Source: Mesocentrotus franciscanus (Eukaryota > Echinodermata > Echinoidea > Camarodonta > Strongylocentrotidae). Taken from it: a DNA stretch of 64,000 bases. The stretch is taken from positions 59,289,413 to 59,353,412 of the forward strand of contig CP137666.1 in assembly GCA_037976565.1 (NCBI GenBank), written 5' to 3'. A program made the translations under genes and the position numbers. The notes beneath the pieces are model-generated. The model was not told the origin of the DNA. It worked only from the letters and a program-made list of their open reading frames with translations, and made no database searches. Below, one piece after another: positions 1 to 64,000 of this stretch (the stretch's first letter is position 1; every line of letters starts with the position of its first letter).

Positions 1-410
1 TTGGTATTACATTGCGATTACATTATCAGGGATGATTTCAATGTTTATTTGTCTCTTTACATGGTCCAAGATACTGCTTAACCATCATACAGTTGGGCGT
101 GTGTGTTGGTCTGAATATTTAATTGAGTAAGCGAAGCCAGTCAAAATACAAGGGACAACTCTCAGAATTGAAAAGAGACAATTATAAGAGATGAAGGGGC
201 ACTTATCAGAGATGGTAAGGGGCACTTCTTGTACCTGAAAAGAGGCACTCACCTGAGATGAATAAGGGCACTTGTGAGAATGGAAAGGGGGCACTTATTA
301 CAAAGGAAAATAGGCACTTGTCGAATAAAAAGGGGCACCTATGAGATTTTAATAGAGGTATCTATCAGAGGTGTCAGAAGGGGCATTTATGAGAGGAAGT
401 GGCTCTTATT
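1..410 (-). mobile_element. GTGCCCC hAT-like element, internal fragment, reverse orientation
   Basis: Reads as the reverse complement of the element at 29882: TTATCAGGGATGATTTCAA, then repeated AAAAGGGGCACTTATGAGA units. It lies in the intron before the first visible exon of gene A and is matched in gene B at 47427-47836, so it was carried by the duplication. Confidence 0.8.
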
Positions 411-825
411 TGCATAGCAACTACCCTTGAAATTCATCACTTCTTTTACACTGGTTTTGGGTCGAGAAGAGAACTCTGACGATATATATACATTGCATAG
501 CAACTACCGGTAAACACGACGAAAATCAAAATCGGAAAATACACCTCTGGAGTTTTTTTTTAAACGTCTGTCGAAGTTTCACCGATTTCGCAGCGTAAAT
601 GCAAGCTTCGGTAAGATACAGAATTTTGCTCACGTGACTCTCATCGCTTCCGTGCTATTACGTATGGAGGGCATGCGGCACTGACGAGAGGCGCGCATGC
701 GTACTACTCACCCCAAAATCGGTATGAGCAAACTTCGACGGTTTTTTTTTATGGGTTTTTCCAGTAGTGTAAATGGTAGTTTAAAAACAAAAATCGACGA
801 GTTTTCAAAATGGTGTTTCGGATGT

Positions 826-1019
826 GTTAATGGGCCTATTGATGTCCTCCTTTTTTTTTAGCACAATTTTTTTTGGCCTCCGAAAATTGATTTTTTTCAC
901 CACCACCCCCCCTTGAGCGCCAGGGGAGGAGGCGCATCTTCATTTTTTAAAACCAAAATGGGTGTTTTTACCTGTTTTTTTCTAGGGAGGGCCCGGCCCC
1001 CCCCCTGGATCCGCCACTG
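826..1019. mobile_element. Partial hAT-like element with GGATCCGCCACTG end
   Basis: Right terminus CCTGGATCCGCCACTG at 1004-1019 and interior ATGGGTGTTTTTACCTG match 21718-21993. The gene B intron lacks it: the text before GTAAATACTCAGGGTA differs there. No clear left end. Confidence 0.65.
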
Positions 1020-1100
1020 ATAGTAAATACTCAGGGTACACTACTCTTCATTTCTATTTCAAATTTCTATACTTTCTTCTCCTCTTTTTCTTCTCCTTAG

Positions 1101-1246
1101 ATATTTGGATCCATGTCCCGGAATTGTCGACAATGGTATACAGTGCCTAACGGCAGCATGGCCCTACCTGGGAAAGAACAGTGCTACGCCGTGTCAGCCT
1201 CTCGAAAGGAAGCTATTTGTATCCTCTATGTATGGAACATGCATCT
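1101..1246 (+). CDS. Gene A exon: end of first extracellular module (four-Cys part)
   Basis: Acceptor CCTTAG, donor GTACGT, phase 2 in and 1 out, 146 nt, the same length as its gene B counterpart at 48776. It reads YLDPCPG...DNG.QC...TPC...GTC, four cysteines with a Trp between the second and third. No known domain is recognised. It lost the RERKR basic cluster that gene B has at this place. Confidence 0.8.
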
Positions 1247-4200
1247 GTACGTATTTAAATACTCATTATAAACTAAACTAGGAAATATAACGACCTACTT
1301 CGAAAAGATGTTAGTCTTGCAATACATTGATTTTCCGTACCTTGATTTTAATGTGCAATTTGCTGAGTCTACGATAGGCTGTCAAACTATTTTTCTGGCA
1401 TGAGTACATTACCAACCTGATGTATGTTGGTGATTTATGCTATTCTTTTCGAAGGATTTCCAGCATTTGTTTAGTAATCGTTACATTTGTTGAAAATTAT
1501 CCATTTATTAAATTGTTGTTGCACATAAAGCCAAAATAACCTGGTTGGATACCATTACGCTAGATTTAAAAAAAATTATAAAATTCCGAAAATTAAAAAA
1601 ACTTGTTTCTTTTTTAAATGGAATAGAAAATGATTCACTAAAAGCGTTTTGTTGTTGTTGTTGCAATCCCTGCACGCATAGCTTCGCCAGAAATAGTCGT
1701 CATCTCTAAAAACCAAACTGGTTATCCAAGTGATAACATCTCGATCTCTTGCTATGCCATCGGGTTACCACAACCTGTAGTCTCCTTGCTACCCATCGTA
1801 GACCCAGAGTCGAGGGCTGAAGTGGGTCCATCAGCCTTTCAACAAGTCCAATTGTCAAATGGAACAGACATTACGTAAGGAGAATGCATAACATAATCGC
1901 ATAGACTTTCGAAAATTAACTTACAGTCCTTAAACTTATTACCAATTAAAATGAGATGACATTACGCTAACGTAATATACGTAATCCAAACATTATTTCT
2001 TAAAGGGCAAGTCCACTCAAAAAATAACTTACTTTCAATAAAAGCAGAAAAATCAGACAAACCAATCAAAAAAGTTTGAGCAAAATCGGGTAACTAATAA
2101 GAAAGTTATGAATTTTTGAAAAAGTATGTAAAACTATGGAACAATGAGAATCACAACACAAATTGCCAAGATGGTTATCAGTTTGTGACGTCATGTCCTC
2201 ACAACTTATCAATTGCTTTATATAGTTTAATCCCATTAATTTCCTTTTATCCCCAAAACTTGATTTCCCTATGCCTTTGCCCAGGTTATATGATTTGTAT
2301 CATATTGCGTGCATGACATTTCCCAAAATCTTTTTATGAATTTTGAAGAATTGATACTATTTTCTGAATATTGTATTTCATAATTATTGATTTCTATATA
2401 AATAGTTTATCAAAATTCAATTGTTCATGATTTAACTGGACAAAAATTACTCTTTATTTGTGCATCCACACAAATTTACTAACAATCTAACTTGGATGCT
2501 GGTGTGAAGAAATAAGATTCTTAGGGTGAAAATAGGAAATTTATATTATCAATATAAAGAAAATAATTAGTGGATAGTGAGGACCACACGTCACAGACTC
2601 ATGAGTGAGTTGCCAATTTGTGTAGTGATTTTCAAAGTTTTTCATGTCATTAAAAATTCATAACTTTCTTATTATTTATCCGATTTTGGTCGAACTTTTT
2701 TTGATTGGTTTGTCTGATTTTTCTGGTTCTATTGAAAGTAAGTTATTTTTGGAGAGGACTTGAGCTTTAACTACTAGATATACAATTGAAATTACTTCGA
2801 GTTAATTTCTAGATAGCTTTTGCAATCGTGTTTCATATATATTTAATAAAGATGATACATTATAAGAACGGATGAATGTAATCATAATAGTCCAGTTACT
2901 ATACTTCACACAGCTCTATAGTACGAAGTATCAGTATTAATCCCGGCTTTAGCCAAGCCGCCACGATAGGGCGCGAAAGCATTCAAGGAATCTCTTCCTA
3001 CCGGGCATTCATTTACTTCACCTGGGTGGAGTGAGGCAAATATAGTTTAGTATTGTGACATGTTAATATGGTAGCAGTACATTGATCCTAAATAAAAGGT
3101 GTTTATTCAAAATGAGATATTGTCAAATGGTAATGACAATATAGGCTTAATCCGTATATAATCGTTAATCCACTGTCGTACTTTTTAAATGTTTTTAAAA
3201 ATTAGTTTTTAGTCGAAAACGATGAGTGGAATGCTTGTGAGTACATCATATGCAACTTCACCTGCCTCAAATTGTTTCCCTTCTGTTCTGACAGATTTAC
3301 CTGTACTGCTGAAAACGTTGCTGGTATAGCCACTTCAAGGGTACAAGTAACAGCACTAGGTATGGTTAAATTACGTATTCCCAGTGACGTAGCTACAGAG
3401 GGTAAGAGGAACGTGCCCCCTCTGCCCCCCCCCTTCGCATGAGGACAAAAAACAAAAATAGAGAAAAAGGCGAGAAAGAGAGCAATGAATATGGGAAAAC
3501 GACAAGGAAATAGACTATAGGACCCTTCCGCTTCCTCCCCCAATCAGAAGCCTTCTTTGATAATTATCTAGAAATTATCTTTGATTTTCCGAGAAAGACA
3601 TGTGCCCCCTCCGCCATCGTGCCAGTGCCCCATAAGCATGGACCCATGCAACGACATTGTGTATTCCTATTTAATTCAAGACTTTATGTCCGACTCAGCT
3701 GCACACAGGAGAGGTCTGTAGAAAATAAGTTAAAATATAATGACACATACAAGCACTGACATGTATACATTACAAAAGGAGAAATTAATAGATTGTACCA
3801 AAGAGAAACTGGATATATATATTGACATTGTAAAAAATGTTACGTGAACATTGTTTAACAAAATAGGTGTCAGATCAACTTTGAGGCAATAGCAGGCCAA
3901 TCATGGGCGATTTTGCTCAGTTTCTTGTAAAAGGATCTCGCGTGATTGTCAAACCAATACCCAAGTTGGGCATAAAATTGTCATAATAATTGGCCGGACA
4001 CAAAATGACCTTTTAGTCAATTTTACCAAATATGTTTACAGTGTTGTATTTCAACCATTTGTCTATAGTATATACGATTAAATCGAACATGAGATTTATT
4101 AATACAGCCTGATCACCTTAAAGTGCCCGTTCAAAGAAAATCACAAATATGGCAAATGACGTATCACTAGAAACTGGTTAGCTAACAGATGGCCATCGTA

Positions 4201-7200
4201 CAAGTTTTAGGTTAACTACATATCGGGTGATTTATAAAATTAGAAATAAAACCACCTCCATAGCACCTGGGATATACGAGAGATTCGCCAGAAAAATAAC
4301 GATGTTTTAATGACGTCACACTAGGAACCAATGTTATCCTGCCCAAGCAGACGACATCCCATTACGAATGAACATAATTGCAATGCTATTATTTCTCAAA
4401 TTATAATGAGTTAGTGTATATGTGGTGGCATTTTACACCATTCAAAAGGGATATGAAACTGATAACTAAATTCTTTTGTTTGTAAATACACAGGATAGGG
4501 GGTTAATGAACAATCAAAGAAACCACACTTTCAAATAGAACCCCCCCCCCACCCCCCGGAATGATAGCATGGATGGCATTTGTTCCCTCTTGAAACGCCG
4601 AACATAACGCGGTGTATGCAGCTGAAATTACAATGGCATCTTATTTTGTTTACTAGTGACGGATTCTTTTTTTTTATCGCTGCATTTTTCATCAAAATAA
4701 TACCATGCGCGGGGTTGAGAGTGAGGCAATAGATTAAACATTTAGCCTGACGGTAGTGAAATAAGATAAATAACTGAAGAGAAGATGACAAAACAGGCAC
4801 TGAAAATGTGTGAGATGTCATGGGACATCGTCTGCTTGTGCAAATCATGTTCAACATGTGACGTCACGCATCTCAGCAGCGTTCGGAGAGCTCTTGAGGT
4901 CCTATGCCGGGGCTGTATTTAAACGTTTTGTAATTGATAATAATCATTACTTCGAATGTTTCCAAGCATTAAATTTTGATAACCTTGTCCAATCAAAGTT
5001 CACCTTAGCAGTAATGACAATAAAGTTAGTTTTTAAAAGCAATGAACCTTCTCTTTAAAATAAAACTATGTTATAGTATATCTAGTAATAGTATGATAGT
5101 ACATAGAACTGCGCTATTCAGTGGCAGCTGGTGCAGAATTGTGATCTTTGTTTATAAATGCATCCTGTCTTTTATCTTGAATACTAGATTACCGATGTCC
5201 TGGTTTAGCTGATGCACTTGTGGACTTCCAGCAGAACCAGCTGACGGAATGTCCATCCGTTCTTAGATTACCGGTTGTAGGAAATGTTGCCCAGTCTTTC
5301 TTCTCACTCGACGTCCTTCAAGACGGCATCTTGCAGTTCTTGCCCCTGATGTTGTACATGCCTAACCCAGAGCTCCCAGAGCTCAGGGTTCCTTCCGTCA
5401 GTACGTTCCGGATTACGGTCACAACCGAGCCGGTAATAGTACCCATCCCCCAGCGTAGAAAACGTGATCTCTTCAAGATTCTCTACGAAAGAGATTATCG
5501 CAACGCTACTCTCCTCGGTGGTTCCATCACTGTAGAATTCTCACCGCCTGTCTTCGTTGCGCAGTCCACAACTCTTTACATCAACGTGCTCACTTTGGAT
5601 AACACACCTCTGAATCTACCGTTTATCCGAGGAGTGCAAGGACCACTCTCATACCTCCAGTGTCCTCTGTCGCCTCCATTGAACCCTACTGACAATGCAT
5701 CGTGCTACGATCAGCTGGATATGTGGGCCGCCATGGAGGAAGATTTCGTCGGGTTGGGGTGTACAGAAGATGCTTCTTTATCATTCCGCAACTACGAAGC
5801 ATGCCTACGTATTGGTGATGCCCGTAAGTCAATAATACATTCCCAAAATGGCAACTATGATGACCAAATTTTAGAGAACATCCTGTAAAGTCTCCAATAA
5901 TTTAGAACCTACATTTAATTTGATTTGTTATCAATGGACCGCCTGTCGCAAATAGCAATCGCAAATTGCAAGTCGCCAAATACAGGTCCTTATAGGCCAA
6001 ATTTGGCAAAAACATAATGCGCAAACATTAAAGCTAATCTTGAGCTTTGGTATGGGAATCTGTTTTGAGAGAAAATTGCCATGATTTATTCTGGATTGTT
6101 TATCCTGCAGTAGATTAATTGTTTGAACCAGTGAAATAAAAACAAATGTACAAAAACTTACTGGGCATCATCTTCGATAAAACCACAACTCCCATTTCCA
6201 AATACCTGTGTTAAGCACATGGTGTCGGGCCTACTTACCCGGATCCTTATCTTTCTATGCTCATTACTCAGCCATTATACATTTTCTACCAAAATTGTTA
6301 GGCACATGTCATTTATTCGTAATCTTGGACTCTCAGTGTAAGTTTCGTTGAATTTTGTGAGAATTTATTTAATATGGATTTGACTAATGCCATCAGGTTG
6401 TATTTTGATTGATTTCAAAGTATTATGCATACGATTGTCAGTTCATCGTTTTCCTTAAATTGAAGTACATCTTAGTCAAATAATCCGAAGTTGACAGCAT
6501 GAATCTCGATCATGCGAATTATCGTAATTATTGATGCTTCCTATTCCTCCCAGCTTAAATTTATTATTGAAATGACTGTTTATCCATCTTGAATTAATTA
6601 AAATCCAAAATTTACTTATCTCTAAAAATCCTCATTTTCCCCTCATCTCTCTCGATAGAGCCTGTTGTCAGTAATGAAGTGTCCGTTCCCCTTCTGCGGT
6701 TTTCCAAAACTACGATATTCCCTGTCCTATAGAGGGCGCTGTACGTCGTCAATGGTTGCGCGTGTCCAGTCGTGGATTGAGGACCCCCTACGAATCCCCG
6801 TCACCGTTTCTACGCTTCCAACCTTTCACCGCTGGTGACATGGGTTATTACCAGTGCGAGGGGTATGGTGGTGGGGCTTACCGCGATGAGACAGTCGCTA
6901 CCGCTCCTGTTCTCCTGACTGTTGAGGGTAAGAATGGTACCTAGGTATATCTCTATTCAGACGTTGCGCGGTCGACCTCAACAGCAGCCGTGGCAAAACT
7001 TTGCGCATTATTTGTTTAAATTTGGATTGGGAAAGGGATCGAGGGATGGATGTGCTCTAGATGGTCATTATGATTTGCATAATGATTAGAAAATTAAAGT
7101 TACATTCAGACGATACAGATGACCTTATTCTCGAAAGTAATGGCATTGTGATTGTGAACTAAAATATCTGAAAATGTGAAGTACAGGGCACCCATCTCAT

Positions 7201-10200
7201 TCAATTTTGCCACGGTTTTTTCGGAGCAGATTAATCATGACACTTACTGTCTGTACGGACCCGCCTCCTTGTATGGGTGCTAGCAGTGAATTTGAGATTT
7301 ATCTTGTTGATTTCTCTTGTTGATTGGGACTTTTAGGAGGGAATCATGGTGTCGCATCACCTACGGCCGTGGACCACTTTGTAGGTTTGCTTTTAATTTT
7401 ACAGTCAATGGGATTTACCTTGTTGATTGCATCGATCGTACTCTTTGGGTGGAAGACACGATGTCATATCCCATACGGTCGCACTGCAGGGGCTGAAAAA
7501 TCTAGAAATTAAAGTGTTGGACTTGAAATTTTAACATGTTTGAATATAGAACCTCACATAATTATAGTCCCCACCGTAATGTTACAGTGAGTGCAATACA
7601 TTTCATGCAAAATGATGTGATCAAAGATAAAATCGACGCCATTGATTCTCTCTGTAAATAATCTGATAAAATTCAAGCACTTTCTTCGAGCGTAAAGATA
7701 AACCTATGGTTAGATTAATTTCAGCTGATTTGATAGGAACAGATTGGCATTTGATTATAATGATCCTTCATCCCAACTTGTTCGCTTAATTTCATTGGTT
7801 TTCTTCGTTGCAAATATTGCGGGAATACATGTAATTAAGTTAAGTATTCAAAATATTCATGCATAGGCCTACACTAGTCCCTGCCTAACAAACTCCTCTA
7901 CATTTTCTGCTTGTTTATCTGATACACACTCTCCCTCTCTACCTCTCGCTTAACACACACGCACACAGTTTCGCGCTAATTTCTCTCAATTTCTCAATTT
8001 CTTTGTTTTAGGAGTGGCAACGATTGCCTTTTCAGTTACGTTCGAGACCGACTATATTGACTTTGAGAACTCTAAATTATTTTATGAGTATGCCCCATGT
8101 TCAGGCGAGCAGTAAGTTCATTTTCCTCATCTTCAAACACCAAATATTTACTTTTCTCGCTTGGCTTGCTCGCCAAGAGGTATGAATTCAGTGTGCTGTT
8201 GTTATTGACACCACAAAATGAAGTAAATCAACATCATCATTTACAAATTATGAAGAGATTACGTCGCCCTTATCCTCTCACGCTAACTATATAGAGCAAA
8301 GAGAAGTTTTGTTTTGCAACTGGCTGGCCAGATACGTCACTGGAATGATCCGTCCGAACTTGTCATTTGGCTAAAATAGGTCAGCGTCAGTAACTAGGGA
8401 CTTTTAGATTTGCACGACGAGAACGTGGACTGCTACATGGACATCCTTTTAAGGCAATGTGACGTCCTTTTAAGGCACTGCCGGGCACGGGCCAGTGCCT
8501 TGAAAGAATGGCAAACGTGGCAATCCATTCTCGTCGTCTTCATCCCTATTAAGACTTGGATTTTACACACGACGAACGTGGACTGCCACGGTGACATCCT
8601 TTTAGGTAATGTGACGTCCTTTTAAGGCACTGCCGGGCACGGGCCAGTGCCTGGAAAGAATGGCACACGTTGCATCCACCATCGACGTGCAAATCTAAAA
8701 GTCCTAAGGAACTTTAGATGCACGTCGACGTAGTGAACTGCAACGTGGCAACTAGCGTGGCAACAGCGTGGCAACTAGCAATGCCATTTCACACTCTTTT
8801 CAGGAATCTCTCGATCAAAACTATATGCCCAATTGCTGGAAGTCAGCTGTTGTTATCCCAGCAAGTCACCTCAAGCTTCCCAGCCTAATGATTTCAGACC
8901 AATAGCCCTCACTTCATTGGTTATGAAATGTTTGAAAGGTTGTACTCAATTCTTATTCCTAGTGTTAAAGGATATTGATGTAATGCAATTTGCATACCAA
9001 CCAAAGAAATGTGTAAACGATGCTATACTTTCACTTATACATTTTGTTTCACAACACACTGATAAAGCTGGTTGCTATGTACGGATTTCATTCATAGATT
9101 TTTCGTCCGCTTTTAATACGATTCAAAACCACATGTTGGTTCATAAGCTGAAACAAATGAACATTAGATCTTCTTTAATTTTATGGATACAGAATTTCTT
9201 GTCAAATCGTACACAAAGGGTAAAAGTACAAAAGGAGTTGTCGGATGTGATCACAGTAAATACTGGGTCGCCCCAGGGATGTGTGCTATCGGCACCTTTG
9301 TTTATCATATATACGAATGACTGCTTAGCTACAAGAGACGGCGTTAAGATCGTGAAATATGCCGATGATACGGCGATAGTGGGTCTCATAAGTAAGGATG
9401 AGGTAGATTATCGATACGAGGTGATCAAGTTTGAAGACTGGTGCAACCAAAATTTTCTTCAACTTAATACTTCCAAAACAAAAGAAATAGTTTTTGATTT
9501 CAGAACTTCCACGTTCAGTTTTATTGCCTATCACGATAAAAGAAGAAAATATAGAAATTGTCGAGACATACAAGTATCTAGGCACTGTAATTGACAACAA
9601 ATTATCATGGGCTCATCAGTGTAAGTCCGTTCTTTCAAAGGCTCAACAGAGGATGTATTTTTTAAGAAAACTTAAATCGTTTCATGTAGATAGGACCATT
9701 CTTACTTTGTTCTACAAATCCATCATAGAAAGTGTTATGTTATTTAGTTGTGTTGTCTGGTACGGGAGGTGTAGGAAGAAAGACTTTAGCAAGCTCCAGA
9801 GAATCACCAAACAAGCAGGGAAGATCACGAGTGAAATTCAAAAGTTAAATGAAGCATGCGAATCCAAAATAATTCTAGAAGTAAAACAAATTATGGAAAA
9901 CGAAAATCACCCACTCTTTCCATACTATGTTGTTATGCGTTCTGGTAAACGACTTCGTTCAATGAACTGTCGCACTCAACGTTTTCTAAATTCCTTCGTT
10001 CCTTTCTCGATTCGCAAATACAATCAAAATGCTACCTGAATTTTACGTTCTTCTTTATAACTGTATTTCTATAATGTTATTTTTGTAACCTTTCCGGGCC
10101 ATCCCGTTCACTCGAACAGTTTAAAATAATTCACTTATTTTGTTTTATAAATCACGTAAACATTTTTTTGTATAGCAATATTCTGAAGAATTTCTATGTC

Positions 10201-13200
10201 AAAGTATATGATATATTGTGTATGTAAACTTATTTTGATTCTTTGCACGTTTGTAAAATGTGAGCAAAACAAATTTCCAATATTGGACAATAAATTGAAA
10301 TTGAAATTGAATTGAAATTGAAGTCCCTAATAGGACATTTAGATTTAGACGACGAGAATGGATTGCCGTGTGCCATTCTTTCCAGGCACTGGCCCGTGCC
10401 CGGCAGTGCCTTAAAAGGACGTCACATTACCTTAAAGGATGTCACCGTGGCAGTCCACGTTCTCGTCGTGTAAAATCTAGTCCCTAATAGGGACTTTTAG
10501 ATTTGCACGTCGACGGGGTGGACTGCAACGTGTGCCATTCTTTCAAGGCACTGGCCGTGCCCGGCAGTGCCTTAAAAGGACGTCACATTACCTTAAAGGA
10601 TGTCACCGTGGCAGTCCACGTTCTCGTCGTGTAAAATCTAAAAGTCCTATTAGGGACTTTAGATTTGCACGTCGACGTAGTGGACTGCCACGTATGCCAT
10701 TCTTTCAAGGCACTGGCCCGTGCCCGGCAGTGCCTTAAAAGGACGTCACATTACCTTAAAAGGGTGTCACCGTGGCAGTCCACGTTCTCGTCGTGTAAAA
10801 TCTAAAAGTCCCTATTGGTGCGCGGTCTGCGACGAGCCATTTGAAAGTGACGTCATACCAAAAGTGAATGTAACATAATCAGTACAGACACCGCTCTGTT
10901 TTACCGGCGTATGGACTAACTGCCTTTACCACTGTTCACATGCTTCATTAGTGCAGGTAATAACGCATACGAATCGCGTGCGACGGGTATTATGATACTT
11001 TAAAATCACTAGCGCTTTTCGGAAGAGTAAAAACAACTGACAATGAGCAACTTACATTTCACAAATTCCTTTTGAGTCGTGTTAATTACGATTACAGTGA
11101 CAATCATGATTTGCCGACATTCTACAAAGACTGCAAAGACGTATATCAATATGATAATAGTAATAGCGACAGTGAATATAATAGTAATAAAGAAATGATG
11201 AAAAGAAGAAGAAGATGACGATAATAACGATATGTTAAAATCCAACTTCTCATTCCATTTCAGATACAGGGGGCCTTTGTCAATGACTACGGTAGAAGTG
11301 ACTACGGTAGTAGTCTGATAGGCCTATACAGGTCCTTGCTCGATGACATAGAGAGCATTAACGAGTTCCCACCATCGTAAACACACGCAAAGGCAGCATG
11401 ATCGTTGACTACGTCATCAACTTCAACAGCAGCATGTGGAATGACAGCGTGATTTCGATCGTGAACGCAACCGCATCCCTCCTCGAGTTTGCCTTTCCCC
11501 TGCCCTTTGGAGACGAAGTAATAGTCCCATCCATTGTGCCAGGAGCATCGTCGTGAGCAGTGCATGTACGCAGTTCAAATCGTATAAAGCGTTTTCAAAA
11601 AGGCATTAAAGAGAAGGTTGAGTTCTGGGAAGAGGTGAAAAATAATTTGTGAGCGTTATCATTGTATTATGCAAGTGTGGAAGAACATCAGATAAAAAAT
11701 GTTCCCCGAAAAGCATGGCTCTTCAAATGCCTTAATATTCTAAATATGGCATGTAACATCATAAAAATCGACGGATTTTTATGCCACATGTTCGTGTAGT
11801 CCCATATACATCTTTCTGTGTACAGTGCTTGTAACTTTACCAAGACTGGGCCAAATTTCTTATCATTTGATGATTCCAGAACCTTGCAGTATACACCAAT
11901 AATAATATGCTAGATGATCAACCTTTTCTGGTCGATTCCACAACGTTTCTTTCACAATGCGATCATGACCAGAACTCAACTTTATCTTTAACTCAATGCA
12001 AAATGTAATAACATAAATGCCCTATTGGCTCTCAGCAGACGTTTAAAATGCAAGAGCGTAACGTAATTAACGCACCAATAGAAAAACATTGAACTCCTGA
12101 ATAAAACTCCATTGAAATTGTTGTCAGATTGCTTTGATTATAGTAGATAGATAAACAAGAACCTAAAGAAACAAGTCTAAACTGATTAGATGTTTTACTT
12201 CTCAAACATAAAATAGTAAACAAGCTGAAAGATGAAAAATAATTGATATCCTTATTGAGGATCAGAATGAGTAAATACGAGCTTTATTACCTTTCCGTAT
12301 GAATGATACACTTTATCATTGCACTAATATTCATTAATAAACTGGACTGAACATGAAAATAGTAAGGTGTTTGCCCGTTGCACACGAGGCATGATTTATC
12401 TGACATAGGACTGCGTCAACGACTGGCGCGGTCATTGACGCACGGTGTGAGAGTAACATTTTACAAAGTGAAGGCAAAATTAGAAGTACTAACAAAGCGT
12501 TCTATTACCGTATGTGTGCGAGGAGGCGAATTGGCGCAGTCGGTAAAGCGTCTGCCTGTCGAACCAAAGATCTCGGGTTCGAATCCCACCCAGGCGGATG
12601 CCTAGCTGAAGCCTGCGTTGTGTGTTAACGTGCCCCTCCTTGTTTCATAGACGCAGGCTATGTTTAGTAAATCACTCGTCCCTTGGATAGGACGTTAAAT
12701 GGAGGCCCCGTGTAGAGGAGAGTCACCACCTTTGCACGTTAAGAACCACTGCACTATTCGTATAAGAGTAGAAACCCCGGTGTAGTGGTCCACCTGCACC
12801 CCAGTATACCAGTATACCCATATGGACCTTGTGGAAGATTAGCCCTGCTCTAAACAAGTTATCCAATAAAGTCTACTACTACTGGGCAAATTGCCTTCGA
12901 AATGATGCCTCAGGTGCAACGAGTGTTGGGACTTACTCGAAATAACTGCTGCTGAATGTTCTTTTGAGTTATTTCAGCGAATTAGTTTCATCAATTTACC
13001 TCAAGTAAATCCCATCAATTTTCCCAAGTAAATAAACCCATTCTCTTTTTCTGAATGAAATGCTTAGCATCCTGCCTGGAATCGGTTGTCACGGGTACCT
13101 TTGGAACCCTGAACTTTCCCGCTACACCTCTGGACCAGACCGCTGACAGCCAAGAACGGTGTAGTGAATACAGTAACAACAGTAAGTCGTCAATCAGTGA

Positions 13201-14480
13201 TGTAGAATGGGTTAGCCATTGAGGGCATTGGCATAACGAGGGGTGGCATCGATCGGCTTTACTTGTAGGATGGCCACTGAAAATTAACTAGGCATAGTAA
13301 CAAGGTCATCGATGAGGGGTCTGAAATGGAGTCCTCGCATCCATTTCTGTGACACTGCACCCCTGTATATAGCTACATCCCTGATCACATCACGGATATT
13401 ATCTAGGGATAATTAATGACATTTCTCAAAATCAATCTTAATAATTTGAAGAAAACCTCAAGGCATGGCCATATAAGGCGAGGAAGGGGGTTGCAGCCCC
13501 TTGAGAATTCTGAAAGGACTAATATTCGGACAGTGATGTGGTGTCTTGGTAGGGGTGGGTCGGATTCGTCTTAATATAGGTGGTGCATAATTATCATCTT
13601 CTTTAATTTTTTGTTTGTGTTCCTATATTTTCTATTTTCCCCTTTCTTTCTCTCCCTTTTCTCATTCGATAATGTAAATTAGTCACTTAAAGTTATTTAT
13701 TTATTGTAGCCCCCCTACCAAGAGCTAGACGGACATGTCGTGGGGATCTCTTGTCAGCAGCTGTCTGGGACGATCCCGTGTTCCTAGACTGCTTTGTGGG
13801 AGAAGACACTAATGAGGTTCTGGACAACATCGCTAGGGTAAGAAATTAAGTTATTGTGTATGTCATACTCTTAAAGACGTAGCGCAATCATAGTATGATT
13901 TGCATATTGCCAGAGATTTACTACTGAGATGCAGGGTGGGTCGGAGAATGAGAGGTAGTAGCAGTAGTAGTAGTGGTAGTGGTAGTAGTAGTCAGTGGCG
14001 GATCCAGGGGCCGGGGCCCGGGCCCTCTAGCAATAAAAACCAGGTAAAAACACCCTTTTGGTAAAGAAAGGAAGATGGGCCCCTCTGGCGCCCAAGGGGT
14101 GGCGGTGGAAAAATAACCCTTTCCGTAGGAATTTTTTTCGGATGCCAAAAAAAATGGGGCTCACTACCCCTGGCGCCCAAGGGGTGGCGGTGGAATTTTT
14201 CGGGTGCCCCAAAATAAATTGTGCTCACTACCCCCACTGAGCGAAAAATCGGCAGGCACGATTTTCAAATTTTCGCACGAAGTGGGCCTTTTAGGCCCCT
14301 CCCTGCCGCCGGCTGGATCCGCCCCTGGTAGTAGTAGTAGTTGTAGTAAAGAATCAGTACTACTAGTAGTAGTAGTAGTATAGTAGTAGTAGATGTAGTA
14401 GTAGTAGTAGTAGTAGTAGTTGTTGTAGTAGTAGTACATGTATTAGTAGTATTAGATGAAGCAGAATAGGAAGAATAAGA

Positions 14481-14511
<31 letters not shown>

Positions 14512-17500
14512 GTGGAGTGAGAGAGCGAATGGGCGACAAAGATAAAGAGAAAACGAGTATCATTTCTGTTTTATTTCATAGTAATACACCATCGGGTCAA
14601 TGGTAAACTTCTAGTGAAAATAGATGGATGAACTTTCTTACCATATTTGTAAAGGTTTTTTTTCTCTGTAATATTCAATTTTTCAAACTCTTGTAATGCG
14701 TTAATTCGGCTTAAAAATGATGCAGTGTCATATGCCTTCAGTCCCAATATCGAGCTGCTTATGCCAAAGCATTTACACATCATCAAGGCCCCAGCAAATA
14801 ATTATTATTTTCATCATTGTTGATCAAAACTGAACTTAATCATGTGGCACACGTACGCGAAGTACTCTATGTAGTTAAAACAGAATGGTAAGCAGTGGCG
14901 AATGAGGGGGCACAATTAGCGGTTCATGCCCCCTTGCCCCGTGCCCAACTGGTGGCATACCTTAAGTACACAACAAAAATAGCTCCCAAAACTTTTTCTC
15001 GGAATTATGCCCTCTTGCAAGATAATGAATCCGCTTCTGAGTGATAATGCTTCTGTCCAATTACAGGCAGTTGTGACGTCAGAGAATGTGACCGAATATT
15101 CTTACGACGTTGCTGAAGCGACCGCGAATGTCGCCGATATCAACGCGGAAGGTCTCCGAGCCATCTCCGATGCTCTGGAGAAAATCGTCAACGTAGGGAA
15201 CTCATCGACAGAGGTAATAACACAGATTTTCCGTGATCCGACATAATAATAATAATCCGACATCAAATATGTTGGTTTTAGGGCTTGCATAGGTTACGAT
15301 TAGAATTATATTAGGTTAATGGTTATAGGATTAGGGTAAGTAAGGTGTTTTGTCGGATCCATGGTTGAATTTAGGAATTTGATTTTTAACTGTCAATTAA
15401 TTGTCGCCGGAACACCATCTTTACAAAATTATTATCATGACTATTATGAATTAGTTCTGTCATGACACATTAAAAAAATGTACGGTTGTAATGTCTATAT
15501 TGCTGACGCCGAGCTCCCTCAGAGGTGAACTTGCAAAGTGACAAACTGGAGTTAGCTTCCCGGCAAATGCCTCTTTTGAGTGCGAAAACCATGCGAAAAC
15601 CATTCTTACGAATTTGTCTATCAATTTATCTTTAAGTTATGTTTTGCGAAACAACCCACCCCAATAAAAAGTACCCAGTAGTATATCAAGGGCTGTCCAA
15701 AGCACTTTAATATTTTAAGATTAATACTGTGAGGTTTCCAACCAGCGCTCGTGCCTTTTGATGAGGTATTTATATTCATACATTTCGGGCTAGAAAAAAT
15801 TAATCAATTAATTATTTTCTACCAGGTCACCAACAATACCCTTCGGATCGTCGACAACGCTCTCGGTGCTTCCGAAGAGGAGTTCGTAAACGCCGTCGAC
15901 GTCGAAGCTCCGACGAGGATTCTCGATTTCTTGGAGCAACAGATCACCCTCTTCCAGACCCAGGGCGACGGCAACAACCTCACCATCATCGGAAGGAGCA
16001 TAGCTGTGGTGGCCCTCCAGCTCCCGAAGGCCAGTCTGTTGGAAGGATTAGGGTTCGCTACCCTGGCATCGCCGGACGGTGAAGAGGAAAGCGACGTGCT
16101 CAACGAGCTGAATGAAAATAAAACGATGGTGTACTTCAACCCGGACAACATTCCGAAGACAACAATCGATGCAGCCATTGTTTTGCCACCAGATATCCTT
16201 GAACTGTTGCCTCCATATTTATTAGGTGCGAAACACTACATGTGCAAACATTAAATACAATTGCGTAATTAAACTGTACCCAAACTATAGTGTAAACTAC
16301 AATCATGGACTTTAAATTCTGTTTCCATCAATTCGATCCAATGAACATTAATGAAATCTTTTAGCAATCGTTTAAAAGTATGAGGCTTAGGTGGTAAGCG
16401 AGCAATATTCAAAGTGCGAATCCATTAACAACACACGTTTCTGTAATGTTAACTTGTATTTTGATAATTAATAGTGATATTGTCATGTCTACTGCCTGAA
16501 CATCAATAACAATAACAACAACAGCAGCGACAACAACATACATCGTACTATGGTGAGATTAAAAGAACTTTATATCTGACCAAAAAACGTTTAATTAATC
16601 AATAATTTTAATATCTGAGATAATGGGAAAAACGTGTCACCATTTGACCAATATAGAAATTCACCAGTTAGAATCATGCCACTTCTTGAAAATCCCTTTA
16701 AAGGGCAATCCAACCCTTGTCATAAGTTGATTTGTATGAAAGCAGAAAAATAACAGAAACAGAATGGCAAAAGTTTGAAATGAATCGGACCATTAGTAAC
16801 GAAGTATGAGTGTTTGAAATATGAGATCACTAAAGTATGCGAATCTCAAATTGGTACTTTGGTCATTGAATTGTGACGTAGGACGTGGATATCTCTCCCA
16901 TTTGCCGTGTACAAAAATATCACTAATTTCTGTTTTTCTCGTAAGTTCCTTCTCCCTTAGGGCACTACTCAAAATATATTATAGATAGCATATTATTATA
17001 GGTCCTCCAAAAAGAATCGAACCTCCTGAGCCATGATCTTTTGAAAAATTTAAATTTTAGTCATTTTATATGTTGAAATAGATGAGAAAGTAGTCCGACA
17101 CTACATCACATTGACATTACCGCTTCAGCCAATTTGAAGTGCCCATACGTATAGTGATTGCAACTTTCAAAAATTCATAACTTTCTTATATTTAGTCAGA
17201 TTTAATTGAAATTTCAATCAGTTTGCTTCTCTGATTTTTCTGCTTTCTTTTAGAGTAGGCCTAGTTGTCTATTTGGGTTGGATTTCCTTTAAAAGCAATT
17301 TTCTCCCATTCTACCTTGCAGAAAATGGAACTGTTCCAGTGACTTTCTTCATATTCAGACCAGTAAGCTCTTCTTAAGTCCAGACCAAGAATACGATCTC
17401 GGCGGTAGTCGTCGACTAGCGGTCGGCACCCGGGTCATATCAGCGACAGTGGAGGGTGCGGTCATTCAAGGTTTGCCGCCGGGTGGTGAAGTGGAGACAG

Positions 17501-19589
17501 CCTTCCTTGAACTGAATGTGAGTTCGTTTGATTTATTAAAAAGAGCACCGGCAAAACTGCGAGCTTTAATCAGTCTGAAATGATTTATTCACTGTCAACA
17601 CGTCATTTGTATAATTGAATTTTATGAGAACCAATATGAAATACATTCTCCGATTTCTCTTTCAAATATAAAACGCAAAGGGCTACGATATTACGCTAAT
17701 GCAAGTTGCACACGGGGCGTCATTTCGATTACGTCATCACCTGTACTATTACCCCGTGCGTAAGGCAAATGAAGCCTTTTGTGCTACAGGTATTATGCCG
17801 ATTGCACAAGCGGCATCATTTCCTTAACGTTACATTCATTGATCGAGCGGGATTTTGCATCTGGAATTTTCACTTTAGCGAGATTATGGTTGAGATATTA
17901 TCCTGAAGAAAATAGTATCCCATGTTTAAGGCCATGCAAGATCTGAAAAGTGGGGGCACTTTTAGGGATTTTGCAGCACAAAATCATACCCCATGTTTAA
18001 GGATTTGTTGCTTATCATGAGCCGGATCTGGATTTTTATACATGCGCCCATCGTCAACCTAAAATATATGCAATTACGGCATGTTGCATGATGGTGGATT
18101 TAGGAACCATAGAGACACCCAATAACAAAAAGTGCCCCCTAAAATTACTGTATATTTTTCAACATTTTACCCCCTTTTAAAATTAAAAAATCTTGATCCG
18201 CCTCTGTATTGTGTGTCTGCTTCGTCCTGCTCCATACAGGTGACCCGAGACAGTGAGGCGGTGGATAACAGGGCGTGTGTGTTCTGGGATAAGATTGATC
18301 AAGGTGGCCGATGGTCATCAGAAGGATGTCGACGAGAAGACACCCCGACATCAATAGGATACGATGTCTTTGTGATCACCTGACAAGCTTTGCCGTTTTA
18401 CTGGTACATTGTTATTTGTCATTAAAAAACCCGAATAGGACACATGGAAATATTTGGAAAAAATAGTTAGCTACCTTCGTAGAAGTGTCACTGTGGAATG
18501 TTTCTCGGTATTAGAACCGCTATCGTATATTATACCGTGCATGAAAAATCGCGGTTATTACTATCCATTTTACTGTTGTACATCTCTCTGCCATGAATGG
18601 ATTTGCAAGGTGTAGATTTCAGGGTCATTACAGCGGTAGAAAATTGAACATTATCTCCACCAGAGTGTGATGTTCGATCTTAAAGGGACAGTTGAGTTCT
18701 TGCTTAGACCGCAAATACCTTCAAAGTGCATGGTTATTGCTCTAATATTCTTATTTATGACATTTATAGTGCTCTTTTAGGACCTAAACTTGCTTTAAAG
18801 GTAATTTTAGACCCCAAAATGTGTACAATTTAGATTAAATCCGATCATACCAATACAGCTCCACTTTAAAAAAAATACGGTGACCGTTAATTAATAATAA
18901 CAATACACGGGCCGGCTGGTTGTGGGTATTATAACAAACACGAATGAGCCAACAAAAAACCAACATTAGCATTGGCTGGAACTGATAAAACGTATAAGGC
19001 GCCATCTCAATTTTTCAACGGCTGGTTTAAAATTATCATATATTTGTGGGGCCCCACAAATATTAGAAATGGTAATATTTATGGATATTTCAGCCGTCTC
19101 TGAACCGATTTTGATCAAACTAAGATGATTTTGTCATTTAAATTGTATGGTCTTTCAAATTTGACATTCAGTTTTCATTATCTCACACAAAAAATATTAT
19201 GTGTAGCTTCTACACCAAAACTCAACTATTCCTTTAAGACAGGCGTAAACAGAGGCGGCGTAGCCAATGGTTTAAACATTTGACTAGAGATACGAAGGTC
19301 GTGGGTTCGAACCCTCGTGTTGCACTATTGTCCATTGGCAATTTAGACATAAATCTTTATTTGCCACTCTTCACCCAGGTGTTAAATAGGTATCGGTATG
19401 GAGGGGATTTCCTTGAATGCAACCGAATCGACAGGCCTCGCCTAGTCCGAGCTGGGGTAATTATTGGAGTGGCTTGGGTACAGTACGTGGTAGAAGTGAG
19501 CGCTGTAAAATATTCAATATTAAATGGATCATTCATTCGCATTTTTAGGTGATTAACTTTGTCTCTACCCCCCGCTCTCTCTCTTCCTC

Positions 19590-19628
<39 letters not shown>

Positions 19629-22600
19629 CTCGCTCTTTTCCCCTCTCTCCCCCTCCCTCCTTCGCTCCCTCACTCCCTTTCTCCCTCTCTCTCTATCTCT
19701 CTCTCCCTTTCTTTCCCTCCTCCCTTCCCCCACCCTCCCCTCTCTCCTCTCTTGCAATGCTTCCTTCGTTCTTTGTAGGATGTATCTGGAGATGTGGGCC
19801 TCTACGTTTTAGATGTGTTTGGTATGATCGGCTGTATCATCTCCATCATATGCCTCGTGATCACACTTGTTACCTATCTGAGCATGAAGTAAGTGATCTT
19901 TCCTAATATCCCCTCTGTCTCATCAAACGTCAATAGTTTGCATGCTTGTGTAATCTTTGATTAATTGTAGAGCTTGAGAACAGGTTAAGAACGGGTTCGA
20001 AGCGGTATTTTGAACAATATTCTTTGAATCAGAGCAATATTTATATCAAATATAAAGTTTCAAAGAGTATTTAACAGATCTGTCGTCATTTAAATGAATA
20101 GGAATGGATAAAGCTATGAAGAGCAAAGGCTCACACAGGCTCCTCACAAGCACACACAGTGCGAAATCTTCAAGCTCTTCAAGCAGCACTTTTCTTGGAA
20201 GAAGATAGGCCTACTATTGCTCAGGAAATGATGATACGTTTGTGGAATAAATTACTCATTCAATTGATTTTTAATGAGTTAATAAATTGTGATCGATTTT
20301 CATTAATAGCATTTTTATCGTAAGCAAAAATTATGGTAATTCTGCAAACACAATTTGGCAGGAATTGACAAAACTACAATATTTTTTTATAAATTGAAAA
20401 AAATTAATAGTTGATAGTGGTGAAAGAAAGGAGAACTTGTGTTAGTCGAGTATGGCCCTTTTGACGCTAAATATCATAAACAACTTTCAAGTTGTATTAT
20501 GATATTTCGCGACTTTAAAATATTGCATTTGTAGGTCATAATCACTTGTGAAAACGCATTCTACCATCTCATCAATATGCCGGTAGAACAAAAATGGATG
20601 TAAGTCTGCGTTAATTGGAGGGAATTTGACAGGACTTGTTATGCTTGATAATTATTATCTTTCGCTTGTGAAACTTTTCGGAACTGGACAAAATTCTGGA
20701 GCATCTCCCTGAAATATATGTTAAAATCCTGTGGGATTTTCCACATTACAATCCGGTCCTTAAGAACGGACCCCCGAAAGACAAAATCCACGTGGTACAT
20801 ATTTTTTTAGGGACCATGCTCCCACCATGTCGGCCCGTATCATTCTTCAAACTGTTAACGAATATTGATAATCAAATTTGATCACCCTCTTCAATATAAA
20901 CAGAAAACTACGCTCGAAGCAACCTCAGCGGATCCTGATCAACCTTTGCTTCGCGCTCCTCGGGCTCTATCTCGTGTTCGTCATCGGTATCGACCGCCGT
21001 TACCCGACCGCGGGTTGCGTGGTCGTCGGTTTTCTCATCCATTTCTTTCTGCTGTCGTCGATGTCGTGGATGTTGGTGGAAGCTATCAATATGTACCTTC
21101 TCTTCGTCAAGGTCTTAAACGCCACCGTGTCTCATTTTATGCTCAAGGCCGCGCTTTTTGCTTATGGTGAGTTTCTAGGTCTACTAAGAAATTAGTGTGG
21201 AGGTGTCGTGGTATAGAGGGTTGTTTACTTGACTAGCAAACCTAGGGTTTAGGGTTCGAATCCTATCCAAGCATTATGGTCTTTTGCAAGACATTAATCC
21301 ACATTTGCCACTCTCCACCCAGGTATAAATGAGTACCTGGCAATTGCTGGGGGATAATAAGTTAATAATTTATTGCACGACCCTCAAGTAGAACAGCATT
21401 GATGCTGATGAAACTTCCTTGTGTAAACAAAATTGTTATTATTATTATCAAATTTTAAGGGACATGTAACTTAGTGGTCACTGCCCCAGCGAACATTATC
21501 CCGCCCTTATTTGATTAGGGATGTCGGGTTAAGGTTAGAGTTGCAATAGGGTTTTAGGTTTCGGTTAGGTTAAAGTGTTTGTTTTAGGGTTGAAGTTAAG
21601 AATTCGATTAGAGTCCTACGTCCCTTTGTATCATAGGACCTTCGATTTATTAGGACTTGGTGAGGTTTTCATTGGACCATCACAACCTATTACGTATACA
21701 TAGACAGGGCGTGGTAGCAGGGGCGTGTTACCAGCCAGCGGCAAGAGGGGGCCAAAAGGGGCCCACTTGATTTTGAAAATCGCGCTGGCCGATTTTTCGC
21801 TCAGTCGGGGTGGGTAGTGAGCACTAATTTTTTTTTTTTTTTATTGCTTAACGGGGGACAGTGCTATTTTTAAAAATCAACATCCACCCCTTGAGTGCCA
21901 GGGAGGGCCCATCTTCTTTTTTTTACAAAAGGGTGTTTTTACCTGTTTTATTTTTTGCTAGGGAGGGCCCGGCACCCCCTGGATCCGCCACTGCGTGGTA
22001 GGGCTGCATCTCATCCCCCGATTATTTTGAAATTTTACCATAATCTCGGGCAAACGCTTTCTCATTCATCGCATCCGGGAAGCGTGTAAAGCTATTTGAC
22101 GGGAAAAAAAAGTTTGCCACTATGTCAATTTTTACGCGCTCGCAAAATTTAGAAAACTGGAAATAAGTTAACATTCAAGCAGCAGGAAGTCAATCTTCCT
22201 GTCGAAATTGGACCCTTTCACTGGTTATACTTTTGTCAAGTTTATTTTAAAGTATTTCTGATATTATATTTTCACTTTACAGGTTTGCCTCTTCTCGTGT
22301 GTATCGTTACAGTAGCAGTCGATAGCTCCCTCTACTTGGGAGACGGGACTTAGTAAGTTAAATCTTTAAAACTTTCTTATAAATCGTCATCTTGTTTTAA
22401 CGGTATAATCATAGTTTTGAAAACCCATGTTGAAGGTATCCCGTGTAGTTACATTGTATATAAAATTATTGATGAGTTTTTTTTGTTTGTTTTGAAAACC
22501 CATGTTGACAAGGTCGTCATTTTGCGTCTTTTCATGGAAACTGTGTAGGCCCATGTAGTTACTTCAAATAATAATGAATTATGATGTATCTGCTTCTTGT

Positions 22601-23292
22601 TAAGTAATCACTATCACTATCATTATAATATATGCATTATTATTAATATTAATCTTATAAGTCGTCAATATTTTGTTGAAGAGAATGATACCGTGGTAAG
22701 ATGGTCTCTCTGTTCTCGAACTTAAGTACGGTGTGTTTTTCTCTCTTCGCTTAACAGTTGCTTTGTCAAACCGGGTCCAGCCCTGTATTACGGCGTCTTA
22801 CTCATCGTCGCTCTCTTACTTGCCGCCAACTTCATCATCTTTGGTATCGTCATGCAACGCTTGTCATGCCGCAAGTCCATCGCTGCCCATAAGACCAACC
22901 AAGCCAGCCGCGGTGAGAGTTGGCGACGCGTCCAGAACGCCGTCGCCATCTCTGTCTTGCTCGGTCTGACATGGTTGTTCGGTTTTCTCGCCATCGGTGG
23001 TGCCCGTCTTGTCTTCAACATCCTCTTCCTCGTCTTAAACTCCCTCCAGGGGTTCTTTGTCTTCCTCATGTTCTGCGTCCGGCAGAAGGAGGTCCGCGAG
23101 CAGTGGGTGCGATGGATGCACTGCCACTTCGCCGAGGTCAAGCTCGGGCAGCGTCGCAGCGACGATATCGTCAGGGCGAAGTACAAGAAGACTGGGTCGC
23201 AGGATGGTCAGACGTCCTTGGCGACGTCGAGCAGTCAGGGTAATCAACTGTCAAGTGGAGGGACAGTCAGCACCAATACTACATACATGTAG
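1101..23292 (+). CDS. Adhesion G-protein-coupled receptor gene A (5' partial, possibly a pseudogene)
   Basis: Seventeen exons on the plus strand, each bounded by AG and GT and joined in compatible phases, encode an extracellular region (cysteine module, Ig, second module, Ig, SEA, HormR-like), a GAIN domain with GPS, and seven helices with a short cytoplasmic tail ending at TAG 23290-23292. Known family behaviour: such receptors self-cleave at the GPS between Leu and Thr and are activated by the tethered peptide that starts there; they sit in the plasma membrane and couple to G proteins. The Ig plus SEA plus GAIN order resembles the ADGRF group, but I do not assign an orthologue. The first exons (signal peptide, LDLa, start of first module) lie left of the window, judging from paralogue gene B. 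Five exons (6659, 8012, 11264, 17322, 18240) are one base short, so no full-length product can be read. Individual exons follow as separate entries. Confidence 0.88.
1682..1874 (+). CDS. Gene A exon: first Ig domain, N-terminal half
   Basis: Acceptor GCATAG, donor GTAAGG, phase 1 in and 2 out. The product has the start of an I-set-like Ig fold: SPEIVV, NQTGYPSDNISISCYAIG and PQPVV, with the B-strand cysteine in SISCYA. Two sites of N-x-T/S type are visible. It is 6 nt shorter than the gene B exon at 49363, still in frame. Confidence 0.85.
2004..2766. mobile_element. TTAA-flanked MITE, family 1 (present in copy A only)
   Basis: The ends are inverted repeats (AGGGCAAGTCCACTC at the left, its imperfect reverse complement at the right) extending over more than 100 bp, and the element is flanked by TTAA at 2000-2003 and 2767-2770. 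The paralogous intron of gene B, near 49693, has a single TTAA with no insert. No coding capacity. TTAA target sites fit piggyBac-like or related DNA transposons; the source is not identifiable here. Confidence 0.88.
3295..3359 (+). CDS. Gene A exon: first Ig domain, C-terminal end
   Basis: Acceptor TGACAG, donor GTATGG, phase 2 in and 1 out, 65 nt as in gene B. It encodes FTCTAENVAG, the F-strand cysteine of the Ig fold, followed by the G strand SRVQVTALG. An Ig domain split by an intron in its middle is common in animal genes. Confidence 0.85.
4122..5054. mobile_element. TTAA-flanked foldback MITE, family 2 (copy A only)
   Basis: TTAA at 4118-4121 and 5055-5058 flank a 933-bp element with imperfect terminal inverted repeats (AAGTGCCCGTTCA against AAGAGAAGGTTCA) and strong internal inverted segments around GACGTCAC and GCAGACGATGTCCC. 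The gene B intron reads straight through at about 51020 (CTTGAAATAAAA), so the insertion is absent there. No coding sequence seen. Confidence 0.78.
5188..5823 (+). CDS. Gene A exon: second extracellular module with furin-like site
   Basis: Acceptor ACTAG, donor GTAAGT, phase 1 in and out, 636 nt fully open. The product begins DYRCPGLADA, has a beta-rich middle (STFRITVTTEPVIV, SITVEFSPPVFV), a basic cluster QRRKRD that fits a furin site, and ends with four cysteines (YLQCP, ASCYD, LGCTE, EACLR) with a Trp between the second and third. That ending resembles the exon at 1101, so I infer a repeated module. No named domain recognised. Compared with gene B (624 nt) it has in-frame differences near both ends. 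Confidence 0.82.
6659..6927 (+). CDS. Gene A exon: second Ig domain, with a one-base deletion
   Basis: Acceptor CGATAG, donor GTAAGA. It corresponds to the intact 270-nt gene B exon at 53597 but is 269 nt: a CCC run has become CC near 6707, so the opening frame hits TAG after FPVL. Past that point the other frame continues normally with DMGYYQCEG, the D-x-G-x-Y-x-C signature of an Ig F strand. Either a disabling mutation or a homopolymer error. Confidence 0.82.
8012..8111 (+). CDS. Gene A exon: SEA domain first half, one base short
   Basis: Acceptor TTTTAG, donor GTAAGT. The product VATIAFSVTF...DYIDFE..FYEYA matches gene B's exon at 54857 (101 nt) but is 100 nt; the missing base lies in the CCCC stretch near 8095. 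It is the first beta strand and helix of a SEA module, whose second half is the exon at 11264. Confidence 0.78.
8397..8785. repeat. Palindromic hairpin repeat units, left part
   Basis: Units of about 160 bp start AGGGACTTTTAGATTTGCAC and end with its reverse complement; each carries an inner palindrome around GGCACTGCCGGGCACGGGCC and the words GACGTCCTTTTAAGG. Two to three units are visible here. The same repeat begins at the equivalent position 55248 in gene B, so it predates the gene duplication. Confidence 0.8.
8786..10320 (+). mobile_element. 5'-truncated CR1/Rex1-like non-LTR retrotransposon (pseudogene)
   Basis: The translated segment shows reverse-transcriptase blocks in order: NDFRPIALTS, FIDFSSAFNTI, TGSPQGCVLSAPLF, KYADDTAIV (the catalytic Tyr-Ala-Asp-Asp), WCNQNFLQLNTSKTKE, then YKYLGTVIDNKLSW and FLRKLKSF. 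Frameshifts near 8850 and 9515 break it, so it is dead; the endonuclease part is missing, as usual for 5'-truncated LINEs. The 3' end at 10290-10320 is a short (GAAATT)n-like tail instead of poly(A), typical of the CR1 group. It sits inside the hairpin repeat of copy A only. Confidence 0.88.
10321..10817. repeat. Palindromic hairpin repeat units, three tandem copies
   Basis: Three units of about 160-165 bp (starting near 10328, 10488 and 10649), each bounded by TAGGGACTTTTAGATTTGCA and its reverse complement and holding GGCACTGGCCCGTGCCCGGC and AAAAGGACGTCACATTACC. The orientation of the inner part is opposite to the units left of the LINE, so the whole block is a large inverted repeat around the LINE. 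Confidence 0.82.
11264..11552 (+). CDS. Gene A exon: SEA domain second half, frameshifted
   Basis: Acceptor TTTCAG, phase 0 in. It opens with IQGAFVNDYGRSDYG and SLLDDIESINEF, then the frame ends at TAA (11377-11379); the neighbouring frame continues with TIVNTRKGSMIVDYVINF, the SEA strand carrying the GSMIV self-cleavage-like motif, to SIVPGASS. A one-base loss near 11370 explains this. The donor GTGAGC leaves phase 2, but the next exon needs phase 1, so a further indel or a missed exon is implied. Confidence 0.75.
12520..12893 (+). mobile_element. tRNA-derived SINE (family S1)
   Basis: The head carries RNA polymerase III box A (TTGGCGCAGTCGGTAAAG) and box B (GGTTCGAATCC), followed by a unique body with GATAGGACGTTAAAT and TTTGCACGTTAAGAACC and a short (CTA)n tail near 12885. 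It lies in the intron between the SEA and HormR-like exons. The GACGTTAA words resemble conserved central domains of deuterostome SINEs, as I recall them. Not a functional tRNA: no proper acceptor stem. Confidence 0.78.
13068..13181 (+). CDS. Gene A exon: HormR-like domain, first half
   Basis: Acceptor GCTTAG, donor GTAAGT, phase 1 in and out, 114 nt. Product SCLESVVTGTFGTLNFPAT and QTADSQERCSEYSNN. The C...FPAT...C spacing followed by RTC...W..P..LDC in the next exon fits the four-cysteine hormone-receptor (HormR/HRM) domain that precedes GAIN in many adhesion GPCRs. Confidence 0.78.
13710..13837 (+). CDS. Gene A exon: HormR-like second half and start of GAIN
   Basis: Acceptor TTGTAG, donor GTAAGA, phase 1 in, 0 out, 128 nt. 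Product PLPRARRTCRGDLLSAAVWD, then DPVFLDCFVGEDTNEVLD. The third and fourth cysteines with a Trp between complete the HormR-like pattern; NEVLDNIAR begins the helical GAIN-A subdomain. Confidence 0.78.
13993..14327. mobile_element. hAT-like non-autonomous element (CAGTGGCGGATCC ends)
   Basis: Terminal inverted repeats CAGTGGCGGATCCAG and CTGGATCCGCCCCTG bound 335 bp; an 8-bp direct repeat GTAGTAGT flanks it, although the (GTA)n context makes that weak here. Internal GGCGCCCAAGGGGTGGCGG repeats occur twice. Related copies: 21718-21993 with clear 8-bp target duplication, and partial ones at 826-1019 and 60409-60610. Confidence 0.8.
14328..14510. repeat. (GTA)n and (GA)n microsatellites
   Basis: Long AGT trinucleotide run from 14328 to about 14450, then GA dinucleotides at 14482-14505. 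Apparent open frames here are artefacts of the simple repeat. Confidence 0.9.
15067..15213 (+). CDS. Gene A exon: GAIN domain, helical part
   Basis: Acceptor TTACAG, donor GTAATA, phase 0 both ends, 49 codons. Product AVVTSENVTEYSYDVAEATA, then ADINAEGLRAISDALEKIVN and SSTE; amphipathic helices typical of the GAIN-A subdomain. Confidence 0.82.
15826..16225 (+). CDS. Gene A exon: GAIN domain, central part
   Basis: Acceptor TACCAG, donor GTGCGA, phase 0 in, 1 out, 400 nt open. The product starts VTNNTLRIVDNALGASEEEF, has ILDFLEQQITLF, then the transition to beta strands NNLTIIGRSIAVVALQLP, and ends with TTIDAAIVLPPDILELLP. This order matches GAIN-A passing into GAIN-B. Confidence 0.85.
16702..17288. 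mobile_element. TTAA-flanked MITE, family 1
   Basis: Ends AGGGCAATCCAACCC and GGGTTGGATTTCCT in inverted orientation, flanked by TTAA at 16698-16701 and 17289-17292; 587 bp. The inner word GAAAGCAGAAAAAT and the stretch near AACTTTCTTAT are shared with the element at 2004, showing one family. It ends only 33 bp before the next GAIN exon. Confidence 0.85.
17322..17517 (+). CDS. Gene A exon: GAIN-B strands, one base short
   Basis: Acceptor TTGCAG, donor GTGAGT. First frame: ENGTVPVTFFIF, ending at TAA; second frame: TSKLFLSPDQEYDLGGSRRL, AVGTRVISATVEG and ETAFLELN. The LF...GTRVISATV order is the usual GAIN-B pattern. Length 196 nt where 195 plus 2 is needed to meet the phases, so one base is missing near 17355. 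Confidence 0.8.
18240..18403 (+). CDS. Gene A exon: GPS motif, one base short
   Basis: Acceptor ATACAG, donor GTACAT, 164 nt where 165 fits the phases. It encodes RACVFWDKIDQGGRWSSEGC and, after a frame change near 18372, CDHLTSFAVLL. These are the conserved Cys/Trp residues of the GPS followed by the His-Leu/Thr cleavage triad and the tethered agonist start TSFAVLL. The intact frame would otherwise stop at TGA 18382. The motif chemistry is preserved even though the reading frame is not. Confidence 0.85.
18684..19233. mobile_element. TTAA-flanked MITE, family 5
   Basis: AGGGACAGTTGAGTTC at the left and AACTCAACTATTCCT at the right are inverted repeats flanked by TTAA (18680-18683, 19234-19237). 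Two more copies lie at 26894-27725 and 46667-47100. Includes a GGGGCCCCACA palindrome. It contains the empty target site for a smaller MITE (TTTAAA near 19138). Confidence 0.83.
19251..19520 (+). mobile_element. tRNA-derived SINE (family S2)
   Basis: The head shows a box A-like CGTAGCCAATGGTTTAAAC and box B GGTTCGAACCC; the body TTTGCCACTCTTCACCCAGG and GTTAAATAGGTATCGGTATG is shared with 21199 and, inverted, with 40519-40684. Confidence 0.75.
19562..19750. repeat. Polypyrimidine (CT)n tract
   Basis: Almost pure C/T over about 190 bp just before the first transmembrane exon. The open frames on both strands here are low-complexity artefacts. It may act as an extended polypyrimidine tract upstream of the acceptor at 19778, which is inference. 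Confidence 0.9.
19779..19888 (+). CDS. Gene A exon: transmembrane helix 1
   Basis: Acceptor TTGTAG, donor GTAAGT, phase 0 in, 2 out, 110 nt. Product DVSGDVGLYVLDVFGMIG and CIISIICLVITLVTYLSM: the short post-GPS linker and TM1. The preceding exon ends HLTSFAVLL, so the usual GPS to TM1 spacing is kept. Confidence 0.9.
20904..21166 (+). CDS. Gene A exon: transmembrane helices 2 and 3
   Basis: Acceptor AACAG, donor GTGAGT, phase 2 in, 1 out, 263 nt. KLRSKQPQRILINLCFALLG opens TM2; CVVVGFLIHFFLLSSMSWML and VEAINMYLLFVKVLN form TM3. These are hallmark adhesion-GPCR sequences, including the extracellular Cys at the top of TM3 and the SMSWMLVEA core. Confidence 0.93.
21199..21475 (+). mobile_element. 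tRNA-derived SINE (family S2)
   Basis: GTCGTGGTATAGAGGGTTG (box A-like) and GGGTTCGAATCC (box B), then TTTGCCACTCTCCACCCAGG and a 3' end of ATT repeats. Same family as 19251. Confidence 0.78.
21718..21993. mobile_element. hAT-like non-autonomous element with 8-bp target duplication
   Basis: Element ends CAGGGGCG at the left and GGATCCGCCACTG at the right; the 8-bp word CGTGGTAG directly flanks both ends (21710-21717 and 21994-22001). An 8-bp duplication is the hAT superfamily signature. Internal text (AAAGGGTGTTTTTACCTG, GGGAGGGCCCGG) is shared with 826-1019 and, inverted, with 13993 and 60409. Confidence 0.85.
22283..22352 (+). CDS. Gene A exon: transmembrane helix 4
   Basis: Acceptor TTACAG, donor GTAAGT, phase 1 in, 2 out, 70 nt. 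Product GLPLLVCIVTVAVDSSLY and GDGTY: TM4 and the start of the second extracellular loop. Confidence 0.9.
22758..23292 (+). CDS. Gene A last exon: helices 5-7 and cytoplasmic tail
   Basis: Acceptor AACAG, phase 2 in, 178 codons, stop TAG. CFVKPGPALYY holds the loop Cys that pairs with TM3; TM5 is VLLIVALLLAANFIIFGIVM; TM6 has the family motif VLLGLTWLFGFLAI; TM7 is FNILFLVLNSLQGFFVFLMF. The tail is basic, then Ser/Thr/Gln rich, and ends NTTYM, a possible class I PDZ ligand. The coding strand is GC rich compared with its introns. Confidence 0.95.
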
Positions 23293-24746
23293 TGATTTCC
23301 AGGATATGAATACATTTTAGTAATTAGTGATGAATATGATTTAATTATACAATGTTGCATATCGAGATCGAAACATAATGTATAGTTAAAAAACGTAAAT
23401 CTTATTTATTCCTATAATTGTGTTAGGCCTATTATTCAGCCATAAGATTCAGAGGAATCTAAAGGCTTACATAAACGTTAACAAACATGAATCTTGTCAG
23501 AAACTTAAACGCCATCATTTCATTTATTTAGTTGCATCAACGTTTGGAATTTTGTATTGTGCATAAAGAATAATAAAATCAAACAAAGAAATAGATTTGT
23601 TTACAGATTACAAACAAGATGAATGAAAAATATATTCTGCTTTAGCGTTTACCAAGAAAAGAAAGCAAATATACATCAGGGATTGTTTGCTGGTTACCCA
23701 ATTGGAAATCCCGTTAGCTCTTTTACAAAATGTTAAAGGAGAATTCCGTTCAGTGAAGAAAATCTGACAACTTTTAAGAATGTTATGAATTTCTAATGCC
23801 AGTAGAAACTATGAAAACGATTATCTGATCGAGACAAAGTGTCAACTCTGTTCCTTTGTTCGGGTTATATTGATGTATAATTTTATTGCATTTATCCAAC
23901 TTCATAAAATAAGTATTGTCATTAATAAAAAGATAGAATTTGGGTATGTTATGTTTTCATAAATGTATATAATTTTGTTATAAACATTTCATTTAAATTC
24001 GTTGTTCTGATATCAAATACTATACATAAGATATAATACGAATTCGATATAATACGAATATACGAGCATAATACTATTATTAAGCCTTGGATAGAGGCTT
24101 AAAGAAACAATTTTCTTGGGATAAAGCTATCACATTATACAAAGGAATAATTGAATGACATTCTAGACCCATGACCGGTCAGGTTGCCTACTTTTCTCAA
24201 TGGAAAATGAGAAAATTGTCTAAATAGTGCCTGCAACAAGCACTACGTTAAAGTCCTTTAAGGTTCTTTGTGTGTAGAGGAAACAAGCCGTAAAATGTCA
24301 ATATCACTTCGTCACAATCAGCACCAATATATTGATATCATGTTTTCAAACTAAAATAATATACTCAAATAAAATTAAACTTGTTTATAGCTTTTATACA
24401 TTTACAATTATGGCATCTATTATAGAGGCTTCTCATAGTACATAAAGATTTTTGAACAATTGTTTTTCCACAAGATATTTGTGTCATTTGATATATCTTA
24501 GAATCTAAAGTTAGATTTAGAGCATATTTTTATTCTTAGTTTGTGCCTTTCTGTATACTTTGTAGTAGTATGCTATCATGTATTTTGTAAGCGTCTTTCC
24601 TAGATTCTGATATCATGATGTTAAAATTTGTCTGCTGACATACTTTTACGTAATATTTTAATTCATGTAACTTCGTCATGTCATGCATTACTCCGTAAAC
24701 TAATTTTGATTGATATTATTATTATGTAGATTCTCGTTGAAATAAA
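23293..24746 (+). promoter_or_regulatory. Gene A 3'UTR with candidate poly(A) signals
   Basis: AT-rich sequence without coding potential follows the stop codon. AATAAA hexamers occur at 23572-23577 and 24741-24746, giving candidate UTRs of about 0.3 and 1.5 kb. Which is used cannot be told from sequence. Confidence 0.55.
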
Positions 24747-24937
24747 AGTAAATGAAATACGAATCATTTCCCCTTGATTGAATCTTGTATGTATTCTCAA
24801 GCATTACACTTTTAGGCTGCAAAACCAACCATGACATATGATATCATGTTATATACAGTATAACATATTCAAGATTTAAGATAAAATATATTGAAATCTT
24901 AAACTAAAAGGGCCATTCCCTTTCCCCTTTGCTCCAC

Positions 24938-24939
<2 letters not shown>

Positions 24940-24978
<39 letters not shown>

Positions 24979-25008
24979 CATCTTTTCTCTCTCTCTCTCT
25001 ATCTCTCT

Positions 25009-25057
<49 letters not shown>

Positions 25058-25165
25058 TATATTTATATTTTTCTCTCTCTTTCTTTCTCTCTCTCTCTCT
25101 CTCTTTCTCTTTCTCTTCCCTCTCTCTCTCTATCTCTGTCTCTCCTCTCTTTCCTTTCCTCTATA
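24940..25165. repeat. (CT)n and (TA)n microsatellites
   Basis: Alternating CT runs with TATA runs of about 40 bp at 25012-25052. No gene. Confidence 0.92.
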
Positions 25166-25707
25166 TGATTATATAGGCCTACCTTCACTTTATATCAAGC
25201 TCTCTTCCTTTTCAGTTACTGTATTATCATTAGAGAACTTTAAATATTCTAAACTGACCTCAAACATAATACCTGGCATATCAACAGCAACTACTTTATA
25301 GATACTGTTTTATTTATTTGAATACATAACAAACAGTGTGATAAAGTTTTAACTTTATCATTGTCCATTAATCGTTAAGTTATTTAGAAAACCCTTATAA
25401 ATAATATCAAACTATATCGCCTAATACGGTATATGGGGATTCGATATGCTGCTCTAATCGGTCGATTTCTATTTTGCAGAAAAAGGCCCTAAACATGGGG
25501 TATGAATTTTTGTTTGAAAATCCCTGAAAATGGCGCCATTTTAGATCTTAGTCTTAAACATGAGTTACTGTTCTCTTCGGAATGATATACCTCTCCGCAA
25601 GACGTATAGGCCTATATTCTTGCTGAATCTCAGATACAAAAAAAAATGAATTCATTTTCTTTTTCTCCAAAATCCCAATTTCTGCCAATTATAAAAACGA
25701 TCCTTAA

Positions 25708-26234
25708 AGATACTATGTCCCTTTTGCAGCCAACATCAAATTCTGTAGAACTTTGCAGGAATTATGAATATGTCATGTATGTCCTATCTGTGAAATTTAA
25801 ACGTTAGCAGTGTCCTAATATTCAAATTATGCAAGGAAACCCGTTTACTTGCTAGACTTCACTGTCAGACATTATTGAGTGACTGACTGGCTTTTTCATC
25901 TTTGGTAATAACATACATAAAATGAGCTGTAAAGGGTACATGAGCATTTGTCTACATCAATAACCCACTTCTTGTAATGGCCAAAATTAAACTGATTGAA
26001 TCTTTGCGCAGCACAAAACGTACGACCATTCGGTACAATGGTCTGAAAATCAGACTATTACTTACTGGCTCTATAGCTCCTAAGTCGATTCGACAACTAA
26101 TAGTCGTTATTTTCCCACTTAAAGACATTTTCAAGCCCCCTTTTTTAGGGAAGTTCTAAATTAGTATTGTCTTTCAAATGCCGTTAGAATTTAACCTTTT
26201 CATTTTTTTGGCCTGCAAATGGGACAGAGTACCT
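25708..26234. mobile_element. TTAA-flanked MITE, family 4
   Basis: Left end AGATACTATGTCCCTTTTGC and right end GCAAATGGGACAGAGTACCT form terminal inverted repeats flanked by TTAA (25704-25707, 26235-26238). A near-identical copy is nested inside another MITE at 51954-52484. No coding sequence. Confidence 0.88.
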
Positions 26235-26384
26235 TTAAAATGAGTTATGAGTTTGGAAGCTTCAGCAGCACACGCTCGTCAAAAGAAATCTGAGTACCCC
26301 CTTCCCTTCTTCCCCCTCCTCCCCTCCTCCCCTCCTCCCCTTCTCCACCCTCCTCCTCTCCTCCCCCGTAAGTTTAAATTCAAA

Positions 26385-26840
26385 TTCAAATTCAATTTAA
26401 TACATGGGATTTATCTTCATCTAACAATAAATAATCAATTAAGTATATACCTCTTTTTAACATATCTGTAAGTTCTTAGCGTACGACAAAAATCATTACT
26501 GTTTTCATTTAGTGTATCCTTCAATAACTTAATATATCGTTCTTCCAATTTGTTTAATATTACTCTAAGAAGACATCCTTTAGAATTTCTTTTGGCAATA
26601 ACCATTTTTATCCCATGTTTTCTAAATGAGCTTTATTTATCAGAGAATTGTCGTTTGATTGTATCATATGTAGCCAGAATCCAATTGTGGCTTTTAATCC
26701 AAAGAGTGCTAGTGAAAATCGTCCTAGCTCGGCTAAGTAAAAAATCATCAAAGTTATCAGTTGCATCCATCGCAACATAATCTCTTTCATTTTGTTCAAC
26801 ATGGGCATCAAAGGGGACAATTGAGATTTCAGGGTCATTA
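26385..26840 (-). pseudogene. Unassigned coding remnant with LINE-like tail
   Basis: Reading the minus strand, one frame runs through IVPFDAHVEQNERDYVAMDA, then FDDFLLSRARTIFTSTLWIK, one stop, and ILNKLEERYIKLLKDTLNE. It ends in a (TTGAAT)n-like tail at 26378-26400. Codon-like composition and one internal stop suggest a decayed mobile-element protein; I cannot name the family. Confidence 0.35.
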
Positions 26841-26893
26841 CAACGGTAGAAAATTAAACATTATCTCCACCAGAGTGTGATGTTCGATCTCAA

Positions 26894-27725
26894 AGGGACA
26901 GTTGAGTTCTTGCTTGGACCGCAACTGCCTTGATTCAAAGTGCATAGTTATTGCTCTTTTTCTTATTTATGACATTTATAATACTCTTTTAAGACCTAAA
27001 TTACTATGAAGGTAATTTTAGACCGAAAAATGTGTGAAATTTAGATTAAATACGATCATACCAATTCAGCTCCACTTTCAAAAAAATACTGTGACCGTTA
27101 ATTAATTAATTGATTAATAATAACAATAAACGGGCCGGCTTGTCGTGCATATTATAACCAACACGAAAAAGCCAACAAGAAGCCAACATTGGCATTGGCT
27201 GCAATAAAACGTATATGTATAAGGCGCTATCTTTTTCAACGGCTGGTTCAAAATTATCGAATATTTGTGGGGCCCGCACAAATATTAGAAATTGTTACAT
27301 TTATGTCTCTGAACCGATTTTGATCAAACAAAGTTGATTTTGTCATTTAAAGGGAGTGTAGCATGACGAGACTATGTGTCTTTCCCGTGGCCCTACTCGG
27401 GGCCAGTCGACTACGGACGACGCGACCGCAGCATTCACTTGCGTGCAACATACGCGAAAACGAAGCATGATGAGAACTTCGGTCTGTTTCGCGAACGCTA
27501 GCGCGCTGACCATGTAGAGATTAAGTCGCTGGCTACCGTTAATCAAGTCCATTCGTTTACGTGCAGTTGTCCAAAAGAAGACGTAGATGGCGTTAACCAG
27601 TATTTGCTATGCTACACTCCCTTTAAATTGTATGCTCTTTCAAATTTGTTACTCAGTTTTTATTTATTATTTAACACAACAATTATTTTGTGTAGCGCCC
27701 TCTATACCAAAACTCAAATATCCCC
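26894..27725. mobile_element. TTAA-type MITE family 5, interrupted
   Basis: Same ends and interior as 18684-19233, but split by a smaller MITE at 27351-27622. About 60 bp before the left end and about 260 bp after the right end are also shared with other copies (18617 and 47105), so it belongs to a larger dispersed block. Confidence 0.82.
27351..27622. mobile_element. 272-bp TTAA MITE nested in family 5
   Basis: Ends AGGGAGTGTAGCAT and ATGCTACACTCCCT are inverted repeats, flanked by TTAA (27347-27350, 27623-27626). Two family-5 copies keep the empty site GTCATTTAAATTGTATG at 19134 and 46996. GC-rich, palindromic, non-coding; the 69-codon frame on the minus strand is incidental. Confidence 0.88.
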
Positions 27726-27931
27726 TTAAGGTCACTCATTATCATGTATATCACCCTTTCTACCAAACGTACATATATTTTCTTCTAGTTTATCAAATAT
27801 TCCTTTATCTGCAACATTTCCAATAGTATATAAAGAATCAATAGGCGGGATTTAAATAAAGTATACAAAAATATCATTTTCCAATTCAAAGAATTGTTTT
27901 CTTCAGTTTCAACCAAATGTATCACAATTAG

Positions 27932-28060
27932 CAGGGGCAGCGGGGGGGGGGGCACCAACCAAAAAAGGGCACTTTCAATAAGAGATACAGGGAGAAGGAA
28001 GGAGAGAGAGAGAGAGAGAGCGCGCGGGGGTGGGGTGGGGCTAGTGTTACCGATGTGAAT
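27932..28060. mobile_element. Truncated terminus of hAT-like GTGCCCC element and (GA)n
   Basis: CAGGGGCAGCGG then a G run and GGCACCAACCAAAAAAGGGC is the reverse-oriented end of the element at 29882-31617; it is followed by GA dinucleotides at 28003-28020. Confidence 0.65.
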
Positions 28061-29084
28061 GTACTGTCCATCGTTTCCTCACTATGTCCTTTCCTGGAGT
28101 TTACGATACCTGAATACTTCTTCAAGAAATAAAAGAAAAGCTCTTTTAATCGAAAGATAAGGTTTAATATCCTGGTAGTAAAACGAATTTGCTAAATTTT
28201 AGAACAACGTTGATAGGGATCGACAAGCCACTGGATGGGAACATGGATAATCATAATCAACGCCCACGTTATAGCGCGTATCTTTGAAGGTTTCCTCGCA
28301 GACTAGATCACGAGCAGCATCCGGCAGTAACCGGCAAGAGAATGGTACCCGTACATTTGTAATAGGTTTAACCATAGCTACACGCACAGTTCTGAAGCTG
28401 ATCCGAGAACAGCTATCTGCTCTTCCTCTTATTCAAAACTATGTCATGGTTTGGATCACACTGGAGACAATTCGATAACGACTTAGTCATGTTAGTACAG
28501 GATTGTAATATAGAGCAAATCAAAAATCATTTCTATAAAGTAAATTCTTCGTGATTTAGGAAAGTATCGACTGTTATAATTTATTTAATACGTCTAAGGA
28601 TACCATTGGTTGTGTCTTGAAATCCAACTATTGCAAGTGTTGCCTAATGTTAAATTAGGAATAATATTTTTAGGACATCGGCAACTTTCAAAAAGCTGTT
28701 TGCTTGATAATAAAAATCCACTTGCCAAGATTTTACATGCAGTTTATTAACAAAGGCTTACAGAAAGAAGAATAATAATCTCGATGTCGATCATAAAATT
28801 GCGTCTAAACACAACTAAAATAAATGAATATATATATATTAATTTACCCCCCCCCCCCATCACCCCTTCCCAATCAAGAACATCATTCATTTCTTACCTA
28901 TAATCATGACAAAATTGAAGAGGCCAAGGATACGTCTTCATATTTGTTACAAACTGGCCTCGAACATGATAATTTTATATTCGCTTGCAACCGCCTGCAA
29001 TTCATACAAATTGTCATTGAAGCATATGCCTTCGATGAAAGTTTTGGGTAGTTCTAGCAATTCATCTCCCCAACTTAACACAAG

Positions 29085-29275
29085 AGAAGGAGGAGGAGGA
29101 GAAGGAGAAGGAGGAGGATAAGGAGGAGTAGAAGGATTAGAAGGAGGAGGATGAGTAGAAGGAGTAGCAGGAGGAGGAGGAGGAGAAGAAGAAGGAGGAG
29201 TAGAAGGAGAAGGAGAAGGAGGAGGGGAAGGAGGAGGAGGAGGAGGGGGAGAGAGAAAGAGAGAGAGAGAGCCAT
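29085..29275. repeat. (GGA)n polypurine tract
   Basis: About 190 bp of almost pure G/A in GGA/GAA triplets, ending in (GA)n. Long open frames on both strands are artefacts. Mirror-symmetric purine tracts can form triplex DNA, a known property of such sequence. Confidence 0.9.
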
Positions 29276-29881
29276 TTGGATAGTAGTTAAATGAAACCCC
29301 ATGTACATGTAGCTTAAAAACTCCCCCTTGTCCCCTGTCCTCTCTCCTCTATCTCCTCCTAGCTACTTCTCCCCCCGCCCTCCCTCACCCTCCATCCCTT
29401 CCTCAATCCTTCCTCCCCTCTCTCGTCCTACATTATGATTATTTCTCTCTACTTCTATTTATCTGCATTCCAATGACACAAACTGTTTTATTCATAAGAA
29501 TAATAATAATAATAATCATATTGGGTTCTTGTATAGCGCTCATATCTGTCAGACTTGACACTCCTGGCGCTCCCGATAATCATGGAACAGGCCTTGCATT
29601 AAAGGCGTTAAGAATAAATTCGCAGACAGCTGTATATGTGTAAATCCAGATTTCATTGTAAAAATCATTCTCATGAAAAAATTTGTCAGAAACTTAGGTG
29701 AATTAATTAGGACAAGTCAAAAACTAAATCACAGCCCCCGCTATGCGCCCATTCAGAGAGGCCCAACCAACGTGAATTAGGTAAGATATACCACAACGCA
29801 GATACAGTTCAGTGATTTGACTTTAAAAGAACTTGATGAGGACAACAAATATTTGCTGTATTTACATATATGGCCTTCTTT

Positions 29882-31617
29882 CAGAGGCGGCCCTCCCGGG
29901 AGAAAGGGGGGGACAGTGCCCTACTTTTTCAAGTACCCTAAAGTGCCCCTTTTACATAGGAAAAGTGCCTCTTTTACTTTGACAAGTGACCCTATTAGTT
30001 TTTAAAAGTGCCGCTCTTATTTTGACACGTGCCCTTTTCCCTTTGCAATAAGTGTTCATTTTCCATTCTCATAAGTGCCCTTTTAATATTTAGTGCGTGC
30101 CAATTTTCAGGTACGAGAAGTGCCCCTTTTCACTTTTGATAAGTTCTCCCTTCACTTCTAATAATTGCCCTATTCAAATCTGAGAGGTGCCCCTTTTACT
30201 TTGACAAGTGCCCCTTTTCCTTTGTAAGAAGTGCCCCTTCCCCTTTTAATAACTACCCCATTTTAACTCGGATAAGCGCATGCACCTTATATTATCACAT
30301 GTGCCCTTTTTCCTTTCTAATAAGTGCCCCTTTTCTAATAATAAGTGCCCCATTATAAAAGAGCCCCTTCCCTTCTCATAAATGCCCCCTTCACCTCCGA
30401 TAATTGCCCCTATTCAAATCTGAGAGATACTCGTTTTACTTTGACAAGTGCCCCTTCCTCCTGATAAGTGCTCTTTTCATCTATGATGAGTGTCTCTTTT
30501 CACCTCTAATAACTGCCCCTTTAATTTTGACACGTGCCCTTTTTCTTTCTAATATATGCTCTTTTTCCTTCTTATAAGTGCCCCTTCCCTTCTCAAAATT
30601 ACCAATTTTCATCTTTGATAAGTGCCCCTTTATTTTAACACGTGCATCTTTTTCTTTTTAATAAGAGCCACTTCCCCCTTCTCATAAAAGCCCCCTTTCA
30701 CCTCCGATAAACGCCCCTATTAAAATCTGATCCGTAGCCTTTTTCTTTCAACTAATGTACATTTTCCTTTATTATTAAGTGCCCATTTTTATGTGCGATA
30801 AGTGCCCCTTTTCACGTCTGATAATTTCCCTTTAACAATGAAACGTGCCCCTTTCCTTTCTAATAAGGGACCTATCCCTTTTCATAAATGCCTATTTTCA
30901 CCTCTAATAATTGCCCCTATCAAATTCTGATGGGTACCACTTTTCCGTCGAAAATGCTAATGTCCCATTCTTATAAGTGCCGTTTTTCATCTCTGGTGGT
31001 GAGTGCCTCTTTTTAGGTGTGAAGAAGTGCCCCATTTTCACCTCTGTTAATTACCCTTTGTACTTTGACACATGCTCCTTTTATTTTCTAATAAGTGTCT
31101 TATACCTTTCGTGAAGTGTCCCCTTTTCCTCTCATCATTAAACGCGCCCCTAATGTCGAGCGACTAAGAGCAATTTCCTAAAGCTCGTTCGCTATGCTCG
31201 CTCGCATTTATAGATAATATAATTATGTTACTTATCAAAGGTCTTTTCAGTCTTCCGTTATTAGAATGCGCTCATAACCCCATCAGGATTGGGATTTTTT
31301 CCTCCAGAAGTTGTAATTTTGCGCACTGCGACCTCACAAGTCTTAAAGTTTTTCCTTGCTCGCTCGCAAATGAATTTTCAGATCATTACACCCAACTGCA
31401 AAGTATGATGCTTAAGCAATATATTGTATTGTGCATAAAGAGAATCAAATATTGAAATCATCCCTGATGATGTAATCACAATGTAGGGGTTTATACCAAT
31501 GTCTAAAAAAAATGAATATTTTCGCTTTGAGATTTCCAGTTGTAGGTGCCCTTTTTCCAGAAGGTGCCCTTTTTGTTGGTGCCACCCCCTACTTTGGAAG
31601 TCGCTCCGCCGCCCCTG
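29882..31617 (+). mobile_element. Full-length hAT-like element with GTGCCCC tandem repeats
   Basis: Starts CAGAGGCGGC and ends GCCGCCCCTG (inverted), flanked by the 8-bp direct repeat CCTTCTTT at 29874-29881 and 31618-31625, as expected for hAT insertions. The interior, about 29920-31150, is a degenerate array of about 30-bp units built on AAGTGCCCCTTTT and TGATAA; the right third is unique, with GCTCGCTCGC repeats. No transposase. Partial or inverted relatives: 1-410, 27932, 43150-44595, 47305-47836, 58577-59616. Confidence 0.87.
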
Positions 31618-31625
31618 CCTTCTTT

Positions 31626-31855
31626 GATATGACACGCCGCACTTTCAATCGTAGATGCGTCATTTGAGCCTTCCAACGCGTTGAAAGCAAATATAAGTAC
31701 TAATAGTTCGATCGTGGAATCCAGTTGAGTGGAGTGGTCTCTCCTGTCATGTAAACTCTCTAGCTCATCACGACGATAGTGTGTCTCAGTAAAAAAGGAA
31801 ATACTGAAAGACTTCATAATTATATATATATACACTGATCAGAGAATACCCGAAT
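31626..31855 (+). promoter_or_regulatory. Candidate promoter and 5'UTR of gene B
   Basis: About 230 bp of non-repetitive sequence between the hAT-like element and the start codon, with a TATATATATA stretch at 31823-31832 only some 25 bp before the ATG. That is too close for a TATA box unless the leader is very short or a further 5' exon exists. Weak evidence. Confidence 0.3.
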
Positions 31856-31955
31856 ATGTTACCTAGGCCAGTGAGCTATGGGGATTTTCTACTCCTCGGA
31901 CTCGCAGCCCTGAGCTTCGGCCCCAAACTTTCGGTTGGTCAAGGCGACAATGCTC
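31856..31955 (+). CDS. Gene B exon 1: signal peptide
   Basis: ATG at 31856, donor GTAAGT at 31956, 100 nt, phase 1 out. MLPRPVSYGD is followed by the hydrophobic stretch FLLLGLAALSFG and a polar end SVGQGDNA, a good secretory signal. The phase fits the LDLa exon at 39651. Confidence 0.78.
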
Positions 31956-34900
31956 GTAAGTTCTTTATATGTTTCTTTTTTCTTTCTTTTTTAAAATTAA
32001 TTTTGTCGATTTGTTTTCATTCGCTCTACTTTCAAATTGTGCTTATATCATTTCTAAATAGGCTACGTTGAAATTCTGTTTTACTTCTATCTATCTATCT
32101 GTCCATATATTCATTTATCTATCTCTGTTCCGCTCTCCCTCCCTTTATTTTTATCTTTCTTTGGTGAAAGTAAACTTGCTAGTTTTATACTCGGTTATTT
32201 TACCCCTAATGAAATCATTAGGGGTACAGTAGAAAGGAAAAGGCCTAGGATAACCATAATTGCCCATAGGCGCAAAAGGCTCGTTTCTACTTGCTCACGC
32301 TTGACTGTTGAAATGATATTGCTGCTGCTAATTTACTTTTCATTACAACCTTTCAAGCCGCCGTCGCAGTGGGCCAGGGAGGAACCAAAGTGCGCAAAAA
32401 GTCATTTTTGATGATTTCTTTTTTTTTTCTTGCCCAGTTGAAAGATAATACATTGAACAATACCTCAGTAAAATATTTAATTCCGGTATGCACAATAAGG
32501 GTATAAATTTACTCCTTCAAACAGCAAAATCTTACATATTCACAGTTTTAGTGCAAAAGTGACTTATTTTATAAATCTTTCAATTTAACATGGATTTTTA
32601 AAGCTATTGATATGAAATTGCTCTCACATATTCCTGAAAGTTAATTTCACTGCATGAGTGGGTTAAAATGGATAAAAACACAATCTTCATAATATATTAT
32701 AGGGTAATTCACTGAAAAATGGACTAATTATCCATGTTTTTATAAATCCAGAGGAAATGTTTAGATTTCCAAAGATTTTCACTTTAATTTTATTACCACC
32801 ATTTTCTCTGATCTCTAAGATTTAAGTTGATACCAGATTTGGCTGCCATCTTCTGCCTGTTATTATGTTATAGCCGATTTTGCCCCGAAAATGTGTTTAT
32901 TTTGGTCCGCGGTGTCAGAACGTCACGCGCCCCCACGCGCCGTAATTTATGACCGCGAATCCATGATTCAGCCGCCATGACGATTCATGCACCATCTTTA
33001 CACACAGATGGGGATAGTATTGTTATATTTTGTGTAGAAATAAATCAAATAACGTGGTAATTATACGTGCTTTTAAAACAATGTGATAATTTGTCTAGTT
33101 AAACAAACCAAAATTGAATGATTTAATTAAGGTTACAACATTTCCTGTTGATCATTGGTTTACACGGAGGAAACAAACACACAATATAGGTTGAAAACAG
33201 GATACTACTTTTTTATATACTATTTACTGTGTTCAGACGTCATGGACGTACGATAGAAAAGTGACTAATGACGTTTGAACTCTATTTTACAATAATTTCC
33301 CTGAACAAATGCAGAATGATTCACAAGAGTTCTTATATTGTAATCACTTTAGAATGTCTTATTTATTTTGTAGGGTAACATAACTAAGTATACGCCTTGT
33401 TCTTCTTTTGAAATACTGTGTGATTCAACATTCAACTCCGTCTACTTTCGTGAATAAAACCTTGCTCTATCAATGCTCTCTTACATTGACAGTTATACTG
33501 ATAGGCAAGTATAGCCAAATATATATTTGATACATTACCTTTAGTCTCATTTGATCGAAACCATACCTTAACACCCCCTTCACATACACGTTTTTTCTTA
33601 CGAGTCCTTACGGATCGCACAAATTCACGGATCTTTCACGGATCCTTACGATTATGCCACTTTTACGACCGATTTAAGGGTTGTTACGATTTATTACGAG
33701 CTATTTACGGTTTATTTCGGATTATTACGAGTTATTACGATGTATTTACGGCAAAATTCCACGATTTGTTACGAGTTGTCACGGATATCTACGAGCAACT
33801 TACGTGTTAGTTACGACCTGTTTACGTGTTGTTACGAATAGTTACGAGTATTTACGAGTCTTTACGATTTTTTTCCGCCAAAAAGTAACAACTGAAAATT
33901 AAGTGTTCGAATTTGCAGCTTTTATACCTTTCCCTAAATCGTAAACAATACGTAAGAATACGTAAACTATATTGTTACAAACGTTGTTCAGGTTCAGCCT
34001 CATAATACCCTGCCGCGCAGACACATGATTATTATTTAGTGGCGAAGACTGATTGCTGTAATAAAGTTGAAGCTATGTTTAAGCAGGTACTATTTCATTA
34101 AAGTCAGATAAGTTTTATTCATTGTGTTCCTGTCTTTTAGTGATTGTGAAGTGGTGTTCACATTAAGCTAATAGATGTAGAAAAATTAAATTTCTTAAAT
34201 TGCCAAGGAAACCATGGATAAATGTGATAATTTGGATATATGCAAATTATGGTTATACGATATTGGGCAGGAAGGTCAGCTTGCTACAACTTCTATAAAC
34301 TATTCAGGGCGGATCTACGGGGGTTAGGGGTTTAAACCCCTTGGGCTGCCAAAAAAAGAAAGAAAGAAAGAACGCACACTGGAGAGAAACCTTCAAGTGC
34401 AAATATTGTGAGAAGATATTCAACTCATCTGGTAACTTAACCAAACAAATGATAACTCTGGATATAACTGTGTATTAAACTGTTACTTGATTTAAAAAGA
34501 CGTTATCATGCACTGCTTTTTATTGACTCCATTGTGTTTAGTAGATGCCAGGAAAACATCACTTACGGGCCGGGGGTTCAAACTTCAAAATAGCCACACA
34601 AAAAATCGCCTCGCTGCTACACGGCTCGTGGACGATGCGTCATTGGTGTTACTTGATTTAAAAAGACTTTATCATGCACTGCTTTTTATGGTCTCCATTG
34701 TGTTAGTAGATGCCAGGAAAACATCACTTACGGGGGTTCAAAATAGCCCCCCCCAAAAAAAAAATAAAATAAAAATAAAAATAAAAAAAAAATAAATAAA
34801 TCGCCTCGCCGCTATGCGGCTCGTGGAAGATCCTCCGCATTGTCATTGGTATTACTTGATTTAAAAAGACTTTATCATGCACTGCTTTTTATGGTCTCCA

Positions 34901-37900
34901 TTGTGTTAGTAGATGCCAGGAAAACATCACTTACGGGGGTTCAAAATAGCCCTCCCCCAAAAAAATCGCCTCGCCGCTACGCGGCTCGTGGACGATGCTC
35001 TGCATCGTCATTTGGTCAACCCCCCCCCCCTTAGCAAAAAGCTAGATCCGCCCCTGCTATTTAATCTTCACAAAGATCAATCACTCAGACGAACATATTA
35101 GAACCAGACGGGAAAATGCACCTTGACATAATAACTTAGAAAAAGAAAGAAGGAGAAAAAAAAGAGGAAGAAGAAGAATTTATATATATACGTATATATA
35201 TCTCAGCACCCCCGGTGAAAAAATCGTTCCCAGGGCCCTGCCCTTGACCCAGCACAACATCTGTAAACTGAAATATAATCTTTGTCTAAAACCTAATCGC
35301 AATCTTATACCCCTTCGATAACTTTGTCCGACGAAATGATCAACCAGGAGTAAAGATAGCCAGAGCATATATTATGTCGGATATCTGAGAAGTCGTGTGA
35401 AAATTAAGGGTAGTCATTCATAATGTGTCCTTTGTTGTCAAGGCCTAGTTTGGACTTTGTAAATTGGCACCAAATATCTACATATGTTTTAAACATGGAT
35501 ATGACCCACTTCGTGCCTTTTATACGTATTCGCTCCACACATGGTGGAATGGTGGAGCCTCATGACGGTGCTACATGAGTTGATCTTGGTTGTCATTTTG
35601 AAAAGAATGCTGCACCGTCTCTCTATCTCACCCTACCCCTCTCTCTCTCTCTCTCATTTATATAAACACAATGAATATACATGTACATGTATATATATAT
35701 ACACACACACACGCACACACACATATATATAGCATACGTAAAGAATCAAAGGATATATCATGAGAGATCATAGTACACTGCACTTTAAACTGATTCATTC
35801 TTATTTAAAAAAACATGTTTGTGGCTTACACCCAGTAAATAAGATCGATTGATCGATCTGTAATTGAAAAACAAGTCAGAAAAAATCTTGGAACCAGCAG
35901 GACTTGAACCTGCATCTACTGCTTGCCTGGCAGCTACTCTACCACAAGGCCATCACTGGTCCTATGGCGGACTAATGAATATTAATAAGTCAGAATGAAT
36001 CAGGAGAGCTTGGGTATTTGTTTCTAGTTCATCGTGACTGTTCCATGGACCAGTGATGGCCTGATGGTAGAGTCCCTGCCCGGCTGTCACGCGTTTCTGC
36101 GTTTCAAGGAATAAATTCCTACCACGTCCTGGAGTGGGATTCGAACTCACGACCTTATGATTGAAAGACGTGAGTCAGAACCACTACATCATGACGCTTC
36201 CAGATGATGATCGTGTGAAACTAATATTACAATAATAAATCCATTCTTATTTTTAGGTGATTTGATGCTGTCTATACTAGTAAAAGTAGCGCATTTACAC
36301 CCCCCCCAACAAAAAGGAGTAAAATAGACATAAATAGTGAACAAAATAAATCAGATATTTGTTTTGTATTTTCATGGTGTTTTTAATTGAAATTTGCCTA
36401 AAAGAAAAATGATTTAAATGAGCCAATCTGTTTGAAGGTGGTAACACTACATCTACACATACATGTAAACAGAACACAAAAAGTAACTACTAACTACCCC
36501 CTAAAGAATTGCTCATAATTTCAAAACCCTTAAAATGTATCACGATGTCATCTTACCACAATATTGGTAGAGTCGTTAGGTACATTTTGTGTGAAAATCA
36601 GAGATATCCATCACTGTATGGCTGAATGAGCACAGATTAAAGACAAAATGGCCAAATTCAAAAGTCACAAGACATTGTGCGTGCCTGTACATTATTGTGA
36701 AACAGCACATGACTGAATGCATTGATTATGAAACAATGCTTTTTGATATTTCATCCATTTTTATTTGTTAATGGCACATGTGGTTAAATGCATTATTTGC
36801 AATTGTAAAACGGTGCATTTTGATTTTTTTTAATACTAAGTAAACTGCAATGATAATATTTTTTTTGCCGCAAATTTTAAATATGAAAATAAAAATTCAT
36901 TAATGTGTGCTTACTCAACCATGGATTAATGATAACATCTTATTGTTACACATTGTTTTCCTAACTACCATAGAAATATTTTTGCAAGACGAAATCTTGA
37001 AACGATTCTACGTTATAAAATTATGAGCAATTGTTTAGGAGTGTAGTTACTTTTTGTGACAATCAACCATCAATCTTTTTTCTTCCAAGGGGGCTCTTAC
37101 AAAAAGAGCCCCCTTCAGGTTTGTCATGGGGGTTCTTTTCATGCTTTTTGGAATGTAATTTGGTTTCTTAATTTTAGTCCGCCCATACTGAAATGTAAGA
37201 TTCTATGAATGCTGTATATCTATACGAGTCGTATAGATATAAAGCATTCATAGAATTTTACATTTCAGTTAATGATTCCATCCACTATTACTCAAATGGA
37301 AATGTTCTTATACTATTAGATATTACGTCGTGTCAAAATATATGTCGTGTAGTCACTATTTTTTTAATTTATCATTTTGAGCTGTCAAAAATATGTCTCA
37401 ATAATAATTATGGTATAATTTTGGAAAATTATGAATTTGTTGATAGATATTAATTGGTATTCGACTATTTGTTCATGTAATCTTGAAACCATGATTAAAT
37501 TAAAAAGGAAGACAAATAGAGAAACTGAAATTGTTTTATGTGCTTTTCATTTTAAACTTTTGTCCTTTTTGTTGAACTGTTTCTCATAATTAATCATGTT
37601 ACTTCATTTTTACGTACATTCAGTACCTAAGAAATATAGAACTACTAAATTTGCAATACAGTATATACGAGACTCTGCTTAATAAAGAAGTTAAGAGGAC
37701 ACTGATCAACTGATGTGTAGAACTCCCAGGGCAGGGGTCGTACTTTTTAACTTGACGATCTCACGAGGAACAAACCACACTATCAAACAATAAGATTATA
37801 TAATTAATATCAACGATTTAATATAGATGATCAACACAAATATCAAGGGTCGTGTAATCGTTCGTGGTGTACACAAAAAATACACACAATAATCAAATGT

Positions 37901-40900
37901 CGCGGGAGTGAACTCCCTCAAACGGCATATAATTTACATAATCATAACAGTGATCATAGTAAACGGAATCGTCTCGAGGGCGTACCTCGGAGGTTAATCT
38001 CCGTCACATTAAAAAATGAAGTACAGCAATATAATCAATCACCAAAAACAACGAATGTCAATCATCAGAAATCAAGTACAAGAAGGATCGTTAATTAGTT
38101 CGGCAAAGCGTTCAAGAATACGTTATTATTCATGCAAAAGTTAGAAATCGTGACATTCGGTCACTACAGATGTAACAACATCTTATCCTGTCCCAGAAAA
38201 TCAAAATATATTTGTAATTTCACTAATGTTCACAACTGGGAATTTTCACAACTGTGTAATTTTCACATGATGAGATCAACGCGAACGAAAAAGTAGATTA
38301 ACCAAATACATAGATACAGCGCGCGCAAACACAGCTTTCGTGTTCGCTTTCCACGTAGATGAGGGCACCAGCGAACGCAACGGTACCATGAAATTGTTGC
38401 TTATTTTAGTTATCGGTGAAAACGTTGCGAGAAGAAATCCCATAGACCAGTACAGACATTTTCTCTCGCGGAACCATACTTTTTATACATGCTGAAAGTA
38501 TCGCTAATTGTATTATTCTCAATTTGAAGAGTGTACATTATTTTGCTCAACAGTGCAAGTACCGATATCCGTTGCCATCCTCTTTCAGGAATTATTTTGC
38601 TTTTTTATATTCATTTCGAGATTTCAAACAACTTATTTAAAAAAAATCCCAAGCTTTACAGCTATCTACAGGCAGAACGAATGACACGTGGAGTTTTTTT
38701 TAGACCGAAGCGTGCAAAACCCTAAAAGTTTTTAAATTTCCCGTACTCAAATTATAATATAAATGCTGGTTTTCTTCTGTTCTGCAAATCTGATTGGTTC
38801 TTAGAGTACTCCATGCTATCGTTCTAACTTGTGTTGGAGTTTGATGGAGTCACGCATTCCCGCCATTCACCAATAAATCATGTAATGTGAATCCAGCCAT
38901 AGAATTTCGAACGATTTCTTTAGACGTGCATTATTGGCACTATTTTAGTGAAACCATCTAAAACATCTCTCTTATTTTGTGAGTGTCTGCGTGTTGAATT
39001 TTGCCCCATCATGAACAGAAAGGGAAATCCAACCCTAAAAGAAAACTAGTCTAAAAGAACGCAGAAAAATCAGAGAAAATAGACAGGTGAAAGTTTGAAC
39101 GATATCGCACAAAAGATAAGAAAGTTATGATATTTTAAAAAATTGTAATCATTATAGGTATGGGGACTTTAAATTGGCTGAATCGGTAATGTCATAGTGA
39201 TGTAGTTACGAACAATTTTCCCATTTGTGCCAACACAAAATGACCAAAATTACAAACAAAATCGAAATGAATAACTCAGGGGTCTCTTTCTTTTTTAGAG
39301 GAAATATAATAATATATTATCCATGATATACTTTGAGTAGTGCCCCAAGGGAGAAGGCACTTGGTCGTGACTACGTCACAATCCATAATTTACAATCTGA
39401 GGTTCCCATAGCTGTAGTGATCTCATATTTCAAACATTCATAAATCTCTTATTATTGGTCTGATTTCTTTCAAACTGTCGTCATTCTTTCTATCTCTTTT
39501 TTTTCTGTTTTCATACAAATGAAGGTTGGATTGACCTTTCATACACCATTTTATTTTCTGTTTCTTACTTCGCTATAGCTCCCTGTACCAATACCCCCTT
39601 CGTGCCCCATTTAATACACCGTTTTATTCTATTTTATTCCTTCTATATAGCTCCCTGTTCCAACGGTACCCTTCAATGCCCCATCAGCAAAGCTTGTTAC
39701 CCCCCTCTTGCTGTATGTGACTCTTATGACGATTGTGGTACTGGTTTCGATGAAAAGGAATGCCCAGAATTAGGTAAGTTTACTATTACATCTAAAGGTC
39801 AAAATTTGTATATGATCTGCAGATTCATTAAATGTTTTTTTCAATGTATGAATAGGAAATGTCAGACAGCAAATTGCATTCACGTATTTGTTCAACTGCT
39901 TGCCATTATCGTATACGCATTAGGAAAGAAAAGTTTAGATATTATTTTGTCCAAATGCTGCAAAAGAATTATCCATAACAATTTGAAAGCGCAAAGCATT
40001 CACTTATTTTAATGTCATTATTCATTATTCTTTACTCGTAATGTCTAAACATTATCCGATGCTTTCTTATTGAAAGACTCCAAGTCAAACTTCAATCAAT
40101 GACATTTCTGCCATGCTTTTGATTTTCCAACGGGGGGTAGTTGTCCTAGAGGGTAGTTGTCTGGGGGTAGTTGTCCTAGGGGGTAGTTGTCCTAGAGGGT
40201 GGTTATCCTAGGGGTGGTTATCCGGGAGGTGGTTGTCCAGGGGGTAGGTGTCCTAGAACCGTCGCAGAGAACAGGGGCCGGGGTGGAACTGTAAGTTGCC
40301 TGTCGAAGAGGAGTTCATGATATGATTATTGCATGCACCCTAGAAGCATTAGAATAGTACAAGTATAGTCAACTGTATAGTCGCTTAACCTATACCACAG
40401 AGTCTGATTGTTTTCCAATCAGCTTATTAGATTGGTCGATTAAAATAATTATAACAAATAATAAATGATAAGCAGCGTTGTTAATATTAATACTGATTTT
40501 TCTGCGGGTCCCACAAGTATTATTAGTCCAACAATTGCCTGGTTCCCCCGGGTGGAGAGTGGCTAATGTGGATAAATATCTTGCCCAAAAGACGTTAGTA
40601 CCGGACTGGGATTCGAACCCTCAATCCTTGGATAGAGAGTCAAGTGAATGAACCACTATACTACGACACCCCCACGATGTTTCTGTGATATGACTGGTTT
40701 TGTTGTCACTTCTATTCTCACTCCAATAGATGAATGCAATGAAACAATATATGCCTCGTTTGATAGCGACTGCAGTGCCGAAAGGAAAAACGGGACCTAC
40801 GGTTTAGAGGGCTTCGTTTCCGACGGGGAGTTTTTCTTCAGGGTGCCAATCTTTGATTTCGAGTCTTCAGCTCCAGTTTGGATTGACAGAGTAAGTTGAA

Positions 40901-43900
40901 ACGAAATGAACACCGACACCAGAGGGTTTGGGGATCTCCAACACATGTATGATGTGATCTAGTACAGGGGCGGGCCCAGGATTTTGTAAACAGAAGGGGG
41001 GTACAGTTCCGAGAAAAAAAGTTTGACAAGCAAACAAGTAAGGGGAAAAAAAAATCACATTTGTTGGTGAAACAACAAACATTGCCAAGCACAGAATATT
41101 TTTATCAAAGGGGAGGGGGTTGGGTACATGTTTTCTTATGTGTACCTGAGGTATGCCACAGTGATTTTAAATTAAGGTGCAAGGGCCGGTTTCGCTTCCC
41201 AATTACCCAATAGTATATTGGACATGTCACCCAATTATAATTTGAAGTCATATTTTTGGAACTGATCAGACCTCTAGTCTAGCAAAACGTCGAACCGCAT
41301 TAAACACCTGGAGAGGAATAATGATATCATATTTTTGTCAATGATACCCAGAGAAAATAGAGCCTAGTCAATCAAAGACTGAAAAAGGCAACAAAATTAC
41401 AACAATAAACTTTTTAGATGATTTAAAAGTAAAATACACAGTTTCTAGCTACTCATTGATAAAAAGCATTGAGCAACAAACCGTGACCATAACAATATTT
41501 AAGTAGATTAGGAACGAAATACTTTTAGGTTTGTTAAAGAGCCCCATATTTTGGAGCGCCAAGAGTGTGAAGTCTGACAGACATGAGAGTTATACAAGAA
41601 CCCACTATTAACATTTTTACGATATTTTTATAATAATGATGATGATAATTGTAATCATATTCTTATTAATAGTAGTAGTATTATCATTACTATTATTCTT
41701 ATTGTTGCTATTATTAGTGTTATTATTATTGTTATTATCATTATCTTTATAATTATTATTATTATTATTATTATTATTATCATTATTATTCTCATCATCA
41801 TCATTAATATCATTATCATTTTGTTATTATTATTCATTTATTTATTGTTATTTATGTCAACATCATCACATTTAACATTATCATTTTGTTTTCTTTATCA
41901 TCATTATCATTATATTTCACCTTGATTGTTTTATTTCTTCTAGGTGTATCTTGATTGGGGAAGGAACCGACAGTCCGGGCCATCTACCAATTTGACAGAA
42001 CAAGGATTTTTCATGCTGAGGATATCATCCATCTCTAACGTCGGTGACGTCACCAATTTAACCGTTGTTACACTCCAACTGACAGCAAATGTAAGAACGA
42101 GTTTTATATCATTTGATAGTGTTTTTAATTAGGATAAAGAGCCACTTGATTTGCGTTAAGTTGAATATTAAATAAAAAATGGAGTGAACATTTATCCCAA
42201 TGTTTTGTCGATATTTGTATGAATTATGCAGTATATTGTAAAACACAATTCTGGTACTCACATCCACTGGGGGATCATGGATAATAAAAAATAAAAAAAT
42301 AATAATAATGATGATGATGGTGGTGGTGACGAGGATGATAATAATAATGATATTAAATTGAATTGAATTGATTTGAATTGAATTTATTTTCTTCTGCAAC
42401 ATACAAATCAAATTACATTTCAGCAATATTACATATAAAAATATAACAAGTTTTTTTGAATGTGTATACAGTGTAATAATAAGTGATGACATTAGAGCAA
42501 ATTTTAACTGATAACACAATACCAATAATTATTCATTAAGAAAGTTGCATAAGAAGAAGGGCTATTACAATAAGCGATTGCTTGATAGCGTGATAGCCCG
42601 GGGGAAAGGGGAGGGGGGGGGGAATGATGATAACAACAATTAAAACAAAACTGCGAATGGCGATGATGTTGATGATAATGAATGATGGTGAAAATGAAAA
42701 TGAAAATATGCTTATGTAAATATGTCTGACACGGAAAACTTATATAAGTATACGGGAGTTATAAAATGTAGTGATGGATGTTTTATAGGAATCTGAAAAT
42801 AATATTGAATATTAATTCAGCACTTGTTCTGGTTCTGGTTGTGGATAAAAACTCCGACAAAGCGGGATCCCGCATCGCGTCAGAAGGATGACCTGGTGGT
42901 CGACCTGATGGAATTAATTCCTCTCTGTGTTGTTGGTGAAAAGTCGCAGAGCCTTGTTTTAAAAATGTCTAAGTTGGGGGCGTCTAGGATGTGATGAGAC
43001 AGGTCGTTCTAATATTTAACAGTCCATGGAAGAAGCTATTTGAGTAAATTGTTGAATTGGTTCTAGGTCACTGGAAGGATGATGGGTGTGTGAGTCTAAG
43101 TTGGCGAGTTGGTCTGGTTAAGTAGGGGTTCCAGTCAACGTCTACGACACCATAAAAAGGAGCACTTTCTGGAAGAAATAAGGGCACCTACAAAAGGAAA
43201 TCTCAAAGCGAAAATATACAATTTTTTTAGACATTGGTAAATACCCCTATAATTGTGATTACATTATCAGGGATGATTTCAATATTTGTTTCTCTTCATA
43301 CATCGTATAAGATATTGCTTAAGCATCATACCTTGCAGTTGGGTGCGATGGTCTGAAAATTCATTTGCGAGCGAGGACGAAGTTAAGATTTGTGAGGTCG
43401 CAGTGCGAAAAATTACACCTTATAAAGAGGAAAACCCCAATCCTGATGGGGTTATAAGCACATTCTCATAACAGAAGACTGAAAAGACCTTTGATAAAAA
43501 GTAACATAATTATAACATCTATAAATGCGAGCGAGCTTTGGGGGATATTGCTCTTAGTCGCTCGAAATTAGGAGCACGATAAAAGATAAGAGGAAAAGGG
43601 GACCCTTATCGAAAGGGATGACACTTATTAGAAAAGAAAAGGAGCACGTGTCAAAGTACAACTGGTAATTATCAGAGGTGAAAATGGGGCACTTCTTACA
43701 AAAAAAATGGGGCACTCACCTGGAATGAAAAAGGCACTTATAAGAATGGGCAATGGGCATTTGTCGACGGAAAAGATGCACCCATCAGATTTTGATAGGG
43801 GCATTTAAAAGAAGTGAAAAGGGGCATTTATGAAAAAGGGATAGGTTCCTTATAAGAAAGGAAAAGGGGCACGTATCATTGTTAAAAGGGTAATTATCAG

Positions 43901-45711
43901 AGGTGAAAAGGGGAACTTATCGCATCTGAAAAGAGGCACTTATGAGAATGAAAAAGGGGCACTAATAATAAAGGGAAATGTGCATTTGTTAAAAGAAAAG
44001 GGGCACCGATCAGATTTTAATAGGGGCATTTATCGGAGGTGAAAGGGAAATTTTATGAAAAGGGGGAAGTGGCTCTTATTAAAAAGAAAAAGAGGCACAT
44101 TTTTAAAAAAGCGGGGCACTTATCAGAGATGAAAAGGGGTAATTATGAGAAGGGGAATGGGCACTTATAAGAAGGAAAAAGTGCATTTATTAGGAAGGAA
44201 AAGGGGCACGTGTCATAATAAAAGGGGCAGTTAATATTAGAGATGAAAAGAGCACTTATCAGGAGGAAAAGGGGAGTTGTCAAAGTAAAAGGGGGCACCT
44301 CTCAGATTTGAATAGGGCAATTATCAGAGGTGAAGGGGGCGCTTATCAAAAGTGAAAAGGGGTGCTTCTCGTACCTGAAAAGTGGCACTTACTAGAGATT
44401 AAAATGGGCACTTATGAGAATGAAAAATGGACACTTATTGCAAAGGAAAATGGGAACTTGTCGAAGGAAAATGGGTACGTGTCAAAATAAAAGGGCGCTT
44501 ATCAGAGGTGGAAAGGGGAAGGGGCACTTTTAAAACTTAATAGGGGCACCTTTTTATGAAAAAGGGGGCACTTCTTACAAAGTTAATGGGGCACTTTTCC
44601 TTTCTGCGTCAACAGTTACATGCTTTGAAGTTGCGTCGGATGACTCCCAGCACCATCTTAGAGCTCTTGGTGATGTTATTGATATGGGAGTTCCATTTTA
44701 GGTCGCTGCTGAAGGTGATGCCCAAGTAGGTGTGGTTAAAAGTCACTTGCAGAATGTTGTCACATAATTTGTAGGGGGTAATATGTGGGGATTTCTTTGA
44801 TGTGAAGTGCATGGTAAAACATTTGTTCGTGTTAAAAATTATTTGCCAGTCGGAGCCCCATTTGGAGAGGGCGTCGAGGGTCTTTTCGGAAATTTTTTGG
44901 GTCCATTTCCGAATTTATTTCCCGGTAAATGAATGCGTCGTCAGCGAATAAGCGTATTTTGGTACCTTTGGAGATACAGAGATAATGTACTCTGATAGAT
45001 ACGCTTTCTTCGTAATGAATTTAAATGAATTTAGGGTTTTACATGATTTTATTGAGTCTGGGAGTGCATTCCATAAATCTTGACCATGATGTATTTTTGA
45101 TTTATGCAGGATCAATAATATAGGATTTATCAAATGAAATTTTAATGAGTTCCGAGTAGGGTAAGGATGGATAGTGTTATTTAATACAAAACAAATCTTA
45201 AATGAATCAGGAAGCAGGTTAATCATGTATTTAATTAAACATGAAGATCTAACTCTGTTGTGCGTTTATATCAATTTTTGTAAATGTTTTAAATTCATTA
45301 AATAATGGGTTGGTATGGGCTAAATAATGGAAACCAGCACATACGCGAAGCGCTTTCTTTTGCATTAAATAAATAGGGTTAATTTTTGTCTTTGCACTTG
45401 AAGACCATACCAAGTTTCAATATGAAATATATGGCAAGATGAGCGAGTTATAATTTGGAAGAGTCTTTTTAGGAAGAAAACATTTTGTCTTAAAAAGTAT
45501 TCCGATATTCCTAGAAATGCATGTAATTATATGACGTATGTGTTCATTCCAGCTCAGATTTTCATCAATATAACGATAGGGCCTACCTAATAATGATATT
45601 AATAATAACAATAATATTAATAATGATAATGATAATAAGGTTGATATTGATGATGATCATGATGATGATGATGATTATAATAATAATAATAATAATAATA
45701 ATAGTAATAAT

Positions 45712-45752
<41 letters not shown>

Positions 45753-45765
45753 TAATGATATTAAA

Positions 45766-45811
<46 letters not shown>

Positions 45812-48800
45812 ATACTACTACTACCACTACTACTACTACTTCTACTACTACTAGTAATAATAATAATAAGAAGAATACATGTATGTATCGACGTTAGTAT
45901 AAGAGACTTGGACAGAGATGCAGCGCGACTTGACTAGTTGATGTCTAAACTAGAAGTGTTTATTTCACTTTTTGTTACAAACAATACGACTGTAATAAGT
46001 AATGAGAGGAGTGGACAATACCAATAATCTCTATCAATGAATAAGAGTGGTGGAATGTCCACTGAAAGATGTTATGATGAGTAAGGATGAGAATTCCAAG
46101 AAACAGAAAGCAAGATGAAACAAGACGAAAGCAAGTCAAACTAGATGATGCAATCCAAATCCAATAGTGCATTACATGTACTATATACAATCTACCATTT
46201 CAGTACGCTGCAGTGAAAATAATGATAAATAATTAAAACCCTTGAGATTCATCACTTCTTACACACTGGTTTTAGGTCGCGAATGTGAAGAGAATTCTGA
46301 AGATATAATTTATATAGATCTATTTATCTATAATTCATCGGAGCCGCCACTAAGTTTGTTCAAATGCTATATTTCTTACCCTTATCCTGAAACTAATACT
46401 TATACTCATACTTATATTACAGGAATCTCTTAGCGGTGTTGAGAAGAAGCTACGTGGGCCCTTGGAAGTTGACCCAAATGGAATACAGGTCAATCTCAGT
46501 TTCGTGATCGATGCAGAACCAAGCAACGAATCTCCATATACTGTTCCCGAGTTCCTCCAATCAGGCACTGTAGAAGTAGAATTCGTCAGGTAACACAAAA
46601 AAGACTCAAAACAGAACAGAAACTCCGTTGACATGTATGTATGTATGTAGGTATATAAACATAATTTATACAAAGTGCATGGTTATCGCTCTTTTTCTAA
46701 TTTATGACATTGGTAATTTTAGACCCCAAAATGTGTGAAATTTACATGAAATACGATCATACCAATTCAGCTCCACTTTCAAAAAAAATACTGTGACCGT
46801 TTATTAATTAATTATTAATTAATAATAACAATACACGGGCCGGCTTGTCGTGCATATTATAACCATCTCGTTTTTTCAACGGCTGGTTCAAAATTATTGA
46901 ATATTTGTGGGGCCCTACAAATATTAGAAATGGTTATATTTATGGATATTTCAGCCGTATCTATACCGATTTTTATCAAACAAACATGATTTTTGTCATT
47001 TAAATTGTATGCTTTTTCAAATTTGACACTCAGTTTTTCATTATCTCACACAAAAATTGTTATGTGTAGCGCCTTCTATACCAAAACTCAAATATCCCTT
47101 TCAGATCACTCATTATTATTATATCGCCTTTTTTACCAATCGTACATATATTTTCTTCTAGCTTATCTAATATTTCTTTATCTCCATCATTTCCAATAGT
47201 ATATGAAGAATTAATAGGCGGGATGTAAATAAAGCATACAAAAATATAATTTTCCAATCCAAAGAATTTTTCCTCCAGTTTCAACGAAATGTATTCACAA
47301 ATAACAGGGGCGACGGAGCGTCTTTCAAAGTAGGGGGGGGGGGCACCAACAAAAAAGGGACACTTCCTGGAAAAAAGAGGCACTTAACAAGCGAAATCTC
47401 AAAGCGAAAATATACAATTTTTAGACATTGGTATTAAATTGCGATTACATTATCAGGGATGATTTCAATGTTTATTTCTCTCTTTACATGGTCCAAGATA
47501 CTGCTTAACCATCATACAGTTGGGCGTGTTGGTCTGAATATTTAATTGCTAGTAAGCGAAGCCAGTCAAAATACAAGGGACAACTCTCAGAATTGAAAAG
47601 AGACAATTATAAGAGATGAAGGGGCGCTTATCAGAGATGGTAAAGGGCACTTCTTGTACCTGAAAAGGGGCACTCACCTGAGATGAATAAGGGCACTTGT
47701 GAGAATGGAATGGGGGCACTTATTACAAAGGAAAAAAAAGGCACTTGTCGACTAAAGAGGGGCACCTATGAGATTTTAATAGAGGTATCTATCAGAGGTG
47801 TCAGAAGGGGCATTTATGAGAGGAAGTGGCTCTTATTTGCATAGCAACTACCCTTGAAATTCATCACTTCTTTTACACTGGTTTTGGGTCGAGAAGAGAA
47901 CTCTGACGATTATATACATTGCCGGTAGTTGCAATACCGGTAAACACGACGAAAATCAAAATCGGAAAATACACCTCTGGAGTGTTTTTTTTAAACGCCT
48001 GTCGAAGTTTCACCGATTTTCGCAGCGTAAATGCAAGCTTCGGTAAGATACCGAATTTTGCTCGCGTCACTCGCCTCGCTTCCGTGCTAACGTATGGAGG
48101 GCATGCGGCACTGACGAGTGGCGTGCATGCGTACTACTCACCCCAAAATCGGTATGAGCAACTTCGACGGTTTTTTATGGGTTTTTCCAGTAGTGTAAAG
48201 TTTTCAACAATGACAAGCTGCGTGCCCAAGTTGCATCCTAGCTCTGAAATTGAATGCATACATAAGTCGGAATTGTCATTTACAATTAACTTTAAGAAAT
48301 TTGACAAATGCAAATAACCTTGTGACTCTCTTGGAATTAAATACACATTTGTGAAAAATGAAATGAGAGAATAATGGTGAGTAGCTTTATCGAATTTCCC
48401 CATTGTTGTTCTCCCTTTTTAATATTGCAAATGTACAAAATGTCTCCGCGGAGATTAGGCCATGGAAATTGTTATTCGGTTGGACAATTTTCAGTGAGCC
48501 TTGGCCGTAATGTATCCACTTCAGAACTATGTTCTACTTAGAAGATAAGCTTTGCACTCATTATAAGGTAATCGTTCATATTATTTATTTTAAAAACGCC
48601 ATGGGAAGTTGCCTGCGCAAGGGAATCTGTACTATTTAGTGGTATCGGAATGAGAGTATGATAGCAGGCCAATCTCTGTGTTGACGCGATTATCAGTAAA
48701 GTAAATACTCAGGGTACTCTTCATGTTTCCCCCTCAAATTTCTATACTATCTTCTCCTCTTTTTTTTCTCCTTAGATATTTGGATCCATGTCCCGGAATT

Positions 48801-51800
48801 GTCGACAATGGTACACAATGCCTAACGGCAGCATGGCCCTACTTGAGAAGGAATCGTACTACGCCGTGTCAGCCTCGCGAAAGGAAGCGATTTGTATCCT
48901 CTCTGTATGGACGTTGCATCTGTACGTATTTAAATACTCGTTATAAATTGAAATAGGAATTATAACGACCTACTTCGAAAAGATGTTAGTCTTACAAAAA
49001 ACATTGATTTTCCGTACCTTGATTTTAATGTGCAATTTGCTGAGTCTACGATTGGCTGTCAAACTATGTTTCTGGCATGAGTACATTACCAGCCTGATGT
49101 ATGTTGGTGATTTATGCTATTCTTTCCGAAGGATTTCCAGCATTTGTTTAGTAATCGTTACATTTGTTAAAAATTGTCCATTTATTAAATTGATGTTGCA
49201 CATCAAACCAAAATAACCTGGTTGGATACCATTACGCTAGATTTAAAAAAATATATAAAAATCCGAAATTTAAAAGGACTTGTTTGTTTTTTAAATGGAA
49301 CAGAAAATGATTCACTAAAAGCGATTTTTTTTGTTTTGTTGTTGCAATCCCTGCACGCATAGCTTCGCCAGAAATAAACTTCATCTCTGAAAATCAAACT
49401 GGTTATCCAAGCAATAACATCTCGATCTTCTGCACTGCCATCGGGTCACCACAACCTGTAGTCTCCTTGTTACCCGTCGTAGAACCAGAGTCGACGGCTG
49501 AAGTGGGTCCATCCGCATCAGCCAGTCAAGTATTCCCATTGTCAAACGGAACCGACATTACGTAAGGAGAACGCATAACACAATCGCATAGACTTTCGAA
49601 AATTAACTTACAGTCCTTAAACTTGTTTATTACCTATTAAAATGAGATGACATTACACTAACGTAATATACGTAATCCAAACATAATTTCTTAACTATCA
49701 GATATACAATAGGGTATTGAAATTACTTCGAGTAAATTTCTCGTCGTGTTTCATATATATTTTGTAAAGATGATACATTATAAGAACTGATGAATGCAAT
49801 CATAATAATAGCCCAATTACTATACATCATACAGCTCTATAGTACGAAGTATCAGTATTAATCCTGGCTTCAGTCAAACCGCCACGAAAGGGCGCAAAAG
49901 CATTCAAGGAATCTCTTCCTACCGAGCATTCATTATTTTACTTCACCTGGGTGGAGGGAGGCAAATATAGATTAGTATTGTGACATGTTAACATGATAGC
50001 AGTACATTGATCCTAAATAAAAGGTATTTATTCAAAATGATATATGGTCAAATGGTAATGACAATATAGGCTTAATCCGTATAATCGTTAATCCACTGTC
50101 GTTTTTTTTTTTTTATAGATGTTGTTATGAATTAGTTTTAATTACAAATGATGAGTGGAATGCTTGTGAGTACATTATATGCAACTTCAATTTCCTCGAA
50201 TGGTTTCCCTTCTGTTCTGACAGATTTACCTGCACTGCTGAAAACTTTGCTGGTACAGCCACTTCAAGGATACAAGTAACAGCACTAGGTATGGTTACAT
50301 TACGTATTCCCAGTGACGTAGCTACATAGGGGTAAGGGGAACGTGCCCCCTCCGCCCCCCTCCCATCGCATGAGGACAAAAAACAAAAATAAAGAAAAAG
50401 GCTAGAAAGAGAGCAATGAATATGGTAAAACGACAAGGAAAATAGACCATAGGACCCTACCGCATCCTCCCCCATTTATTCGTATCTTTGATTGTCAAGA
50501 TAGAAAGGTGCCCCCTCCCCATCGTGCCAGTGCCCTACAATGCATGGACCCATCTGCGTATTCCTACTTAATTCAAGACTTTATGTCCGACTCTATTGCA
50601 CACAGTAGCTAGAGGTCCGTAGAAAATAAGTTAACAATTAGTTAAACATAATTATGTAGGCCTATACAAAAAAGGAGAAAATTAATAGACTGTACCAAAG
50701 AGAAACTGGATAAATCATTCACATTGTAAAAAACGTTCCATGAACATTTATTTAACAAAATAGGTGTCAGATCAACTTTGAGGCAATAACAGGCCAATCA
50801 TGGGCGATTTTTGCTCAGTTTCTAGTAAAAAGGATCTCGCGTGATTGTCAAAGCAATACCCAAGTTGGGCATAAAATTGTCAAAAATTTGGCTGGACACA
50901 TAATATCTACCTTTTAGGCAATTGTTATCAAATATGTTTACAGTGTTCCATTTCAACCATTTGTCTATAGTATATACGATTAAATCGAACATGAGATTTA
51001 GTAATACAGCCTGACCACCTTGAAATAAAAATATGTAGTATAAAGTATGCAGTATTATAGTAATAGTATGTAAGCTATTAGAGCAGAATGTGATCTTGTC
51101 TATAAATGCATCCTGTATTTTATCTTGAATCCTAGATTACCGATGTCGTGGTTTAGATGATAAACTTTTGGACTTCCAGCAGAATCAGCTGACGGAATGT
51201 CCATCCGTTCTTCAATTACCGGTTGAATACTATTATCATCGCAAGACACGCTACGTCCGTCAAGACGGCATCTTGCAGTTCTTGCCCCTGAGGTTGTTCA
51301 TGCCTTCCGTCTTTTCGTTCCGGGTTACGGTCACAACCGAGCCGGTACGACCCATCTCACTACGTAGAAGACGTGATCTCTTCAAGATTCTCTACGAAAG
51401 AGATTATCGCAATGTCACTCTCGACAATGGTGCCATCACTGTAGAATTCTCACCGCCTGTCTTCGTTGCGCACTACACACGTCTTTACATCGACCTGCTC
51501 TCTTTGGATAACACACCTCTGAATCTACCGTTGAACCAGGGAGATGAATCTGTCTGGTTGAGCTACGCAGTGCAAGAACAACTCCCATACCTCCAGTGTC
51601 CTCTGTCGCCTCCATTGAACCCTACTGACAATGCATCGTGCTTCGATCAGCTGGATGTGTGGGCCGCCATGGAAGAAAAGTCCGTTGGGTTGGGGTGTAC
51701 AGAAGATGCTTCTTTATCATTCCGTACCTACGAAACATGCCTACGTATTGGTGATGCCCGTAAGTCAAAATACATTCCCCAAAATGGCAACTATGATGAC

Positions 51801-54800
51801 CAAATTTTAGGGAACATTCTGTAAAGTCTCCAATTATTTAAAACCTACATTAAAGGTATTACAAAGTTTTGGTATGGGGTCATGAATTTGGTTCAAATGA
51901 ACATATTGGAAGCATATGCGATCGTAATTGTCGCGGTTGAAATCGAGTCTTAAAGATACTATGTCCCTTTTGCAGCCAACATCAAATTCTGTAGAACTTA
52001 GCAGGAATTATGAATATGTCATGTATGTCCTATCTGTGAAATTTAAACGTTAGCAGTGTCCTAATATTCAAATTATGCAAGGAAACCCGTTTACTTGCTA
52101 GACTTCACTGTCAGACACTATTGAGTGACTGACTGGCCCTTTTTCATCTTTGGTAATAACATACATAAAATGAGCTGTAAAGGGTACATGAGCATTTGTC
52201 TACATCAATAACCCACTTCTTGTAATGGCCAAAATTAAACTGATTGAATCTTTGCGCAGCATAAAACGTACGACCATTCGGTACAATGGTCTGAAAAATC
52301 AGACTATTACTTACTGGCTCTATAGCTCCTAAGTCGATTCGACAACTAATAGTCGTTATTTTCCCACTTAAAGACATTTTCAAGGCCCCCTTTTTTAGGG
52401 AAGTTCTAAATTAGTATTGTCTTTCAAATGCCGTTGGAATTTAACCTATTCATTTTTTTGGCCTGCAAATGGGACATAGTACCTTTAAGTAATAAAATTG
52501 TAAATAATAAACCCTTTATGTTGTATAGCGCCCTCTCAAGACTGATATTACTTTAGCTTTAAAACAATGTTTCTTGACTATAATCGACCGATTTGCTATT
52601 CCCGTTTGGAAATTATATATCGGATTTATCTGCATATTCTGAGATTTTCATGGTCGCAGCTACCATGGAATGGCCTAATTAGGCGCTATTTGAAATATTT
52701 GAAATTTACCGGGAGCACAGGTAAATTTTGATTATTCAATTTGCCCGAAAGCAGAAGTGTTTTGGGGGGCTAAGTTTTTAGTGCTTCAAATACATCCACA
52801 GGGGCATCCAAATATATCAAAATGTAAAGAATAACTATCCATCCAATTTCAAAATTTCCCAAAACTTTGCGTTACCTTTAATTTGATTTGTTATCAATGG
52901 ACCGCCCGTCGCGCGCAAACCTTTGAAGACATCGCAAATTGCAAAATACAGGTCCTTGTAGGCCAAATTGGCAAAAAACCTAATGTGCAAACATTAATAT
53001 GTTCTTTGGATTTGACTAATGCCCTCAGTTTGTATTTGGATTGAATTTAAAGCATTATGCATACGATTGTCAGTTCATCGTTTTTCTTCAAATTTGAGAA
53101 AATCTTAGTAAAATAATCCGAAGTTGACTGAGTCTCGATCAGGCAAATTTTTATTGAGGCTTCCTATTCCCCCAGGGGAGTGTTTCACAAAGATCCTAAG
53201 TCGAACTTAACTCTAAGTTGGACTTAAAAATTATGGAGAGCCATTTGTAGCCTTAAAATAAAATATATCCAAAAGCGAAAATTCAAGTATTTTAGACTTT
53301 TTATAAATTCCACATCAAGAACATGAAATCTCCTTGATAATTAAAAAATATGAATAATTTGAATCAACATTTTATGCCTTTAAAATAACTTTAAAAAAAT
53401 ATTTGTATAGATGCTAACGGCTTTCCATAATTTTTAAGTCCAACTTAGAGATATGTTCAACTTAGGATCTTCGTGAAACACCCCCGGCTCTTAAATTCAT
53501 AATTGAAATGACTGTTTATCCATCTTGAAATAATAACAATCCGAAATTTACTTATCTCTAAAAAATCCTCATTTTCCCCCTCATCTCTCTCGATAGAGCC
53601 TGTTGTCAGTAATGAAGTGTCCGTTCCCCTTCTCAAGTTTTCCCAAAACTACGATATTCCCTGTCCTATAGAGGGCGCTGTACGTCGCCAATGGTTGCGC
53701 ATGTCCAGTCGTGGATTGAGGACCCCCTACGAATCCCCATCACCGTTTCTACGCTTCCAACCTTTCACCGCTGGTGACATGGGTTATTACCACTGCGAGG
53801 GGTATGGTGGCGGGGCTTACCGCGATGAGACAGTCACTACCGCTCCTGTTCTCCTGACTGTTGAGGGTAAGAAGGGATTGAGAATGGGGATCGAGGGAAG
53901 ACTGTGCTCCAAATGGTCATTATTATTTGCATAATGATTAGAAAATTAAAGTTACATTCTGACGATACAGATGACCTAGCTTAATCTCGAAAGTAATGGC
54001 ATCGTGATTGTGAACTAAGTTTTCTGAAAATGTGAAGCACAGGGCACCCATCTTTTTTAATTTTGCCACGGTTTTGTTTCTGAGCAGATTAACCACCTCC
54101 TCCTTGTATGGACCCGCCTGCTTGTATGGGTCCGTTGAATTCGAGGTTTATCTTGTTGATTTCTTTTGTTGATTGGGACTTTTTAGGAGGGAATCATGAA
54201 GTCGATTCACCTACGGCCGTGGACTGCCTTGTAGGTCTGCTTTTAATTGTTCAATCACTGGGATTTACCTTGCTAATTGCATAGGACTCTTTGGGAGGAA
54301 GACACAATGTCTTATCTCCTATACGGTCACATTGCAGTGGCTGAAAGATCTAGAAGTTAAAGTGTTGGACTTGAATTTTTAGATGTTTGAATATTGAACC
54401 ACACATAATAATAGCCCCCACAACATGTAAGAGTGAGTGCAATACATTTTATGCAAAAATGATGTGATCAAAGATAAATCGATGCCATTGATTCTCTCTT
54501 CCAATAATCTGATAAAATTCAAGCACTTACTTCGAAAGTAAAGATAAACCTATGGTTAGATTAATTTCAGCTGATTTGATAGGAACAGATTCACATTTGA
54601 TTGTATGATCCTTCAACCCAACATGTTCGCTTAATTTCATTGGTTTTCTTCGTTGCAAATATTGCGGGGATACATGTAATTAAGTTAAGTATTCAAAATA
54701 TTAATGCATAGGCCTACACTAGTCCCTGCCTAACAAACTCCTCTATATTTTGTGCTTGTTTATCTGATACACACTCTCCCTCTCTACCTCTCGCTAAACA

Positions 54801-54957
54801 CACACGCACACAGTTTCGCCCTAATTTCTCTCAATTTCTCAATTTCTTTTTTTTAGGAGTGGCAACGATTGCTTTTTCAGTTACGTTCGTCTACGACTAT
54901 ATTGACTTTGAGCATCCTGAAATATTTTATGAGTATGCTCCCATGTTCAGAGACCCA
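31856..54957 (+). CDS. Adhesion G-protein-coupled receptor gene B (3' partial)
   Basis: Eleven exons in order, all open, all with AG/GT borders and matching phases: signal peptide, LDLa, a three-exon beta-rich part plus a four-cysteine exon (module 1), split Ig domain, module 2, second Ig, and the first SEA exon. Exons from 48776 onward correspond one to one with gene A exons from 1101 onward, and the introns align too, so this is a tandem duplicate. The SEA second half, HormR, GAIN and seven helices seen in gene A are not found before the window end; the 7 kb after the last exon is nested mobile DNA, so the remaining exons lie farther right or are lost. Expected role: a cell-surface receptor whose LDLa, Ig and SEA parts bind ligand or neighbouring cells. 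Confidence 0.85.
33590..33875. repeat. Short-period TTACGA repeat
   Basis: More than twenty copies of TTACGA or TTACGG recur every 10-12 bp (for example GAGTTATTACGATGTATTTA), without exact unit identity. It lies in the first intron of gene B. No gene. Confidence 0.8.
34305..35056. mobile_element. Element with CAGGG(G)CGGATC ends, three internal repeats and a zinc-finger scrap
   Basis: Ends CAGGGCGGATCTA and TAGATCCGCCCCTG are inverted; CTATT flanks both sides. Inside are three units of about 195 bp (from about 34487, 34645 and 34848) with TTTATCATGCACTGCTTTTT and GCCAGGAAAACATCACTTAC and CTCGCCGCTACGCGGCTCGT. At 34368-34451 there is a C2H2 zinc-finger fragment: THTGEKP linker, one missing base, then FKCKYCEKIFNSSGNLTK. 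Confidence 0.8.
35884..36200 (-). mobile_element. tRNA-derived SINE heads (two, adjacent)
   Basis: On the minus strand, 35886-35962 reads GGACCAGTGATGGCC...GGTTCAAGTCCTGC with a 7-bp acceptor-like stem, T arm and box B; the anticodon loop lacks the usual T33, so I call it SINE-like and not a tRNA gene. A plus-strand echo (GACCAGTGATGGCCTGATGG) lies at 36049, and a second minus-strand head with GAGTTCGAATCCCACTCC covers 36130-36200. Confidence 0.6.
36475..37058. mobile_element. MITE with CACAAAAAGTAACTAC inverted ends
   Basis: CACAAAAAGTAACTAC at the left, GTAGTTACTTTTTGTG at the right, plus matching inner words around ATTATGAGCAATT. 584 bp, AT-rich, non-coding; no clear target duplication. 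Confidence 0.75.
37187..37269. repeat. 83-bp near-perfect palindrome
   Basis: Two 41-nt arms around a single G: ACTGAAATGTAAGATTCTAT at one end, returning as its reverse complement at the other with about three mismatches, loop centre CTATACGAGTCGTATAG. It can form a long hairpin. Confidence 0.88.
39020..39539. mobile_element. TTAA-type MITE, family 1
   Basis: AGGGAAATCCAACCCTAA at the left and AAGGTTGGATTGACCTT at the right, with the shared inner words GCAGAAAAATCAGA and AAGAAAGTTATGA of the elements at 2004 and 16702. Flanking TTAA is not preserved. It abuts the LDLa exon region. Confidence 0.78.
39651..39773 (+). CDS. Gene B exon 2: LDL-receptor class A domain
   Basis: Acceptor TATATAG, donor GTAAGT, phase 1 both ends, exactly 41 codons, a classic symmetric LDLa exon. 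Six cysteines in order and the calcium-binding signature CDSYDDCGTGFDEKEC are visible. LDLa modules bind ligands or proteins outside the cell. A second acceptor 72 nt upstream (39577-39578) would add 24 codons in frame. Confidence 0.92.
   Translation, partial: LPVPTVPFNAPSAKLVTPLLLYVTLMTIVVLVSMKRNAQN
40132..40256. repeat. 17-18 bp minisatellite
   Basis: Seven to eight tandem copies of GGGGTAGTTGTCCTAGA with drift toward GGTGGTTATCC. In the intron after the LDLa exon. Confidence 0.88.
40519..40684 (-). mobile_element. tRNA-derived SINE (family S2), minus strand
   Basis: Reverse complement holds GGTTCGAATCCCAGTCC and CCACTCTCCACCC as in copies 19251 and 21199. Ends about 45 bp before the next exon. 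Confidence 0.72.
40730..40890 (+). CDS. Gene B exon 3: extracellular module 1, part 1
   Basis: Acceptor CAATAG, donor GTAAGT, phase 1 in, 0 out. Product DECNETIYASFDSDCSAERK, then GLEGFVSDGEFFFRVPIFDF and VWIDR: a secreted-type, glycosylatable beta-rich piece with two cysteines. It has some look of a CUB or jelly-roll fold, but I cannot assign it. Confidence 0.78.
41637..41890. repeat. (ATT)n/(ATC)n microsatellite
   Basis: Trinucleotide ATT and ATC runs; associated open frames are artefacts. Confidence 0.92.
41944..42090 (+). CDS. Gene B exon 4: extracellular module 1, part 2
   Basis: Acceptor TTCTAG, donor GTAAGA, 49 codons, phase 0. VYLDWGRNRQSGPSTNLTEQ, FFMLRISSISNVGDV and LTVVTLQLTAN. 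Two N-x-T sites; alternating hydrophobics indicate beta strands. Confidence 0.8.
42820..43130 (-). mobile_element. LINE remnant, C-terminal end of ORF2
   Basis: Minus-strand frames show PRTNSTIYSNSFFH, RTTCLITS and FKTRLCDFSPTTQR-like text, the usual C-terminal tail of CR1/L2-type reverse transcriptases, with several frameshifts. Together with 44600-44966 it seems to be one LINE split by the element at 43150-44595. Confidence 0.55.
43150..44595 (-). mobile_element. GTGCCCC hAT-like element, reverse orientation
   Basis: Reverse complement of the 29882 element: GAAATCTCAAAGCGAAAATA near the left, then dozens of AAAAGGGGCACTTATCAGA units. Terminal CAG motif is eroded. In the intron between gene B exons 4 and 5. 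Confidence 0.8.
44600..44966 (-). mobile_element. CR1/L2-like LINE reverse-transcriptase fragment
   Basis: On the minus strand the frames read KIRLFADDAFIYRE (catalytic Phe-Ala-Asp-Asp), LSKWGSDWQIIFNTNKC, TYLGITFSSDLKWNSHINNI and VIRRNFKAC. One frameshift near 44895. Dead copy. Confidence 0.82.
44967..45600 (-). mobile_element. Second LINE remnant (different family)
   Basis: Minus strand: YIDENLSWNEHIRHII, SRNIGILFKTKCFLPKKTL, LILPYISYC, then MINLLPDSFKICFVLNN, YPTRNSLKFHL and LWNALPDSIKS. These are the thumb and C-terminal region of a non-LTR reverse transcriptase, with several stops. It is joined directly to the previous fragment. Confidence 0.8.
45601..45870. repeat. (AAT)n and (ACT)n microsatellites
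   Basis: About 270 bp of AAT, GAT and ACT triplets on the plus strand. Open frames over it are not genes. Confidence 0.93.
46423..46589 (+). CDS. Gene B exon 5: extracellular module 1, part 3
   Basis: Acceptor TTACAG, donor GTAACA, phase 0 in, 2 out, 167 nt. ESLSGVEKKLRGPLEVDPNG, IQVNLSFVIDAEPSN and SGTVEVEFVR. The LEVDPNGIQVNLSF segment lines up with the TLDNGAITVEFSP segment of the module 2 exon, supporting a repeat. Confidence 0.8.
46667..47100. mobile_element. TTAA-type MITE family 5, left-truncated
   Basis: Shares AAGTGCATGGTTAT through CCAAAACTCAAATATCCCTTT with 18684 and 26894; its first about 50 bp are missing. Keeps the empty site for the 272-bp MITE near 46999. Confidence 0.78.
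47305..47836 (-). mobile_element. GTGCCCC hAT-like element, right end plus internal deletion
   Basis: Begins CAGGGGCGACGGAGCG, the reversed right terminus, and holds GGGGCACCAAC and the AAAAGGGGCAC units. From 47427 on it is the paralogous equivalent of 1-410. Confidence 0.82.
48776..48921 (+). CDS. Gene B exon 6: module 1, four-cysteine part
   Basis: Acceptor CCTTAG, donor GTACGT, phase 2 in, 1 out, 146 nt. RYLDPCPGIVDNGTQC, AAWPYL, RTTPC, RERKRFVSSLYGRC: cysteines spaced C-x9-C-x15-C-x15-C. RERKR is a basic furin-type site absent from gene A. Confidence 0.83.
49363..49561 (+). CDS. Gene B exon 7: first Ig domain, N-terminal half
   Basis: Acceptor GCATAG, donor GTAAGG, phase 1 in, 2 out, 199 nt. 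SPEINF, NQTGYPSNNISIFCTAIG and SPQPVVSLLPVV; B-strand cysteine in IFCTA. Counterpart of 1682. Confidence 0.86.
50224..50288 (+). CDS. Gene B exon 8: first Ig domain, C-terminal end
   Basis: Acceptor TGACAG, donor GTATGG, phase 2 in, 1 out. FTCTAENFAGTATSRIQV, the F and G strands of the Ig fold. Confidence 0.86.
51136..51759 (+). CDS. Gene B exon 9: extracellular module 2 with furin-like site
   Basis: Acceptor CCTAG, donor GTAAGT, phase 1 both ends, 624 nt. DYRCRGLDDKLLDFQQNQL at the start; FSFRVTVTTEP; the basic cluster LRRRRD; ITVEFSPPVFVAHYTRLYI; then cysteines C-x13-C-x18-C-x13-C with WAAMEE between the second and third. The single exon covers what four exons encode in module 1. Function of the module unknown. 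Confidence 0.85.
51854..52877. mobile_element. TTAA-flanked MITE, family 3 (copy B only)
   Basis: AGGTATTACAAAGTTTTGG at the left and CCAAAACTTTGCGTTACCT at the right, flanked by TTAA (51850-51853, 52878-52881). Copy A has one TTAA at the same point (5911). It hosts a nested MITE at 51954-52484. Confidence 0.9.
51954..52484. mobile_element. TTAA-flanked MITE, family 4, nested
   Basis: Near-identical to 25708-26234, with TTAA at 51950-51953 and 52485-52488. Nested inside the family 3 element. Confidence 0.9.
53175..53485. mobile_element. Foldback MITE with GGGGAGTGTTTCAC ends (copy B only)
   Basis: Terminal inverted repeats of about 65 bp: GGGGAGTGTTTCACAAAGAT and CTAAGTTGGACTTAAAAATT on the left and their reverse complements on the right. 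The copy A intron lacks it (6553-6557). Confidence 0.85.
53597..53866 (+). CDS. Gene B exon 10: second Ig domain
   Basis: Acceptor CGATAG, donor GTAAGA, phase 1 both ends, 270 nt fully open. EVSVPLLKFSQNYDIPC, QWLRMSSRGLRTPYESPSPF, then DMGYYHCEG, the Ig F-strand motif. The intact equivalent of the frameshifted 6659 exon. Confidence 0.86.
54857..54957 (+). CDS. Gene B exon 11: SEA domain first half
   Basis: Acceptor TTTTAG, donor GTAAGT, phase 1 in, 0 out, 101 nt. VATIAFSVTFVYDYIDFEHP and YEYAPMFRDP. In gene A the next exon completes the SEA fold; here it is not found within the remaining 9 kb. Confidence 0.8.
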
Positions 54958-56104
54958 GTAAGTTAATTTTAATCATCATCAAACACCAAATATTTAATTT
55001 TCTTGCTTGGCTCGCTCGCCAAGATGTATGAATTCAGCGTGCTGTTGTTAATGACACCACAAAATGACGTAAATCAACATCATAATTTACAAATTATGAA
55101 GAGATTATGTCGCCTTTACCCTCTCACGCAAATTATAAAGAGCCAAGAGAAGTGTTGTTTTTTTTTTGTCACTGGCTAGGACCCCTCCCCCACCTCCCAC
55201 TAGCCAAGATACGCCACTAGAATGAACCGTCCCGAACTTGTCACTAGGGACTTTTAGATTTGCACGTCGACATAGTGGACTGCAACGTGTGACGTCCTTA
55301 TACGGCACTGTGCCTTAAAGGTATTACAAAGTGTTGGTAAAAATATTGAATTCCTCTGAAACTGTTTGATCTTATAAAAAGATGTTATAGGAATATTTTT
55401 AACCAATCTCCACTGCTGAAATACAGATATTTTTTTAATAGTAAATTAAACAGTAATTAATAAATCAATTATTATAAATCAATTATTAGTTCCAAGCTGC
55501 CTGTATATAAAACAGCCCCTGGTGTTGTTTACTAGCGCCATCTACTGTCGTACATGGTCCTTGGTATAATCGATGTTGAAACTGTGTTACGTCTCGGCGC
55601 AAGCCTCGACACCGCGGTGACCTCGCTGAGCGGGGAAGGGACTCTATTCGCATGACTTATATCCATGGTACAGTGTGTGTCTGTGTAGTGTATGAATCAG
55701 ATACACATCTCCGTTGCCGTTCAATATGCACAATGCATAGACCTACGTGATTAGTAGGTCCATGGTAAAACCCTCTTCGGCAACCGTCTCAATCTAGTCT
55801 CAGCTTCGACTCAGCCAGCTCTTGGATCAATATACATGTATAATAGACAAGTTTCCAGTAGGCCTACGGGATACACATGAACTCTTATTATTTGTTCAAT
55901 TCTTATGTCTGAAATGTATTCAGGAAAGAATATCGGAAAGAAAGCAATATGAAAATGAATGACCACAAAACGTTCAGAAATAGGCCTACATGTAAGAAAT
56001 ACAAGAAATATGTCTATCTAGATAGTCTCCTCTCTTTCTCTCTCTGTCTCTCTCTCTCTCTCTCTTTATTTCTCTCCCTCTCCCTCTCTCTTTCCTAAAA
56101 CACG

Positions 56105-56487
56105 GTAGTTTGTTTGGCGCTAGTTCAGAATCATATCTAGACTTCGACCCCTAACTCCGGCGTGAAGATACCCTACTAAAACATACCAAAAATCAACTAA
56201 ATCTTCATCGATTGTTCAAATAATGGTCATGATTTAAAAGCCGTTATGTTTCTACCTGTTTTTTGTCAATTTTTTTTATCTTTAGAGGAGTATTTTTCTG
56301 AAAAATGAACACTTTAGTATACACTTTCTCACAGGTTTCACGGCAAACCGCTGCACAATACATGGTGGGTTGCGTGCGGTCGAGCGCCTGCGTGAAGTTA
56401 TCTACCGTAATACTTAGGGTATCTCCACCCCGGAGTTACGGGTCGAAATTTGGATATGATTCTGAACTAGCGTCGTTTGTTTTTTTC
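56105..56487. mobile_element. Foldback element with about 75-bp inverted ends
   Basis: GCTAGTTCAGAATCATATC and TTCGACCCCTAACTCCGG on the left return inverted as CCGGAGTTACGGGTCGAA and GATATGATTCTGAACTAGC on the right. Confidence 0.8.
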
Positions 56488-56559
56488 CTGTACCGTTTGG
56501 ATTATAACCAATTATCTTTCACCGCGTCTCTCTCTCGATCTCTCTCCGAAATATTATAG

Positions 56560-56810
56560 GCCCTTATTATCATTGTCATATATATCATTCTCATCTACAT
56601 GCATAACCCAAACCCACAAAATATATGGTCACCATACGCAAATGAGAATTTCTATCGTTTTTGTGATTATATCATTATCCTTGTCATATCATCAACATCT
56701 ACATAACCCCATAAAAAAAATAAAAAAAATATGGTTCTTAATTTCACGGTAATGAGAACGTATATCGTTTTTGTGGTTATTATCCTATTCATTATATCAT
56801 CCAAATAAAA
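56560..56810. repeat. Tandem repeat, about 110-bp unit (array T3, left block)
   Basis: GAGAATTTCTATCGTTTTTG recurs with CATCAACATCTACATAACCC; the same units reappear at 60085-60300, on the far side of the other two arrays. Confidence 0.7.
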
Positions 56811-57159
56811 TTCAAACATGGTTTATTTCTAATTCGATACCAGTGATTTACAAATGTTGCTGAAATGACATGTTTTTCCGGGATTTGACCACCGAAATAC
56901 AATTCAAACGTATTTACAAATGTTGCTGAAATGACATGATTTTCCTGGATTTTTCGTTTTTTTATAATTTATACTTTTGTATGCGTTTGTTGGAAAATGA
57001 CTCATTCCCAAATTTACAGACGGGCAAAAAAATGTGCTTATTTAGAAGCATTCACGTCAGGACCTGCGGAACGGCGGTGGTCGGGGTGGGGGTGGGGCTC
57101 GAACCCCCCTCACCATTTTGAAAAAGAGTAATAGAAAGAAAGAAAGAATAGCGACCTGC

Positions 57160-57970
57160 CAGTGTCACAAATGAGATATCAAAATATGCATGCTCATCTT
57201 ACCGTAATTTATAGCCTGAAACCCCTGAGCTTCTTGGTGCTTGATCGCCCCCTGGACCCCACACCTATTAGTAAACTGCCTGTGTCACAAATAAGGTATC
57301 ACAATATGCTCATCTGACCGTAATTAAATGCCTATAACCCTTGAGATTCCGGGGGCTCTGCCCCTGGACCCCATCAGGGGCCCTAAGGCCAGCCCCTGGA
57401 TGCTCATCTAACCGTAATTTCTTGCCTAGAGCCCCTGAGCTTCTGGGGGCTCCGCCCCCTGGACTCCACGCCTATTGGTTAACTGCCTGTGTCACAAATA
57501 AGTTATCACAATAATGCTCATCTGACCGTAATTAAATGCCTAAAACCCTTGAGATTCCGGGGGCTCTGCCCCTGGACCCCATCAGGGGCCCTAAGGCCAG
57601 CCCCTGGATGCTTATCTAACCGTAATTTCTTGCCTAAAGCCCCTGAGCTTCTAGGGGCTCCGCCCCTGGACCCCACGCCTGATAGTAACCTGCATGTGTC
57701 ACAAATAAGTTATCACAGTATGCTCATCTGACCGTAATTAAATGCCTAAAACCCCTGAGCTTCCGGCGGCTCCGCCCCTGGATCCCATCAGGGGCGGTAC
57801 GGCCGGCCCCTGAATGCTCATCTGACCGCGTAATTTATTCCCTCAAACCCCTGAGCTTCTGGGGGTTCCGCCCCCTGTACCCCAAGCCAATTAGTAACCT
57901 GCAGGTGTCACAAACTAATAAGGTATCAAAGTAATTATGCTCATTTGACAGTAATTGAATGCGTAGGACC
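57160..57970. repeat. Tandem array T1, about 207-bp higher-order unit
   Basis: GTCACAAAT starts units at about 57169, 57290, 57489, 57697 and 57906. Each long unit contains two half-units with CTGAGCTTCTGGGGGCTCCG and TGACCGTAATTAAATGCC. GC-rich patches alternate with AT-rich ones. No coding. Confidence 0.85.
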
Positions 57971-58107
57971 CCTGAGCTTCAGGCGCGTAGCCAGGGGACG
58001 GTGGGGGCAGTCGCCCCCAAAAAAAAAAAAAAAACGCCGGCCAAAAAGAGAGAGAGAGAGAGAGAGAAGAGAAAAAAATAAGAGGACGTAGGAAGAAAAA
58101 GGGAAAA

Positions 58108-60090
58108 GGAGTCGAAAACGGTACAACGAATCGTCTCCTTTTTCTAATAATTTAATGAAACGTCAAAGCTTCCCCGCTTCGCGCGGGAGGGGGAAAATTT
58201 AATTCAGACAAGGATTAAGAGTCGAGAACGGTACAACGGATCGTCTTCTTTCTCTTATAATTTAATGAAACGTCAAAGCTTGGGTGAAACTGAATTCAGA
58301 CCAGGATTAAGTGTCGAGCCGTACAACGAATCGTTCCTCTCTCTAATAATTTAATGAAACGTCAAAGCTTCCGCGCTTCGCGCGGGGGGGGGGACTGAAT
58401 CGAGAACGGTACAACGAATCGTCTTCTTTCTCTAATAATTTGATAAAAAGTCAAAGCTTCCGCGCTTCGCGCGGGAGGGGGAAAATTTAATTCAGACAAG
58501 GATTAAGAGTCGAGAACGGTACAACGGATCGTCTTCTTTCTCTAATAATTTAATGAAACGTCAAAGCTTCCGGGGGCAGAGGCGGCGCTCCCGGGGGGCA
58601 GGGGGGCACAGTGCCCTCCCACTTTTCAAGAATCCCAAAAGTGCCCCTTTACATAGGAAAATGCCCTTTAACTTTGTAAAAGTGCCCCTTTTTACATAAG
58701 AAAAGTGCCCCTTTTACTTTGACAAGTGCCCCTATTAATTTTTTTAAAGTGCCCTCCCCTTTCCACCTCTGATAAGTGCCCCTTTTATTTTGACACTTAC
58801 CCCTTTTCCTTCAACAAGTTCCCATTTTCCTTTGCAATATTCTCATAAGTGCCCTTTTTAATCTCTAGTAAGTGCCCCTTTTCAGGTACGAGAAGCGCCC
58901 TTTTCACTTTTGATAAGCGCCCTCTTCACCTCTGATAACTGTCCTATTCAAATCTGAGAGGTGCCCCTTTTGCTTTGACATGTGCCCCCTTTCCTTTGTA
59001 AGAAGTGCCCCTTCCTCTTTTAATAACTACCCCATTTTAACTCGGATAAACGCACCTTATCTTTTCACATGTGCCCCCTTTCCTTTCTAATAAATTTGGT
59101 AAGTGTCCCCTGTTCCTCTCATTATTAAACGTGCCCCTAATTTCCAGCGACTAAGAGCAATTTCCCCCAAAGCTCGCTCGCTACGCTCGCTCGCATTATA
59201 GATGTTATACTTATGTTACTTATCAAAGGCCTTTTCAGTCTTCCGTTATGAGAATGTGTTTATAATCCCATCAGGATTGGGGTTTTCCTCTTTATAATTA
59301 GATGTACCGGTAATTTTTCGCGCTGCGACCTCACAAAATAATCTTTAAAATTTTCCTCGCTCGCTTTGCTCGCTCGCAAGTGAATTTTCAGACCATAGCA
59401 TCCAACTGCAAAGTATGATGCTTAACCAATATCTTATATGATGTATAAAGAGACACAAATATTAAAATCACCCCTGATAATGTAATCACAATATAGGGTA
59501 TATACCAATGTTTAAAAACTTGTATCTTTTCGCTTTGAGATTTCCCTTTGAAGGTGCCCTTTTTTCCAGAAAGTGCCCTTTTTTGTAAGACTTTGGAAGT
59601 CGCTCCGCCGCTTCTTTCCGGGGGGAAGTGAATCGAGAACGGTACAACGAATCGTCTTCTTTCTCTAATAATTTTAATGAAACGTCAAAGCTTTCGCGCT
59701 TCGCGCGGGAGGGGTTGAAACTGAATTCAGACAAGGAATAAGAGTCGAGAACGGTACAACGAATCGTTCCTTTCTCTAATAATTTAATGAAACGTCAAAG
59801 CTTCTGCGCTTCGCGCGGGAGGGGGAAATTTAATTCAGACAAGGATTAAGAGTCGAGAACGGTATACAACGAATCGTCTTCTTTCTCTAATTTAATGAAA
59901 CGTCAAAGCTTCCAGGGGGAAGTGAATCGAGAACGGTACAACGAATCGTCTTCTTTCTCTAATAATTTAATGAAACGTCAAAGCTTCCGCGCTTCGCGCG
60001 AGAGGGGGGAAACTCAATTCAGACAAGGATTAAGAGTCGAGAACGGTACAACGAATCGTCTTCTTTCTCTAATAATTTAACGAAACGTCC
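58108..60090. repeat. Tandem array T2, about 105-115-bp unit
   Basis: About ten units of GTCGAGAACGGTACAACGAA, CTTTCTCTAATAATTTAATG, AAACGTCAAAGCTTCC and a GC hairpin CCGCGCTTCGCGCGG. The array is interrupted at 58577-59616 by an hAT-like element. Confidence 0.88.
58577..59616 (+). mobile_element. GTGCCCC hAT-like element inserted in array T2
   Basis: Begins CAGAGGCGGC and ends GCCGCTTCTT, flanked by the 8-bp direct repeat TCCGGGGG (58569-58576, 59617-59624). The unit at 59910 shows the uninterrupted array text (CTTCCAGGGGGAAGTGAATC). Shorter than the 29882 copy because it has fewer internal repeats. Confidence 0.87.
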
Positions 60091-60408
60091 CAAACCCAAA
60101 AATACGGTCCTATCACGCGAATGAGAACTTCTATCGTTTTTTGTGATTATTATTATCCTTGTGATATCATCCTAATCTACATGCCCCCCCCCAATAAAAA
60201 AATACGGCCCTTTCACGCGAATGAGATCTTCTATCGTTTTGGTGATTATTATCCTTGCCGTACATTATCATCCTCATTTACATGACCCACAACCAAAACA
60301 GGGATAATCATCAGAATATTCATGATGGATTCCGATTTATCAAATTGTCTCCGATGTATTTCAGCGTTATATTAAGAATGTATTAAGAATGTATGTCAAT
60401 ACATCCAG

Positions 60409-60610
60409 TGGCGGATCCAGGGGGCCCGGGGCCCGGCCCCTCCTAGCAAAAAAAACAGGTGAAAACACCCTTTTTGAAGAAAAAAGAAGATGGGCCCCCT
60501 CCCCTGGCGCCCAAGGGGGTAGGGGGTGGCGGTGGATAAAATAACTCTTCCCGGATGGAAAACTTTTTCGGGTGCCAAAAAAAAAAATTGTGCTCACAAC
60601 CCCCCAGTCT
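60409..60610. mobile_element. Partial hAT-like element, CAGTGGCGGATCC left end
   Basis: CAGTGGCGGATCCAGGGGG followed by text like 13993-14230 (GGTGAAAACACCC, GGCGCCCAAGGGGG). Right terminus missing. Confidence 0.75.
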
Positions 60611-60837
60611 GGACAGCAAAAACAAATGCTTTTCAATATGCGTTTAGTGGGCATACCATAATGGCATTAAAAAAATAGTGTGAATTGTTCTACTAACCAG
60701 GCTGCATAATAATAGGCCTATCAGATTTGAAAGTTAGATTATTTCGAGCTTCACAATAATATGCAGTTGTTGTTTTTATTTTTATTGTATTTGTGTGCAT
60801 CCAATTCACTTAGGGCTTAGGCCCAATCTCAATTCCA

Positions 60838-61065
60838 GAAGAGAGAGAAAGAAAGTTGGAGATAAAGAAAGATGAATGAGTAATAATTGAGAGAGATAGG
60901 TCGAGAGAGAGAGGGAAAGAGAGAGAGCGAAGGGAAAGAGAGAGAGAGAGAGGGAGAGAGAGAGAGGGAGAGAGAGAGGGGGTGAGAGAGATCGAGAGAG
61001 AGAATATCAAGTGAGAGTAACACAGGTCCACGGCTATAGAAAGAGAGACTCTCTTTCTATAGCCG
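60838..61065. repeat. (GA)n tract ending in a perfect 35-bp palindrome
   Basis: GA-rich sequence to about 61012, then at 61031-61065 two perfect 17-nt arms (CGGCTATAGAAAGAGAG and its complement) around one A. Confidence 0.88.
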
Positions 61066-62307
61066 TATAGTATATATTATATACGGAAAGGGAGATATTA
61101 GTCCAAAACACGTGTAGCAATTCACGAATCACTGACCTCTCTGACCTCTACCCGAGGTCAGTGGCAGAACAACATTCCTCAATAAGGGATGATCTCAAAA
61201 TAAGAATGTGCAGTACGTGATTGACTGTTGGGGAAAACGTCAAGTCGACCTATTTATTGATTATTAAATCTTTGTTTGTATGATTAAACGTATCTTCTTC
61301 TTTTTTAAATAAAGAAATAAAAAATAAATAATGTTACGTTCTGTCTATAAATGCAGGGAGATCCCTGATAAATGATTACCCAAAACTGTCCCTGTACAAC
61401 GACTTTGCGGGGTATTTTGAGATCATCCCCGAAATACATGTGCTCAGAAAATGCAAGCCTGTGATGCGTCTTCGGGCCAAGCCAACGCACATACTATACT
61501 TCACTGCACTGGGTCTGGGATCAATGCCAGCGTGTCAATGCACAATCACTCCCACAACATACATACACGGCCCGTGCGTTCACAGACCTGGCGAAACAGC
61601 ATAGCCGATTCATAACAAATGCATTTCAATTTGAAAACACAGAAACGATTAAGAGATGGAAATGGAAAAATAAGTTAAAGAGAACAACACTGAATATTCC
61701 GGCAGGACCGAGCAGGAAATGCATAGATTTACGTACTGAATTAAGTACAGTAATTGCAGTAAAGATGGCGGCCTGATCGATTATAAAATTATATATTACG
61801 ATTACAGTGTACAGACAAGTATTTTTTTTTAATTAACGAGACAGTATAAAAATCATACACTAAGGCAACTTGACTTTAAAAAATTTATCTTCATGATTAT
61901 TTATATTTGATTAGTCTGGTAATATGATTTGGTGTCAAAACATGATAATTATTACACTTTGACAATAGTGTTATATATGTGTTACGCTCTTCAGATGACA
62001 TGTAAATTTTCGAACTGAGAGGGAGCTATACCAAATTTACCGGGAGCACCGGTAAATTTTTTTATTTTTATTTTTTTTCTTCTCCAAATCAAAAGTGTTT
62101 TAGAGCCCAATTTTGTTAGAGTTGAGTGTTCTAACACTAGGCTTCACAATGATAATGAAAATTTTAAATTTCATGATCCACAAAAATTGAAATATTCCCA
62201 AAACTTTGTATTACCTTTAACACAATTCACACGCGGCAGTCCACGCTCTCGTCGTGTAAATCTTAAAGTCCCTATTGGCTGATGTAGGTATGCGTCAGTA
62301 TACAAAT

Positions 62308-62461
62308 GATGCACAGGTTTGAGTGCGTCGGTAGGAATTGTGTGCACAAGGTACCTTTGAATGGTTTGAACCCACGAGGCGCAGCCGAGTGGGTTTTAGA
62401 CCAAATTCAAAGGTACCGCGTGCACACAATTCCACCGACCCACGAATTAAACCTGTGCATC
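62308..62461. repeat. 154-bp hairpin
   Basis: GATGCACAGGTTT, GGAATTGTGTGCAC and GGTACCTTTGAAT on the left return inverted on the right; the centre is GCGCAGCCGAG. Followed by a 22-A run at 62484-62505. Confidence 0.82.
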
Positions 62462-62829
62462 ATCTGTTTTATAAAATGCCCCCAAAAAAAAAAAAAAAAA
62501 AAAAATCTGACTGCAGTTTACTGGATGCATGTTAAAATCATGCGTCCGGTTATTACCTGATGCATGATAAAAGTAAAACCACGCATCCGGTAATTACCGG
62601 ACGCATGATTTTGGCCAATGGTAAGAATGTATTAGGAAACAACACTCAAGACTCACCTCACTTGAAACTAATGATATGAACTCGAACTCCACGAAGAAAT
62701 AACAAAATGATGAATGCTGAACTTGAAGTTGAACAAGAAAGTCCCCTGAAGTACAAGTTAACACTATATACACTGTACACTATATACACAGATAGGCTGG
62801 TGTCATTTAATGATTGTGAATGTGCACTA

Positions 62830-64000
62830 CACAATCACTGATGTTAAAGGTGTGACTGGTAGTAGAACACAAATTGTTCTCTGATGATAGAGACAATGCA
62901 AGTGGTACATATGCTGCTGAGTCGGTGCTTGAGTTAGTGCTAATGGCTCTCGAGCAGTAACTTTAGGTGGGGGTTCCAATGCCAATGGTGTGTGCCTCGT
63001 TGCTGGAATACTTGCAACAGTAGAAGCTGGGTCCGGGACATAGGCCAAGTGTTTGCCAATTTCAGTACTCATTTCCCTTTTTCTACCCTCACTTGTCTGC
63101 GTATAAATTTAGATTTAGCTTTCACTCGATCCTATGACCGCTAATTAACTGCCATAATGTCTCGTGACTGGAAGCCTGCTTGATCCAATATGTTGGGACA
63201 CATATGTTGCCCTGCATGAGGCAGTGGTTGGTGTAGATTTTACTACACCCAGCTGCAGTAGAGATCTGTTTCATTTTGTTCGAAAGTGTGTTAATTCCAA
63301 CAGGGCTATTACAATACCACGGCTCACTTTCATTCTGTGGAACAGTTTTCTTAGGTTTCTGCCATAACCACTCACATGCAGGATGAAGTTTCGCAACATA
63401 TTTCTCAAAAGATTGAACTGGGCACCTTTCACTGTTCGGAACTTCATACATGTAACCACCAGTTTTCTCATCGTCGTTTTCTCGATGATTTCAGTTGATC
63501 ACGCTTTGTAACGTAGCGTATACCATCATCATCATGAAGGATTGAGAAGTCTGAAACCCTGAAATTTCTGACATTTTCACGTCCTCTGTTACAAAAAAAA
63601 TGTCATCAAATCTATGAACACCTTGTTTTGCAAACCTTTTGGTGTATCACAATCTAATTCAGTACTTGACTGAATTTTGTCCATTTCAATTGCAGATATT
63701 GTGTCTTTATGTTTAGTGCTACCAAGACCATCACGCTTTAACTTGACAAGCACAGCTTTAAACATACGATTGCTTTCGGGAAAGACAGTTTTGTTACAAA
63801 TGTCAAATTTATCATTGTCCAGAAAGTGGCGTTGAATACCGTACCGTACGTACTGAAGTGATTTTTTAGTGTACTGCTCACCATCGGTCTTCCGCACTGA
63901 TGCGTAGAACTCCGACAAAAGTTTCTCCAGTTCTGACGTTGAAATGACTTCTAAATTTACATGTTTGAGCTCTGCAAATCTCTCCAACTTAGAAAATGAG
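62830..64000 (-). pseudogene. Crypton-type tyrosine recombinase remnant (partial)
   Basis: On the minus strand from the window edge: MERFAELKHVNLEVISTSEL, LLSEFYASVRK, YVRYGIQRHF, then RGRENVRNF, CPVQSFEKYVAKLHP, LWQKPKK, INTLSNKMKQISTAAGC, ISGHRIE and NLYADK. This order (core-binding part, then the H-x-x-R and Tyr region) is that of Crypton-like DNA transposons and the KIAA1958/ZMYM-type domains derived from them. At least three frameshifts, stops near 63588 and 63122 and the loss of the expected arginine after TNHCL show it is inactive. Its start lies right of the window. Confidence 0.78.

Follow-up and report, generated by a model that had tools for sequence, protein, structure and literature searches.

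Organization of the two receptor gene copies

The window, a stretch of 64,000 nucleotides of Mesocentrotus franciscanus DNA, carries two tandem copies of a receptor gene on the forward strand. Copy 1 (1101-23292) has 17 exons with AG/GT borders; it takes in the last part of module 1 (m1), Ig1, module 2 (m2), Ig2, SEA, HormR, GAIN and GPS, and closes with the seven-transmembrane region (7TM) and its stop codon. Copy 2 (31856-54957) has 11 exons, with AG/GT at every inner border, and when spliced gives 2103 bases in frame (701 codons, no stops), which encode a signal peptide, LDLa, module 1, Ig1, module 2, Ig2 and the first half of SEA. The exons were as follows.

Copy 1:
1101..1246, + strand, last module 1 exon with four-cysteine tail; AG/GT, phase 2 to 1; tblastn to P0001 234-286, 72%
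1682-1874 and 3295-3359, + strand, Ig1; AG/GT, tblastn
5188..5823, + strand, module 2, single 636-nt exon, phase 1-1; tblastn to P0001, E 2e-94
6659..6927, + strand, Ig2; one frame break against copy 2
8012..8111, + strand, SEA first exon; one frame break against copy 2
11264..11565, + strand, SEA second exon, GSMIVDY; two frame breaks against S. purpuratus protein P0002
13068-13181 and 13710-13837, + strand, HormR-like domain, four cysteines; tblastn 95-98% to P0001, HRM profile match
15067-15213, 15826-16225 and 17322-17517, + strand, GAIN; frame break in last exon, profile match to 6v55
18240..18403, + strand, GPS exon, C-x-C-D-H-L-T; one frame break, Pfam GPS 2e-13
19779-19888, 20904-21166, 22283-22352 and 22758-23292 (stop), + strand, 7TM and C-terminus, open; Pfam 7tm_2

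Copy 2:
31856..31955, + strand, start codon and signal-peptide exon, phase 1 donor; tblastn to P0001 1-33, 91%, E 9e-13
39651..39773, + strand, LDLa exon, phase 1-1; Pfam Ldl_recept_a below cut-off, tblastn
40730-40890, 41944-42090, 46423-46589 and 48776-48921, + strand, module 1; splice borders, tblastn
49363-49561 and 50224-50288, + strand, Ig1; splice borders, tblastn
51136..51759, + strand, module 2, single 624-nt exon, phase 1-1; splice borders, tblastn
53597..53866, + strand, Ig2, open; splice borders, tblastn
54857..54957, + strand, SEA first exon, open, the final copy 2 receptor exon found in the window; tblastn

Both copies are incomplete in the window, and the nine-domain order LDLa-module-Ig-module-Ig-SEA-HormR-GAIN-7TM, proposed in a preliminary description of this DNA, is a composite of the two. 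The N-terminal exons of copy 1 would fall upstream of window base 1, and no second SEA, HormR, GAIN or 7TM exons of copy 2 were found in 55-64 kb (tblastn, E 0.01). The exon chain is real, and it agrees with the proposed order, as does a single Strongylocentrotus purpuratus gene model with all nine domains (XP_011676826.1, here P0001). When P0001 was searched with tblastn, 20 matches were obtained across the copy 1 span (E 1.9e-6 to 2e-94) and 11 across the copy 2 span (E 1.1e-6 to 9e-78), with the protein order kept in both.

Frame breaks and divergence of the copies

Six frame breaks were found in the 3838 coding bases of copy 1 (one each in Ig2, the first SEA exon, the last GAIN exon and the GPS exon, and two in the second SEA exon), against none in the 2103 of copy 2. 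Two were detected by comparison with the copy 2 DNA and four against S. purpuratus protein only. They look like either sequence error or a young pseudogene. Decay of copy 1, or of both copies, after the tandem duplication would leave fewer working receptors in the array than apparent; it could account for the uneven number of breaks and for the absence of the second half of copy 2 from the window, though the next exon of copy 1 comes within 3.2 kb. However, all six breaks shift the frame in the same direction, as from single lost bases, so that each is most simply read as one missing base; no substitution-made stop was seen once the breaks were allowed for; and all four 7TM exons are open, the encoded 7TM being 96-97% identical to those of S. 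purpuratus XP_011676826.1 and XP_796775.3. Pseudogenization is a minority possibility, and the same-direction breaks and open 7TM appear to fit unpolished sequence better than decay.

The neighborhood of the copies is itself duplicated:
1..8461, + strand, duplicated segment, copy 1 side; blastn matches inside 47428-55312, unaligned stretches between
47428..55312, + strand, duplicated segment, copy 2 side; blastn matches inside 1-8461, unaligned stretches between

Head-to-tail blastn matches of about 82-95% connect parts of the two segments. The copies might be two divergent haplotypes or mis-joined contigs instead of true genomic neighbors, since the duplicated block can be aligned through introns and 5' flank, at up to 94.8% over 1-773. 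This is unlikely: for a pair of alleles, about 10% of silent differences and 7.3% of mismatches in introns seem high, and S. purpuratus likewise has several divergent relatives (P0001, P0002, P0007, P0008).

Between the copies, taken as tandem duplicates, m2 diverges more than the introns (62.5 of 451.5 nonsynonymous sites versus 249 of 3428 intron columns, p 1.2e-5). Because only BLAST-alignable blocks were counted, the value for introns is a low estimate. Within m2, dN was 0.153 and dS 0.085; diversifying selection on m2 is not claimed, since this difference gave p 0.11 and only the intron comparison was strong. Over all 443 codons dN/dS was 1.15 (p 0.52), and Ig2 was constrained (4.5 of 196.2, p 0.002).

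Receptor class

The preliminary assignment to the adhesion GPCRs was confirmed by a class B-type 7TM (Pfam 7tm_2, 1.1e-36, 126.9 bits, cut-off 20.6) and a GPS above the Pfam cut-off (2e-13). The H-L-T proteolysis motif is intact, with a hydrophobic stretch behind it (CDHLTSFAVLL; TSFAVLLDV), and the GAIN family profile matched the GPR126 ectodomain 6v55 at 2e-26. The HormR domain had no direct Pfam HRM match, Pfam GPR128_N stayed below cut-off, and a single latrophilin HRM sequence searched against the local protein set matched none of eight echinoderm HormR slots. Profile comparison alone did so: hhalign aligned 57 columns with 17 HRM rows (3 proteins Pfam-scanned) at 94% and 1.4e-7, with a score of 39.8 that none of 200 shuffles equaled (best 17.7).

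For the SEA slot, neither the window composite nor P0001 gave a Pfam SEA match, and its likeness in sea urchins to other SEA slots was modest (hhalign 3.7e-4, probability 36%; score 27.4 against a best of 23.0 in 200 shuffles, none as high). The same slot of relatives matched Pfam SEA above cut-off in P0018 (6.9e-8) and P0016 (3.3e-7) and just below it in P0015 (1.4e-5). The SEA-like domain has the loop GS-[MT]-[IV]-V-D-Y; two sea-cucumber-type rows (P0013, P0014) are without a GSVVV-like SEA loop.

Among the best 60 of 149 PDB matches, ADGRG6 (1.3e-57, 199 bits) and ADGRG2 (3.8e-57, 197 bits) led, followed by L3 (1.6e-47), G4 (3.8e-46), D1 (1.7e-41) and F1 (1.4e-28, 102 bits), while other ADGRG receptors scored below L3 and D1 (G3 119, G5 70 and G1 68 bits). 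A 7TM tree was made from 43 rows chosen from 81, after thinning of the insect latrophilins and of nearly duplicate rows from fish and birds. The named echinoderm rows except Spur_G6_727 clustered (94/91), sea urchins next to sea cucumbers and starfish next to the brittle star; these 43 rows gave no clear placement of the echinoderm rows relative to vertebrate G2/G4. Judged by these sequence comparisons, the tandem pair probably encodes echinoderm adhesion GPCRs, their nearest vertebrate counterparts in stalk and 7TM being ADGRG6/G2/G4 (GPR126/GPR64/GPR112). That the receptor is instead an echinoderm member of the ADGRF type (SEA plus Ig) with its other parts acquired is very improbable: ADGRF5 does combine SEA and Ig, and a frog F5-like protein (P0079) is among the matches, but in the tree the branch of P0079 is very long and unplaced, and ADGRF1, the only ADGRF in the best 60 of 149, reached roughly half the bits of ADGRG6 and ADGRG2.

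Relatives in echinoderms

The closest public matches came from S. purpuratus, with no near-identical annotated protein among the matches listed. P0001 and seven other long proteins, which come mostly from sea urchins, starfish, a brittle star and a sea cucumber, can all be aligned over the same nine slots, with similar slot lengths (8/8), so the layout is an old one in echinoderms. Within echinoderms there is thus a common family with this architecture, which the preliminary description had named as evidence against its claim. Among the eight, Pfam LDLa was found in six (E 0.1 or better) and Pfam SEA in three, while profiles supported m2 in all and m1 in six (not P0013 and P0014).

The m1 and m2 profiles were built up by iteration (E 0.01) over the 81-protein local set. 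Taken before the row in question was included, the m1 profile E was 7.5e-19 for P0006, 1.2e-12 for P0010, 2e-10 for P0012 and 2.4e-3 for P0016; P0017 reached 3e-23 after its starfish kin P0016 had joined. The corresponding m2 values were 5e-42 (P0006), 2.2e-15 (P0010), 6.7e-11 (P0014), 9.3e-6 (P0016), 1.5e-5 (P0017), 5.3e-5 (P0018), 8e-5 (P0013), 4.5e-3 (P0012) and 9.2e-3 (P0015). The m2 profile search left 69 of the 81 proteins unmatched, including the echinoderm relatives P0004 (an isoform lacking the exon), P0005, P0007, P0008, P0009, P0011, P0019 and P0020. The N-terminal stretch of P0005 is unlike the receptor family.

A protein search with the family alignment returned eight rows, namely three known sea-urchin members and five Ig-rich proteins matching over 2-6% of the query. 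The proposed search for the same order in other proteomes succeeded for echinoderms; no hemichordate-named row was among these eight or the 81 protein rows, an absence that means little because the searches scored only about 8000 candidates sharing most words.

The outer arm

The LDLa of the window scored 1e-4 in Pfam Ldl_recept_a (22.8 bits, cut-off 24.1), and Ig1 matched Pfam Ig_3 under the cut-off both in the composite (E 0.0017) and in P0001 (2.7e-6). The modules m1 and m2, of about 210 residues each, had no Pfam match, and for m2 there was also no PDB sequence match and no convincing fold match, the AF2 model of copy 2 m2 having a mean pLDDT of 61.6. The m2 module is one frame-neutral exon and is missing from a Lytechinus isoform. 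The two modules had been described as duplicates of each other. Their profile-profile score (hhalign, 15.5) beat all of 40 shuffles in a first, smaller test; in a larger one, 3 of 299 column shuffles scored at least as high, and the reversed profile gave 17.6. Homology of m1 and m2 was rejected as unproven, and the claim of duplication was dropped.

Two sizeable extracellular modules thus match no family searched, one of them splice-optional and fast-changing. A joint reading, which we put forward tentatively and do not hold to be the likelier case, is that m1 and m2 each represent an undescribed family of extracellular domains, seen to date in adhesion GPCRs of echinoderms only. In it, m2 would be a predicted beta-sandwich with a four-cysteine helical tail, carried on a spliceable single cassette exon and diverging between tandem copies faster than introns, so that the array would be a set of receptors with a diversifying recognition module on a conserved GPR126-like signaling stalk. 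If true, this module may serve, for example, gamete, tissue or microbe recognition.

Possible mode of action

To our knowledge, the ligands of echinoderm adhesion GPCRs have been little studied. The outer LDLa-m1-Ig-m2-Ig arm may bind a partner, either in the matrix or on another cell, and GAIN, perhaps also SEA, would be cut while the pieces stay joined. Pull or binding could then part the pieces and free the peptide behind H-L; as a tethered agonist, this peptide would activate the 7TM and G proteins. The frame-neutral m2 cassette may be what makes the binding arm adjustable.

Comparison with known receptors

XP_011676826.1 (LOC100893482, "uncharacterized protein") belongs to the same family and has the complete order from the signal peptide to the 7TM, and XP_796775.3 ("probable GPCR 112") is a member without the N-terminus. 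The m2 of copy 1 is 82-84% and that of copy 2 74-76% identical to these two S. purpuratus proteins. The ADGRF5 (GPR116) group resembles the urchin receptor in having SEA and Ig in one ectodomain; the solved ADGRF1 7TM is farther from it than ADGRG6 (best 60 of 149). We know of no LDLa, m1 or m2 in the ADGRF5 group, and of no LDLa or Ig in ADGRG4 (GPR112).

ADGRG6 (GPR126), the best 7TM/GAIN match among the best 60 of 149 PDB matches, shares the order SEA-HormR-GAIN-7TM but begins with CUB and pentraxin, where the urchin receptor has LDLa-m1-Ig-m2-Ig; neither the composite (searched to E 10) nor P0001 (to E 0.1) had a Pfam match to CUB or pentraxin. In PMC6954182, the crystallized layout is SEA followed by HormR and GAIN, and the cleavage logic is described with these domains. 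ADGRG4 is likewise described with SEA-HormR-GAIN before its 7TM and differs in its own pentraxin and very long linker (PMC13197933). Amphioxus adhesion GPCRs carry LDLa, I-set, CUB and SRCR (PMC2246102) and are a non-vertebrate precedent for LDLa with I-set Ig; the urchin domain order and m1/m2 are not among the features described in the accessible portion of that paper.

Among the literature matches listed, as far as their accessible text goes, no description of the LDLa-m1-Ig-m2-Ig arm was found, so the full combination may be undescribed, though it is present unnamed in public gene models. The novelty first suggested thus holds for the outer arm within those matches and not for SEA with HormR, which ADGRG6 and ADGRG4 both have. 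The SEA-HormR-GAIN-7TM stalk of GPR126 and GPR112 also occurs in echinoderms beneath a different conserved ectodomain, and can therefore be treated as a portable signaling unit. This stalk is not new; the unusual part of the urchin receptor is its outer LDLa-m1-Ig-m2-Ig arm.

Domain order of the receptor

The preliminary description had proposed an adhesion receptor with the order LDLa-m1-Ig-m2-Ig-SEA-HormR-GAIN-7TM, m1 and m2 being two modules of the outer arm. This nine-domain order is present in one gene model of S. purpuratus, while in the window it emerges only when two incomplete copies are combined. The composite query retrieved XP_011676826.1 (P0001, 1515 residues) with 76% identity over residues 1-760, and this predicted gene model carries a signal peptide, LDLa, m1, Ig1, m2, Ig2, SEA, HormR, GAIN, GPS (the proteolysis site in GAIN) and 7TM in a single protein. 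Copy 1 was 72-74% identical to S. purpuratus in SEA, 82-84% in m2 and 96-97% in 7TM.

Gene structure and duplication in the window

The window is animal DNA rich in introns. Exons were called from open frame, AG/GT borders and phase, and were rechecked first with two S. purpuratus proteins as tblastn queries and then by joining. Internal repeats were searched by blastn of the first 30 kb against the remainder.

1101-23292: copy 1; the window begins inside its m1 and the stop is at 23292; its 3838 coding bases lie in 17 exons and are interrupted by six frame breaks that all shift the same way
31856-54957: copy 2, from the ATG to the end of the first SEA exon, where the described tandem receptor feature also ends; 11 exons, 2103 bases, 701 codons, no stops
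1-8461 and 47428-55312: largely matching head to tail at ~82-95% identity, exons and introns alike, with unaligned gaps between
8782-10036, plus strand: reverse-transcriptase fragment (RVT_1, E 1e-24) in the copy 1 intron between the first and second SEA exons, followed by a frame matching ALKBH8_N (2e-14)
25694-26238 and 51940-52488: pair with 97.6% identity over 549 columns, higher than the remaining duplication; they probably stem from a mobile element that inserted recently, and in copy 2 the m2-Ig2 intron contains the second stretch
63125-63999, minus strand: frames at the right window edge matching QRICH1 (1.6e-8) and DUF3504 (9e-6, below cut-off), perhaps left over from a Crypton-like tyrosine-recombinase element

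Introns of the two copies differ by 7.3% mismatches. The share of sites with nonsynonymous differences was highest in m2 (13.8%), followed by the first SEA exon (12.0%), Ig1 (11.1%), the m1 tail (9.1%) and Ig2 (2.3%). The m2 rate exceeded that of the introns (p 1.2e-5) and Ig2 fell below it (p 0.002), with no clear difference from introns for Ig1, the m1 tail and the first SEA exon; dN/dS between the copies, taken alone, was not significant.

Evidence for the individual domains

Pfam cut-offs were passed in the composite by 7tm_2 and GPS; LDLa (1e-4, N-terminal piece) and Ig_3 stayed below them, and SEA, HRM, m1 and m2 had no Pfam match. Homologues passed the cut-off in the slots for SEA (P0016, P0018), LDLa (P0013, P0014, P0015, P0017) and Ig (P0006, P0010, P0012, P0013, P0014, P0015). 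In profile-profile comparison the HormR slot matched HRM domains with a score of 39.8 (1.4e-7; best of 200 shuffles 17.7), and the GAIN profile matched the GPR126 ectodomain 6v55 (2e-26). Because the sea-urchin SEA slot matched the starfish and sea-cucumber SEA slots that Pfam recognizes only modestly (score 27.4, 3.7e-4; best of 200 shuffles 23.0), the SEA assignment in sea urchins leans partly on position and family.

Module m1 spans ~207 residues over four exons and m2 ~210 residues in a single exon. In sea urchins both finish in a four-cysteine stretch, and an Ig domain follows each; that they are one duplicated module, as had been suggested, found no support in sequence comparison. The predicted structure of m2, of moderate confidence, is a beta-sandwich followed by two helices, and a fold search with this model gave no convincing match. 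Skipping of the m2 exon is frame-neutral, and annotated isoforms of Lytechinus pictus differ by this entire exon, which is present in X2 (P0003) and absent from X3 (P0004).

Conservation of the layout among echinoderms

Eight long proteins were aligned: three came from sea urchins, two from starfish, one each from a brittle star and a sea cucumber, and one from a source grouping with sea cucumbers in the tree. All eight showed the nine slots with similar lengths, and support per slot was uneven: Pfam LDLa (E 0.1 or better) in 6/8, the m1 profile in 6/8, an Ig match in 8/8, the m2 profile in 8/8 and Pfam SEA in 3/8. Among the 81 proteins listed by a second protein search, the m2 profile recognized 12 (11 from named echinoderms) and the m1 profile seven, the S. 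purpuratus protein P0002 as a tail fragment only and no sea-cucumber row. In the 7TM tree of 43 chosen rows, the window copy and S. purpuratus fell into one set (99/96); urchins grouped with sea cucumbers (91/95), and a brittle-star protein joined the starfish (98/86). The shared slots and these groupings therefore indicate that the layout is old within echinoderms.

The starfish protein P0016 (Patiria miniata) has three SRCR and three HYR stretches ahead of the conserved layout. In Diadema setosum P0010 the m1 profile matches twice in one receptor (116-281 and 398-587), so m1-type modules can apparently duplicate.

Proposed mechanism and comparison with known receptors

The protein is most likely a cleavable adhesion receptor sensing force or contact, its binding partners, cleavage and signalling being inferred throughout. 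Cleavage within GAIN and a tethered agonist are favoured by the intact H-L-T motif and the hydrophobic peptide behind it. In the sea-urchin SEA, the GS-x-[IV]-V loop suggests that a second cleavage point may lie there; this loop is missing from sea-cucumber-type rows. Such cleavage is discussed for SEA-bearing receptors (PMC6954182).

A search by accession and locus names gave no literature match, and in literature that included few subscription papers no title or abstract opening among the matches listed concerned such a receptor. Among the listed solved structures, the best matches by sequence were ADGRG6 and ADGRG2, with the ADGRG members G1, G3 and G5 scoring under L3 and D1. The sea-urchin receptor lacks the CUB/pentraxin feature of ADGRG6 and is not classed as its orthologue. 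GPR126 (ADGRG6) is laid out as CUB-PTX-SEA-HormR-GAIN-7TM (PMC6954182) and SEA-HormR-GAIN is described for ADGRG4 (PMC13197933). Both share the SEA-HormR-GAIN stalk with the sea-urchin receptor, whose outer arm is different from the CUB-PTX arm of GPR126; the stalk is thus already known, and what differs is the outer arm.
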